Positions 1 to 64,000 of a DNA stretch of 64,000 nt are shown here, piece after piece. The stretch covers positions 744,001-808,000 of the forward strand of contig SAXG01000017.1 in assembly GCA_012932865.1 (NCBI GenBank), given 5' to 3'. This stretch comes from Amylostereum areolatum (Eukaryota > Basidiomycota > Agaricomycetes > Russulales > Stereaceae). The notes beneath the pieces are model-generated. The model did no database searches and was not told the origin of the DNA. It worked only from the letters and a program-made list of their open reading frames with translations. A program made the translations under genes and the position numbers. The first letter of the stretch is position 1; every line of letters starts with the position of its first letter.

Positions 1-3000
1 TCACCGTCCCCACGCAGAGTTAGCGGCGAGAAGAGGCAACGGCCCCACTCTATGCACGATCAGGCTGAGAACGAGAAACCATCCGGGTTCAAACGACGTC
101 AATCAAGAGGATTCCAAGGGTTGATTCAAAAGGAGCCCGTCTCAAAGAGTCCGTTCCGCCACTCTACTCAGTCTGACGACCCTTCCCCTCCGCCCGTTCC
201 GCCCAAGGCATCCCAGTCCTCTCAGTCCTCACAATCATCTCGTCTGCCAACTCCCTCCTCGTCAGGGTCCCCAGCACGTTCGTCTCTTGTCTCGAAGCGT
301 TTCCATGGCCCTCGCATCCTTGGACACGACATCGGAAAGCGCCAAAGACGCAAAACTGTCACCTTTGACGAGCGCTGCGACGTCGTCGAGTTCGAACGGG
401 ACTCTCTGGAGATGGACGACGACCCATTTATGTCGGATGACGAGGATGATTATGGACAGCCCGAACCAGGGCCCTTCTACAATGAAGGTGACGGCCACTC
501 CGACCCCGACGATAGCATCACCGGCCTTGTGGACTCCATGCTGCAGGATGCTCGACCGGAGACACCGCCCTTGGACCACTCCCTCCCTATCGACGCTGAC
601 ACCGAAGATGGAGTACCGTATGGGCGAAGCCATCACGATGAACGTGTTACTGCTGCACATCAACACCCCCCTACACCACCCGATACGTCCTCGGACGGGC
701 CTCAGCCTTCTCCGCAGGCAAGCTCTCCTGTGCAGGAGCCTGAGTCACAATGTTCTCCAGACTCCCACATCCTTCTTGGTCGTTCTGCCGAAGAGCAGCG
801 TGCTTATGACCGGAGCAAGGATGTCTCAGAGGAAGATGTTGACATGATGCCACCTTCGCCATCCCCTGTTAAGAAAGGCAAAAGTTCAACTAGTGGCAAT
901 ACGGACGGTCTTATCCCTAGATTCGACCTTGATATACCTCGTATCGGTTCCAACACGAAGGGTGTGTCGCTTTCTCTGTACTTTTCTTGTCAGCATCTAA
1001 TCACACTTAGACGACGACAACGCGGATCCGTTCGATGTCTCGGAAGATGTACAAGTTGTCGAACTGTCGTTCTTGTCCAGTTCCGATGTGCAAGCAGAGT
1101 TGGACGCGTCAAATCGCTCGATTGGCCAATCGGACATTTCTTTGGGTGGCCTCGAAGCCGAGCTCGGGGTGACGAGGGACTATAGGCGGAGCTCGGTCCA
1201 TACATCCACTCCTCCATTGAAGCTCAAATCTTCGGGCCTGTCGCTTCAACGGTCGATGGATTCCCTCAATAGCCGCGAGCTTCCTATCCCCCCTCGAAGC
1301 CGAAGCAATTCGCCGTTCATACTCTCTGAAGTGTCTCGCGCCTCCCCGTCCGCTCCTCGGCCAATTTCTCCCACGGCAGCTACGAGCGCGGATATATTCG
1401 CCACCGCTTCCCGTGTCGTTTCGCCTTCTGCTCTTTCGCCTCGCGTCATGTCTCCTTTACAGCAGGAGTTGCATTCTGCGTCAAGTTCCACAAGCTTGAG
1501 CGGGTCGGGCAGTCGTGGACCTCGTATCAACAGGGACGATGTGCATAAGAAACTCTTGCGCAAGCGAAGTACCGAGAGCCCTGTATCTTCCGACGATCGC
1601 ACCGCGCCGACATTTTTGGAGAAGGATGCGGAGGATGGGACAGGACCCGAGGCGGCCGATATCACTTCGGAAATCAAGGTTGAGGACATCGTGCAACCCA
1701 GACCGTCCAACCTGCGCCGCGAGGATAACTATACTTACGACGGTGTTATGGCCATCGACCCCGAGCCTCAACCTATGGATCCCCCTCGACCCACGACCCT
1801 TGCCCGCGCATTCTCCGCAGATGATGCACACGATTCTGCGGCTTCCACCAGTTTCCAAGGTCTGAAGTTTGACCTTTCGTCTGTTACTGCCTTCGACTTG
1901 GGTTTGAAAAGCGTGGACTTCAGTAATTCTTCGCGTGTGGACCTCGGCGACATGAAGAGCGGGTTAGATAAGCTGGTGGAGAATGTCACGGTGGATGCGG
2001 CCAGCCCCAGGGATAGTCGTGCGTTACGCATGCAGACAAGCCACGGGTCGTTGCGTATCGAAGCCGTCACGCAAGGTGTCAAGGCCCGACAGTTTGAGCG
2101 CCCCGCAAACCTCGATGTCACCATGGAGGAGTCGGAAGGCGAGGAAATCAGCGAGGACCGAGACGAGTCCATGTCCGAGGAGCCTAGGTCGGCAAGCCCC
2201 GCGTCTCCTGATGTGCTACTGCACGGCAACAACTTCAAGAGTCCGCCCATAAGCCAGAATACGAGCAGCTCGTCCATCCCTCCTCCACCCCCTCCGCCAA
2301 AGGAAGCCATCAAGAATCGCGAGCAGCTTATTCTAGAGAAGCGCCGTGAGCTTCGAAGACGTGAGGATGATGAAGCCATGGGCCGCCGCACTCCGCCTCG
2401 ATCTGTCGAACAGGAGAGAGCCACTCGATACGGTGCACGGCCCACTCGGCGACGGAGTAGAAGTACCGGTGACACGGGAGGTGGAGACGAGACTGATCGG
2501 ATGCAGTTGGATAATAAGGCTGCAATGCCGAAAACCAATGATTTGGAGAGGAGTATATCGAAGGAATTGAAGAAACGGGTTGTTAAGAACAACGTGAATG
2601 CCTTTTGCTTTTATTCTACTATGACGTTAGACTGACCAAACTTCAGAAATATCAAATCCGGGAACACGAGACGATATATGCATCCTCCGATGCCGATAAG
2701 GTGTCACATATGGGCAGTGCTGGAGATGTGGATAGTGGTAGAGCATGGCGCACTGTTCGAAGGCCGTCGGACATGGTACGTGAGCGGGTTTGTCGGAGGA
2801 GCTACATCCTGACGGTTGAGACAGAACGAGTATGCGAAGGAGATTCGAGAATACAGAGCGCAAGAGCGGCCAGGGAAGGCCCATGGCAAGGTTTTCGTGC
2901 GAGGTTAGAAATTTCTTCGTATCACGGGGCTTACATATACTGATCATATCGGCAGTAACGGAAGTGAAGGGTCTGAAACTACCTATGCCCCAACAGGAGA

Positions 3001-4234
3001 CCATTCTCACATGTACCCTGAACAACGGCATCCACTTCGTTACAACTCCAGAGTGCCGCCTCGCCAAAGATTGTCGCATAGACCAAGAATTCGAGCTGTA
3101 AGCTTACCACCCCTGTGTAGGGGCTTGATACTAACAATCGAGATAGGATTGAGCATAGCAAGCTCGAGTTCACGATGACCTTGAAAATCCGACGTGATCC
3201 CCACATCGTTGCCCAATTCAAGGCTAACGCTCCTCCTCCTCCTCCTCCTCCGCCTCAGCCTGTGGCACCCCCGCCGGCCTCCAAAGGAGGCATGCGCAGT
3301 TTTTTCTCGTCGTCCCCAAAGAAGGCATACAAGGTTACTGTGCAGCCGCCGCCCCCGCCGCCTGTGCACAGGTTGGAAGAGAACCTTGCTCGATATCTTA
3401 AACCCGACGGTACACTCGCTCGCGCCTTCGTTTCATTCAAGGACATTGCCAGCCACTGCGACACCCGACTTTTCCGAACTACTTTTCCTCTGATTGGCCA
3501 GCGCTTGGAGAACGGGAACAAGGCGAACCCCCTGCAAATAGGAGAGTTGGTCATCGAGTTTTTCAGACTACCGCCTCTCCCCGGGATTCCATCCAATCAA
3601 CTTCCTCAAAGTTTAGAGGAATGCCATCGCGGCTTGCGACATGTCTATTGGCACAAGTATACATACTTTGAAGGCACTTTGACACAGAATGGGGCAGATT
3701 GCACGGTAAGCCCAACTCTCTGGCATGCTACGTTTGATTGACATATTCGGTCCGCAGACATGGCGTCGAAGACAGTTCAGAGTAATCGGTGCCAACCTCG
3801 TCGCGTTCAACGATGTCACCAAGCGTGCTACCGCCACGATTGACCTTCGGAAGGCGATCACAGTGGAAGACCTACAAGACCCTGGAGCACGCCTCTTAAG
3901 TCCTTCGTCCTCACGGGCCGCCCGCAGCATCTACGATGAATACGAGTATGGTGTAGAACGGTCGTTCCGTTTGATTTTCCAACGCGACCAGGAGATCATA
4001 TTCTTTGCCGATACGGACGAGGAAAAGAGTCGATGGTGGGTCGCATGTGTTCTGTCCATACCTGATCGGTGTTGATAGTACCATTACAGGCTCGAGGTGC
4101 TTCGTTCACTGGTCGGTCGCATTCCTCCAAACCCGTTATGGGCGGAGTTGCTTTGGCAGCGACAGCAGGAGCTTGCGAAGCAGTCTGCGCCATCGTCGGG
4201 CAAGGTTGAAGGACCTTCTGGAAGTCGGTCATAA
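1..4234 (+). CDS. BUD4: Anillin-like septum/bud-site protein, Bud4/Mid2 family (5' partial)
   Basis: Cortical scaffold that in yeasts links septins and the plasma membrane at the division site. The frame is open to base 1, so the true start lies upstream (an in-frame ATG is at 52). My exon model is 1-961, 1011-2593, 2647-2775, 2825-2903, 2956-3097, 3147-3705, 3758-4035, 4090-4234; it keeps frame throughout and gives at least 1291 residues. The first ~900 residues are disordered and rich in Ser/Pro, with a proline run before KEAIKNREQ. Residues ~910-1130 resemble the anillin homology region (begins GKVFVRV). A C-terminal PH domain at ~1136-1270 starts YFEGTLTQ and has the TWRRRQFRV strand followed by a FFADTDEEKSRW segment. 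The order disordered tail, anillin region, C-terminal PH is that of Bud4/Mid2. Family assignment is from remembered motifs, not a search. Confidence 0.8.
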
Positions 4235-4881
4235 TCAACTCCCAAACTCCCATTACCATATTCCAGTATCCTCCATCTGCTGTCTTCCATGCATCGCTAT
4301 GCTCTGCCCTTTGCTGCAGAACTGACGTTAGGTTTCTCCGCTATTGTATGATCTGTATCCATTATGTTTGCGAGTTCTTCTTTCTTCAAGCCATCGTCCT
4401 GCCACTCCCGTCTGTTCCGTTTTTCTTTGCGTGCGCCTAGTATTTATGCGCTACCCCCAGTACCCTGAACCGTCCTCCCTGATTATCTGTTTGCGTTACG
4501 GTGCTGTCGTTGCGGGTTACAACTCTTGTACACTACATCATTAGAACATCGTTCTTGATACTATTTCTCATTATGCTCGCCTTACCTTCGTCCATGCATC
4601 GAGAAACTCACAAGTGGTTTATCAAATGTATTCGTACTGCGTGTGTATCATCGATCCTCCGAGGGCAAAACTGTCTCGGAGAGTCGGAAAAGGTCAGCCA
4701 CGGAGACTAAAACCGCGGCCGTGCTCGTCAGAGACACGCCGTAAGGCCCGTAACGTGTAACGAGCAACTGTAGCTCTTCATATAGCTTCATATCCACTCC
4801 TCCCTTTGTTCTGCACCTGTCAGAGTGTACGTCCCGAGTACGTCCCCAACCGACAAGCTTGACAACGCGTGTCGGTATCCA

Positions 4882-7800
4882 ATGCCGGCTGAGAAGCGCA
4901 CAAAGACATGGTCTGACGCTACGTCGGCCAACGAGGATGCCGTTCGCGGCCTCCACCACATCGAGGGCGAAGTTAAACATATGCGGGACGACCTGGCTGA
5001 CGATGTAAAGGGGTTAAAGAAGCACAAGAAGGTGCGTCTACCAATCATTGTTAGCGAGGCGGTTTGCAGTCATGACTCTGTTACACAGGAAAACGGTAAC
5101 CACAGATTCCTCACAAGTCGACGCTTTCTGTTCCCCCTCGGACTATTTAGTATGTCAGGGCTCAATCATCGAGTGGAATGCATCACTTATCGTTCTGCAG
5201 TTGGTGCGGTCCTCGGTCTGGCCCTATATCAACCGGGGGAGCTTCAAGCTATGCCAGCCACACTCGCGCTACTTCTGAACGAATACGACTTATCTCTCTC
5301 TCTTCCCGCATTTCCCCAATTTGATATGTCACTCATCGAATCAGAATGGAGCCGATTCACAAGCCAGATTCCTGAACCCTGGAAGTTGAATAATGACGGT
5401 CGCGAGTTTCAAGTTGGCGATGCCATGAAGCAGCGAGGGCTAACGGCCAAACACCCTGTTGTTTTGGTACCTGGCATAATCTCTACTGTGCGCCCCCTCG
5501 CTTTTGCATGCCTGTTCGTCCTAATAATACTTCAGGGCTTGGAATCATGGTCCACGTCCCCGGAATATCGGGCATTCTTCCGCCAGAAGGTTTGGGGCGG
5601 CTTCCACATGCTGTCGCAGGTCACCTTCAACCGTGAGAAGTGGATGTCTGCCATTATGCTGGACCCAGTCACGGGAATAGACCCTCCTGGTGTCAAGGTA
5701 CGATCTGCAGAAGGCTTGGACGCTGCTAGCAGCTTCATACAAGGATACTGGATCTGGTGGGCTCCGTTACCACGCTTTGGCATTCGATTATAACGCATTT
5801 TAGGTCTAAAATCATTGAGAACCTCGCCGTTGTCAACTATGATACGAACAACATGTATATGGCACCATATGATTGGCGTTTAACAATGTACAATCTCGAG
5901 GAGAGGGATGGCTACTATTCCAAGTTGAAGTCTACGATCGAGAGTCTCAAGTATGCTCAACTTCCTTGTATTCTAACATCGTACCTAAACTATTTCCAGG
6001 AAGAGACAAGGGAAGAAGAGTGTAATAGCCGCACACTCAATGGGAAGCACGGTAATTGCTGACATGCATCTCATTGTCTGCGTTGGCTAATGAAGTGGGT
6101 TGCAGGTGATATTAGTAAGTGACTCGTTTCTGCGTCACATCTAATGCAAACAATCCGCTGATGGCTACCAGTACTTGTACGTATGTGTCTTTTTTGCCTA
6201 CGTTTGCGTAACTGATCTGATCCCTAGCCTCAAATGGGTGGAATCTCCGGAACACGGAGGAGGTGGCCCGACCTGGGTAGAAGTGCGCAAGCCGTTTCGT
6301 GGAACCGTGAGACTTAACTCATTCTCGTATAGGATCACATTGAAGCGTTCATCTCCATTGCTGGGACTCACCTGGTGCGCAATCTAAATCATAGCTATCG
6401 TAGTCTGGGCTTATGCATCCTACAGGGCGTGGTACGTCGATGGCCTATTTATGGTTTCGCATCAAGGCTCATGATACGCACAGGCTAAAGCTATGGCTGC
6501 ATTTCTATCTGGGGAGATGAAGGATACAGTGCAAATGAATCCTGCCGGCGAATATGGTTCGTTTACTCGCGAACTTTCCCTGTATCTACCAGCTGAGATT
6601 TTCAGTCCTGGAGAGGTTTTTCTCCAAGAAAGAGCGCCAGAAGCTTTTTCGCAGCTGGGGAGGCAGTGCGAGTATGTGGATTAAGGTATGATCTCGTCGA
6701 TTTGCTTTCCTAGAATCTAGCGTATCTCATGCTTTCTTTCAGGGTGGCGAAGATGTCTGGGGAAATGGCACCCACGCGCCTGACGACGAACCTGGAAGTT
6801 TATCTTCGCATGGGGAGCTCATATCCTTCCGAACCGAAGCGGGCGTCGCAAAATCCAGCAAGGACAAACCTGAGACATCTGGTCTCAAGCATGAATCCCC
6901 AGAATTGAGTATTCTTCCAGTTAATATGACAGCCAATCAAGCAGGAATGTGGATATTGGAGCACACCCCAGTTACCTTCCAGGTAAATAGGCATCGGTTT
7001 CTCTCTGAAAATCAGTATGTCCTAAAGTGGACCCCCAGAAAATGATTGATAGCAATTATTCCAACGGCATTGAACGCGACGAGGCGCAACTAGAACGGAC
7101 CAATAGGGACCACAGAAAGTGGACCAATCCACTCGAGATCAGGTGTGTCCTTAGTTCGAGGCGTCATTCTTGTTTGTGACAGCTTTTGAAGGCTTCCGGA
7201 TGCCCCATCGATGAAGCTGTACTGCGTATATGGTCATGGAAAGGAGACTGAGGTACGAGCACCAGTGTTCCTCCATGTGGTCCCTCTTGACGGGTCCTGC
7301 CACGTAGCGATCGTACTGGTAGGCTGGCAATCTATTTCCGTAAGAGTTGACATCAAATGACTTGAAAGGTATACTTCTGGACCGTACGAACACGATGACA
7401 CCTTGGCAGACGCAAGCGACGCATCTTGTGACGGCACCACGGAATGCGTAGGTACGAGTTTGAGATCTCCTTTAGATATTCCTCTGTTCCGCACAAGCAG
7501 CATCGATAAGGACTTCACGAATGAGGAATCGACCCCGAAGGTACGTCCACAGTTCTCAACGATGTATATTCTACTGAGAAGTCATGCACCAGGTTCGGAA
7601 TGGAGTGAAAATGGGCGAAGGCGATGGGACAGTGTCTTTACTCAGCCTTGGAGCCATGTGTGCCGAGGGGTGGAAGCGCCCTCGATGGAACCCTGCTGGG
7701 ATTCGAGTCACCACGGTCGAGGTACGTGCTACTCCAGAATCCGATTTTCGTTGACTCATGAGCCCACGCAGTTACCCCATCAGCCAGTTTCTACCATTCC

Positions 7801-7960
7801 AAGAGGGGGCGCTAACACTAGCGACCACGTCGATATCCTTGGGTCGACGGGACTGAATGAGCTTATTTTGAAGGTGGTGACGGGTGTTGGCGACGAAATA
7901 GAGGATAAATATGTCTCTCGAATACGAGATTACGCTCATCGTGTTAACTGGGATGGGTGA
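4882..7960 (+). CDS. LRO1: Phospholipid:diacylglycerol acyltransferase (PDAT, LCAT-like)
   Basis: Makes triacylglycerol by moving an acyl chain from a phospholipid to diacylglycerol; an ER-anchored lumenal enzyme in yeast. The start is ATG 4882, the first that joins the conserved body. Exons: 4882-5031, 5089-5149, 5201-5487, 5536-5756, 5804-5950, 6000-6051, 6106-6114, 6172-6176, 6228-6282, 6333-6374, 6426-6431, 6484-6556, 6606-6685, 6743-6982, 7039-7142, 7192-7252, 7308-7318, 7369-7540, 7593-7721, 7772-7960. They sum to 2094 nt, an exact 697-aa frame, close to yeast Lro1. Residues 63-80 form the single membrane anchor. The VPGI motif precedes the lid. The likely triad is Ser302 (AHSMGS), Asp603 (GDGTVSL) and His654 (DHVDILG). 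GYWIW, YFLKWVE and LSGEMKDT are PDAT signatures. Four exons are only 5-11 nt long. Confidence 0.93.
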
Positions 7961-8635
7961 TTGTAAGCGTCTTGAGATTCCTTATTGCTGAATCTGCCAG
8001 CTGAAAGCTTATAAGTTATAACAGCGCTCGCTTTCCAATGAATCCAATGCCCCAGATATGTCTTTGGTCCGATCTGCACGACGACCGACTTGAAACCCTG
8101 TAGGCGATTTCACCCCTAATCCAGGTATGAGGGTGTGATCGCAACGGCGCGATCGAGGTTGCGGCATGCCGTCATGGAACCTTATCAACCCTCCAAAGGA
8201 GCTTTTTCTTCACACTCGCAACGGAACATTCTCTTCTCTGTCCTTGAACCATGTGGGTGCCCTCTTGTGACTTCGGTAGCAGTCGTGGATGGAAGGTGCG
8301 CGACGGCGTCGTTTTTTCATACTAGGTGGTAATTCCTGAACCTTTCTCCACTAGTGTCCTAGCCCGTGCTCAGTTAGAGAGCGTGTGAGTGTATGAAGAC
8401 TTTAGGGCGTGAAAACCTCAGTCGAAAATGGCATGTATATGTGATCTTCCTCAGGTGAGGACGCCATGTGGTACCCATAGAAGCCTTCTATCTCTATCTA
8501 CTCCACACTTTTTTGTTGACGGCATCGGTGGATCCATCTGGACATGTGAGCTGACTCGGAATCATTGAATCGTCGACTTCATGTCGTTTAAAAGGCCCCA
8601 GTGTTGGTCGTTCTGGTGTAGCAGGGCTCGCAGTC
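7961..8635. other. Intergenic, no gene seen
   Basis: This stretch lies between the PDAT stop and the carboxypeptidase start, two genes on the same strand. I see only short unsupported frames and no RNA gene. It should hold the PDAT terminator and the carboxypeptidase promoter, but no clear TATA element stands out. Confidence 0.6.
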
Positions 8636-11055
8636 ATGAACCCCTTTCTTATTTTCTTCTCCCTCGTTACTTCCTTGCCATGGCTCGGCGTCAGTGCTCA
8701 CATCCGTGAGGCCATGGACCGTCAGCGCGAGCGTCTCGAGCTTGTTCAAGAGCTTCGCGGCCTATCGCCATTTACCAGCGGATCTTCCAAGCGACAGGAT
8801 GGAGCAACCATATCATTTGCCAATCCCGCGGCGGAGAAATTCTTTGTGGATGGGACCACGATTCCTGATGGTGAGCAGATATATATCCACACTTTTTGGA
8901 CAGTCATCTTACAGTTCACAGTCCCCTTTGACGCCGGCCCTTCATGGGCTGGACTCATGCCTATTTCTGGTAATGCAAATGAGACGAGGAAGCTCTTTTT
9001 CTGGTACGGTTTTATCTCTGATAGTTCCTACTTCCTCAAATAACCCTCGTTGTAGGCTTTGGCCTACCACGAATGCATCCAACGCAAACGATCTGACATT
9101 CTGGACAAATGGTGCGCCTAGTAGACCATTAATTTCCTCATGACCGGAACCAACATCCTCATCAGGTGGACCGGGCTGCAGCTCGCTGGAAGGGTTCCTT
9201 CAAGAAAATGGCCCCATTTGTACGTCGAGCAACACTATCCTGACATGTGCCGTAAACGACTGATCGACCTCCATAGCCTGGTCTTGGGGTCAATCGCAAC
9301 CCACCCTGTACGTAGTGTCGCACTCCCCTGGCTTATTTTAGCCGACTTTCTTCTGCAGAAACCCATGGTCCTGGACCAACCTTTCCAACGTTGTTTGGGT
9401 AGAACAGCCGGTCGGCGTAAGCCTTTCATTTTACGGTTTATTGGGTGACGCTTCTTATCCTGCAACCCTCATAGACCGGGTTCAGCCAAGGCCAGCCGGA
9501 TATCTCCAACGACGACGAACTTGCCGCGGAGGTCCTAGGCTTTCTACAGCAGTTCCTTGAAGTCTTTTCCGAGCTCAAGGGGAGCAATTTTTTTGTCACA
9601 GGCGAAAGCGTGCGTTGACGCAAATCTTCTTTGAATGCACTTGTTGACCGTCGATTATCGATTAGTATGCAGGCTTTTGTGAGCGCTGTTTTCGGTGGGC
9701 GTGGTCCTCGGAGCTGATTCCCCTCCAGACGTCCCATACATTGCGAACTGGATCTACGAGCACCCTACAGAGCTTGACTTGGACCTAAAGGGAATTTGGA
9801 TCGCTGACCCGTCGTTATCATATGACGTTGTTCAACAAGACATCCCTGCTCTTAGATTTGCTCAAGTTGGGTTATCGTTTGTCTAGTTTGTGCAATAGGC
9901 TCAGAATTTTGTAGGCAAACAGAAACGTGTTCCCGTTCAATAGCAGCTTTTACGCGACACTGCAGAACATCTCTGACACCTGTGGCTTCACCGACTATCT
10001 GGACGACTTTGTCACGTACCCTCCCCAGGGGCAGCTTCCTCTTCCTGTCGGGACTGGTGGTACATTCAACACGCTTCCGAGCTGTAGGGTTTGGAGCATG
10101 ATAGAAAGGCAGATTGGCGTGTATGTGGTTACCTTCTTACCCGTGTAACATCTGCCGACCACTCTCACAGGATCAATCCCGCGTTTGATGTCTATCGCGT
10201 TACGGAACAATGGCCGGTTCACTGTAAGTGTAGCTTTCCTTGTCATTCAACCCTACTTGATGAAAGCCAGGGAGTGTTCTGGGGTTTCCACGTTCGACCC
10301 AAGAGTTCGTATATTTTAATAGAACAGACGTAAGTGAGATTGTCTAGGTTTGTGTGCGACACTGAGCAATACTATCCTGATAGGTTCAAGATGCCATCCA
10401 TGCTCCTCATATCGTTTGGGAATCATGTGGTGGGCCGGTATACATCAACGCTACGACGGGAAGGCCAGGAAACGACCAAAGCATACCTTCGACGCTTAGC
10501 GTCCTTCCGAACGTTATCGAAAAGAGCGAAAGGACCGTCATCGTTCATGGGCTTGCGGTGAGACTGTGTACGGCGATAATCCAGGACCACATCGTTCAAT
10601 ATAGGCTCTCTTTATAACCCTAGGATTTTATTCTTCTTGCAGAAGGAACACGTATCGCTATCCAGTACGTCATCCATTCTCGGTCCGTGTTCGAGTAGCT
10701 TATACGGCGCGCAAAATAGAAATATGACTTGGAATGGCGCGCAAGGATTCCAGACCCCAATTGAGAACGAAACCTTCCACGTTGCGAACATGGGCGTGTA
10801 CGGGAACATGCACCAAGAGCGCAATTTGACTTGTGAGTATTTGGCCGACCTCCTAACAAGCACTCATTGACAGGATATCTCTCCAGACGTCGAATTCTAT
10901 TTCAGTGGGCACATGACTCCGCGTGAGTGTCTTCCTCAGTATGACCTGTATGGGCTGCTCACGGGCTCACGGCTTGTGCTTTAGAATTTGTCCCTTGGGC
11001 TGCATTCCAAACGGCTGCGTATCTGCTCGGTAAAGCTGACTCACCGTCAGCCTGA
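8636..11055 (+). CDS. Secreted serine carboxypeptidase, peptidase family S10
   Basis: Removes C-terminal residues from peptides at acid pH in the vacuole or outside the cell. The start ATG 8636 opens a signal peptide (MNPFLIFFSLVTSLPWLGVSA). Exons begin 8636-8870, 8922-9003, 9056-9111, 9166-9219, 9277-9307, 9359-9416, 9475-9609, 9666-9678, 9729-9865, 9915-10120, then several more to the stop at 11053-11055; the product is about 500 aa. S10 landmarks in order: NGGPGCSSLEG (oxyanion region), WVEQPVGTGFS, nucleophile GESYAGFY, the Asp in HGLADF and the catalytic His in SGHMTPQF. Several N-x-S/T sites and Cys residues fit a secreted glycoprotein. The propeptide ends near SSKRQDG. A 13-nt microexon encodes the residues just after the nucleophile. 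No paralogue lies nearby. Confidence 0.92.
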
Positions 11056-11632
11056 TTCTAACCATTGCGATGGATGGAAAAATAAACCCGGTTTATATGG
11101 TGCTGTCGAATGAATTTGTATCAATTGAAATGCGAGCCTTCCTCATCTTCGACATTCTAGTCAACTAAGGAATTGATCGCTTACCAGTCGTGACGCGTGA
11201 ACGATGGCGGTGGCGAGCAGGCGGTAGTAACGTCCGTGTACGAATCAGATTCCGACTCCCACGCGCCCTCGAACTGACTGTCCAGATAGCACAACTCTCA
11301 ACTGAAGTATACAGATAATACCAGGTGGCCTACGTCTGCCTATACCTCGGAGACATTACATCAAATTGGGTGCAGGCGGCCGACTCACGACAGTCAAAAG
11401 AGCTGGAAGCATCAGCTGATTGGCCTTTACAGTGTCGTAGATCCTACAAGTCTCAGAGCACGCGACTTCCATGAGAAACAGAAAAGGTAAGTAATAAGAA
11501 TGTAAACGCAACTAACACTATGAGGTAGTGACGTTGAAGTACGTACTGCGTACAACGGATAAGTTAAGGGTGGGCGTAGCAGTCAATTCTAGTGTCGTCA
11601 TGTCATTCACCCGTACTACATCCACGACATGG
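11056..11632. other. Convergent intergenic region, no gene seen
   Basis: The space between the ends of the carboxypeptidase (+) and the membrane-protein gene (-). I find no credible open frame, repeat or RNA gene; it presumably holds the 3' UTRs of both genes. Confidence 0.6.
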
Positions 11633-12787
11633 TTACACGCTTGTGGCAAGCGGCACCTCGACGAACGGGTTCTTTGGGTCTGTGATGATGGGGTCTGGAG
11701 ATGGCTTGGATGCCCGTTTGGACTCCTGGATATCCGTAGGCTTGAAGTCCGAAGCCTGTCCAAGATGGGCATCACCAGCCTTCTCCGAATCAGAGGCAGT
11801 GTGCAGGTGGTGAGGCCTCACGGCATCCATACGCTTTTCGGCATCAGCGTTAGTCTTGGTTTGGGGGTCGTCGAAGGGGTTTTTGGGCTCATCGCCGCTG
11901 GCGGATTGTGCGTCGGATGGTGGTGGAACGCGACGGTTGTGTCGTTTATGACGCGGTACGCGCGCAGGTGGAGCGGCGTCAAACATCGCCTCGGAGTCGT
12001 CGCTGCTTATGGAATCGCGAGACGAAGCTGCCCATGCGTTGTAGTTTCCAAGTCCGGCGAACGTTGCGGGGGGCATATTAGTGTTGACGCCGGGTAGAGG
12101 GGCGTTTTCAGTCCAGGCATCCTCAGCCGAAAGCTTGGAACTATACGAAGAAACGATGTAGGCGGATGCTTCGGTGCAAAGGAGTGAGCCTGAGAGCGTG
12201 CAGAAGAAGACGGGAAACGCACAGAGCTGAAGAAGAAGGCCGATGACCACGCTGGCGATGAGCCATCCCACACTGAGCTGGAACGCGGTCATGCAGGATT
12301 TGCGATCCATATTTGGGAACGCCTCGCATTGGGTGATGAGTTCGTCTCGGTTCGTGCTGAGATACCCCCATAGCTGAAGGGCCGAAATTACTAGCTGGAT
12401 GCCCAAGGACCAGCCAAGGCATAAAGCATAGTACTTCAAAGTGCCCTTGTGCCGGTAGGTGACTGCGATAGAACTGGTCGGGCCAATATTGGTGCATGAA
12501 GGTTTAAATGGAGGATAAGACGCACCCCAGCAGGGCGGAGATGGCGAGGACAGTGTAATAGGTCGCAGCGGCAGCCGAAGTGCCGGTAATCCTCTCACCT
12601 ACGTCGAGACCTAAGCGGATGCAGTTCAGTATAAGACCGGAAATGAGACGGTTTGCAACGCACTCCATGTGGACACCTCGAACCATAACGCGACGGCTAG
12701 GATGCCGGAACAGATGAACTGAGCCAAGGACACCGTGAATGCGCCGTAACGGAGGGGGAAATAGAAGCAGCTGCTCGCAGTCATCAT
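11633..12787 (-). CDS. Four-helix membrane protein of unknown function
   Basis: I do not recognise a named family. The start is the ATG at 12787-12785. The three-exon model is 12787-12664, 12610-12526, 12473-11633, with introns of 53 nt (GTGCGT donor, CTGAAC branch) and 52 nt; it gives exactly 349 aa. Hydrophobic segments: near residues 12-38 (ending LAVALW), 55-72 (TYYTVLAISALLG), 80-105 (YYALCLGWSLGIQLVISAL) and 130-155 (VGWLIASVVIGLLLQLCAF). Two Cys residues sit in the second loop (ITQCEAFPNMDRKSC). The C-terminal ~170 residues are hydrophilic and Ser/Asp/Pro-rich, so probably cytosolic. The four-helix layout with a long tail resembles MARVEL or tetraspan proteins, but no diagnostic motif is present. 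Confidence 0.72.
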
Positions 12788-13575
12788 CTCGATTGTGCAG
12801 TGGAAAAGGAAAATAAAAAGAAAGGGAAAGGAGGGGTGAAAAGTGAAGAGGCCGGCTTCGTTCGAAAGAAAAACAAAGGCACCAGGCCGAAGAAAGAAAG
12901 AAAGAAAAGGAGAGGAAAGGAAAGACGAGTGTACGGAGGTTGACCGCTAGTGAGGAGGGGGATGCAGGTGAGGGACGCGGGCGGGCTGTTGCCCGGGTCT
13001 TATAGGTGCGACTGCGACGCCATCACCGACTGATACGATTGGTTGTCCTGACACGCAGCGGGCGAGGCGCTGTCGACGGCCGCCGTCTCTGGATCTCCAA
13101 CCAAAAGCTGGGTAGGATATTCGATGCCACATGAAGGCAATGGCGAACGGATGAAGCCTGTAGGACGCGGATGGGCGCTGTTAGGCGTGGTACTGGCCGG
13201 ATGCGTCCGGACCGAGAAGGTAATGGCCACACCAGGTGCCGAACGTACTTATACCGAACTGCTTACATATTTGAGCAATTTGAACACTTCTCAGCCTAAC
13301 AAACACAGAAATAGAGACACAGTCTGTCGTGAACGCGTGATCAGCTGTCCCCGGCAGTGACACGAATGGTCCATAAATTTGGCCCACAGACTTGAAATCA
13401 ATAATCGACGAGGGCAACGGATTGCATGGAGGCTGTGTGGTTCTGTTTGATCTGTGATCGCGACCTGTGGTATAACCACCTGCTCTTGGCTTTCCCCATC
13501 GCTCTTCCCCTTTCTCTCCCCCTCATCTTCCCCCTCATCTTCCGTCCTCCTTTGTCTCCACGTCCGTTCGAGATC
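12788..13575. promoter_or_regulatory. Divergent promoter region between membrane-protein and MAPK genes
   Basis: These 788 bp separate two divergent starts. At 12803-12932 the + strand is almost pure purine, so the minus-strand gene has a long pyrimidine-rich leader. At 13484-13560 the + strand is CT-rich, directly ahead of the MAPK ATG. Pyrimidine-rich core promoters and leaders are common in fungal genes that lack a TATA box. There is no gene in between. Confidence 0.5.
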
Positions 13576-15377
<1,802 letters not shown>

Positions 15378-17358
15378 TGTACGCGGAGTCGATACATATA
15401 TGTTACTTGGTTTACTGCAGTGGTTGCCAGTTGGCGAGGGAGTAGGGCAAGGCCTTGACTGCGGTCGGAAGATGTAAAGCTGTCATGCTGTTGTACTCGT
15501 ATGTATGTACACCGCTGTAGAGTCATTGCTATAGCTGTTATCTATTACAGGTGTAACTTAGTGTTGCCGCGGCTCGCTGCAGTTGGCTTCGGCTTGGTTC
15601 AAAATGGTTTTGTAAAATTTCGGCTTGTCTTCAGACTGCCAGTGGATAACTTTCCATAGGATCTGGTGGACCTTGCTACACCACCCGAGCTTTGATCAGG
15701 TTCAAGCTGAATACATAGAACAGTGTGACAGCAAATCAACCAAATCAGAGCGAGACTGATTTCAAGTGGATTCCACGCGCAAGGAACCAAATATAAACTG
15801 TGTGCCAGCATGCTGGCACACTTGAATGCAGCTCAGACAACATCAGCAATTTGTCGAATTTTGCAAGGATTTTGTTTTGTTTGAAGGGTTGAGACCATAT
15901 TTGAGGCCCAGTGAAAAGTCGGTCGATAGGATAAGATACAATACGATACATACCAATACAAAGTGATAGGGTCTGATACGTTTGAAGAAATAAGCAACGA
16001 GACGGATAGAGGCGGATAGGGGCGGATAGAAACAGATACAAGCCTATCTTGAGGCTATGTTCGCTCGACGCCAAGTCTTCCTCGAGCTTCCTCGAGCTTC
16101 ATCCTTCGAACGATCCGTCACTCATTTTATTCTCACTGAAATAGTCGAAGATTCCGACGACTTCGAGCGGCGAGTTCCTCGTGTTATTTCTTAGACACTA
16201 TCTGTCTGTCTACGGCCGACTTCTTCCACACCGAGTCCTTTGTGTACACTTGTGTACACCGTCCTCACCTTGCCCTCCATGTATTCTGAGTGTTCCCTTC
16301 TCTCTCATACCACCACTGTCCTTGCCACTTGTGTCTTTTGCCGCACTCGTCTCTACACCCGCAACGTCCTCGTCCTTGTCCTTGTCCGACCATTGCCGCC
16401 ACCACGTCTGCACATTGCACCCCCGCAACTGACATCAACACAACTCCACAGGCCCGCTTCGTCACCGTCCCGTCCCCCAGACCCTCACCGCGGTGTCAAT
16501 GCCAGGGGCTTCCTTCACAAGTGTGTGCTTTGGAAGGCTTGCAAGGTATGTGCCCTATACCTGTCACCTAGCCCTTGCGCTCTGTAGAGCATTGAGTCGG
16601 TACGCCTATTCCTTGCTTCCTGCCACACCCATGCTAACATCCCAGCCGCCAGCACGCCTGGGCTCCGTGCGCGCGACCTTCTTCAGGGAGTGGCACCTGT
16701 CAGTGCTCACACTTTCACTCGTGCGTACATAGTGGGACCCAGAACGCCCGGGTTGCGGATGGGGTCGAGGATGCTGATGGCATCCGTCTTCTGTGCCGAT
16801 TCTGCGCACTCGCTATAACCTGCTTTGCCAGGCTTTGCGCCTGCCACATTCCCACCGATATATGCACGTTCCCCTCCCCCTAAAATATGTACATGTGTAG
16901 CCTACATAAATAATAATATATATGTTTTCACACAATTGGCAAAGAAAGTCATCTGAAAGGGACCAGAAATGGGCCAGCTGGCACCCACTGCCGAGCATCC
17001 GAAATCATTGTGCTAGGTACATTTCCAATACGAAAGGATACATAATGATAGGATGGGATAGAATAACGATACGATGCTAGATGCAGGTCCAATACATCCG
17101 GATACAATGGATACAACGGCAACATTTGAGATACGAAGAGATACGAACGGGGTAGGGCGCCTAACGCGAATTGTATCTGTTTGTATTGGTTTGTATTGTA
17201 ATGTATCTTGATTGTATCCTATCCTATCGACCGACTTTTCACTGGGTTTGAGGTGTTGAGGTGTTGGCACTAGTTGTGATGTTGGCTAAGCATCAGGAAA
17301 ACTCCCGGTACTTGACAGTGACTTGGGGTCCTTGGGCAAGTACCCCAAGGCCCCAAGT
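15378..17358. other. Gene-poor region with a palindrome and an inverted repeat
   Basis: Nearly 2 kb without a supported gene. From the MAPK 3' side it holds a 22-bp perfect palindrome at 15800-15821 centred on CAGCATGCTG, GATAC-rich arms at 15907-16030 and 17013-17246 in opposite orientation, and a pyrimidine-rich stretch at 16180-16600. Only short unsupported frames occur. Confidence 0.6.
15907..17246. repeat. 1.34-kb segment bounded by an inverted repeat
   Basis: Bases 15907-15933 are the exact reverse complement of 17220-17246 (27 bp, starting CCCAGTGAAAAGTCGG). Pairing continues with one mismatch for another 9 bp, then loosely through GATAC-rich sequence. It may be a non-autonomous element with terminal inverted repeats, or an inverted duplication. 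No coding sequence and no target duplication were recognised. Confidence 0.5.
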
Positions 17359-18067
17359 TAAGGCTCCAACGTTATAGTCTATTTACTGTCTATAAACTGT
17401 TTATATGGTATAGTTTTACTATCTAGCTACCCCATCAGCTGTAGACAGTAAGTAGTGAGTATACTAGACAGTTAACCCTATCTAAAGTGGTGGTGTGTGG
17501 CATGCCTGTAGGTGCTACCAGGTGCAAGCTATCAGCCTCCACTACACCTATTGCACTCATGCCCAACTCTGGTGATTCTTTCAGCCATCTCAGCAGTCAT
17601 TCTCAGCACCCATCTTCACATCTCCAGAGGTCCTAGAACTCAATTGTTAGAAGGCCAATGAGGGGGTATATGGAAACCTTTGGAACCCTTAAAATGGTGG
17701 AAGGTATATAATTCATTTGTTCTATTTATGTGCACTTTATGACTATAAACAGGAACATAAGGAACACTTTCTGGTCATTATATGCATGGCCCAGGATTTT
17801 TTAGTAATTCCTGCTACCTTGGTGTCTGTTGAGTGCTTGTTCTCAGATGCTCGCCACATCTGTACTGATGCATGCTCATTACTACTAAAGGCTGAGACTA
17901 TCTCAGAGCTTATGTGTACCAAACTCTACACTGAATTCTTTACCTCAATTCAGTAATGATATATCAACTGTCTAAACTGTCTATCTACTGTCTGTTTACT
18001 GTTTAGTATAGTATACTATCTAGCTACCCCAATCTCACTAGACATAAACTATACAGTTGGAGCCTTA
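17359..18067 (+). mobile_element. hAT-superfamily transposon relic with TIRs and 8-bp TSD
   Basis: The element starts TAAGGCTCCAAC at 17359 and ends with the inverse, GTTGGAGCCTTA, at 18067. It is flanked on both sides by the perfect 8-bp duplication CCCCAAGT (17351-17358 and 18068-18075). An 8-bp duplication with short inverted ends is diagnostic of hAT, and a hAT dimerisation-domain fragment lies inside. At 709 bp it is a deletion derivative and cannot move alone. Internally it is rich in TACTGTCTA-like short repeats near both ends. A second copy of its left end lies at 56635-56798. Confidence 0.85.
17717..17956 (+). pseudogene. hAT transposase C-terminal dimerisation fragment
   Basis: About 75 codons match the end of hAT transposases: a hydrophobic AQDFLVIPATLVSVECLFSD segment (the usual form is DYLAIPASSVPSERVFSDAG) followed by AETISELMCTKLY, the LSPETIEALMCLKSW-like block. 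No initiator ATG opens the frame and the DDE catalytic core is absent, so it is a remnant inside the 709-bp element. Confidence 0.8.
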
Positions 18068-18075
18068 CCCCAAGT

Positions 18076-18300
18076 ACCCAGTAACATGTACCTTGGCCAA
18101 GCCGGGCCACTTACGTAGATGTTCAGTTCACTGGTTGCATCCGGCTGTTAACACCGGTTGCATCTGATCTGTCTCCCTCCCCAGGCACAGGTCCCGTGCC
18201 CGGCTTCAATTTCGATTACAAAATAAATGACTTCCTGCGGGATTGAACTCCAGCCTTTGGAACCTATGTAGCATATTACCACTTAACCATATATCCTTGA
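18076..18300 (-). repeat. tRNA-derived SINE-like repeat
   Basis: On the minus strand the sequence holds an A-box-like TGGTTAAGTGG (complement of 18279-18289) and a B-box-like GAGTTCAATCC (complement of 18240-18250) at tRNA-like spacing. An unrelated body with the word GACAGATCAGATGCAACC follows. That body recurs at 54840-54890 and its outer part near 56450-56475, so it is dispersed. The stems do not close as a functional tRNA. The hAT element at 17359-18067 has inserted into its 3' side. Confidence 0.55.
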
Positions 18301-20699
18301 ATTTAAGTGGCGCATCATTGCTTCTCGTTCCAAGGTCATCTCGACCTCTACTCAGCCTGCTCCTCGCGCGCCTCCTTCACGTCCTCCCTCGCCGCGTCAT
18401 CCCCGCCGCTCCTCTTGTTGTTCCCGCCGCGTCCTCTCGACGTCCCCGCCGCGTCCTCTCGATGTCCCCGCCGCGTCCTCATCCTCCCGCCGCATCCTCC
18501 TTCGGCCTCCACCAATTCGATGTCCCTCCGCCGCCTACTCTGTCCCTGCCGCCTACTCCGTCCCCGCCGCCTACTCCGTTCCCGCCGCCTACTCCGTCCC
18601 GCCGCGTCCTCATCCTCAACGCGTCCTCGACGTCCCCGCCCAGTCCTCTCGACGTCCCACCACGTCCTCATCCTTCCGCCGCGTCCTCCTTCGTCCTCCA
18701 CCACCTCGACTTCCACCCCCTTGATGTCCCGCCGGACGGTGCGTGCACGCCCCACCTCCATGCCCCGCGCGACGCGTGAGCACTGCGGCTGGGCGTGAAG
18801 CCAGCATTGATCCCGCTCGACTCCGCGTCGATCCACGTCGATCCGCGTCGATCCCCTGTCGTTCTTGCGAACAGAACGCGTTGCACCGAGGGTCGCCTCG
18901 TCCACCCCTGATTCCGCTGCACCCCTCTCCCCCCCGCACCATTCCACGGCCCACACGCCTCTCGACGTCCTGCCGCGTCGTCCCCCGCCCCGCCCTCATC
19001 CTCCCGCCGCGTCCTCCTTCGTCCTCCACCACCTCGACTTCCACCCCCTTGACGTCCCGCCGCGTCCTCCTTCGACCTCCGCGTCCTCCTTCGACCTCCG
19101 GGACCTCCTTCGACCTCCGCGTCCTCCTTCGACCTCCGCGTCCTCCTTCGACCTCCACCACTTTGACGTGACGTTCCTCCGTGTCCTACTCCATCCCACC
19201 GCGTCCTCTCGACGTCCCGCCGCGTCCTCCTTTGGCCTCCACCACCCTTTACCTCCGCCCACCACCTCTGCCCACATGGCCCCACTCCCGCTCTTCCTCT
19301 ACGACCCACCCTCCCTCCCTCCATTCAAGTTTTGTCCTTTCGTCAAAACCGCGGGCGTTCGCATGCCCTCTCCACCTGTGTATTCCCCGCCCAGGTGAGT
19401 TCCGAGTCGCAAAGCGAAGGTGAGTTTCTCACCTTTTTAGTACCCACTCTGCCGTCCAGCCGCCTGTCGACGACGGCGGCTCGGCCATTCGGCCCACCAC
19501 CACCACCACCCCCGGCCCCGGCCGATGAAGGCCGTCGTTCGTTGCGTTCGCCGTCTCTACCGGCACCTTCGCGCGCAGGTTTGAAGGTCAGAGAGGCACA
19601 GGTTTGAAGGTCGGAGAGGCGCAGGTTTGAAGGTCGGAGAGGCGCAGATTTGAAGGTCGGAGAGGGGGGGGGGGCTGAAGTCGAGGCTATTCTTGGGTTC
19701 TTTGCTTGAAATTTCTTGTCATTTTTTGTCTTGATGCTTGCTGTATATAGCCTGACCAATATGAATGAATTTGAATGTTAGACCGCGCGTGCACGCCCCG
19801 CCTTGATCCCCGCGCGACGCGCGAGCACTGCGGCTGGGCGTGAAGCCAGGGGCAACCGTGCTCCCAGCAGGAGTTCGTCGGAGGTGGGAGCGGACAACTG
19901 CGCTATGGAAAGGATGGGCGAGGAACCGGCGGAAATGGGTGGGGTCCTGCGTCGATCCCGCGTTGATCCTGCGTTGATTCCCCGTTGATCCTGCGTTGAT
20001 CCCGCGTTGATCCTGCGTTGATCCTGCGTCGAACCTGTCCCGCCGCGTCCGCTCCACCCAGTGCATCCCTTCAGTCCTTCACCCTCCTCTACCACCTCGA
20101 CACCTCCCGCCCTCCACCTCTACCTTCCACCTCAGCCCTCCACGTCCGACCTCATGGCCCCGCTCCCACGCTGCCTCCACGACCCACCTACCTCTCGCTT
20201 CTCGCCCTCCGTGTCTGCCCTCGGGTGAGTGCTGGTTGCTAATACAATGTTAAGTATCTCACCTTGTTTAGAGCACGCTCTGCGTGCCCCACCCCTACCA
20301 GCGCCGTGCAGCTGCCCGTCGACGACGGCGCCTCGGCCGTTTCACCCTCGACCACCCCCACGGACGCCGCCGTCGCCGTCCCCGCCACCACCCGCCGTCC
20401 CCCCTTCGCCCGGGCGGTGAAGGCCGTCGTTGTAAGGGTCCGACGTCTTTGCCGCCACCTTTCTGGGCGGGTTTGAAGGCCGGAGAGGAAAATTGCGTTT
20501 GAAGGCCGGGGAGGGAGGCCGGGGTCGAAGGACTGTCTTTGAATCTCTTGTATGCCGTCGAATTGAATTGTTCACTGGCGTGTGGGGTGAGTTTGGGGTG
20601 CGTTGCGTTGCAGGCGCGCACCCCTTCGTGCTCTCTCTATAAGCCCCGCCTCCCGTCTCCCTGCATGCCACAGGCCGTGGCATGAGGAGACAGTATGCA
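18301..20699. repeat. GC-rich minisatellite block
   Basis: Four tandem arrays occur: an 18-bp unit (GCCGCCTACTCCGTCCCC) at 18528-18603, a 19-bp unit (GCGTCCTCCTTCGACCTCC, five copies) at 19062-19156, a 23-bp unit (beginning CAGGTTTGAAGG, four copies) at 19576-19667 and an 11-bp unit (CTGCGTTGATC, about eight copies) at 19946-20035. A ~60-bp block at 18748-18806 recurs directly at 19789-19848. Long frames are open on both strands only because of the composition; I see no real gene. The halves 18.7-19.7 kb and 19.8-20.6 kb look like diverged duplicates. Confidence 0.7.
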
Positions 20700-21510
20700 T
20701 CAAATTTGAGAAAACGAGGATGTATACACTTGCCACGCGCCCGCCTCCAGCCGCCAAACTACGTCAGCCTCTGCGCCCACCCATACGCCCATGCAGGGCG
20801 GAGACATCTTGTCGAAGTGGGCGCCGAGCACGAGTCGAACCTTCTCCAAGCCCGGCAGGCGCTCGCGCATGCAACGCAGCATGTGCAACGCCCGCAGAGG
20901 CTCAAACCCGCCACCAGCGACGCCATCACCCCACCCATGCCCCGCTGTGACAATGCATAGCTCCTCCACCCTTCCAAACCGGCAGGCAACCTCCATAAAC
21001 CGCTCGTCATCCCAAGGCGCCCGCCTTGTGCCAGCCATTCTCGCACGGCGCGGCGCCCGCTCCCATAGCTCCAGAGCCGTCGCACCGCCACCCTCCTCAG
21101 GCCAGCACCTGGCGACAGCAGCCAGCGCCTCCGCCTCCCCTCCTCCAGCGCATTCCCACGCCAAACAAACTCGACCCAGCCCTCCGATGAGAGGAATCGC
21201 CCGCGCCGCCGCCTCGCGAACCCCTCGCGGCCACCCCCCGTGGAAGCGAAACTGCCAGCTCCTCCATGCCCAGGAAGCTTGCCGCGCGAGTCAGTGCGAG
21301 CCCTTCCATGGCGGCATAATAGCCCACAAAGTCGTCAAAAAAACTCCCGAGCTTCTCCGTGTCCTCCGCCCAGAAAACCGCAGGAGGTCGCTTGCAGACC
21401 TCCCAGAAATGACGACAAACTAGCGCCAGGTTTGACATGTCGCGCACGGCGTAGTCGAGCGCAGCCAGCTGACAAACGCTTGCCCAGATACGATGGCCTT
21501 GTGGCGGCAC
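20700..21510 (-). pseudogene. F-box/LRR-like protein, frameshifted
   Basis: Two minus-strand frames adjoin. The upstream one (21510-21097) carries LDYAVRDMSNLALVCRHFWEV, resembling the end of an F-box with the LxLVCRxW pattern, then a segment ending LGMEELA. The downstream frame continues with FRFHGGWPRGVRE and LRR-like text (EELCIVTAGHGWGDG, LEKVRLVLGAHF) to the stop at 20700. A one-base shift near 21250 separates them and I see no plausible intron there, so I call it broken; a sequencing error is possible. Another open minus frame, 21594-22139, may be upstream exon sequence but has no recognisable domain and partly translates a repeat. Confidence 0.45.
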
Positions 21511-22139
21511 CCCGTCGAACTTCGCGGGGAGGTCGCGGCGGGCGTCGCTTCGGGGCGGTCAGTCGGCAGGAGAAGTAGAGGGAGAAGCAATTCTCACCAA
21601 GGCGGCGGCTGGTCTGCAAACGAACATTGCTCCCAAGGCTTTTCAACCCTGCTGGGGACCGCGTCCAGGGGGCACGCGCCCGTCGGCCCCGCCCAGACCA
21701 CCTCACACCGGGAAGAGAAGTCGGATGGGTCTTCATCACGGCCCCCCAGTAAAGAGTGCCTCTGTATGATTTCTTGCGCAAAGGTCAGCATGTCGCCATC
21801 GGCCTCCAGATGACACCCAAGCGATAGAGCAAAATAATTACGTAAGGCATCCGAGAATGTGGGGGGAGAAGGGGGAGAAGGGGCGGGGGTGGGGGATCGC
21901 ACTGGCCTGCACATGAGACCACCAAAAGGCGGCACAAGCATGCGTAGGTCCGCCTCAAAGGGCGGACCGCTGCGGTGGGAGGACAAGGTGTCCACGGGGG
22001 TTGGGGTGGTTGGGGCGGGAAGCAAGAAGAGGAGTCGTCCGCCTGGCACCTCTGCGGGCTGACCAACACGCACGTGCGCTGATAAGAAGGCACGTGATGG
22101 GACACGTCGCATCAGACGCTGCCAATGATAACACAACAA

Positions 22140-22750
22140 AGGGTCTGCGCAACAAGAAATGTGGTTCTGGCGAGGGTTCGTTCTCGTCGCAGGATGCCGG
22201 TATAATCACGCGGCTCCCATGCTTATATTCAGAACCCACCATGCAAAGTGACACGGTGGACGATGTGGGGATGTGAAAGAGAAAAAAATGTACGTGCCGT
22301 AGTCGCGGCTCACGCAGCCCCCATGCTCCCACTTAGGCGGCTGGCGCAGTGGAAAATAAAATAAACCAGGCGAGGACTCACCCATGGGTCACCGTACGCT
22401 TCAGGTCGTTTGCAGGCAGTGTGCGCGTGGTCGAAGGCCCTCTCGGGGTGTTGGCGCGGGGGCGGGGTGGCGGTCGCGATTGGGAGCGTCCCTTTTTAAA
22501 CAGCCCCGCAGTCCTGAGCCGATTCGTTCTCACGCCCCTGACCCGTTAACGCGCCTGTGTGCCAGATCCATTAACGTGTCGTGTCGCGCCGCCAGGTCCG
22601 TTCACACGTTCAATTTAATTCAACTTGCACCAGTCCTCACGCATGCCATGGGAAAACAACTCATGCTTGCACTCCATGATGTAAGTACGCATATATCAAC
22701 CCCCAAAGCCGAAAGTAACCAGCCAATGTTTCACCCCATGCCTCAAGGCC
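22140..22750. other. Intergenic with first GTTAAC-type repeats
   Basis: There is no supported gene. At 22538-22615 lie three copies of the same type of repeat as the larger left array (CCCGTTAACGCG, TCCATTAACGTG, TCCGTTCACACG), spaced about 25 bp. This could be an outer end of the giant element. Confidence 0.45.
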
Positions 22751-23641
22751 TCAAGCGTCGGCCTCTGGGAGCGTGTCCATGTACATCTCTGCGTCCCTCA
22801 ACTTCTCCTCCAAGTCCTCGACGCGCGCCTGCAGCTCCCGCACCTTCTTCGACAGCTCGCTGTTTTCCTCGCTCTTCTTGATGATGCGATCGTCGCGCCC
22901 CTTCATAGCCTTGCACTGGACGTCGAGGTCCACCTTGAGCTTCTGGATCGTGACACCTTGCTCCCGAACAACCTTGTTGAGCCTCGCGGTCTGGATTTCG
23001 CCGAACCTTTCTTTGACGTCTGCTTCTTCCAGCATTTGGAGCGCGGCCTGGCGCTTATTGGCGCCGGATGGTGAAGCCTGGGGTGAAGAGGCTGTCGCGA
23101 AAGGGCCGAGCGGTGGGTGGTGAGATGAGGCGGCCTCGGGCGCGTGCGTTGGAGAGGAGAAAGGGGTTACTCTGGCCGGCTGGGTCGCACCGTCCTCCAC
23201 TTCTCCGATCGGGCGCTTCCCTTGGGTGGTCGTGGACTTGTAGAGCAACCCCCGAGTGCGCTTGTCAATGGCTGGAAGGCCCTGCGCAGCCTGTGCTTTC
23301 ACCTGTTCTCTGTTCCAGCGCGGGTTCAGGTCCTCTTTGTTCCATTGGAGGATCACATCATCCGGCACTCCGACCCTGTCGCAGCGAGCCTCATACCTGG
23401 TGTCGTAGGTATCCTGCGGCACTGTGAACAGGTCAATACCACAGACCCTCTAGGAGTTAGGAGGCGGCGCACCGTATACACCGCAGTCGATCCACCCCTG
23501 CGTCCTATACTTCTTACACCCCAGCATCTCGCATCCCATTTTTTCCTCAAATCACACTTCGACTTTGGGTTGTACTCCTGCCTCGGGCGGGCACAAACAA
23601 TCCGGGAGGGGGGCGTGTTTCAAGGAGTTGGGGAAGGCCAT
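22751..23641 (-). CDS. Coiled-coil protein of unknown function
   Basis: No family recognised. The likely start is the ATG at 23641-23639 (MAFPNSLKHAPLPDCLCPPE), 57 bp downstream of a clear minus-strand TATA box (complement of 23698-23705). One or more short introns (GTGTGA donor after VQPKVE; acceptor before 23419) lead to the main exon 23419-22751. That exon has a Pro/Ser-rich middle and a C-terminal heptad region of ~75 residues (KVVREQGVTIQKLKVDLDV ... VRELQARVEDLEEKLRDAE), a parallel coiled coil. It lies in the left arm of the putative KDZ element, between two GTTAAC arrays. The exon structure upstream of 23419 is uncertain. Confidence 0.5.
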
Positions 23642-23696
23642 GGTGAGGGAAGAGGCGGAAGTTGGAGCGTGGGCGGAGGGGCGACGGGGTAAGGTA

Positions 23697-23706
23697 GATT
23701 ATATAC
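23697..23706 (-). promoter_or_regulatory. TATA box of the coiled-coil gene
   Basis: The minus strand reads GTATATAATC here, 57 bp upstream of the proposed ATG at 23641. This spacing supports the chosen start. Confidence 0.5.
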
Positions 23707-24099
23707 ACCTCTTCACGGTGAAGTCACCAATCAGCGCCATCGGCGATTTGAGAACGATATGCCAAAGACATCAGCATAGCACCGAGGCCCCTCGCCCACG
23801 CCCTGAAGCAACCCGAGTTACAGACCAAAGACGCACCACGAGGCCGGGGACCAGAATGTGCGAAACAGGTTTGGTGGGATGAACGGGCAGACCCACGCTG
23901 AGGCAAGCAACCGCCCGTGCACGGCGCCGCCAAAAGGCGGCACGATTGTGCACGACATCCGCCTCAAAGAGCGGAGAGGGAGCTGCGTGTGAAGGCAGAA
24001 AGACGCGCGCGGCCTGATCAATGCCATTACCTGAACCAGCACGTGCCCTTGTGTCACGTGATTGCCTCCATCGATCCGAGCCACTGTCAGAAATCTCGG

Positions 24100-24590
24100 G
24101 CCTTAACCGAATCTCGCCCCGCGATCCGTTAACGGATCTGGTCCTGAGATCCGTTAACGCGTCTTGGGGCGAGATCCGTTAACGTGTCTCGGTGCCAGGG
24201 CCTGGAGTAGCCGGCGGGCACAGCGAGATCCGTTAACGCGTCTTGATGCGCGATCCGTTAACACGTCTTGGGACCCGATCCATTAACGCGTCTCGGTGCC
24301 AGGGCCTGGAGTAGCCGGCGGGCACAGCGAGATCTGTTAACGCGTCTCGGTGTAAGGGCCGTTAACCTGTCTCGTAGCGCGTCCGTTAACCGTCCGTTAA
24401 CGCGTCTCGGTGCGCGACCGTTAACGCATCCTAGTGAGAGAACACATTAACGCGTCCCTCGTCGCACTGCTACCTGCCGCCGCGCCCAAGGGAGAAGTGA
24501 TAACTCGTCCACCACCGACGTCCGTTAACACACCTTTAGCTACCCGGGGGCGTTAACGCTTCCCAGAGGGACCCATTAACGTATTCTCTC
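24100..24590 (+). repeat. Left subterminal GTTAAC array
   Basis: About 15 irregularly spaced copies (mostly 22-28 bp apart) of [A/G]TCCGTTAACGCGTC with variants such as TCCATTAACG and TCTGTTAACG. A ~60-bp unit (24184-24245) is duplicated at 24288-24350. The asymmetric flanks of the palindromic core give the array a direction, opposite to that of the right array. Confidence 0.75.
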
Positions 24591-25303
24591 ACTTCAATGC
24601 GGCAACGCGCGCATCTAGCATCCCACCTGCGCACCAGGTTGACGCGGTTTCACACACCACCTTGTTCGAACTTGGGCGCAAAACACATATTCATTTGGAA
24701 TTTTTTCCCCCTACATTACAGCCGTGCAACTGTATTTGCCCATCTCACAATCTAGACTTCCTCTCTACCCCTACCTCTCGAAGTCAGTAGAAAGTCGTGC
24801 ACAAAGTAAGTGCACTCACCCTGATTCAGCAGATACCAGACCCTCTCAACAGACTCTCCATCAAACATCTGCACTGGGGCAGGGAGTTGCAGGCTAGGTG
24901 AGAACACCTGGTACCGCCGGGTGTGCACCACGAACGCGCAGGGCTGGCGCCCTCTGTCCCTGTTGGCGATGTCAGTCGACAGTCAATCCAGGAGCACGGG
25001 ACGACTTACCCAGGTTTGAGGCGCGTCATCGCTTCTCCCTGACGAACCTCACCTGCGACAATGGGGTCTTTTGGCATATTTAGGGGTGACCGGTGATGGT
25101 GATGAATGAGGATGGGCAAACTCGCCTCCAATTGGGGTTTTATATGCCAATGGAGACCCATGCACCAGCCGCGTCGGTCCCGTACGAGCGAGGAGCGGAG
25201 CGGAAGCGCGGCCCGAAGCCTGGGGTCAACTCCCCGCGGAACGTCGGGCCTCCTTCCCCGGGCGTACCCCTCTCTCCCTCTCCTCCTCATCTTCCTCAAG
25301 AAT
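24591..25303. other. Left-arm spacer, no gene seen
   Basis: About 700 bp between the left array and the coiled-coil gene. I see no supported frame. A TTTTATATG element at about 25137 lies some 160 bp ahead of the next ATG. Confidence 0.5.
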
Positions 25304-26110
25304 ATGTCGCCACCCGACCGCGAGATCCACCTCTTCAAGGAGATTCGCGGCCTCCAGTACGACTTGGAGAAGGCGCAGAGGAACATCCTCGGCCGCGCCA
25401 ACGACCACCAGGCCGCAGAGGTGCGTGAGCAGGCCGCGCTTGAAGCCCGGGACAACGCTGTAGACGAGGTCACTGCCTTGCGCGACGAGCTCAACCACGT
25501 CCTCACGAAGCACCAGGTCGAGGTCAACGAGCTTGTCCGCCAGCGAACGGAGGCGGACGCCGGCTGGAAAGTCGCGCGTCAAGAGAAGGAGGCCATGGCG
25601 CGCCAGTCGGACGACCATCGGCGGGACGCGGTCGCCCTGAGGAAGGACGTCCGCCATCTGGAACTGGACGCCCAGTTGTTGCGTGCGGACCTGGGCAAAA
25701 CCCTCCAGCACTTGTCGCAGGCCGAGCTGCACCTCGAGGCCGCTTGCGCTCGGGAGATAGAGTTGGAGGCGGAGATTGCCAGGCGCCCTGTGGACGCCAC
25801 CAGGTAAGTGGCGCTTCACTTCGCAGTGGGGGAGATTGGGGACTGAAGTCTAAGGATACAGGCCTGACCTTGCCAAGGATGAGGAGGTGAGCAACTGGGT
25901 GCGTTCCGATCCGAAGGGCAAGCTAACCTTTGGCAGGGCATGGATCGCCTGCCTCCGCTCGGGCTTCCAGCCACGTCGCCGCGTGGCAAAAAGAGGACAA
26001 CACCGGGCGACAACGGGAGCTCGGGTGAGAATGGGCGAGGTGGGGATGGGGAAGGTAGTGCAGCCAGGAAGCCGAGGTTGGAGGGCGGAGAGGAAGGGTG
26101 GTCGGAGTAG
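25304..26110 (+). CDS. Coiled-coil protein with basic, Gly-rich tail
   Basis: Function unknown. Start ATG 25304 (MSPPDREIHLFKEIRGLQ). Exons 25304-25803, 25862-25886, 25937-26110 keep frame to the TAG at 26108-26110. Residues ~10-160 are almost entirely helical heptads rich in Glu, Arg, Leu and Ala (DEVTALRDELNHVLTKHQ; HLELDAQLLRADLGKTLQH), a long coiled coil of the kind seen in structural or oligomerising factors. The last ~58 residues are Pro/Gly/Lys-rich (RGKKRTTPGDNGSSGENGRG). It lies at the left edge of the cargo region. With the gene at 22751-23641 it makes two coiled-coil proteins in the left arm. Confidence 0.6.
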
Positions 26111-26242
26111 ACGCGCTGTTATCCTCACGTACGCTCTGGTTGTTGAATTCGACAAATCTACCTGGCTTCATGAAGTTCGACCGCTTGGAAGTTTGACCAC
26201 CTCGAAGTCGCTCGTATTGCATACATCGGTTGCTTCACAGCG

Positions 26243-27075
26243 CTACTCTTCCCTTACAACACGCCCTCGAACCTCCGATATTCCCAGCCCCTGCAGCACG
26301 CTTGCCACCTCTTTAAGGTCCAGGACCCCCTTCCTCCACCCTTCCCAGTCATGGTACCTCTCTGTCCAATGCCGATCCGTCATCGCCTCCGCCCAGTAAT
26401 AAAGCAGGAAGGTTACATACAAGGCCGGAGCGGTCAAACCTGAACATTCGCGACCAGTCGAAGAACTTCAATGGTCGCACCATGAACGTGGAGTCGCAGG
26501 GGAGAGGCGATCGGTCGGCCGGTTGTTGTGATGCATAATACCCTTCAAAGAGGGCTTAGAAGCCGTCGCTGGGGCTGTTGAGGTCCAGCAGGGGGGGGAG
26601 CACGCATCGGCGCCGCTGCCAGTTGACTAAGAACCATGGCAGTGGTGCCCGTGGTAGGTCTCGATAGGTCTGTGGTTTCAGGGTCAGAATCTAAGGCCTC
26701 TGGAATTCCAGACGACGCACCTGGAACCCTTGAGCAGCGCACACGCCAAATATCATCTTCACAGCGCGCGCCCACTCCGCCTCGTAGCAGTCCGTAACTC
26801 CGTTTCCCAACAGCCGGTAGTAAAGCGCCCTCATCTCAACGCCAACTTTTCCTGTCCAGAAATTGGGTCGCATGCGAGGTAAGTTTGGGACGACGCGCAC
26901 GCTGCCCTGTGATAAACTGGTGGGAAAATCTTTGTACCCTGACCGGGGCGAGGCTCACCTTAGTCGGCAGCTCTAGGAGCACGTAGGCCAGAGGGAGAGA
27001 CTGGGAGGCAGCTCCAGAGGCGGCGGGCACCGTCTGGCCACTTAAATGAGTTGAGGAGGACCGGGTCTGTACCAT
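26243..27075 (-). pseudogene. Unrecognised multi-exon gene, probably broken
   Basis: Minus-strand blocks read like one protein: MVQTRSSSTHLSGQT with LAYVLLELPTK (from the ATG at 27075), then MRALYYRLLGNGVTDCYEAE and VKMIFGVCAAQGFQ, a GT-AG intron, TYRDLPRAPLPWFLVNWQ, and after an in-frame TAA (about 26562) the same frame continues ALFEGYYASQQPADR to DWSRMF. The C-terminal block is DRHWTERYHDWEGWRKG to the stop at 26243. The in-frame TAA suggests decay, unless it is spliced out. No domain is recognisable. Confidence 0.4.
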
Positions 27076-27314
27076 GACGGTGGTGGCTTGGCTTACGCGG
27101 ACGCACGCGGAAAGGCGCGCAAGTCCTTAACGCGCCCCACCCCCTCATTGATCTGTTAACGGATTAGTTAGTCTTTTCGCATGCTCCCCGACCCCAAACT
27201 CACCAGAAAAGCTATCCATTCCAGCCTCCGTACTCATCTTTAAAGGGAGAGATCATCCTTCAAAGCTGTGGGTTCGCAAGCAGACCTTCTAAGCAGCAAA
27301 TACACAATCTTATC

Positions 27315-28994
27315 ATGTGGTCGAGGGGCGACAAAGTTGTAAGCTTGGGTTTAGGACACCCTCACCCCTCCCCATCGCCGTCAAGTCTGCCAGCCCCCCC
27401 CCTCCTCCCCCTCCTCCTCCAACATGCTAACTCTGTTAACTAGGGAGGATCTGTGAGTCATACCCGCTGCCAAAATCGAATCGTCACTTACAGACATGCG
27501 TTAAGCAAAGAAATACCCGTTAACTCCCTCTCGGTACGAGCCCGCACTTCCACACCTTAGCCATGCTCAATACAGCGCCTTCAGGCAATACTCCGCGCCC
27601 ACTACAACGTCCGCAAGCTGCAGTCAGCCCCTCGCGACCTGTCCAACGCGAAGGCTCGGGTGACCAACGCGCGGATTACAGCGCACTGGGGATATGTCGA
27701 GTCTGGGTCTTACCCGCCAGGCGACGAACCACTCCCGGACGATCAAAAGCGCGTGGATGAGGTGCTGCGCGTGCTTCACCTCCAAGGTTTCCTCGACTTG
27801 CCTGCCTCCAGAGATCAGGCGCGTGCCCCCCCCCCCCCGTGTGCGGTGAAGGGAAAGGAATGACCTCCTGTTCCCTGCTTAAGCGCCACCGCGCGGCGAA
27901 GGTGACGTTGGCGGGACAAGCTGCTCCTCCAACCAGGCCGCACCTCCAGACCTCCCGCCGCCGACGGCATTCAATGGCGCTCCTGGCGAAAATGTCAGCA
28001 TGCTGGACCTTCCCGACGCGCACAGTGACGCGGAGCATGCTCACCCTGTCTAAAGCCTCGAGCCCCGACCATTTTCCCACTGACGTTGACATCATCATCC
28101 ACAACGGGCTTGATGGCGGGATCAGTACCATCGATCGATACCCCGCCTCGTCTCCAGATCTTGACCTACGGTTTGAAAAACTGTCCAACTTGCCCACCGT
28201 TAGCGCAAAGAAGGTTGTTGACGCATGGCTCCAGTACCAGCCATCTGTCAACGGTAAGGTCCCCAATCAGACCGCTGTGCACTGTTCTAAACGCGCCTTA
28301 GGTCCGCTGGAGCTCGGCTTCATGCTTCGCGCGGCGAACAACCTCAGGTGTCGACTCTTGGCGCGGCCCTGCATCGAGGACGTCGACTCCGACGCGGTGC
28401 AGGGAGTCCTGCTCGTACCATACTTGAATCCCTCCGGCGGCGCATGGGAGGTCAATCTGTACCTGGACAGGGTGAGCCGTTGTCTGGGTGACTTAATGCC
28501 CGCTGACCTTTCCTTTGCCCTAGCCCCAGCCGGAGCTGCCGCCGAGCGCGTCATCAGATACCCCGGAGCCCGAGGAAGAAGAAGAAACCCCGACCGGGAA
28601 CGCGATTGTTGCCTGGCTGATGGAGGAATACGCCAACGATGAAGTGGTGCAGCAGATCCGGTCCAATGCCAGTCGGCGCGGGCAGCCCATTCACGTCCTT
28701 CGTGAGTGGATCTGGAAGGTGGAGGGGCTTTTGGAGAAGTGCAAAGCCGGGTGGCGCGTCCCCGTCAGTGTGGATCACCCGGCCAGGCTCAAGCGCATCT
28801 TGAGAAAGCATCTGCAGGGCTTGCTAGGGAAGAGCGCGAGCTGGCTCCTCAATTGCGAAAAGGCCGCTGCATTGGTCGCCGAGCGCGGGGATTGGAATAG
28901 CGAGGTCAGGGGTTACCTCAATGACCCTGATGCTTCCAAAGTCTTCGGTATGCAAAGTTTAGCCGCCTATCTGGCTACTTTGACGCCACCTTAG
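27315..28994 (+). CDS. Unrecognised cargo protein
   Basis: Proposed start ATG 27315 (MWSRGDKV), exon 27315-27338, a 9-nt exon 27444-27452 (Gly-Gly-Ser), then a long exon from 27585 (AILRAHYNVRKLQ ... VLRVLHLQGFLDL). The middle is uncertain because two frames are open between 27840 and 28060. It resumes clearly with SPDLDLRFEKLSN and VSAKKVVDAWLQYQPSV, a 48-nt intron, GPLELGFMLRAANNLRCRLL, another intron (GTGAGCCG to CCCTAG), an acidic EPEEEEETP stretch and a helical C-terminus (EWIWKVEGLLEKC; LRKHLQGLLGKS) ending at TAG 28992-28994. No known domain. The 27.1-27.3 kb upstream region carries further GTTAAC repeats. Confidence 0.5.
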
Positions 28995-29101
28995 AATTAG
29001 CCTAACTCAATTGCAAATGTTCCTAATTACCTTCTTTGCTCGCTCTTTGCCCGGAAGATCTCACTCATGTAAATACCAATCTCGTGCCTTGCAAACTCAG
29101 G

Positions 29102-31776
29102 TCACTGATTGCTAGTTACAAGCTCCGGGTGGGAATAGTGCGTGGTGGTCGGGGCAGCGCAGGGGCGCGTTCTCCTCGTAGGTGCTCGGCCCCCATCTCC
29201 GCTAAGGACAATCGTAAGCAGGAGGCCAAAGCAAGGATAACCTGACTTACCATCGCTTACGGTTTGGAGTGTTTTACTCCAGGCGATGACCTTCGGGTGG
29301 GCGAGGACCTTGCGGGCGTCGAGCCCAACTACCTGCAGGCCTTCCAGCGAGGCCGCGCGAGAGAGGGCCACGTAACTTTGACCTGGATGGGAGTCATCAT
29401 TAGCGGGCTGCACCTGTCGAGGCTTGGTTTCCTCACCCTTCTCAAACACCTTGCGCAAGTCGACGCGCACGCGCTGGATAGTTTGCCCTTGGCTCTTGTG
29501 GATGGATATTGCCCACGCCAGAATGAGAGGAATCTGGGGGTACTGGTAAGCGACTGCCCAAAGGCCAGCCACGTCGTCGATGCTCACCTGAAGTCGCCGC
29601 GCGATCACCTTTCTCTCCGCGTCCTCGACCTTGAACTCATCCTGAGTGACGAGGACGCGAATTTTGCCTTCGTGTGTGGAGAACTCCACCCAGGGAAACC
29701 CATCGCTGTCTCCCAGTCGCAAGCCGTCGCCAGGGCTGGAAGACGGGAAATTCTCCTTTTCCTCGACCACTTCGTCGCCACTCTCCCCTGCCTGGCCCGC
29801 CGCCATCGGCCGCCCGTCTGCGTCAAACTCCACCTCCCTTAACACGCCAAAAGAGCGACCCCCTTGTGCCGCGTAAAACCCTCGAACCACGCCAACCGCC
29901 CCGTTCACCAGCCCCCTCCCCTCGTCTACATTGCGCACCAGCATGACCTGCGCCCCCGTCTTGAGGTCCAGGACGCTGACTGCAGGCGTGGCGTCCAACA
30001 GTTGCTCGCGTTTCTCCGGTGGGACAGTGCCGGAGTCCTGAGCTCGAAACCGCACGATGGGTTTGGCGATTTTGGACAGTCGAGAGGCGTTGGCGCTGAC
30101 GACCTCACGCCGGAGAGGGAAGAGGTCGGTCGGCGGGAAGTTTGCCAGTGGGGAAGGGGGGAGAGGTCTTGAGAGTCGTTGGAAGGCATGGATCGTCGCA
30201 GGCGTCAGAACGCCTTGCCGGAGCTCTTGAAGCATTTGAACGAATTCTGGTTGGGAGGGACTTAGGGCAGGAAGCGAAGATGGAGAAGAGGGTAGGCTTA
30301 CTGCCGTCTTTTTGCCTATACACCTGCGTCAAAACCAGAGTCACCTCCACGGACTTGTGCCAGGAGTCACTCTCAAAAGCGAACAGCGTTGTCACGGATC
30401 GCTCCATTTCTCTCTTCGTTTGCAGACCTCGTACACGCGACGCGTCACGGCACATGACTTTCCCTTGCATCACATGCTTCAACGACGTCATTGCCCGGAC
30501 TTCCGAGCGGGGTTCCGCATCCTTATCTATGACATCACTGCTCCGGACCTTCGTCCTCCGCCCCATGACTCCTTTCCTATTGTTTCCCCCGCTCGCACCA
30601 CTATCGCATCGCATCGCACCATCGTTCCCACTTGTATATAAGGACAGTGTTTCTCTTCCCTTTTCCCTAGACTGTCCATCTCGTCATACGGTACTGTAGC
30701 GCACGTTGCACTACCCTAGACCCCGGCACTCTCGAATCTATTTTCTTCTCGCTCCTCCCATCGTCGCGACTTAGGCGGATCATCGGTCTCATAAACTGCG
30801 TTTCTGACAAGCGTGGCCTGACCCTTTTGGGTGATGGGAGGCAGCTGGAAGAAGTTGCCCGTGACGATGAGCTGAGGGCAGCGCGGTGGGTGAACAACGG
30901 TGTCGGGTCGCACAGGTCCAGGACGGCTTACTTGAATACCGCCAAACGGTTTTGGGCTGGGGTCTCGCAGCCTCACTGCTAAAGCGCCTAGGGTGTCGAA
31001 CAAGCGTCCGTCGACCATGGACACTGAGGACGCGGCGGTCAGTTGTGCGCAGCGTAGTTCGACGGAGGGCAATACCTTCGTCTATAATCAGGACCTTGAC
31101 CGCCCTCCAGCGTTGCAAGGCCGGCTTCGATCGGCGGACGTACCGAGCCAGTTTGTCGAGGCTGTCCACGCTCGGGCTTATGCCTCCCCAGGAGTGCAGA
31201 GTCATGCCTGTGCGCGCAAGGGTGTTCAGGAGGGACGGCTGGACCCAAGGAGAGAATACTGACCTCCTATGTTCGATGCAGCCATCCCTGTGCTCGCTGT
31301 CACCGCGACGGCCTCGGGTTGGGAGGAATGCCGCCGCCGCAGCGCATTGACAATCGCCTTGAGAAGTAACGACTTTCCCGTCCCTGAAAATCCAGACTGG
31401 TTAGCCACGAGCAGAGGTGCGTGAGGGAGGACCACGTGCCTGCAGACCCGGTGAAAAATACATTCTTTCCCTCCTGAAGCACCATTGCCAAAATTTTCCT
31501 CTGCTCCTCGCCGAGAACCACCTCTGTCGTCCCAGCCTTGAAACCTCACGCGATATCCTCTATGCCCGCCGTGCGCGCAACGCTGACCTTCGGCGAGAAG
31601 AAATGGTCAATGGTTAAGCGAGGCTTTTTGGAAGAGGAGGAGGAGGAGGAAGAAGGCGCGTGGCCTTGAGCCTTGCGCTTAGGGACTGGGGGTGTCATCG
31701 GTCGAGGGTGGCGGTCTCGCAAGGCGCTCCTGGCAAGGACTTGGGCATGGCTTGTCTGAACACGGTCACATGACAC
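29102..31776 (-). pseudogene. PIF1-type DNA helicase interrupted by a solo LTR
   Basis: Superfamily 1B 5'-3' helicase. Order on the minus strand: basic Ser-rich N-terminus (MTPPVPKRKAQGH, ATG at 31698) with a PIP-box-like LTIDHFF; VFFTGSA-GTGKS Walker A split by an intron; MTLHSWGGI; LIIDE-VSMVDG Walker B, also split; GNFFQLPPI (motif III, usually GDFFQLPP); then the solo LTR 30390-30809; then VYRQKD, EFVQMLQELR, GAQVMLVRNVDEGRGLVNGAVG, ISIHKSQGQTI and QSYVALSRAASL. The C-terminus ends at 29102, or at 29112 if a last GTAAGC intron is used. Removing the LTR and one TSD copy restores the frame. An in-frame TGA at 31546-31548 could lie inside a 51-nt intron with a weak GTCAGC donor. There is no Rep domain, so it is not a Helitron protein. 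Confidence 0.8.
30390..30809 (+). mobile_element. Solo LTR of the chromovirus family A
   Basis: 420 bp, TGTCAC...CTGACA, same length as and ~98% identical by eye to the LTRs at 37418-37837 and 44093-44512. It is flanked by a perfect 5-bp duplication AGCGT (30385-30389 and 30810-30814). It arose by recombination between the LTRs of a full element that had inserted into the PIF1 gene. Confidence 0.95.
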
Positions 31777-31858
31777 GTTGCCTCGCCTGCATTCAAGCGC
31801 TGAAGCTCACACATCCATCGGGAAGGTAATGCTAAGCATGCATGATGTAATTACAGCA

Positions 31859-33426
31859 CTAAATGTGACGGCGTTTGGCCGCGGCTTCGTTGAGGGCAAA
31901 GTCCACCTCCGGCGCCGCGCATTTTTTACCCTTCTCATACAGTGCCTTGCCCGCAGAAAGACGAGGTGGGGAGGCCATGAGTTTCAGCTCCTCCCAGAGG
32001 TCAGGGCAATAGGTGCAGCCCTCGACGCGGCCAACAACCGTGGTCTCCTCTTCTTCCAACCAAACCCGATCGCCCACACCAATGAAAGACCCCCACTCCA
32101 AGCGTCCTGGCAGCCACTTCTGCCAGCGACTGGCAAGAGAGAGTTCGAACCTCTTCATGATGCGGGAATGTTGTGAGAGGACCAAGGGTCGGTCAACGTC
32201 GACGGCGTAGTCTTTGAGGGCAGGCCCTGGGATCTGAAGGAGATTGCATGAGAACTGCACCGCCGTGGAGGTGGAGGAATGGCAGACGCACCCCGTTATG
32301 GTGGAAAATCCAGATGCATATGTCCTTGGTTAAACTCACGGGTTCTTCTTCTTGTTCTTCGTCCTGCGTTGGCCGATGGGTCAAAAATCGAACATCGGGT
32401 AAATAAAAACCACTTGCGTCATCAATGGAGATGGGTGAGGAACCCCCAGCCGATGTGCTCGCATACCCGCGGTGGGTTTCAACGAACTGATCCAGGGAGA
32501 AGAGGTCAGAACATCCGCTTGAGAGGTTGGAAAAGACACGACGCACAAAGTTAGGCTTGGGAATTTTTTTGGGAAGCTCATCTTCCGAAGAGTCACTGAT
32601 CTCATGCTGCGATGGACGAGTCAATATTCAATGGTGGGTGGGTAGGTGAAATAGAGCTCATGACGAGTTCGGGCCCTGGGCCGGACTGCATTTGACGTAT
32701 GCTGAGCGCCCGCGCCTTGTCATGTCTGGGCTGGCGGGCCTTGCGAGATGGGAGAATCGCCCACGCCTGTTTCCGAAGTTCAGAAAGCCTGCGAGACCTT
32801 CTGCTGCAGAGCGCACTCACCGGCGTCTGTCTCTGGGGAGGGCTTGGTGGCTCAAGCTTGATGTGCGTCGCCGAGGTGCGCCGTGAGGGATGGGCAATCG
32901 GCGAGCTGGGCGGCGGGGAGCTTGCGTCGGACAACAAGTATATCGACTGTGAGGAAGAGGCGAAAGTGGCCGACACTGTTCGCTGGGGACGGCGTGGGGG
33001 CTGACTGAGCTCGCAGCGGGTCATAAAAAGGTCATGGAAGCGGCTCACCTTGCCCTCCGCCACCCCAACCTCGTTTCTCAGCTTCCACAACAACCTTACC
33101 CGCTCCGCGGCACTGGTCACGAAGCGGATGCCTTCTATGCCCTCAGTGAGGTATTTGGGAACGTCTGGCTGCACTGACTGGCGGGTGGTTTCACAACGGG
33201 AACTTTCGTCACACTAGCGGGTAGAGGGTGAGAGAGGGAGACGGTGAGGGGGGGGGGGGGTGATACACACCATGGAGAGCCAGCGACCTGCGATCCCTTT
33301 TCGGTAAGCAAGCTGCAGCTTGACAGCACCGCGACACCCGGGACAGGGCAAGGAGGGAGGGGGTGGCTTTCGACTTTCAGACCCCAGAGCGCAAGCAGCC
33401 TTGAGTTCCTTTGTGTAATTAGCCAT
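31859..33426 (-). CDS. Cargo protein with GRF-like zinc finger
   Basis: Start at the ATG 33426-33424 (MANYTKELKAACALG). Exon 33426-33271, a 57-nt intron, then an exon from 33213. Across this splice the spacing CPGC, then RKGIAGRWLSMC, then five residues and a Cys resembles a GRF zinc finger (CxxC ... GRxFxxC ... C), a ssDNA-binding module in Ape2, Topo III and Neil3. The rest is unrecognised: a helical VTSAAERVRLLWKLRNE block, a Ser/Pro-rich linker, a likely weak GTCATG-CGCAG intron, an acidic ISDSSEDELPKK, and a C-terminal basic region with FIGVGDRVWLEEEETTVVG, a small-barrel-like strand pair. It ends at 31859, 83 bp upstream of the helicase ORF on the same strand. Confidence 0.5.
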
Positions 33427-33907
33427 GGGGAGAGGGGGGCGACGGAGGGAATTATGGGCGGCGGTTGAGAGTGGACCCCTGCATGTGGGTGGTGGAGGTG
33501 ACTTGCAATATATCGAAGGGCTTTGGGAGAGCTCTGGAGGGTCCACCCGCGTCGCGCGTTGCCCAGGTTGAGGGCGATCGAGGAAGATCGACGCCGAGGC
33601 GTTGGCGAAGGATGTTGAAATGTTGGTGGAGCAACGGACGGGTGGTGGGAGGGCGCCAGCCTGAGGGGCCATCGCGCCCGAACTATGCAATGGTATTTTC
33701 TGATGGACAAAGAGTTGGCAGGGGGGTGGGTGAGACAATTCGCCCCGTTGATACGGTTCGGCTCCGACGCTCGCCATTCCTCTCTGACATGAAATTTGTA
33801 CTGTAAGACCCAGCCCCTACGCGGGCACGCTCGTAGAAACAAAGCTCCCAGTGCCTATGACCCAACCAGCTGGCGACGGAACGGCGACGGAAAACATTCA
33901 CCACGCG

Positions 33908-36608
33908 CTACACCTTCTGCATTTTGGGGGTGGCTGCTTTCTTTTTCCTCTGAGCAGCTTTTTGGGCCTCCGCTTCCGCGACTTTGACCGGGTCCGAGAA
34001 AAAGGCGTGAAGTCTGTAGTGAGGGCGTGTGTCAATGGATGAATGGGAATGCAGCAGGGGGACTCACGGATCTTTGCCGCGCTGACAGGCGCTGCCCTTC
34101 TTCGCTCTTTGGGACACGCGCTCGGGCGCCTGGGGTGGGGCGGGGATGGTCGGGGTAATGGCGGCAGTGGAGGTCAAGCGCGCCTGGGGTGTCTTGGCGG
34201 CGCCGCGACTCTTTGCAATCTTCGCGGCTGGGCGCGCTGTCTTGGCGGCTGGGTGCGCTGTCTTGGCGGCGGGAGTGTCGTGCTGCAACGGCGTTGGCGG
34301 CACTGGAGGAGAGGTGGTTCATCCTCCTACCTCCTCAGCAAGAAATGGAGAGGGCGGGCGGGTGGACGGGGCTGGCAGGCTGGGTGTGCGCGAGGCTGGT
34401 GGTGGAGACGCCGTCAGGATGTCACAGCCCTTGTCTGGTAGCCCGAGAGGGGAAATAGGCGGCGATCGGCGCGGAGGAATGGGGGACCAGGAGAACCCAT
34501 ATTCCTCTGGGGCGTCAAAGGGTTCTGTTGCGGCGTCGACGGACTGCATTGGGGGGTCGACGGACTCTGTCGCGGCGAGTTCCATTGTACCCGTTTGCTC
34601 TTCTGGCTCTTCCGACGCTGCTAGGGGTGTGGCAAGAGGGTCTGGCGCGAGGTCAGGCTGGCTGAGTTCTAAAGGTTGTTGTACGTCAGGCCGCGGGGAT
34701 CAGACGGTGGTGGTGGAGGAGGGGCACACCGGGAAACAATACATTGATGAAGTCGGCCCAGCAGGTTCCAATGTAGCCGTCCTCGAGCTTGAGCCGGTGC
34801 TCCAGGAATTGAATGAAGTTGTGGCCCGAGGGCGTCTTCCCCGAGGAGACTCTGCAAAATGGTGAGCTGGCCAGTCTGAAGGCGAACCAGGGCGATGAAA
34901 TACGAACATTTCCCAGTCGACGTTGCCGCATATATCCAGCCCCCCAGCGAAGATGACGTTGGCCCAATCGGTCTCGGCCACGTAGTGGGCAGAGCAATCT
35001 TTTAGCTCCTGCGGGAGGGCCGCCGCCTTGCTGCAAGGGCGCCGTGAGTGAAGGACGAAGTGCGAGATAGGGAAAGGCGGCTCACAGGCCTCGAGTGAAC
35101 TCCCGCAAGGATGCTTGACTTTGGCGAACAGCCGCCGCCCCTTCGTCCTGGAGTGGAGCCGGGGGCGGGGTGCCTGGACTCGAGGCTGGTGGTTCTTCAA
35201 CAGGTCCAGCGGCGTCGTTATCAGGCGTGACGACAGTGGCGGCGAGAGTAGCTTGGTGGGCGAGAGTTGCTTCCTGCTGAAGCAACTCCACGCGTTCCAG
35301 AGGAAGAGCCTGGAAGGCCAGGCCTACCCGGTGCATCCAGGGGCCGACGTCCTCACCTGGAAGGCGGGCAGGACACTGCTCGGGATCTCCGCGGAAGATG
35401 GTAAAGGGGCTGGGCTTGCGGGGACGCTTACGGCGGGAGGGTTGCGAGGCAATGGGGGCAATGGGGGCGAGGGCTTTGCCTCCCTGCCGAGCGTTGCCGG
35501 GGCTCAGTCGTTTGAACAAGGAAAGGATTCGCTGCGTAGAAATGTACGGTCAGGGAATAAGGTCGCGAGACGTGGGACCACGACGCACCGAGGTCACCAG
35601 CTCAAGGCGTGTGGCGCACTCTGCCGCAGTCTCTGGCGGGCGACGCGTCACCCCCGCCTTACCGACACAGCGCGCGGCGTAAGATGTGTCAGTCTCCTCT
35701 GGGAACGGGTCGTGAAATGTTTTGAGATAGTCCGCCGCGACGGCCTGGGTGGCCCTGGACAAGTTGCCGTGAGCGACTGGACAAAGTTGTTGAGTTAGCA
35801 TGGAGAGTGGAGGGGGCGCGGAGGGATAACTGACTGCGGCCTTTGTGGTCAAAGACGAGGAACACCGCCACGCTCTGACTCTGCCACTGCTCTGCAAGCC
35901 AGGGCCATTCCAACTCGTTCCAATGCTTTTGGCGGCACGCCTCGAGAGCGGGTGGGGACTAGAGATGGTGTGGGGGTGGTTGATTGGAATGAGAATGGGT
36001 CGAGGAGGGAGTTGAGGCGGGAATAACTCACCATGGGACGTGGTTGGAAGCGCAGACCGACTGACTTGGTGGGACATATGTAGGGGCCGGCGTGTGGATG
36101 GGCATCATTGGCGCCGGGATCTGCTACGTCAGGGCGCGGTGGACAGCTCAAATGCATCGCATGAATTCTTTTGCTCAATTTTTGTAGCTAGCATGGCAGG
36201 GCGGGTTGCGCCGTGAAGATTTTGTAAATAACATAAATGACGGTGTCGACGATTGCGAACCGGGGCCCTGGATTTTAGGGTCAAATGAATACGGTGGGTG
36301 GAGGGATTTCGTCAGGAGAGGGATGCAGAGCTGGCAGGAGACGTACGCGAGCCGCGTGGCCGAGACGTTCTGTGCACTGGGTGGTCGACTCTCAGGGCTC
36401 CGCCAATTCTGGCTTGATTGATCGTCTCCTGTGTGGGGCAAAAAAATTTAGGGAGGGTGAGTAAGGCGTGGGCAAAGTGGGCGCGGAAGCGGCTTACCTT
36501 GGGGAGGCGTAAAAGGACGGAGGGCAGGTATCGACTCACTTGGGCGGATGTTCGGGGGGTTATCCGGAGATCGACGCCAGGGGGAGGAGAAGGCGAGGTA
36601 TATTTCAA
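33908..36608 (-). CDS. Unrecognised multi-exon cargo gene
   Basis: No family recognised and no secure start; the frame reaches upstream of 36608 without an ATG. Exon-like blocks in order: QNVSATRLAYVSCQLCIPLL with SFDPKIQGPGSQSS; AMHLSCPPRPDVADPGAND; KHWNELEWPWLAEQWQSQS and VAVFLVFDHKGRS; HGNLSRATQAVAADYLKTF; KRPRKPSPFTIFRGDPEQC with DVGPWMHRVGLAFQAL; DWANVIFAGGLDICGNVDWE; SGHNFIQFLEHRLKLEDG; a Pro/Ser-rich stretch; a KTAHPAAKTARPAAK Ala/Lys repeat; and the basic end QRKKKAATPKMQKV (stop at 33908). Short GT-AG introns connect most blocks. The size suggests 600-800 aa. The KTA-PAAK repeats resemble histone H1-like DNA-binding tails. Confidence 0.45.
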
Positions 36609-37417
36609 CGGTGGAGGTGTATGTACAATGTGATCGGACTACAGAATTGCAATAATTCCAAGAAAAAAACAGGGCGAGAGGGATTGGACGGATGTGGTCG
36701 GTTACGACAAATTACATAAGCAAGGTAATCTACGTACAGGTGCGCGTGGGGAATATGCAAAGTTCTAAACTAGATTGAGCCGCGGAAGGGACGGGGGACA
36801 TACAAAGGGAATGGTGGGCATGCGGTCGAGGGCAGAGTGAAAGTGGAGACAGTAGTGGCGTATGACCTCGATGTGCCAGCGAGCGTCGCTTTCTGGGGAC
36901 ACGGGCGTTGGCTGAGGAGAAAGGGCGCCGCTGGACGCGGCCAGAGGCCACGCGCTCATGACGCGTGCCCACTGATCGTACCCTTGCGGACGTATGGCGA
37001 CGTCATGAGGGTGCACGCCATCGCGGAAGCTCACGAGGACGTCGCCCTCAGAGCGCCATACCTTCTGAATGGCATCCTGGCGTGCACGCCGCTGGTTTGG
37101 GGAAGCGTTCAATTTGGACAGGAGTTGAAGGTCCAGGCGCATGAATTCCAGGCAGAACTCGTCCACCGAAAGCTCCAAAACGACCTCGGCCCAGATTGAT
37201 TGGTCACGACTCAGTTCTTCGGCGGTGATGTCCCGGCCTCGCCAGTGGACCACTGCCTCACGCGAGTACGGTGCAAATCCGCCGGTCACGCCAAAATAGA
37301 CGTGAATGTCCAACCTTTCTGCAAGGCGTCTGTCCTTCCGCTTCACCTGCTGGCGGCATTGGCCGTTGCCCTTCCTTTTTGGGGCGGGCTGCTCTTGGTC
37401 TGGGCGGGAGGCGGGAG

Positions 37418-37837
37418 TGTCACGGATCGCTCCATTTCTCTCTTCGTTTGCAGACCTCGTACACGCGACGTGTCACGGCACATGACTTTCCCTTGCATCA
37501 CATGCTTCAACGACGTCATTGCCCGGACTTCCGAGCGGGGTTCCGCATCCTTATCTATGACATCACTGCTCCGGACCTTCGTCCTCCACCCCATGACTCC
37601 TTTCCTATTGTTCCCCCCGCTCGCACCGCTATCGCATCGCATCGCACCATCGTTCCCACTTGTATATAAGGACAGTGTTTCTCTTCCCTTTTCCCTAGAC
37701 TGTCCATCTCGTCATACGGTACTGTAGCGCACGTTGCACTACCCTAGACCCCGACACTCTCGAATCTATTTTCTTCTCGCTCCTCTCATCGTCGCGACTT
37801 AGGCGGTTCATCGGTCTCATAAACTGCGTTTCTGACA
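37418..37837 (+). repeat. 5' LTR of chromovirus A
   Basis: TGTCAC...CTGACA. A TATA box (TATATAAGG) at about 37663 marks the likely U3/R boundary. After the TATA there is no ATG up to the LTR end. Confidence 0.95.
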
Positions 37838-38720
37838 CCTGGACAGTCTACCCCTACGCCTACCTCGCACCCCTCTCTCCATCCACCTCTGCCGTCTCTA
37901 CGACGTTAAAAACTCCCACCACGGACCTCCCGAACGCACCGGTCTTCCTCCCGTTCAACGGAAAGCCGATCACCCCCCGCGACGACGCACCACTCCCCTA
38001 CCCTTGGTCCGACGCCGTCACCGTCAACTGCCTCGTCCCCGTACAGAACCTCTGCAAGAAAGATCCCTGGACCGCGCACGGTCTCAACTTCCGCATCTTC
38101 GAGTGGAGGTGGCACAAGGATCACGGTACTGTCGTCCTCGCCCTATACGTCCGGATCACTACGTGCATCAACGTAGATCTCGAACGCCTTGAATTCACCC
38201 TCCACGCCCCCACCTACCACACATACCTCATCCAAGACGCCCCCAACCCGATCCTCCAAACCAGTTTCACCTCCGTCTCCCAGTTTAACCGTCGGACCCC
38301 CGAATCCACCCCGCCACCAGTCCTCCATCCCACCATCAAGGGTAAGACCCTTCGTCGCCGCCACCACGAACATAAGATCCGCCAGGCAGTAAAAGCCGGC
38401 TACCTCACCAAGAAACTCCTCGGCCGTCGCCCCATCGCGGCGGACTTCTTCTAGACCATCATCACGTCCTCCACAGCCCCTCGTCCCCCCACCCCGAACC
38501 TTCCCCCAGGCGTCTTTCGAGACTACTGTCCCGAAGAATACTATATCCTCACCTCGCAGCAGACTAAGGAATCCGTACGTTGGCTACACGACGAACCAAA
38601 CCGGCAACGTCGAGACTGGTACTTCGACGACCGCGACGAACAACCCTACGTCGAAGAATCGGATTTTGCCACCGCTGCGGACGTTCTACAGCGCTTCCTG
38701 AACCCCCCTCCGACCAACTC
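37838..38720 (+). other. 5' open region of chromovirus A lacking ATG (extra gag domain)
   Basis: Frame 1 is open from the LTR end to a single TAG at 38452-38454, then open again to the C-rich tract at about 38702-38735. It encodes LCKKDPWTAHGLNFRIFEW and, after the stop, DWYFDDRDEQPYVEESDF. Counterparts occur in element B (SKDPWAWHNWKVAL; WYFANESQDDLTEADF). No ATG occurs between the LTR and 39047. It may be an N-terminal gag domain reached by non-AUG initiation, or a relic. Confidence 0.5.
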
Positions 38721-39046
38721 GCCCCCACCCCCGTCGACGTACTGTAATCGAAGTCCCAGAAGGGATCAACCACAACGACACAACTGGGAAGTGGTACGCC
38801 TATAGACGGAACAAGAACGGAACCCCAGGACGATCAGTAGTTGAGTGGCAGCCCACTTCGTTCAGTCCCGTCCAAGATCACTGGTCGTGGCATCATAACC
38901 AGCAATTCCTCACCCCCGCCGACTTCCTTGTCGCAAAACAAGTTGAGGACGAAGTTGAAGAAGCAGAAGAACGCCGACGAGAAACTCTACGCCGCCTTGA
39001 TCAAGAACTCGCCCAATCCCTCACCGTCCCCCTCCCCTTCGACAAG

Positions 39047-40072
39047 ATGTCCGATGCCGAATCCAAACCTGCCGTCTCCAAGCGGGAGATCGGCCCCAAG
39101 CCAAAGCCATTCAAAGGCGATAGACGCGACACCCTCCGGTTCTCCCTCGAGCTCCGCATGTTCCTGCGCGTTAACAAGGATGTTTATGCCACAGATGACG
39201 CCAAGATGATGCTCCTCCTCAGCCTGATGGAGGACGACACGGCGAAAGCCTGGGCCACGCATCGCCGCATGGAACTCTTCGCCGACGAAGACGAGAAGGA
39301 AGACGCCGACACCCTCGACCCCACGCCCCCCACACTCCACTATAGCTCCTACAAAGAGCTCTTCGAGAGGTTTGGCAAAGACTTCGTGCCCGTCGATCCG
39401 AAGATAGAGGCTCAGCGTAAGATCAACGAGCTCGCAATGACCACCCGGGACGTCACTGACTTTATCACCGAGTTTGAGATGCTGGCAACCATGTCAGCGT
39501 ACGACGACGAGGCGCTAATCCACTTTTTCAAGAAAGGACTTCAGCGTGACCTCGGCAAGCAGGTGGCCCGGTCGTACCCGTTCCCCACCAAGCTCGCGGA
39601 GTGGAAGGAGCGCGCCCGCCGCATCAACCACCAGTGGCTCGAAGAGAACCCAGAGAGGAAGAGCAGTCAGTCCAAGGGGGCTGTCGCGCTCACCTCGAAC
39701 GGTTCGACCAACGACTCCTCGTCGCGCCGAGTCGGCGCCTTCACCAACACCTCGACCCGCCCTGCAAAGCTGACGGACGACGAGCGCGCAAAGATGATGC
39801 GCGAAGGCAAGTGCTTCATGTGTCGACAAGCCGGTCACGTCTCTCGCGACTGCCCCAACCGCGACTCGAGCGCGCGACGGGTGGGCGCAGTAGAGACTGG
39901 GTCCAAGGCCCCTCCCCTGCCGACGAACACGGCTCCGTCCACTGCGAAAGCAGCTCCCGACCCATCCAAAACCATCGCGGCGATCACTCGCCAGCTGAAG
40001 GATCTGGACGCGGAAGGCAAGGAGCAGGCAGTAGCGCTGTTGAAGGACATCCTGGAATCGCAGGATTTTTGA
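39047..40072 (+). CDS. Gag polyprotein of chromovirus A
   Basis: 341 aa from the ATG 39047, the first AUG downstream of the LTR TATA box. Core: FSLELRMFLRVNKDVY, ELFERFGKDFVPVDPK and DFITEFEMLATMSAYDDE, the gag capsid pattern of Ty3/gypsy elements. A CCHC zinc knuckle CFMCRQAGHVSRDC binds RNA. The frame is also open upstream to about 38702 without an ATG. It ends GAT TTT TGA, where a -1 shift on the T run would lead directly into pol. Confidence 0.92.
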   Translation: MSDAESKPAVSKREIGPKPKPFKGDRRDTLRFSLELRMFLRVNKDVYATDDAKMMLLLSLMEDDTAKAWATHRRMELFADEDEKEDADTLDPTPPTLHYSSYKELFERFGKDFVPVDPKIEAQRKINELAMTTRDVTDFITEFEMLATMSAYDDEALIHFFKKGLQRDLGKQVARSYPFPTKLAEWKERARRINHQWLEENPERKSSQSKGAVALTSNGSTNDSSSRRVGAFTNTSTRPAKLTDDERAKMMREGKCFMCRQAGHVSRDCPNRDSSARRVGAVETGSKAPPLPTNTAPSTAKAAPDPSKTIAAITRQLKDLDAEGKEQAVALLKDILESQDF

Positions 40073-43000
40073 AACGCCCCCCAGTCGCGTCGTCTGGTGG
40101 AGGCAAAGGACTTTTGGTATCATCGTCGAATCGTTTCGCTGTATTATCATCCATGCATACCTGTGAGCAATCGTATCCCCCGTGTTTGTATCTGTCTACT
40201 GTCACCAAGAACAGGCAAACACCATCGATCACGCTCAAAGTCAAGCTGATCGGACGAGTTACCAAAAGAGAAATCGACGCAGACGCGCTGCTTGATAGCG
40301 GCGCAGAAGGAATTATCCTGAACCAAAGCTTCGTTGAACGCAAGAAGCTCACCACAAGAAAACTAGAAAACCCGTTCCCCGTGCGTAATGTGGATGGCAC
40401 CGAGAACGTCATGGGCTGGGTACGCGACACAACGACCCAGCGGATCCGGATATACTCGCAAGATTCAAGGGCGTACCATGAGGAAGAAGCTGAGTTCTTC
40501 ATCACCGACATCGGCGATCATGACATGATCCTTGGAACAGACTGGCTCGACGAGCACAATCCCACCATAGACTGGCAACGAGACCGTGTTGACATGCTCC
40601 GCTGCCCTCCCTCGTGCACTCTGTCCAAACCTCCTGTGACGAACCTCGCAACCAAGCCACGGAAACCATCATCGGTCCAATCACAGCGTAAGGTTGAAGC
40701 AGGTAAAACCCCGAGGACACCTCTCGTCGTGGACGATCCCTTCCCAGAGCCGGCATATGTGTCCTGGACCCCAGTCCCCACTTATGTTATTCCTGCACAC
40801 AGAGTCAAAGGTGTTCGCGTCCGCACGGTCCATCGCTCCCCTCTACCCGCACGACTCTTCACTGAAGACGACGACGAGCGGCCCATGGTATTCCGAGACT
40901 GGGAGATCAATGGACTACGCCGCGCCGGAATCCTCCCTGAAACCGATGGTCCTAATCCAGATGCAGTACCCATCCGCGCGGGCTTTACAAAAGCGCAGGA
41001 GCTTGCAGAGCATTCGAAAGAGAACGCACGCCCGCAAACCTTTGAAGACTTAGTCCCCCCGCCGTACCGCGACTTTGCGCCTGTATTCGACAAGAAAACC
41101 TCCGAGCGACTTCCTGACCGACGACCATGGGACCATGCTATCGACATGAAAGACGGCTTTGAACCCAAACCGTGCAAGATCTACCCCCTCTCACCTTCCG
41201 AGCAGATCGAACTCGACACCTTCCTCGACGACCACCTGAAGAAGGGCTATATCCGCCCATCGAAGTCACCTCAGGCGAGTCCGTTCTTCTTTGTGAAGAA
41301 AAAGGATGGAAAGCTGCGTCCTGTACAGGACTATCGAGAATTAAACAAGGGCACTGTCAAGAATGAATACCCCTTGCCACTGATCTCTGAAATTGTCGAC
41401 CGCCTCAAAGGTGCAAAAATCTTCTCCAAGATGGATGTTCGCTGGGGCTACAACAATGTCCGCATCAAGGAAGGCGACGAGTGGAAGGCTGCGTTCAAGA
41501 CGAATCACGGTCTCTTCGAACCTACGGTGATGTTCTTTGGGCTTATGAACTCCCCTGCAACATTTCAGGCAATGATGAATGAACTGTTCAAGGATCTCAT
41601 CGACTCGGGCAAGGTCATCATCTACATGGACGACATCTTGGTGTTCACTCGCACCATGGACGAACACCGTGCCATAGTGCGGCAGGTTCTGCAGCGTTTG
41701 CAAGACAACGACCTCTTCCTCAAACCGGAGAAATGCGTCTTTGAGCAAGACTCTGTCGAATACCTCGGACTCATCATCTCGCACGACAAGATCGCTATGG
41801 ACCCCGTCAAGGTAGCAGGTATTCAGGACTGGCCGACACCACGAACGGTCAAAGATGTGCAATCCTTCCTCGGCTTTGGCAACTTCTACCGACGTTTCAT
41901 CAAGGACTTCTCCAAGGTTGCACGGCCCCTATTTGATCTGACAAAGAAGGACTGCACATGGGACTGGTCGACGGACTGCCAAACTGCGTTTGACGCACTG
42001 AAAGCTGCGTTTACTTCCTCCCCCGTCTTAGTCATGCCTGACCCAAAGAAGCCTTACCTCGTTGAAGTCGATGCCTCGGACTTTGCTACTGGAGGTATAC
42101 TCTCGCAGAAAGGCGACGACGGTCACTGGCATCCAGTGGCGTATCTGTCCAAGGCCCTATCGGAACCGGAACGGAACTACGACATCTACGACAAGGAGCT
42201 GCTTGCGATCATCCGTGCGCTTGAAGCCTGGCGCCACTACCTCGAAGGCGCCCCCGACACCGTCGAAATCTGGACAGATCACAAGAACCTGGAGCACTTC
42301 AAGACGACACAGAAGCTGAGCCGCCGACAGGCACGTTGGGCTCTATTCCTCACCCGATTTGACTTCTCGCTCGTTCATAAACCAGGAATTTCCCACCGCC
42401 CAGATCCAATGTCTCGACGACCCGATCACAAGGATGGTGTTGAAAACGACAACAAGGAACGCGTATTGCTTGACCCCAAGTACTTCCAAGTACGCGCGAC
42501 AAGGCCAGGAGCAGTAACCTCCCTCGGTGATGTCGAACTCCGACGACGCATCCGCGACTGCAAAACCAAGGACATCGAGGTCGTTCAAGCCCTGGACGCC
42601 ATCTTACGAAACGGACCACGTACACTCGTCAAGAACCTTCAAGAGTGGAACTACGAAGAAGGCCTGGTCCTGTTTAGAGGAAAGGTATACGTCCCTGCGG
42701 ATGACGAGTTGCGACGCGACATTGTCAAAATGTACCATGAATCGCCCCTGGCTGGACACCCCGGTCGCTTCAAGACTTACGAGCTTGTGAGTCGTGAATA
42801 TTGGTGGCCTGGCATGTCTGTCTTTGTCCGCGACTTTGTAGCAGGATGCGCAACCTGCCAGTCGACGAAGACACAGAGCAGCCGACCCCACGTCGACATG
42901 ATCCCAAACGAAGTACCCGATCGACCATTTGGCGTCATCTCCACCGACTTCATCGTTGAACTCCCTGACTGCGAAGGCTATAACGCCGTCAATGTCGTGG

Positions 43001-44160
43001 TCGATCGCCTCACCAAGATGGTGGTTACCACCCCATGTACAACGAAGATCACCAGCGATGGCACGGCCGACATTCTCTTCGATAAGGTATACCGACACTA
43101 CGGCTTAGCAGACAAGATCATCTCGGATCGTGGACCCCAATTTGCTGGACAGGTGATGCGTACACTCAACGAGAAGCTCGGGATCAAGTCCGCCCTCAGC
43201 ACAGCGTATCACCCACAGACAGACGGCCAAACCGAACACGAGAACCAGAACCTCGAGCAGTTTCTGCGAGTATTCTGCAACTACCGTCAAGACGACTGGG
43301 TGAAGTGGTTGCCCTTCTTCGAGTTTTCTCACAACTCTCGCACCCATGCAGCTACTGGAAAGGCTCCCTTTGAAGTCCTCTACGGCTTCCTCCCCAGGAT
43401 GTACCCGTCCGTAAACCCGTCCTCAAAGGTCCCTGCAGTTGAAGAACGCCTCCGTCAACTTGAAGAAGTCCGACAAGAGATCAAAGCCAGCCTTGCCCTC
43501 GCATCTGACTTAATGAAGCACTACAATGGTGACACGATCAGCAAATCGACACTGTTCGCCGTTGGAGACAAGGTCTGGCTCGAAGGCAAAAACCTGAAGA
43601 CGACGAGGCCGAAAGCTAAGCTTGCTGCCAAACGATTTGGACCCTTCGAGATCGTTGACGTCATTAGCCCAGTGAATTACCGCCTGAAGCTGCCGAAGAC
43701 GTGGAGAATCCACCCAGTCTTCCATGCTTCGCTGCTCACCGCATACAAGGAGACAACGGCACATGGTCCAAACTATGAACAACCGCCGCCTGACCTCGTT
43801 GATGACGAAGAAGAATATGACGTTGAAGACATCATCGACTCGAAGCCGACCCGCAACAAGAAAGGCATACAATACCTCGTCAAGTGGGTAGGCTATCCTG
43901 ACTCCGAGAATACCTGGCTCCCTCGCTCCTCGCTCTCAAAGGTCACCAACATGATCGACGCCTTCCACAAACGCCATCCAAACGCACCCCGCCCTGTGCG
44001 TTCCCTCGGCGTCTCCTTTGACGATTTTCTCGCATCTACCCTTGCAGATGACATCGCGCTCCAGGCGAAAGCGCGTCTTAAAGGGGGGGTAATGTCACGG
44101 ATCGCTCCATTTCTCTCTTCGTTTGCAGACCTCGTACACGCGACGTGTCACGGCACATGA
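40066..44160 (+). CDS. Pol polyprotein of chromovirus A (PR-RT-RH-IN-chromodomain)
   Basis: Reads in the -1 frame relative to gag; the frame is open from 39601. Protease ALLDSGAEGIIL; reverse transcriptase with MDVRWGYNNVRI and YMDDILVF; RNase H VEVDASDFATGGIL; integrase HHCC (HESPLAGHPGRFKTYE with CATC), then STDFIVELP, SDRGPQF and the E in a TEHENQNLEQF block; C-terminal chromodomain EYDVEDIIDSKPTR with YLVKWVGYPDSENTWLP, which targets integration to marked chromatin in chromoviruses. All catalytic residues look intact. The stop lies 68 bp inside the 3' LTR. Confidence 0.95.
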   Translation, partial: FLKRPPVASSGGGKGLLVSSSNRFAVLSSMHTCEQSYPPCLYLSTVTKNRQTPSITLKVKLIGRVTKREIDADALLDSGAEGIILNQSFVERKKLTTRKLENPFPVRNVDGTENVMGWVRDTTTQRIRIYSQDSRAYHEEEAEFFITDIGDHDMILGTDWLDEHNPTIDWQRDRVDMLRCPPSCTLSKPPVTNLATKPRKPSSVQSQRKVEAGKTPRTPLVVDDPFPEPAYVSWTPVPTYVIPAHRVKGVRVRTVHRSPLPARLFTEDDDERPMVFRDWEINGLRRAGILPETDGPNPDAVPIRAGFTKAQELAEHSKENARPQTFEDLVPPPYRDFAPVFDKKTSERLPDRRPWDHAIDMKDGFEPKPCKIYPLSPSEQIELDTFLDDHLKKGYIRPSKSPQASPFFFVKKKDGKLRPVQDYRELNKGTVKNEYPLPLISEIVDRLKGAKIFSKMDVRWGYNNVRIKEGDEWKAAFKTNHGLFEPTVMFFGLMNSPATFQAMMNELFKDLIDSGKVIIYMDDILVFTRTMDEHRAIVRQVLQRLQDNDLFLKPEKCVFEQDSVEYLGLIISHDKIAMDPVKVAGIQDWPTPRTVKDVQSFLGFGNFYRRFIKDFSKVARPLFDLTKKDCTWDWSTDCQTAFDALKAAFTSSPVLVMPDPKKPYLVEVDASDFATGGILSQKGDDGHWHPVAYLSKALSEPERNYDIYDKELLAIIRALEAWRHYLEGAPDTVEIWTDHKNLEHFKTTQKLSRRQARWALFLTRFDFSLVHKPGISHRPDPMSRRPDHKDGVENDNKERVLLDPKYFQVRATRPGAVTSLGDVELRRRIRDCKTKDIEVVQALDAILRNGPRTLVKNLQEWNYEEGLVLFRGKVYVPADDELRRDIVKMYHESPLAGHPGRFKTYELVSREYWWPGMSVFVRDFVAGCATCQSTKTQSSRPHVDMIPNEVPDRPFGVISTDFIVELPDCEGYNAVNVVVDRLTKMVVTTPCTTKITSDGTADILFDKVYRHYGLADKIISDRGPQFAGQVMRTLNEKLGIKSALSTAYHPQTDGQTEHENQNLEQFLRVFCNYRQDDWVKWLPFFEFSHNSRTHAATGKAPFEVLYGFLPRMYPSVNPSSKVPAVEERLRQLEEVRQEIKASLALASDLMKHYNGDTISKSTLFAVGDKVWLEGKNLKTTRPKAKLAAKRFGPFEIVDVISPVNYRLKLPKTWRIHPVFHASLLTAYKETTAHGPNYEQPPPDLVDDEEEYDVEDIIDSKPTRNKKGIQYLVKWVGYPDSENTWLPRSSLSKVTNMIDAFHKRHPNAPRPVRSLGVSFDDFLASTLADDIALQAKARLKGGVMSRIAPFLSSFADLVHATCHGT

Positions 44161-44512
44161 CTTTCCCTTGCATCACATGCTTCAACGACGTCATTGCCCG
44201 GACTTCTGAGCGGGGTTCCGCATCCTTATCTATGACATCACTGCTCCGGACCTTCGTCCTCCACCCCATGACTCCTTTCCTATTGTTCCCCCCGCTCGCA
44301 CCGCTATCGCATCGCATCGCACCATCGTTCCCACTTGTATATAAGGACAGTGTTTCTCTTCCCTTTTCCCTAGACTGTCCATCTCGTCATACGGTACTGT
44401 AGCGCACGTTGCACTACCCTAGACCCCGACACTCTCGAATCTATTTTCTTCTCGCTCCTCTCATCGTCGCGACTTAGGCGGTTCATCGGTCTCATAAACT
44501 GCGTTTCTGACA
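44093..44512 (+). repeat. 3' LTR of chromovirus A
   Basis: Matches the 5' LTR over 420 bp with one visible difference at about 44206. The pol stop codon falls inside it. Confidence 0.95.
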
Positions 44513-46237
44513 GGGAGGGCGTTTACCAAGGGGGGAGGCAGCGGCAGCAGGGCTGGACAGATTTGAGGTGGGCAATCGGAGGATGTCTCTGAGAGAGGAT
44601 TTGGGTTGCACACGGCCTTGAGGATCGAGGTCGAGCTGAGTAAAGCTGCCTTCCAGGACCCACTTCCACTGCTGGGCAGTCCATTTATGCGCCCCTCCTT
44701 CTTGTTGTCCCGTGACCGTGAAAAGAACCCACTCGCGCACGCGCAACCAGTTGTGGATCCAACTCATGTCGTCCTGGCGTATGCGCATGAAGAGGGAGGG
44801 GGGAGGAAGGGCGTATGTGGACGCCCGCTGAAGCTTGGGGTTCTTGAGCGCCGGGATGGAAAGCCATGCGTCCTGCCACACGCGGTCCAGCACGGGCGCC
44901 CATTGCGGTTGGTCTGGAAGCTCGGGACGGAAGGTACGCCGTCCTGGGGTCGCAATCGGAGGTGTCGTGGGGGCAGTCTCGGTGGACGAGGAGGCGGTGG
45001 GTGCTGGCGCCTCAGATACCTCTTCTATGGCGGGGCGAGAGGGGGCAACGGAGGGGAGGTTGGCCAAACTGTGTCGACGAAGCTGATCACGAAGGGACGC
45101 TATGGAGAAGTCGAGGTTGACGCTGCCCAGCCAGGTCGGCGCGTGCACGGAGATCTCACCGATGACGGTCGTGCGGGCGGTGCTGAATACGGTCGCCGCT
45201 TTCCAGGGTTGGGCCAAGGGCGAGGCGGTGAACTTGGTGGCCGTGGTGAGCGTGTCTCGGGGTCTGACCCACCAAACAGGAATCCCAAGGGAGTACAGGC
45301 GCTCGACGACGGAAAGCTGCGACGTGATGGCGCCGCGGAGGGAATACGTGGGATAGCAGGGCAGGGAGGGCTCGTGCATGCTGTCGTGCTCCCACACGGG
45401 CTTCAGGTAGCGTTGGTAATCCGCCCATGCTACGATGTCGATGAGGAGGCGCTGGATCTCCCGGAACCACATGATGGCATCGACGAGTGAGAGCAAGCCG
45501 TCCAATAGCTTGTTCACCGTGCGACTCACGCGAACGATTTGTTGATAAACATAGCGGCGAGAGGGGTCGTCTGATTGTGGATAGAGGGCCTGCGCATACT
45601 GAAGTGCCCACAATGACTTGTCGGAGACCATGGAGTCGATTTTTGTTGAGAGCGCCTTGTCGACGCGGCCGAGAGGTCCGGCGGCGGTGTCTAGGACCTT
45701 TGCCCACCATTGAGGCATGAAATCGCAGAACAAGAAGTCGACGTCTTCCTCGAAATTGATGTGGGAGGCGAAGGGCTTGCGATAAGTGGGGGTGGGGGTG
45801 GGGGTGAGGGGAAGGGGCGCGCGGGGGTGAGCCTGGTGGGGAATGCCATGGCGCACTGCAGGATGCAAAGGTGCGACAACCAAGTGGGGCTCTTTGATAT
45901 CACATATCTGGGGCCATTTGGTGTACTCGTGAACGCCAAGCATGCCATCGCTGAAGTATGTGAAGATGTCCCCGGGGGCATGCCACGGCAGCTCGGGGAG
46001 CCAGAACACGTTGGGCGAGGTGATGTAGAACAGACCGCGGGAGTGGGGCGCCTCGCCGATCATGAAGCAATTGGTCGCTTGGAAGCGAACCTTCGCGGGA
46101 TCGAACTTGGGGAACGACTCGGATTGCAAAACGGTGAGGTTGGCGAGGTTCAGGGGCTCGGGCGGGGAGAGGTTCAGGGACTGGGCCTCACTGAGGAGGG
46201 CTTCAGCGACGGTGACATCGAGCGAGCAAAAAGACAT

Positions 46238-47688
46238 ACATGGACGGGTCAGAGGTGCTGCCGAATGCTGGCTGGGGATTTGTGGTCGACGTGGCTGCAG
46301 AGTGCGAGGACATGGTATCGATGTTGAGGGCTGGGAGCGTGGTACGAGTCGGACAATGAGCGAGGTTGGCCGGAGATCATATGGGTATGGATATACGCAC
46401 AGAATCCGTGAAGGTGATCTGATATTTGGTGGGAAGGACGGGAGGAGGCAGGCCGGAGAGCGGGGGAGCTGTACAGGAGGAAAGAGATCATTTTCTGCGC
46501 GAGCAGAAGGGGGCGAGGGGTCGGGGGTCGGGGGGAGAGTGTGATATACGCACAAGAAGGGCCCGGGGGAGGCCTGGAAAAGGCGGCAGGAGTGTCCAGG
46601 TCGAGGATGTGCCACCACATGAACGCGCCACTGCTAAAAGCAGTAGATTGCAGTCTGAGTTTCTGCGCGAGCAGAAGGTGCACAAAGGTCCCGGGCAGGA
46701 GAGCAGGAGGGGGATATGGTTGTAGGAACCGCGTGGGGGACTGTGGAACGTCTGTGGGTAAGGGCGTAATTGCCAAAGGGGACGCCCAAGGCGACGCGCG
46801 TGGGTTGGAATTATGGGTCAGAGCTTTTGGCGCTCAAAACAGTGCACGGTGGTCTGCATTTGAATTAATTAGGTTTTAGATATCATTAAGTAATACCCCG
46901 GATCAGTACCTGTTAGGACGGTCACGACGGCAGGACACGAGGGGTATGCGGTTGGTTCGCGTATCAAACCGGAAGTCGCGACAAAGGGGGGGGGGAGACG
47001 GGACCAAGACCGTCGCATACAATACAGACAATATAGACTGGCTGTCATGGTGTTGTCTGTTCATTTCCCCGGGTGCGCCCGTCCTCCAATCCTCAAGGCC
47101 GTGCCCGGCCTGTTTTCAAGTCGGCTCGTCTTTTCTGCCTTTGTGCAGAAGCTTGTCAGGTTCGCACTCCGTCTTTGTCACGGGTGTCCTGACTCGACCG
47201 TCCGATTCCAGGGCCCAACAATGGGCTTTCTCTCATGGACGCGCGGATGCCAAATATCGGCGGACGATCTGGTGCGTGGAGATTTACCTTAGTGCACTTG
47301 GATCTCATCGGAAAGTGCGCAAAGGCAATGACATCACATTTTCATTGCTCACGGAGGCTAGCAAAACGTGTAGGGCGGAGGTGAGGAAGGTGGAGGGCTA
47401 CGTTGGAGGATTGGGAGGTAAGTACTTAAGTAACGAGGTCTGGAATTTGGGGCAGGCTGACCAAATACCTTTTAGACGGAAAGCGGCGGGGTCAGGGGGG
47501 ATCGTTTGAGGTTATGTTGGGGGTGCGTGGAGTAGTGTCAAATAGTGAGACATTAGCAACGCGAGACGCGCGTCTGGAAAGTGGACCTGGCTATGGATGT
47601 GCAATTCAAATGATGAGGTTGAGGTGATCTTGTGAAGTGCCGTCGCCGTTAAGTATCAACGCCGTGGGGCCTAGATGCGCTGACTCTC
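46238..47688. other. Spacer between divergent cargo gene and KDZ transposase
   Basis: This is the likely shared promoter region. It contains a repeated word TTCTGCGCGAGCAGAAGG at 46493 and 46659 (itself an inverted repeat). A 187-codon frame at 46946-47509 has no recognisable content and I do not accept it as a gene. Confidence 0.5.
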
Positions 47689-50600
47689 ATGGCGTCAAAC
47701 GACAAGTCTCCCGTCAAGCCAGGAAGATCTCCCGGCGTCTTTGCGGCCGGGTCCATGGCGCTGAACACTCAGCAACTGCCTGGGACGCCTCGACAGGCCA
47801 GGGTGGGGGGCCCGCAGACCCCTGTGACAACTTATTCTCGGTCGGAGAGAATATGGATCACGCTGACTCAACCTCTGAAAGCTCCATCCTTCGAGGGCTG
47901 CGTCACGCCCAAGGGACACGCCCCTGTTCAGACCATGTCGGGGGGGCTGCGTCAGGGCCGGGGGAGCACGCCGCATAAGGTCAAGGCGGGTGGTGGATCG
48001 GTGCGCGGAGGATGGACCACAAACCCTTTCACGGGTCCTCATTCCGCAAAGGACGATGCGGCGGCTGCGGCGAGGGAGGCGAAGGCGGCAGCGAAAGAAG
48101 CAGTGAAGGCAGAAGCGGAAGCAGAGAAAGACGTGGCGGCGCAGGCGCGGCATAAGGCATTGGGGAAGGACGGGCCTGCACCCAAGAGGGCAAGGGTGAA
48201 CAACACAATAGTGAGTTTTGCTTGGCCATGGTGGAACGCGCGCACATGCTTAGGTTGGTTGGCAGGCTCCGTCCAAGCGCATGAATCAATTCCTGAGCAC
48301 TCAAGCGGGCCCGGCGCATGACACATTGCTGGCGTGAGAGGCGGGGCCAATGCTGAGCATGTGCTCCATCTGCAAGAAGAGCGAGGGTACCGAGGCCATG
48401 CCCCTCTATCGATGCGTGGAGTGTTTTTTCTCCAAGCCTGCATGTGGGACGTGTACGATGAATGACCACCGTCGCATGCCATTTCATTGGATCGAGGTGT
48501 GGGACAAAGATACTGGATTTTGGACACGCACGGAGTTGGACAAGCTGAACATGGTGGTATACACCGGGCACGACCAGATGCGTTGCTTGCTCAGTTTGAG
48601 ACCGCCAAGGGAGACGTCGATATGCACTGACGAGGGGTTTCAGACCGCACACATAAGCTATTGCTATTGCCTGCAGGAGGGGACCGGCGTCCAGGAGCCC
48701 GAGGCGTTGCAATTGCTCAGGATCGGTCTGTTCCCTGGGTCATGGGAGAAACCTCAGACGGTGTTCTGCACGCGCCTGCTCGATAAGTTCCTCCTCCTGT
48801 CCTGCCAGTCTCAAACCGCTTGCCAAGACTACGTCAAGTATCTGGAACGGTTGAGCGAAGGCGTCTTGTTCACCAAAGTGATGGTGAGTTACCTATCGGC
48901 GAGGGCTCGATCTAGGTACTGACCGCGTTGGTGTTAGAATCGATATCGGGAATGGTTGACTAGCAACCGAGAACACTCTTACCTGACGATGGTCAGGCAT
49001 TCGGGAACGAGGCCGGGGACCCACCTTGGGGCTGGTAAGCTGGCAATCCTGTGCCCAGCTTGTCCTCAGCCGGGCTTAAACATGGAGCTGGATTGGATGG
49101 ATCGTCCCGAGGAGGAGTGGTATTGGTCTCCTACTGTGTGGGCAAATGCCACTTGGCTGACACTTAACACTTTCAGGTACTTGGACGCGTTGTTTTACAC
49201 TGTGGATGGAAATTACCAGCAAGATCAAAAGGTCAAGCCCTTGGACCCGAACGACGTCGCTTTAACGGAGGGCAGCGCCTACTTTGCAAACATGGAGGAC
49301 TTTACGGAGTATCAGAAGACGTTGGGCCCGATGGAGCCAGAGGTGAGTTGGTCACTGCGGATGCATTGGTCGACGCTGACGCACGCGTTCAGCCTTCAAG
49401 CTGTCAACCTTTCCGCGCCATGGGGCACGGGGTATGGTGGGGGAGCGTCTCCGGGACCCTGGGCTTGTCCTGCGCACGCCATATGTTCGTCCTACCAGCA
49501 GGAGGCGTGGATCTCCAGAAAGGAGAAAGGTAACTATTGTACTCCGATGTGTGGACATTTTCGTTGATGGAATGGACTCGTGCAGGTTTGTTAACGTCGA
49601 CTTCGCGCTGGCCTCAGGGCTGCAGCCGTGGATGACCTTGTCGTTGCACATATTCGCATATGACATCGGGTGCCAATACTGCATTGATTTCGAGAAGCGG
49701 ATGCTCGAGTTGAAAAAGGCGGTCGCCGAGTGCAAATCCCTGGCAAATCTGGATTGGCCAAAGATTATCCGGGTTATCGGGAAGTTTCACCTCCCGGGGC
49801 ACAAGCCGGGGTGCAGGTATAATTTCTCTTGCAACTTCTTACCTGGATTGGGGCGCACAGATGGGGAAGGGCAAGAGCGGATTTGGGCAACGCTGAACGC
49901 GCTCGGGGCTAGCACACGGGAGATGACTTCGGGTCACCGCCACGACAGAATCAATGACCACCATGGCGACATGAATTGGCGTAGGATGGTGGGAGTGGGT
50001 GAGCATCGCAAGTGATGGTCCAATATAGTTTTTACTGATGTTTCGTAGGAAAGGCGTGCGTGAGGAAGCACAAGGAGGCTGTGGAACAAATTGGCGTCGT
50101 GAACGCGGTGGTGGCGGATGTCGAGGGCGGGTTGGAGGCTGAGACGGTGGTGAAATGGAGAGATGAGGAGAAGGAGTGGCTCAGCAAGGTTACGGACTTC
50201 AAGAACCACAAAGGGCTGAACAATCCGTACGAGCCGAGCACCAGCGCAACGAAAGGTGAGCTGAGGCGCATGCTTTCGGGGCGATTGGACTGACCAATGG
50301 CCAGGGTTCACTCAAAAGGATGCCTTGGAAATGTTGAGCGAGTCAGCCAGTCGTAAGGATGTGACGGCGGGATTGGCAGGAACAATATCAGAGGGGATCA
50401 CTTTGGAGGAGGCTAGGTACGTGGCATCCTTGGCGACGCTACGACAGCTCAAAGTGTTCTGCGCAGGGCACAGCTGCTGAAGAAGCTTGAGAATGACCCT
50501 AAAGCCAACACAAAAGCGACGAAGGAGGCAAAGAAGAACTGGTGGCGACGATTCAAAGACTGGACGGAAATGCGGCGTTTATTCTTGGACGTCATGAAGG

Positions 50601-51589
50601 TGGCGGCGTCTGAGTTGGCTGTGGAAAATGTGGCGGATGGTGGTTACGAGGAGGTGGAGGATAAGCTGGAGGAGGGATACGGGGACGGGAAGGAAGCAAC
50701 GGGCCAGACGCGGAAGAGGAGGCAGGAGGACGACGGTACAAATCGGGATGACGGGGTACGCGGCGCTCTGTGGAAGGATGTGGCGGAAGCGACAGTGGAG
50801 CTTCCTTGCCATTGGGGGGAGGAACTCAAAGCAGCAGCGGCGGCGAACGGCACGGTGGACGCAGAACGGATGCTGTGGGAGGGTGAAGCCAACGAGGCTC
50901 TGGATGACGTTCGGGTCTAACTGATCACATCTTACGCCTTGCTCAGGGGAGCGCGCAACGTCTCCGGTGTCAAGAAGAACTTGCGCGAGTTTAGCTGCAG
51001 ACCGATATCGTTGCGCAAGGCTGGCTCTTCTGCGCCTCGGCATGAAGCCAGAAGACCAGAAGTATCGGCCCTTGGCGCGAGAGGACGTTGTGGCATTTGC
51101 AGTGGCATCAGACAAGGACACACTCGGGGAGGGGAAGACCAGCCCTTCCTGGGTCTGGAGCGACTTCACCTTTGTTCATAACCAAGACGATGGCAAAGTG
51201 AAGAAGTACTGCGGGGAAAGTACGTGCTGTGTGGACCAAACTCAGTCCTACATGCTCATGCCGGCTTCTTTATTAGTGCTGAAGGTACACTGGTTTCGGA
51301 CGCGGGCACTGCAGGCCCGGTGGACCGAGGAAAAGGCCTTGCTAGAGCGGGAGATGCGCCATATCGTGCACTTCTTTCGCGCAAAGGTAGAACAATGGTA
51401 TGACCTGGCGAAAGAATCTGTAGTGGCCAACAGGGCCGGCGAGGCGGCGTATCGTCGAAAGTAAGCTCTGAGTACCACACTGGTTGTGCCCCGGCTGACG
51501 CCCGCACTAGACAAAGTCATAACTATCGGAGTCTTCTGGAAGAGTGTTTAAAGGATTTCGCGGGTGTGGTTGATGTGTCGGACTGGTAA
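47689..51589 (+). CDS. KDZ-superfamily transposase with CxC2 cysteine cluster
   Basis: Catalyses movement of large DNA transposons in basidiomycetes. Start ATG 47689; exons 47689-48210, 48341-48883, 48938 onward and several more, ending at TAA 51587-51589; roughly 1000 aa. The N-terminus is basic and Ala/Lys-rich. The CxC2-type cluster is CSICKKSEG...YRCVEC...CGTC with a following HWIEVW. The KDZ catalytic core shows YTVDGNYQQDQK, EGSAYFANMEDFTEYQK, GLSCARHMFVLPAGGVDLQ, AYDIGCQYCIDFEKRM, GKFHLPGH, ERIWATLNALGASTREM and GHRHDRINDHHGDMNW. Probable acidic catalytic residues are the D in VDGNY, the D in YDIGCQ and the E in GQERIW (inference). The C-terminal helical part ends VVDVSDW. No stop or frameshift is evident in the core. 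It lies 360 bp inside the right GTTAAC array. The splice near 50920 is uncertain. Confidence 0.88.
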
Positions 51590-51949
51590 GGGTGGTCAGG
51601 GAGTGGGTGCTGGGTGTATGACATTAGAAATATTATTACTCATATGGATGCGTGTGGCTTTCGCGCGGTTTGGATTGGACTCCGGACCATGGCCCCTGCT
51701 CTATGGCGGCGAGCACGGCACACTCAACCACGCAAAGGTATGCCATGGGCTCTGTATACAGGGGGGTTTGGCGTAGCGCGCTCAACGGATTGCCTTCACA
51801 GAATGGATGTATTATTATGGGGAACAAAAAGTACACAGTGGGAGGGTGGGGTGACAATGAGGGACGACTCTTTTCGAAGACACCGGATTCACGTGAGTGT
51901 CAACTCGCGGCGGTCTGGCCTATGGATATTGGATGATTGTTGTCTTATC

Positions 51950-52140
51950 CGCTTGAACAGACTTCTCGCGCAAATGCGTTAACGGGTTTCTTGGGGGAAC
52001 GCGTTAACGGATTTCTTGCGCGGCGTGAACAGACTTCTCACGCAGAGGCGTTAATGGGCTTCTTGCGGACGCGTTAACGGGTTTCTTGGGCGGACGCGTT
52101 AACGGATTCCTCGCGCGGACACGTTAACGGTGTCCAAGCG
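51950..52140 (-). repeat. Right subterminal GTTAAC array
   Basis: About seven copies of GCGTTAACGG[A/G]T followed by TTCTTG-like text, spaced about 25 bp; read on the minus strand they match the left array motif. The last copy sits in a short inverted repeat GGACAC-GTTAACG-GTGTCC (52115-52133), a candidate for the element edge. Confidence 0.75.
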
Positions 52141-52391
52141 ATCTAGGGCTCCGGGGGACTTGGTCTCATTAGATCGCTCAGCGCGCAATCGGTTCCTCGT
52201 CTGGGCCCGGCTTCTGGTGTCAACCATGGAGGCCGGTCCAATCACCGTCCCTCAACATTTTCTGCCCTTCGTCCACCAAGCGCAACGACGATAATCGCTG
52301 TAACCTACCCCCTCCCGGCATATTTGTCGATTGCCCGGGTATGTTGATCACCATTCGCTTGCATTTCTCGCTAACAGATCTCCAGCTCAAC

Positions 52392-54332
52392 ATGTCTGAC
52401 GCCCTCCCCACCGAAGTGCTTCAAATGGTCTTCCGCCATCTCCGCAACACCTCGACCAGCACGGGGATCCTCGTCCATCCAGGGCCATGGATTTCGGCCA
52501 CGCATGTCTGTCGGCGGTGGCGTGCATGTGCCATCGCAGACCGCGCTCTCTGGTCCATAATCCCGATCGCGTCACAATTTTGGTTCGACCTATTCGTCGA
52601 ACGCCTAGGGAACCACCCCGCCGACCTACAGAGCGTGCCGCAGTCCCCGCGCGATGTCGCCCGCGATGTCTTTCTGGCTGGCTGGCATGCCCGGATCGTC
52701 CATCTCCTCGGTCTTCAATGTCCGTTCCGGTCCATCGTAGCGTCCGTCCGCGACTGCCCCCCGGATCGCCTCGTTGCCGCATGCACATCCAGTTTACGCT
52801 GCGTCACTCTCACGTCCGACCAGCGCGTTCCCTGGGCTCTTCCCGCCGTGGATCGAGACAGGTGGGGCCATAATGTCTGGACGGAGCACGACACGACCCT
52901 CCCCAACCCGCCGCCCAACGCCATTGCCGGGCTCGCATCCCTCAAACTCTCAGGCATTTTATTGTCTCCAACTTCATCGTGGTTCAGCCCCGGTCTGGTG
53001 CGCGTGGATCTGCTTGGTGTTCGCCAATGGACAACCACCTCCGAGTTCGTGGCCACCCTCGCGTCTCTCCCCCAGCTTCGTGAATTGACGTTGGCGTACG
53101 CCCTCCTGCTCGTACGAGGTGCCATGTGCCCCCCTTCCAACATGCGCGTGGCCCTCCCTCGCTTGGAGCACCTCGAGATTGCGGACGAGACAACGCTCGT
53201 CCACCGCGCCCTCCTCATTTGCGAAGTCCTCCCCAGCTGCCAGCACCGAATGACCGTGGACGGGTCTCACCGTGACATGATGCATTTGGAGGGCATCTTC
53301 CTCCTTCTCTTCCCCTCATCCCTCCTGATCCCCTCCGTCGCCATCTCGCACGATATTGACCGCGCGTCGATACGCGTCCCCGCCCGCCTCGCCCATCATG
53401 TGCACATCGACGTCGACGTCGGGAACCAAGACGCACGCTGGGGGTCTCGACAGCTCGCCCTACGGGGGCCCGTCCATCCTCCCCACCATGCTACCTGGGA
53501 CGCCCCCCCGAGTCCCCCTTTTGACGTCCTCCTCGCCAACCCTCCTCCTCATATGCGTCAAGTCGACACGCTGGTGGTCCAGGCAACGTCCGCGAGCAGC
53601 ACGCGCGTGGGGCGCCTCCATGCCGCCCGCTTCTCACCTGTGACCCTCATTGCTGCCCATCGCGCAGCCGACGATTTGGCCGAGGGCCTGCCGTCGCTCC
53701 TCTCGCTGGGGCAAGTCCCGAGGCTCTCCCGCGTCGAGTTGGTTCACCCGGCGAAGCGCCTGCAGTTCGAAGGCGATGACACCGCTTCCCTGCTGCACCG
53801 TTTGTTAGACGGGTTGTTGGACGCTGTTGAGTGCGGCTACGACGTGTGTCTGCCGCACATCTTCGTGTCGGGGTTGAAGCTCCTGTCGGGCCCGCCGATA
53901 CCTCGCGATCATGACGAATACCGGGAACCCGAGGGTCCTGCGCGTCGCCCGTGGGGGTTCGACCATTGGCTGTGGGAGCCTTTCCAGTTGCTGGGCGATG
54001 GAGACGGCACGCTAGGCCATATGGTTTGGCCTCGAGGCACGCAAGAGGAAATTGAGGCGCAGGGGCTATGGACATATCCAAGTGAGAGTGCCAAGCCAGG
54101 CATGGTACGTGCGCATACTCTGGGCGATCGATGGTGGCGACAGAGGCTCCCCATCGTCGCCGAGGAACTGCGAGAGATGGAGACGCTCTGCCCATGCCGC
54201 TCCAACTTCGACCGGGATCTCGCGCCCATGGAGTTTTTCACGCCGTCGATCCCCGGCGGGCATGGATGGTTTGGTGTACTCGCGGTCGACGAGCATGTGA
54301 CGGGAGTGCCGCCGTTTGATAGACGTTTGTAA
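52392..54332 (+). CDS. F-box protein, agaricomycete-type
   Basis: 646 aa, single exon from the ATG 52392; an in-frame ATG at 52341 is less likely because a CTAACAG acceptor-like site lies between them. The N-terminal F-box reads LPTEVLQMVFRHLRN, then HVCRRWRACAIADRALWSII, the standard substrate-receptor module of SCF ubiquitin ligases that contacts Skp1. The rest is LRR-like (LASLKLSGILLSP; LPQLRELTLAYALLLVRG; LPRLEHLEIADE). Such single-copy-looking F-box genes are massively expanded in Agaricomycetes. It lies just outside the right array and is probably host DNA. Confidence 0.8.
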   Translation: MSDALPTEVLQMVFRHLRNTSTSTGILVHPGPWISATHVCRRWRACAIADRALWSIIPIASQFWFDLFVERLGNHPADLQSVPQSPRDVARDVFLAGWHARIVHLLGLQCPFRSIVASVRDCPPDRLVAACTSSLRCVTLTSDQRVPWALPAVDRDRWGHNVWTEHDTTLPNPPPNAIAGLASLKLSGILLSPTSSWFSPGLVRVDLLGVRQWTTTSEFVATLASLPQLRELTLAYALLLVRGAMCPPSNMRVALPRLEHLEIADETTLVHRALLICEVLPSCQHRMTVDGSHRDMMHLEGIFLLLFPSSLLIPSVAISHDIDRASIRVPARLAHHVHIDVDVGNQDARWGSRQLALRGPVHPPHHATWDAPPSPPFDVLLANPPPHMRQVDTLVVQATSASSTRVGRLHAARFSPVTLIAAHRAADDLAEGLPSLLSLGQVPRLSRVELVHPAKRLQFEGDDTASLLHRLLDGLLDAVECGYDVCLPHIFVSGLKLLSGPPIPRDHDEYREPEGPARRPWGFDHWLWEPFQLLGDGDGTLGHMVWPRGTQEEIEAQGLWTYPSESAKPGMVRAHTLGDRWWRQRLPIVAEELREMETLCPCRSNFDRDLAPMEFFTPSIPGGHGWFGVLAVDEHVTGVPPFDRRL

Positions 54333-54824
54333 TATAGTATGTTACATGTACCCTACCGGCGCACGGCGCACGACCATCTGACTTGCTTGTGGATGCCGCC
54401 GGTCCCCTCACGCGGCCGTCATGGTCCCGGTGTGCGCCGCACGGCGGGACAGTGGCGGCCGCGTACTACGTGGGGGCGTCAATGGCGCGGGAGGAGGGGG
54501 CGCACGGCGCACGACGAGTGCGAGCACGTGACGACGGGGCGTGGGCGACGAGTGGGGGTCGAGACGCAACGGCGCGATGGCGGGGGCCGACGAGGGGTGC
54601 GCGAGAAGGCGGGCAGGACTGGCGGCGCAGGGAAGGGGCACGAAGGGGCGTCGAGAGGGGCGGGGTCGAGAGGGGCGGCACGCGACGGGCGGCAACGGAC
54701 AAGGGGAGTAATTGGACTTATACTTACTTGGGATATATGTAGTGCAGGTCTTGAATGAAACGTAATGTGAAATGATAAGTACTGAAGCTTGAAGCTCTGA
54801 AATGAAATAGGGGTTTGATGTGCC
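54333..54824. other. Intergenic, GC-rich, no gene seen
   Basis: GC-rich with GGGGCG and GCACGGCGCACGAC-type internal repetition (54361 and 54502). Frames open on both strands come from composition. Nothing else is recognised. Confidence 0.5.
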
Positions 54825-54960
54825 TGGGGAGGGAGACAGATCAGATGCAACCAGTTACACAGCCGGATGCAACTAGTCAACTGATGCTACTCCACTTACT
54901 GGGCCAAGTACATATCTACTTGCCCAAGGTCTCCAAGGTCAGCCTCAAGGAACCTCAAGT
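54825..54960 (+). repeat. Second copy of the dispersed SINE-like body
   Basis: GTGCCTGGGGAGGGAGACAG followed by ATCAGATGCAACC matches the complement of 18100-18200, in the opposite orientation. The tRNA-like head is missing here. CAAGT-rich sequence follows. Confidence 0.6.
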
Positions 54961-56634
54961 CACTCACCAAGTATACCCAGTTCAAGACCATGTACTCTCA
55001 AGGCAGGTTAATGATCCATCCCAGGAGCCCCAAGCTCTCTGAAAGCTGCACTCAAGGATATATTATGGTTGTCATAAAACATATTTTTATTTGTTTATAC
55101 TGAATACTACCAATAGAAGTACAACCAGTATTAAGTACAATTACGATATGTATAGTATGTATAGAGGTGAATAGAAGCACAGGCATCAAGGAAGATGAGA
55201 TGAGCATTGCAAAGATCGGGCGTCGCGGCCACAGCGCAGCGCGCCCGGCGGCCGTCGTCAGCGCGGGCCGGCCGGCGGCACACAACGAGGTGCTTGGGAG
55301 CGACAACGTTTCCATCGGTGCAGCGGCAAGGGAGAGCGAGCAATGGACTGGGCGGATGAGGTGAGTGACCACGAACATGTAGAGGGTGTATTTACTTACC
55401 TCGCACGATTTCAGCACAATCTCCGAGGCACGAGGGCAGGAACAGGCGCAGGGGGGCGGGAGAGGATGGGAGGGATGGAGTGAGCGGAAGGGATGGGGTG
55501 AGGAGAAACCACTCTTGAGCGCAAGCCCACACTGGCATTGAGCGCGACGGAGGAGACGAGGGCGTGGATGTCGACATGACGGGGTGTGGGCGTTGGGGGT
55601 GACAACAACGTCAGTGTGGGGGTGAGGGGGTTGTGGGTGTTGGAAGTGATGAGGGACCAGGAATTTGAGGGGACAGGGGACTAGGCATTGAGCGCGATGG
55701 GCGCGTGGGTATTGAAGCGGCAGAGGTGGGGGTTTTGAGGGCGAAGGGGATGGGAGCATTGAAGGAGGCGACCGGTGTTGAGGGCGTGCGCGGACATTGA
55801 TGACAATGAAGACTTGGCGTCGTCAGCGCCGGGTGACGCGACCAGGGCGACGGCGTTGAGAGTGCGTGAGTGAAGCGGGCACGGGTGTGGGCATTGACGG
55901 GGACGGGGACGGGGATGGGGACGGGAGAGTTGAAGGTGGACATTGGTGTTGACGGTGCGCGCTGGCGTTGATGGCGACGGTGACGTGGCGTCGAAAGCAC
56001 CGGGTGGCGCGACGAGGGTGAGGGCGTTCATGGCGATGAGTGCGAGGCGGGCGCAGCTGTTGACGGTGACGAAGGGATAGTCGTTGAAGGCGACGGCAAC
56101 GTCGATGACGACGACGACGGTGACGAGGCCGGGTCCCCAACAGCGACTGATGTCGTGGTTGAGGACAAGGAGTCGACACGGCATTGAGCGTCGATAAAAC
56201 TGACAAGTCACGTGACCTTTGTTCTCGAAATCCACTAAGTCGTGATTTTGCATTAGAACTGTAAGTACTTGCATATTCAACCCAAGTCACGAAAGTAAAC
56301 TACTACATGTCCAAGTAAACTACTATATGCCCAAGTAAACTCCCAATGTCCTTCTATCTGACCAAGTTCCCAAGTCTTTTTCTTCCAGTCCAAGTCCTGT
56401 CCAAGTATAATCTCCAAGTCCAAGTTGTTCTGTCAAGTCCAAGTATGGCTCAAGTACCAGGAGTTTTCCTGATGAAACATGTGCCAACTGGGATGAGTAC
56501 TCAGCAATACACCAATATCTCATAAACTTGAGCAACAGTCTCGGTGCTTGAGGAACAAGTGCACAGAGACCAGCATCCAGCCGAGTGTGACACGAGTCAG
56601 CGACGCGGGACGCGTCGTGGTCACGTGATAGGGC
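54961..56634. repeat. Repeat-rich stretch with no gene
   Basis: An AT-rich segment (55060-55160), then GC-rich sequence with degenerate GTTGA/GCGACGG repetition (about 55560-56190), then a CCAAGT-rich array (56298-56465) ending CAAGTACCAGGAGTTTTCC, which recurs inverted at about 17294-17318. The open frames on the minus strand are low-complexity Ser/Pro/His text and not credible genes. Confidence 0.55.
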
Positions 56635-56798
56635 TAAGGCTCCAATGTTATAGTCTATTTACTGTCTATTTACTGTTTATATGGTATAGTTTTACTATCT
56701 AGCTACCCCATTAGCTGTAGACAGTAAGTAGTGAGTATACTAGACAGTAAACCCTATCTAAAGTGGCAGTGTGCAGCACACCTGTTGGTGCTACTCTG
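56635..56798 (+). mobile_element. Left end of a second hAT copy
   Basis: Starts TAAGGCTCCAATG and tracks the element at 17359 for ~164 bp at about 90% identity, to the word GGTGCTAC. It then switches abruptly to a gypsy pol sequence. The right end and target duplication are not in the window. Confidence 0.8.
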
Positions 56799-57890
56799 GA
56801 TGTCATCCTACGGAATGGGCCACGTACACTCGTCAAAAACCTCCAAGAATGGAACTACGAAGAAGGCCTGGTCCTATTCAGAGGAAAGGTATACGCCCCC
56901 ACAGATGACGAGTTGTGACACGACATTGTCAAAATGTACCATGAATCGCCAATGGCTGGACACCCTGGTCGCTTCAAGACTTACAAACTTGTGAGTTGTG
57001 AATATTGGTGGCCTGGCATGTCTGTCTTTGTCCGCAACTTTGTAGCAGGATGTGCAACCTGTCAGTTGACGAAGACACAGAGCAGCCGACCCCATGTTGA
57101 CATGATCCTGAATGAAGTACCTGATCGACCATTTGGCGTCATCTCTACCGACTTCATTGTCGAGCTCCCTGACTGCGAAGGCTATAACACCGTGAACGTT
57201 GTGGTTGATCACCTCACTAAGATGGTGGTTACCACCCCATGTACAACGAAGATCACCAGCGATGGCACGGCCGACATTCTCTTCGATAAGGTATACCGAC
57301 ACTACGGCTTAGCAGACAAGATCATCTCGGATTGTGGACCCCAATTTGCTGGACAGGTGATGCGTACACTCAACGAGAAGCTCGGGATCAAGTCCGCCCT
57401 CAGCAAAGTGTATCACCCAGACAGACGGCTAGACCGAACGCGAGAACCAGAACCTAGAGCAGTTCCTGCGAGTATTCTGCAACTACCGTCAAGATGACTG
57501 GGTGAAGTGGTTGCCCTTCTTCGAGTTTTCTCACAACTCCCGCACCCATGCAGCTACTGGAAAGGGCCCCTTTGAAGTCCTCTACGGCTTCCTCCCTAAG
57601 ATTTACCCATCCGTAAACCCGTCCTCAAAGGTCCCTGCAGTTAAAGAACATCTCTGTCACCTTGAAGAAGTCCGACAGGAGATCAAGGCCAGCCTCACCC
57701 TCGCATCGAACTTGATGAAGCACTACAATGGCGACACGGTCAGCAAGTCAACGCAGTTTGCCGTTGGAGACAAAGTGTGGCTAGAAGGCAAGAATCTGAA
57801 GACGACGAGACCAAAAGCTAAGCTCGCCGCCAAACGATTTGGACCCTTCAAAATCATTGACATCATCAGCCCAGTCAACTACCGCTTGAA
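56799..57890 (+). pseudogene. Decayed chromovirus pol fragment (integrase region)
   Basis: Matches 42592-43690 of chromovirus A, covering the zinc-binding and catalytic core of integrase. It has a TGA in place of CGA near 56916, a 2-bp deletion near 57413 that shifts the frame, and many C-to-T or G-to-A changes. It begins and ends within pol and has no LTR. It is cut at 57890 by the 5' LTR of element B. Confidence 0.9.
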
Positions 57891-58500
57891 TGTCATGAAC
57901 GGTCTATAATTTTCTTTTTACTTTACATCGGTTACACGCTTTAGGACTTATCGACTTATCACCGGTCCGACTCCACCTTGGACCGGACCCGGCTCATCTA
58001 TATCCCGCCCGGACCCACGTGACTCATCTCGGTCCGGGTCTGACTCCTTTCTCTTGACTCATGCTGTACGATACTGACTCATGCTGTGCTCTTTTACATA
58101 CGACTGCTTACTTATACTTGGTCTGCTTACTGATCGCCGTGTATTGGTTGCTTACCTAAGTCTCTCTCCTCTTGTGTATATAAGGCTCGCTCTCGCTGTA
58201 CATATTCCTTATCTCGAGCTAGTCAATTCTACCGACTTTGCTTGCTTTCCCTTGTCTGTCGCCGTGTCTGATCGGCTCCCCTCTGTCGTCCTCTTCCTCT
58301 GTCAGCTTTGTCGTAACTTGGTGCTGTCGCACTAGTCGTTGCTGACATAAGCTCGAGATCTGTTTACTCTTGCACCACCCTACGACCGTCCCTACGTACT
58401 GTAGCGTAGTAGTAGTAGTACCCGTCTGGTACTGACCTTGTTCTTCCCCCGTGCCGCCCTAGACCGTTGCCCCCAGAGTACGCGACTCGTTACCCTGACA
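57891..58500 (+). repeat. 5' LTR of gypsy element B
   Basis: Starts TGTCATGAAC and ends TTACCCTGACA. A TATA box TATATAAGG at about 58177 precedes an ATG-free stretch that runs to 58818. The end is inferred from the TG...CA rule; the 3' copy is outside the window. Confidence 0.8.
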
Positions 58501-58818
58501 TTGTGGTCGTGCGCACGTATACCGGTGCCGGCTTGACATTTCCTCGAAACGTTACACCTACTCGAGACTCTCCAATACCAGGAGTTGAAAGCTCAGAGGT
58601 GACAGTAGAAGGTGCACCTTTGGTGTAGGAAACGAGTAAAAGCGGCGAAAGGAAAGCGGTTTAGGAAGTCTTTGGGCTCGTGTCCCCTAGACGAAGAGAC
58701 AGCCAACAGGTCGAGAAGACTGAGGCAGACCGTCTTGCGATCTCATAACAGAACCACCTTCCCTCGACAAAATCTTCCCTTGCCGCACAGAGTAACCATT
58801 TCGACTGGGGGCTCGTGC

Positions 58819-59220
58819 ATGGAAGATTGGCGCTCGCAAGTACAAGAATTCATCCCCATCAGCCACGACGCTATCATCTCCCTCATCAACGAATCTAAAG
58901 ACCCTTGGGCCTGGCACAATTGGAAGGTCGCCCTCGGTGTAGAAGAACTTGAAGACTCCATCATAGACATCCACTTCTATCGCCTCAAAATAAGCGAACA
59001 AGGAAACGGAAACCTCTACGTCTACTCCTGCCCATACGTCACCTACCGCTACAAACTCGAGCAACCCCCAAAATCCTTCTACGCGCCCAACGAGAAAATA
59101 CCGGTAGACACTCGACACACCCACCGCCTCCTTACACCAGGCAACACCCCCAGCCCCACACCAGAGCCAGAGGTCATCGACCTCACCCAGCCAGAGGTCA
59201 TCGACCTCACCCACTTATAA
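58819..59220 (+). CDS. Extra 5' ORF of gypsy element B
   Basis: 133 aa from the first AUG after the LTR TATA box (MEDWRSQVQEFIPISHDAI) to TAA 59218-59220. Contains SKDPWAWHNWKVALGVEELE and YVYSCPYVTYRYKLEQ, and ends with a PEVIDLT direct repeat. The same frame stays open after the stop to 59865. The element A counterpart (KDPW motif) has no ATG. Probably an N-terminal gag domain; function unknown. Confidence 0.6.
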   Translation: MEDWRSQVQEFIPISHDAIISLINESKDPWAWHNWKVALGVEELEDSIIDIHFYRLKISEQGNGNLYVYSCPYVTYRYKLEQPPKSFYAPNEKIPVDTRHTHRLLTPGNTPSPTPEPEVIDLTQPEVIDLTHL

Positions 59221-60784
59221 ACAATTCCCTCGTTCGGACTCAACGGCTCCGACTCCAGTTCTGACTCCGACACCGACGTTGAGGACGAAAACTGCTACAT
59301 ATATCCCCTCCCTCTAGGCTTCACTGAACGAGGAAACGACTTCTTTGTCCAACTCGGAGACACCACTGTCGAAGTCGCCTTTGTAGCAACCCAAACAAGT
59401 GGCATCAGTTGGTACTTCGCCAACGAAAGCCAAGACGACCTCACTGAAGCCGACTTCAACCTCATCGCCGCCTCCGCCCTACCGCCTGTCACCGACGAAG
59501 ACTTCTCCAACCTCGACGAACCAATCATGGCTGCCCAGTGGATCCGCACCGACCCCCAACCCCCTCTCCCCACCGAACTTGCCAACTGCACCGAAATCGG
59601 TGGAACATGGAACATCGTCATCGGCCAAACTGGCTCTCCCATCCAACACATGAATAACGGCACCGACGATGCCTGGCTCATGGAAGTAAATGGCCAATGG
59701 GTCGCCATCCCTGCCGTGCTTGTTGCTGCCCTCAACCTGCCACCCCCCACCGTCAACGTCACGGCCCCCCCCATCACCGTCAACCCCCCTGCGGTCACTG
59801 TTAGTGCCCCAGCCGCCGCCGCCGCCAGACCCCCCCCGAAAGAAAGTCCACGCGAAAACTCCTGAAGGCTTCTCTGGGAAACGAGAGGACTTCAATGACT
59901 GGATGTGGTCGTGCGAGGAATACATGCGAGCTGCTGAGGATGACCTCGTGACGGACAAGGACAAAGTCCTCTTCATTCTCACCTACATGACGGGGGAGGC
60001 AGCACGCACCTGGAAGGCCGAGTATGAGGATGCACACTTGGCCAATGGAGCCATGGTCGCCTGGGTGGACTTCCACAAAGCACTCAAAGGGGCCTTCACC
60101 GACGTCAATGAGCAGCACCGTGCCGCAGTCGAACTGGACGGGTTCAAACAGACGAAGGGTACCACTGCCCATGAATACTTCGCCAAGTTCGAGCAACTCG
60201 CAAGGAAGGCAGGATACTCCACGGCGCAGGACCCTATCCACCTCATGCAGCTGCTCAAACACAACGTCTACTATCGGACCATCGACTCCATCTACGACAG
60301 CGGTCACGTTCCTCAGAAATATGAGGACCTCAAAGAGCGCATCATCCTGATCGACGGTCTGCGACAGGAGCGGGAGGACCTTAAGACCCAGCGCAGTGGA
60401 CCCGTGCAGAACCAAAAACCCAAAGGACAAGGATCGTCCAATGGGCAACAAGGGGGGCAGGTCCCATGGCGCCGCGATGGAACCGGCACGGTGCACGGTG
60501 GCAAAGGTCAGCCGATGGACGTCAACCGTGTCGACATCAAGGGGCGATGCTTCCGCTGCGGACAGAATGGCCACCAGGTGCGGGACTGCAGGGTGGACGT
60601 GAAGAACATCCGAGACATGTGGGGGAGGGACCGGTACACGGAACCACCAAAGCGGGAGGCTCGAGCACAGACGTTCGAGACGCCCACCGCCTGGGCTAGG
60701 AGCCTGTCGGCCGAAGATCGGAAAAGCGTGATGGACGCGCTTCAAGCTCAGCCGAAGGTGGAGGAGAAGAAGGAGGGTTTTTGA
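59221..60784 (+). CDS. Gag region of gypsy element B, with frame change
   Basis: Frame 1 from 59221 (ATG 59527, MAAQWIRTDPQPPLP) reaches a Pro-rich linker. At the C8 run 59830-59837 the coding sense moves by +1 to frame 2: KVHAKTPEGFSGKREDFNDW, LTYMTGEAARTWKAEYED, HEYFAKFEQLARKAGY, the CCHC knuckle CFRCGQNGHQVRDC, ending KKEGF and TGA 60782-60784. The frame 2 part is the capsid-like core. The shift could be a homopolymer indel or programmed. A GGGTTTT heptamer sits at 60775-60781. Confidence 0.8.
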
Positions 60785-60795
60785 GGGGGCTGACG

Positions 60796-63700
60796 ATGTA
60801 CACGGCATCTGAAGCCCAAGTTTCTGTTTCTCGCTCGTCTGGTTTTGTGGCGCCTCGGTGGCCTGGTTCTCGTTTACATATGTGCATTGTTGATTCGGAC
60901 TGTACTACTACGGGGGATATCCCCATTATGACTTCTCTTACGGACTCTATCGGTACGGGCACGCGTCCCGTTGTTATTTTAGATACTCAGACCTCGATTT
61001 GTGAGCCTTCGGCTTTGGATATGGCTTCGGTTTCGGCTTCAGTTTTGGATACGGCTTTGGATACGGACTCGGTTTTGGATATGGACCCTGTGAAGTCAGG
61101 GACAACGCCGTGCGATGGAAGGGGCACGGCGCCCAAATCATGTTATATGGCACCTGGAACGGCTCAATGGACGCTTCGTCGCTTAAGGGAAGACAAACCC
61201 GAAAGTGCGATTGCAATCCTTCGCATCTGGACACACCACCGACGCCGTGACGAGGCTACTTATGAAGCCATCAAAGAAATAACTGGCATGGGAGACGAGT
61301 TAGCATGTCAAGCTCTACTAGAGCTCGCCACTCCTATGCAGTTCATACGCTCCGCCAGCGCCAAGGAACAAACGGTCATTCCCACACAACTGGTGGTAGA
61401 TTCCAAACGCATTGTCAAAGCTCTCGCACTCCTGGACAGTGGTTGCACTGGCTCGTGTATCAACACGAAGTTTGTGCAGGAAAATCACATCCCCACGCGA
61501 CGGACTGCTCGCCCAATCCCAGTACGAAATGCAGACGGCACTCTCAACACAGGAGGTCCCATTACGGAATATGTCACACTTCGCCTAAATATTCAAGACC
61601 ATGAAGAAAACATTGACCTGGCGGTCTCCAATCTAGGAGATACGGACCTTTTCATTGGACATGAGTGGCTAAAGAAGCACAACCCTCACATCGACTGGAA
61701 ATCCGGGTCAATTGAATTTGACCGATGCCCTATCAGCTGCTCTCGTCCCCCTCCCCTCCTCAATATCGATGAGGATGAAGAGGAGGAGGAAGAGCCAGTC
61801 CACATGGAAAAGGACGAGCAGCTGTTTGCTTTCGACTGGGATGGCTACAAAGCGACATACCACATCCGGACCCATGCATCGGACATTGCAATTGAAGAAC
61901 ACGCTAAGAAAAAGGAACAGACCTTCTCTGAGCGAGTCCCAACGGCGTACCACGAATTCAAGGACATCTTTGACAAAGACGACTTCGACAAGCTCCCTGA
62001 GCGACGCCCATGGGACCACGCCATTGAGCTCACTCCTAACTTCAAACCGGTTGATTGCAAAGTTTACCCCCTCACATTGGACGAGCAGAAGCAACTGGAC
62101 GCCTTTCTGGAAGAGAACCTGAGATCTGGCCGGATCCAACCGTCCAAATCACCCATGGCCTCCCCATTCTTCTTCATCAAGAAAAAAGACGGCTCGCTAC
62201 GTCCTGTGCAGGACTATCGAAAGCTCAATGAGATGACAATAAAGAACCGTTACCCGCTCCCGCTCATCCAAGAGTTGGTTGACAAACTTAAAGGAGCACG
62301 GCACTTTACCAAGCTCGATGTCCGATGGGGGTACAACAATGTTCGGATTAAAGAAGGGGACGAGTGGAAAGCTGCATTCCGCACGAACAAAGGTCTCTAC
62401 GAGCCTACAGTCATGTTCTTTGGACTCACCAACTCCCCGTCTACGTTCCAAGCCATGATGAATGACCTGTTCAAAGACTTGATCCACCAAGGAGTCGTGG
62501 TCGTCTATTTGGACGACATCCTCATCTTCACACATACGCTAGAAGAACATCGTCGAATAGTCAAGGAGGTCCTTCGGATCCTGCGAGAAAACAAACTCTA
62601 TCTGAAGCCAGAAAAGTGCGAGTTTGAGAAGGCAGAAATCGAATACCTGGGCATGATTGTCGGCGGAGGAAGGGTTCGCATGGATCCAGCAAAGGTCGCG
62701 GCAATCACCAATTGGCCAGCCCCCAAAACGAAGAAACAACTTCAATCATTTTTGGGCTTTTGCAACTTCTACCGTCGCTTTATCAAGGACTTCAGTGGCA
62801 TTGCTCACCCAATGACTAAACTCACTGGGAAGACGGAATGGGTCTGGGACACCCCACAGCAGGAGGCTTTTGAGGAACTCAAGCGACGTATAACATCGCA
62901 GCCAGTTCTAGCAATCCCTACAGACGATGGACAGTTCCGTGTCGAGGCGGACTCCTCTGACTATGCCACGGGCGCGGTACTTTCGCAACAACAGGACAAT
63001 GGCAAATGGCACCCGGTCGCCTTCCTCTCAAAGTCCCTCAGCGAAGCTGAGAGGAACTATGAGATTTATGACAAGGAATTACTGGCTATCATGACGGCGC
63101 TAGAGGAATGGAGACAATACCTCATGGGGGCACGACAGGAGTTTGAAATCTGGTCGGATCATCGCAATCTCACGTACTTCCGCAAGGCGCAGAAGCTAAA
63201 TCGGAGACAAGCACGATGGTTAACGGAGCTACAAGAGTATCATTGTACGCTACTCCACAAGCCTGGCAAAACAATGGGTAAACCCGATGCTATTTCCCGA
63301 CTAGCGGGCCTTGAGAAGGGGGAGAAAGACAATGAAAACATTGTCCTCCTGAAACCAGAACTCTTTCGCGCCCTCAACCATGCAGGAATTATAACCAATG
63401 GACCTGACAATGTCTTCATTGAGCGGATTCAGGAGGCTACCTTACTCCGAGACCATGCAGTAGAACGCGCCTTAGCACTCAAAGTGAAGGGATGGCTGGA
63501 ACACGCAGATGGAACGATCACCTGGCAACACAGACTCTATGTCCCAAGAGACAAAGGACTCCGTGCAGACATCATCCAAGCTCATCATGACGGCCCACTT
63601 GTCGGTCACCCAGGACGATACAAGACCCATGAGCTCATCACGCGCAACTACTGGTGGCCTGCCATTAGAGACGATGTCCGGAAATATGTTGAAGGATGTG

Positions 63701-64000
63701 AGACCTGCCAACGTACCAAGATTAGACATGATCGCATTGCCGCTCCACTCCACCCACATGACCCGCCACAAGCCCCTTGGGAGCATGTATCCATCGACTT
63801 TGTCATGCCGCTCCCAGTCTCGGATGGAAAAGACGCCATCTGCAATGTGAACTGCATGGGTACCAAGCAGGTTGTATTCTGGGCCACGACCAAAGACCTA
63901 ACGGAGGACGAACTCGCCTTCGAGTACCTACGCGAGGTGGTCCCCCATCATGGAATTCCTAGAAAGATCGTCAGCGACCGTGGCAGCGTGTTTGTCTCCA
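60796..64000 (+). CDS. Pol polyprotein of gypsy element B (truncated by window)
   Basis: ATG 60796 lies 12 nt after the gag stop in the -1 frame; the frame is open upstream into gag, so frameshift entry is possible. A linker with LDMASVSASVLDTALDTDS is coded by a degenerate TTTTGGATA repeat. Protease LLDSGCTGSCIN; RT with LDVRWGYNNVRI and YLDDILIF; RNase H VEADSSDYATGAVL; integrase HHDGPLVGHPGRYKTHE with CETCQ, then VSIDFVMPLP and SDRGS at the window end. 1068 codons are visible without a stop. Confidence 0.93.
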   Translation, partial: MYTASEAQVSVSRSSGFVAPRWPGSRLHMCIVDSDCTTTGDIPIMTSLTDSIGTGTRPVVILDTQTSICEPSALDMASVSASVLDTALDTDSVLDMDPVKSGTTPCDGRGTAPKSCYMAPGTAQWTLRRLREDKPESAIAILRIWTHHRRRDEATYEAIKEITGMGDELACQALLELATPMQFIRSASAKEQTVIPTQLVVDSKRIVKALALLDSGCTGSCINTKFVQENHIPTRRTARPIPVRNADGTLNTGGPITEYVTLRLNIQDHEENIDLAVSNLGDTDLFIGHEWLKKHNPHIDWKSGSIEFDRCPISCSRPPPLLNIDEDEEEEEEPVHMEKDEQLFAFDWDGYKATYHIRTHASDIAIEEHAKKKEQTFSERVPTAYHEFKDIFDKDDFDKLPERRPWDHAIELTPNFKPVDCKVYPLTLDEQKQLDAFLEENLRSGRIQPSKSPMASPFFFIKKKDGSLRPVQDYRKLNEMTIKNRYPLPLIQELVDKLKGARHFTKLDVRWGYNNVRIKEGDEWKAAFRTNKGLYEPTVMFFGLTNSPSTFQAMMNDLFKDLIHQGVVVVYLDDILIFTHTLEEHRRIVKEVLRILRENKLYLKPEKCEFEKAEIEYLGMIVGGGRVRMDPAKVAAITNWPAPKTKKQLQSFLGFCNFYRRFIKDFSGIAHPMTKLTGKTEWVWDTPQQEAFEELKRRITSQPVLAIPTDDGQFRVEADSSDYATGAVLSQQQDNGKWHPVAFLSKSLSEAERNYEIYDKELLAIMTALEEWRQYLMGARQEFEIWSDHRNLTYFRKAQKLNRRQARWLTELQEYHCTLLHKPGKTMGKPDAISRLAGLEKGEKDNENIVLLKPELFRALNHAGIITNGPDNVFIERIQEATLLRDHAVERALALKVKGWLEHADGTITWQHRLYVPRDKGLRADIIQAHHDGPLVGHPGRYKTHELITRNYWWPAIRDDVRKYVEGCETCQRTKIRHDRIAAPLHPHDPPQAPWEHVSIDFVMPLPVSDGKDAICNVNCMGTKQVVFWATTKDLTEDELAFEYLREVVPHHGIPRKIVSDRGSVFVS

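What the first reader, a model, noticed from the sequence alone, without database searches (positions are those of the whole stretch)
22530..52140. A giant KDZ-type transposon carrying a PIF1 helicase and unknown cargo
Direction-bearing GTTAAC-centred repeat arrays lie in inverted orientation at 24100-24590 and 51950-52140. They enclose a complete-looking KDZ transposase next to the right array, a stand-alone PIF1-type helicase, a GRF-like zinc-finger protein, two coiled-coil proteins and four unrecognised genes. The combination looks like a ~20-22 kb mobile unit (before later insertions) with its own DNA-processing genes. KDZ elements with cargo are known in basidiomycetes; this gene set, with helicase plus ssDNA-binding-type finger, is to my knowledge not a described arrangement.
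Basis: partly seen in the sequence, partly recalled or inferred. Interest (0 to 1): 0.88.

Follow-up and report, generated by a model that had tools for sequence, protein, structure and literature searches.

The report
Giant KDZ transposon with captured helicase
A fungal genome carries many copies of a roughly 30-kb jumping gene of the KDZ kind that seems to have taken a DNA helicase gene from its host; giant KDZ elements are known, but this helicase-bearing gene set looks new.

Summary
The mobile unit is real but larger than reported. Other copies, target duplications and an empty site put its ends at 18115 and 54892, not 22530-52140. It has imperfect TIRs of about 75 bp and 7-bp TSDs (CACTTAC); the empty site on C137 matches the joined flanks at 242 of 248 bases. 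The GTTAAC arrays are real but internal; all 98 array places found with two unit-specific patterns lie in copies or part-copies of this element. KDZ transposase (CxC2 + KDZ) and PIF1 are confirmed, but this copy is damaged: PIF1 has a stop and a solo LTR, gene B holds a 7.1-kb Gypsy element, the transposase has a stop and a 35-bp deletion. PIF1 is present in 8 of 12 assessable copies; the 4 without it have large internal deletions. Its frame is intact in 1 of 4 copies read. A diverged second family (C176) keeps KDZ, B, C, E, PIF1 and an F-box gene. A tree puts both element PIF1s as sisters beside a PIF1 of the same genome, so one capture is likely. Giant KDZ elements with extra genes are known; a captured PIF1 was not met in seven open-access searches. 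Likely role, inferred: PIF1 helps re-copy the long element after excision.

The parts
18115..54892 (+). whole giant KDZ element as it stands in the window (36,778 bp; about 29.3 kb without the Gypsy element, the solo LTR and their 5-bp duplications)
   Evidence: shared ends in other copies and empty site on C137
18108..18114 (.). left target site duplication CACTTAC
54893..54899 (.). right target site duplication CACTTAC
18115..18189 (+). left imperfect terminal inverted repeat, about 75 bp
   Evidence: pairwise alignment of the ends
54819..54892 (-). right imperfect terminal inverted repeat
20703..21558 (-). gene K, possibly F-box-like (weak, E 0.15, below cut-off)
   Evidence: ORFs
22754..23449 (-). 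gene CC1, coiled-coil-like C-terminal half
24123..24590 (+). left GTTAAC array
   Evidence: left-type units also in C2, C20, C30, C120, C121, C141 and C142
25106..25804 (+). gene CC2, coiled-coil-like ORF
27761..28991 (+). gene G, unknown, overlapping ORFs
   Evidence: no Pfam match
29116..31698 (-). PIF1 helicase gene, nine exons; in this copy a TGA at codon 52 (31546-31548) and a solo LTR in exon 5; 574 aa without a stop in a C142 copy (L042)
30390..30809 (+). solo LTR, 420 bp, 5-bp TSD, inside PIF1 exon 5; absent at this site in the C142 copy L042 and the C2 copy L069
31862..32627 (-). gene E, unknown, part of it conserved in the C176 family (40%)
32605..33426 (-). gene D, CPGC...GRW...C...C candidate zinc finger; not found in C176 by tblastn
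   Evidence: no Pfam match
35085..36104 (-). gene C, unknown, conserved pieces (37-38%); similar sequence at the end of Amylostereum model P0002 (by eye)
36768..37417 (-). gene B, C-terminal part, cut off by the Gypsy insertion
37418..44512 (+). Gypsy LTR retrotransposon with chromodomain, nested in gene B, 5-bp TSD; absent at this site in the C141 copy
44495..46234 (-). gene B, main part (the last 18 bases of the ORF lie in the Gypsy LTR); relatives in Amylostereum chailletii at 48% and 42%; no Pfam match for this ORF or those relatives
48350..51464 (+). KDZ transposase gene, CxC2 + KDZ exons (first exon(s) upstream not settled); TAA at 50918-50920 and 35-bp deletion at 50991/50992 in this copy
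51951..52130 (-). right GTTAAC array, inverted with respect to the left one, of varying length between copies
52392..54329 (+). F-box-like gene, 646 codons, relative in the C176 family at 53-59% identity

Best explanation
This is a giant KDZ-superfamily DNA transposon of an agaricomycete fungus; the unit without nested insertions is about 30 kb. Shown: TIRs, 7-bp target duplications, many copies, an empty site, and in three sibling copies a transposase open through the seven exons that I could model. Shown by conservation: PIF1, genes B, C and E and an F-box gene are kept with KDZ in a second, diverged family. Shown by tree: the element PIF1 was probably taken once from a host PIF1 paralog. 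Inferred: the KDZ enzyme cuts the element out and inserts it elsewhere, and the element-borne PIF1 helps polymerase delta with the long repair synthesis (migrating D-loop, as in break-induced replication) that re-copies about 30 kb from a sister chromatid or another copy into the donor gap, so that the element multiplies. On that view the 16-kb copies without PIF1, with a one-base overlap at the junction, come from repair that stopped early. What B-E, the coiled-coil genes and the F-box protein do is not known. The GTTAAC arrays lie upstream of the F-box gene and between CC1 and CC2 and may be shared regulatory sites (guess). The window copy is damaged and could move only with proteins from elsewhere. 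Odds: anatomy about 0.95, single capture about 0.8, repair role about 0.25; the figure below is for the whole.
For: Ends: alignments of five other copies stop at window 54892-54893 and five others line up at the left TIR. TSDs match in 3 of 7 copies: window CACTTAC, C150 GAGGTCC, C48 CACAACA. Empty site on C137, 242/248 identities, no gap, one CACTTAC. 13 KDZ loci. PIF1 in 8 of 12 assessable copies. Gene B at 12 of the 13 loci. Second family C176: tblastn pieces of F-box 53-59%, PIF1 about 38-68%, E 40%, C 37-38%, KDZ about 34-75%; B 44%. PIF1 is of cellular type: 358 bits to solved PIF1, 53 to Helraiser. Tree: element PIF1s sisters 100/93, with C126 of the same genome 99/97, next Peniophora 95/84. 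N-terminal R/K-x-T-I-x-x-F-F, similar to a PCNA-binding box (consensus recalled), in both element PIF1s, C126 and 19 of 41 database rows, 0 of the 8 rows that I labelled canonical; only the first 120 residues were scanned. Synonymous share of PIF1 codon differences in six copy pairs 42-64% against 25.5% for random changes (small counts, pairs not independent). Deletion junction 23970|45326 with one shared base in C127 and C99. PIF1 with PCNA in break-induced replication: passages of PMC7073672 and PMC11014909.
Against: No assay of expression, movement or helicase activity. PIF1 is intact in only 1 of 4 copies read: window TGA at codon 52 plus LTR, C141 the same TGA plus one extra base in exon 6, C2:369-399 kb indels in exons 2, 5, 6, 7 and 8. 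The C176 PIF1 frame was not checked. 4 of 7 copies read at both ends have unlike flanks (C99, C127, C141, C2:369-399 kb), and the left end was not found in the stretches searched for the C2:958-kb copy (L054) and a C142 copy (L045). The repair role rests on yeast PIF1 and on anatomy only. C99, C127 and C48 share one left flank, so the deletion form is not shown to have arisen more than once. Gene models C, D, E and G are incomplete; D, CC1, CC2 and G were not found in C176. The C126 PIF1 lacks its last part and its gene neighbourhood was not read. C121 has PIF1, a left array and a piece of B but no KDZ match in a cut list.
Confidence: 0.55

Rival explanations
1. Ordinary giant KDZ element in which PIF1 and the other genes are passengers without a role for the element.
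For: Family-1 copies are young (pieces 94-98% alike), PIF1 is broken in 3 of 4 copies read and the transposase in 5 of 8; [quoted passage not shown]
Against: The set persists in a second family at about 34-75% amino-acid identity per piece, B occurs in Amylostereum chailletii, and PIF1 differences between copies are richer in synonymous changes than random ones.
Confidence: 0.3
2. The cargo block (about 23971-45325, with PIF1, B-E and the left array) is a separate mobile element that inserted into a smaller KDZ element of about 16 kb.
For: Three copies (C127, C99, C48) lack this block, and C48 has matching TSDs.
Against: No TSD at the block edges in the window (one shared base only) and no inverted repeat pairing them among those listed. 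The junction cuts gene B, which is open and longer in other copies. B, PIF1 and KDZ are also together in C176.
Confidence: 0.05
3. PIF1 is the helicase of a Helitron that inserted in the KDZ element.
For: Helitrons carry PIF1-family helicases; this genome has PIF1 matches in very long ORFs that are probably Helitrons (not checked for Rep).
Against: The gene is a nine-exon, 574-aa stand-alone PIF1, near to cellular PIF1 and far from Helraiser, in the same gene order in two families.
Confidence: 0.02
4. The region is a segmental (for example subtelomeric) duplication spread by recombination, with a KDZ gene inside by chance.
For: 4 of 7 copies have unlike flanks, and flank words are shared across contigs.
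Against: Common precise ends, TIRs, 3 matching TSD pairs and an empty site with one TSD.
Confidence: 0.03

Closest known systems
Kyakuja-1_LB and Kyakuja-2_LB, KDZ elements with TET/JBP genes in Laccaria (PMC12730594; outline, passages and figure legends seen)
   Same: KDZ-type element in Agaricomycotina with an extra gene; 7-bp TSDs.
   Different: Reported with CA..TG termini and no TIRs, and with TET/JBP; here GTAG..ACTC termini, imperfect TIRs of about 75 bp, and PIF1. No TET/JBP among the ORFs scanned (not a full scan).
Giant KDZ elements of Ectocarpus (up to 30.3 kb) and a 31.7-kb one seen to move in Chlamydomonas (told in PMC12477816; passages seen)
   Same: Size class, KDZ transposase, nested insertions, extra genes.
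   Different: The passages seen name no PIF1 in them; other hosts.
KDZ1-KDZ3 of Cryptococcus (about 9-11 kb; PMC12810828, passages seen)
   Same: KDZ transposase with a CxC cysteine cluster, TIRs.
   Different: TIRs of 139-241 bp, TSDs of 4-8 bp, CxC1 instead of CxC2, no large gene set in the passages seen.
KDZ-type transposons of Pleurotus preceded by CxC2 (PMC7641404, passages seen)
   Same: CxC2 in front of KDZ.
   Different: No large cargo in the passages seen.
Starship elements (PMC13066641 passages and search listings seen)
   Same: Giant cargo-bearing fungal elements.
   Different: Defined by a tyrosine-recombinase captain; here a KDZ transposase. A captain gene was not searched for.
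Helitrons (PMC6431247 passages seen)
   Same: Carry a helicase; the PIF1 kinship of it is recalled and seen as a weak Helraiser match.
   Different: Helitron helicase is fused to Rep; here a stand-alone PIF1 in an element with TIRs and TSDs.

Membership tests
KDZ superfamily | transposase with the KDZ domain (PF18758) | tested here: met
   E 4.8e-32, 111.9 bits, cut-off 26.6
KDZ superfamily | CxC cysteine cluster in front of KDZ | tested here: met
   CxC2 PF18803, E 1.2e-19
KDZ superfamily | terminal inverted repeats and target site duplication | tested here: met
   imperfect TIRs; 7-bp TSD in 3 of 7 copies; empty site
Zisupton subgroup | 8-bp TSD (PMC12730594) | tested here: not met
   7-bp TSDs in window, C150 and C48
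Kyakuja subgroup | 7-bp TSD (PMC12730594) | tested here: met
Kyakuja subgroup | CA..TG termini without TIR, as reported for the two Laccaria families | tested here: not met
   GTAG..ACTC ends with imperfect TIRs; whether this holds for every Kyakuja is not known to me
Kyakuja subgroup | place in the KDZ transposase tree | not tested
   no reference transposase set was at hand
Helitron | Rep (HUH) domain fused to the helicase, no TSD | tested here: not met
   574-aa PIF1 model has no such part; 7-bp TSD present
Starship | tyrosine-recombinase captain gene | not tested
   no scan for the captain family was made
PIF1 helicase family (for the cargo gene) | PIF1 helicase core | tested here: met
   358 bits to a solved PIF1; Pif1_2B domain

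The most novel reading that the evidence does not exclude
A distinct clade of giant KDZ transposons, in Russulales-like fungi, that took over a host PIF1 and keeps it with otherwise unknown genes (B, C, E and an F-box gene) as its own DNA-synthesis and repair module, so that a 30-kb cut-and-paste element can be re-copied at the donor site and multiply.
Probability: 0.25. Interest if true: 0.82.

Novelty: new variant of a known kind. Interest (0 to 1): 0.6.

Why it matters
How very large cut-and-paste elements survive excision and multiply is little understood. A KDZ lineage that took over a cellular PIF1 and carried it through the split of two families would be a natural case of a DNA transposon with its own repair helicase. 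Copies with PIF1, deletion copies without it, and a host paralog exist side by side in one genome, so the idea can be tested.

Tried and rejected
Rejected: arrays as element ends (6 of 7 other loci run past the right array; L007 breaks off earlier). Rejected: cargo block as a separate insertion. Rejected: complete transposase in the window; my first spliced model used a false 64-bp intron at 50883-50946 that bridged the stop and the deletion; a copy (L004) and C176 read straight through there (frames of 8 copies). One search skipped the gapped exon 1 and one search counted only new stops in the other copies, so both missed the TGA at codon 52; searches show it in the window and C141. The rows for PIF1 are not used: 'e6-9' was in the wrong phase and the ORF 29105-30328 runs through two introns. 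Wrong counts for other copies (two bases cut off the first exon) were replaced. The first end alignment mixed orientations and was replaced.

Led nowhere: structure of gene B (mean pLDDT 33.5), so no fold search was made; home-made gene finder; homologues of B beyond two Amylostereum proteins (in one search only the 7990 candidates sharing most words were scored); Pfam for P0001, P0002, C, D, E and G pieces. Iyer et al. 2014, which defined KDZ, was not held and is known to me only through other papers.
Full report
Where it lies. The species was not identified. PIF1 relatives in the same clade are Peniophora, Russula, Lactarius and Hericium, and gene B relatives are from Amylostereum, so a member of the Russulales is likely (inference).

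The observation. GTTAAC occurs 28 times in the window against 7.71 expected. Two arrays with a period of about 25 bp lie at 24123-24590 and 51951-52130, in opposite orientation. Two GTTAAC sites at 25-bp spacing occur at 120 places in the genome against 6 for the reversed control; only the first 50 were listed, all in copies of this element. With patterns for each array's own unit, the right type has 67 places on 11 contigs (control 0), all in KDZ-bearing copies, and the left type 31 places on 8 contigs (control 0): 28 in KDZ-bearing copies, 1 in the C30 copy cut off by the contig end, 2 in the C121 part-copy. The arrays vary in length; the right one spans about 445 bp at C2:961797-962242.

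The real ends. 13 loci carry the KDZ region: C76, C141, C2 twice, C142 twice, C20, C100, C99, C48, C127, C120 and C150; C120 and the C2:393-kb locus are split and C150 is partial. Of 7 other loci compared beyond the transposase, 6 run past the right array and one (C20) breaks off at 51698. Alignments of C100, C120, C20, C150 and C127 stop at window 54892-54893. Left ends of C99, C127, C48, C150 and C30 line up with window 18115. The ends are imperfect inverted repeats over about 75 bp. The window copy is flanked by CACTTAC on both sides, C150 by GAGGTCC, C48 by CACAACA. Of 7 copies with both ends read on one contig, these 3 match and 4 do not (C99, C127, C141, C2:369-399 kb). Several flank words recur: CACAACA left of C99, C127 and C48; AGCTGAA left of C141 and right of C127; GCATGCG right of C99 and of one C142 copy; ATACCAG left of C30 and right of C2:399368. 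This looks like recombination between copies or joins between haplotypes; I did not test which. No left end was found in the stretches fetched for the C2:958-kb copy (L054) and one C142 copy (L045). The window element sits in a repeat; a copy of that repeat on C137 (L068) matches the predicted empty site, left flank plus one CACTTAC plus right flank, at 242 of 248 aligned bases without a gap; the outermost 67 of the 315 query bases did not align there.

Insertions and damage in the window copy. A Gypsy element with chromodomain occupies 37418-44512 and a solo LTR 30390-30809, each with a 5-bp duplication; C141 lacks the first and one C142 copy (L042) the second at the same site. The element is 36,778 bp, about 29.3 kb without these. 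The C2:369132-399368 copy is 30,237 bp and carries window 23704-34257 with small gaps and without the solo LTR. In the window gene B is cut by the Gypsy element; PIF1 has a TGA at codon 52 and the LTR in exon 5; the transposase has an in-frame TAA at 50918-50920 and a 35-bp deletion at 50991/50992. Over the seven exons that I could model, the transposase is open in 3 of 8 copies read (C141, C2:958 kb, C100), has one stop in C20, and is broken in the window, both C142 copies and C99. The first exon(s) are not settled.

Genes. KDZ with CxC2. PIF1: in L042 nine exons with introns of 49-60 bp, the first with a GC donor, give 574 aa without a stop. Of 4 copies read, that is the only intact one: the window and C141 share the TGA at codon 52, C141 also has an extra base in exon 6, and the C2:369-399 kb copy has indels in exons 2, 5, 6, 7 and 8, which may or may not be assembly errors. 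Gene B, about 800 aa, has no Pfam match in its relatives or pieces; two Amylostereum chailletii proteins match at 48 and 42%. P0002 of that species runs on into sequence that by eye resembles gene C, so B next to C may hold in another species. Genes C, D, E, G, CC1, CC2 and K are partial models. The F-box gene has an F-box-like match at 4.1e-8.

Is PIF1 part of the element? C100 ends at a contig edge before PIF1 and cannot be judged. PIF1 sequence is present in 8 of the other 12 loci: window, C141, C20, C120, both C142 copies and both C2 copies; for C20, C120 and C2:958 kb this rests on one exon match at the fitting place and strand, and the C2:393-kb locus was not in the list. C127 and C99 lack window 23971-45325 with the same junction, one shared base and no TSD; C48 has the same alignment limits. 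C150 lacks a larger stretch. The junction cuts gene B, so the short form is best read as a deletion. Gene B is found at 12 of the 13 loci, not at C150:198-217 kb, and also at C176, C150:1237-1256 kb and, in part, C121. C121 has PIF1, a left array, a left-end-like stretch and a piece of B but no KDZ match in the list, which was cut.

A second family. C176:52-92 kb (L048-L051) has a KDZ gene at 68% DNA identity. With window ORFs as queries tblastn finds an F-box gene (53-59%), PIF1 (about 38-68% per piece), E (40%), C (37-38%), the C-terminal part of B (44-54%) and KDZ (about 34-75% per piece); the main part of B is 44% identical. PIF1, E, C and B are on one strand in the window's order and KDZ on the other; the F-box gene lies on the other side of PIF1. 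D, CC1, CC2 and G gave no match, and the ends were not found. In C176 B reads on in one frame across the place where the window has the Gypsy element. Whether the C176 PIF1 frame is open was not checked.

Where PIF1 came from. In a tree of 44 PIF1 proteins (3 from this genome and 41 that I chose from the 120 listed database hits) the two element PIF1s are sisters (100/93), then C126 of the same genome (99/97), then Peniophora (95/84), in a clade with Hericium, Russula, Lactarius and two metagenome rows (100/97). Another PIF1 of the genome (C117) is nearest to canonical-type rows by summed blastx scores. Branches: C126 0.17, element PIF1s 0.66 and 0.49. This fits one capture from a host paralog and faster change since. 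The C126 and C176 rows are incomplete. A motif like a PCNA-binding box with Gln replaced (consensus recalled) is in the first 120 residues of both element PIF1s, C126 and 19 of 41 database rows, in 0 of the 8 rows labelled canonical.

Selection. Over all nine PIF1 exons the six pairs of the four copies differ by (synonymous/nonsynonymous codons) 8/10, 6/8, 7/4, 9/10, 10/8 and 5/6; random changes would be 25.5% synonymous, and the pairs have 42-64%. This suggests past constraint, but the counts are small, the pairs are not independent, and 3 of the 4 copies are broken. Other cargo ORFs gave no clear signal.

Mechanism. Shown: insertion signature, copies, shared gene set. Inferred: the KDZ enzyme makes the cuts. 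Inferred, about 0.25: PIF1 aids the repair synthesis that restores the element in the donor gap. Passages of PMC7073672 place yeast Pif1 at migrating D-loops in break-induced replication and say that its binding to PCNA stimulates polymerase delta; passages of PMC11014909 say that PCNA and RPA contacts of Pif1 are needed there. A 30-kb gap is long, and an internal deletion with a one-base overlap is what an unfinished repair could leave. Other roles are open.

Literature. Seven searches bear on novelty: 16 of 16 papers listed; 30 of 2,643; 15 of 3,284; 16 of 16; 14 of 14; 20 of 21; 15 of 144. In what I saw of the papers opened there (PMC12730594: outline, passages, legends; PMC12810828, PMC13066641, PMC7641404, PMC12477816, PMC6431247: passages) no KDZ element with PIF1 is described. 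The library is open-access only and Iyer et al. 2014 was not held. [quoted passage not shown]

Verdict. A real giant KDZ transposon, rightly suspected, wrongly bounded, and damaged in this copy. The new point is a captured cellular PIF1 within a gene set that is shared by two diverged families.

Noticed in passing
window 57891-64000: Another repeat begins at 57890/57891; C176 carries the same 6.1 kb at 99.3%, and its edge meets KDZ-element sequence on C20, C120 and C127. The ORF at 60700-63999 reads like a Gypsy polyprotein by eye.
   Followed up: partly
G000:C150:1237021-1255824: Pieces of gene B lie here with no family-1 KDZ match close by in the lists; possibly a third family or remnants.
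   Followed up: no
P0018, P0019, P0032 (Cytospora, Diaporthe): Ascomycete PIF1s nest near Phanerochaete among Polyporales in the tree, which may mean transfer from basidiomycetes.
   Followed up: no
genome G000: 155 KDZ-domain matches in this genome, exon pieces counted apart, so KDZ elements are abundant.
   Followed up: no
window 22541-22590 and 27151-27532: Minor GTTAAC clusters lie upstream of genes K and G, as the main arrays lie upstream of the F-box gene and between CC1 and CC2; a shared promoter element is possible. The 40 kb of C176 read hold one GTTAAC.
   Followed up: partly
element flanks on C99, C127, C48, C141, C142, C2 and C30: Flanking 7-mers are shared between copies on different contigs, a sign of recombination between copies or of haplotype joins.
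   Followed up: partly
window 31546-31548 and the C141 copy: The window and C141 copies share the same CGA-to-TGA difference from the C142 copy in PIF1, so they may descend from one broken copy or have exchanged sequence.
   Followed up: no
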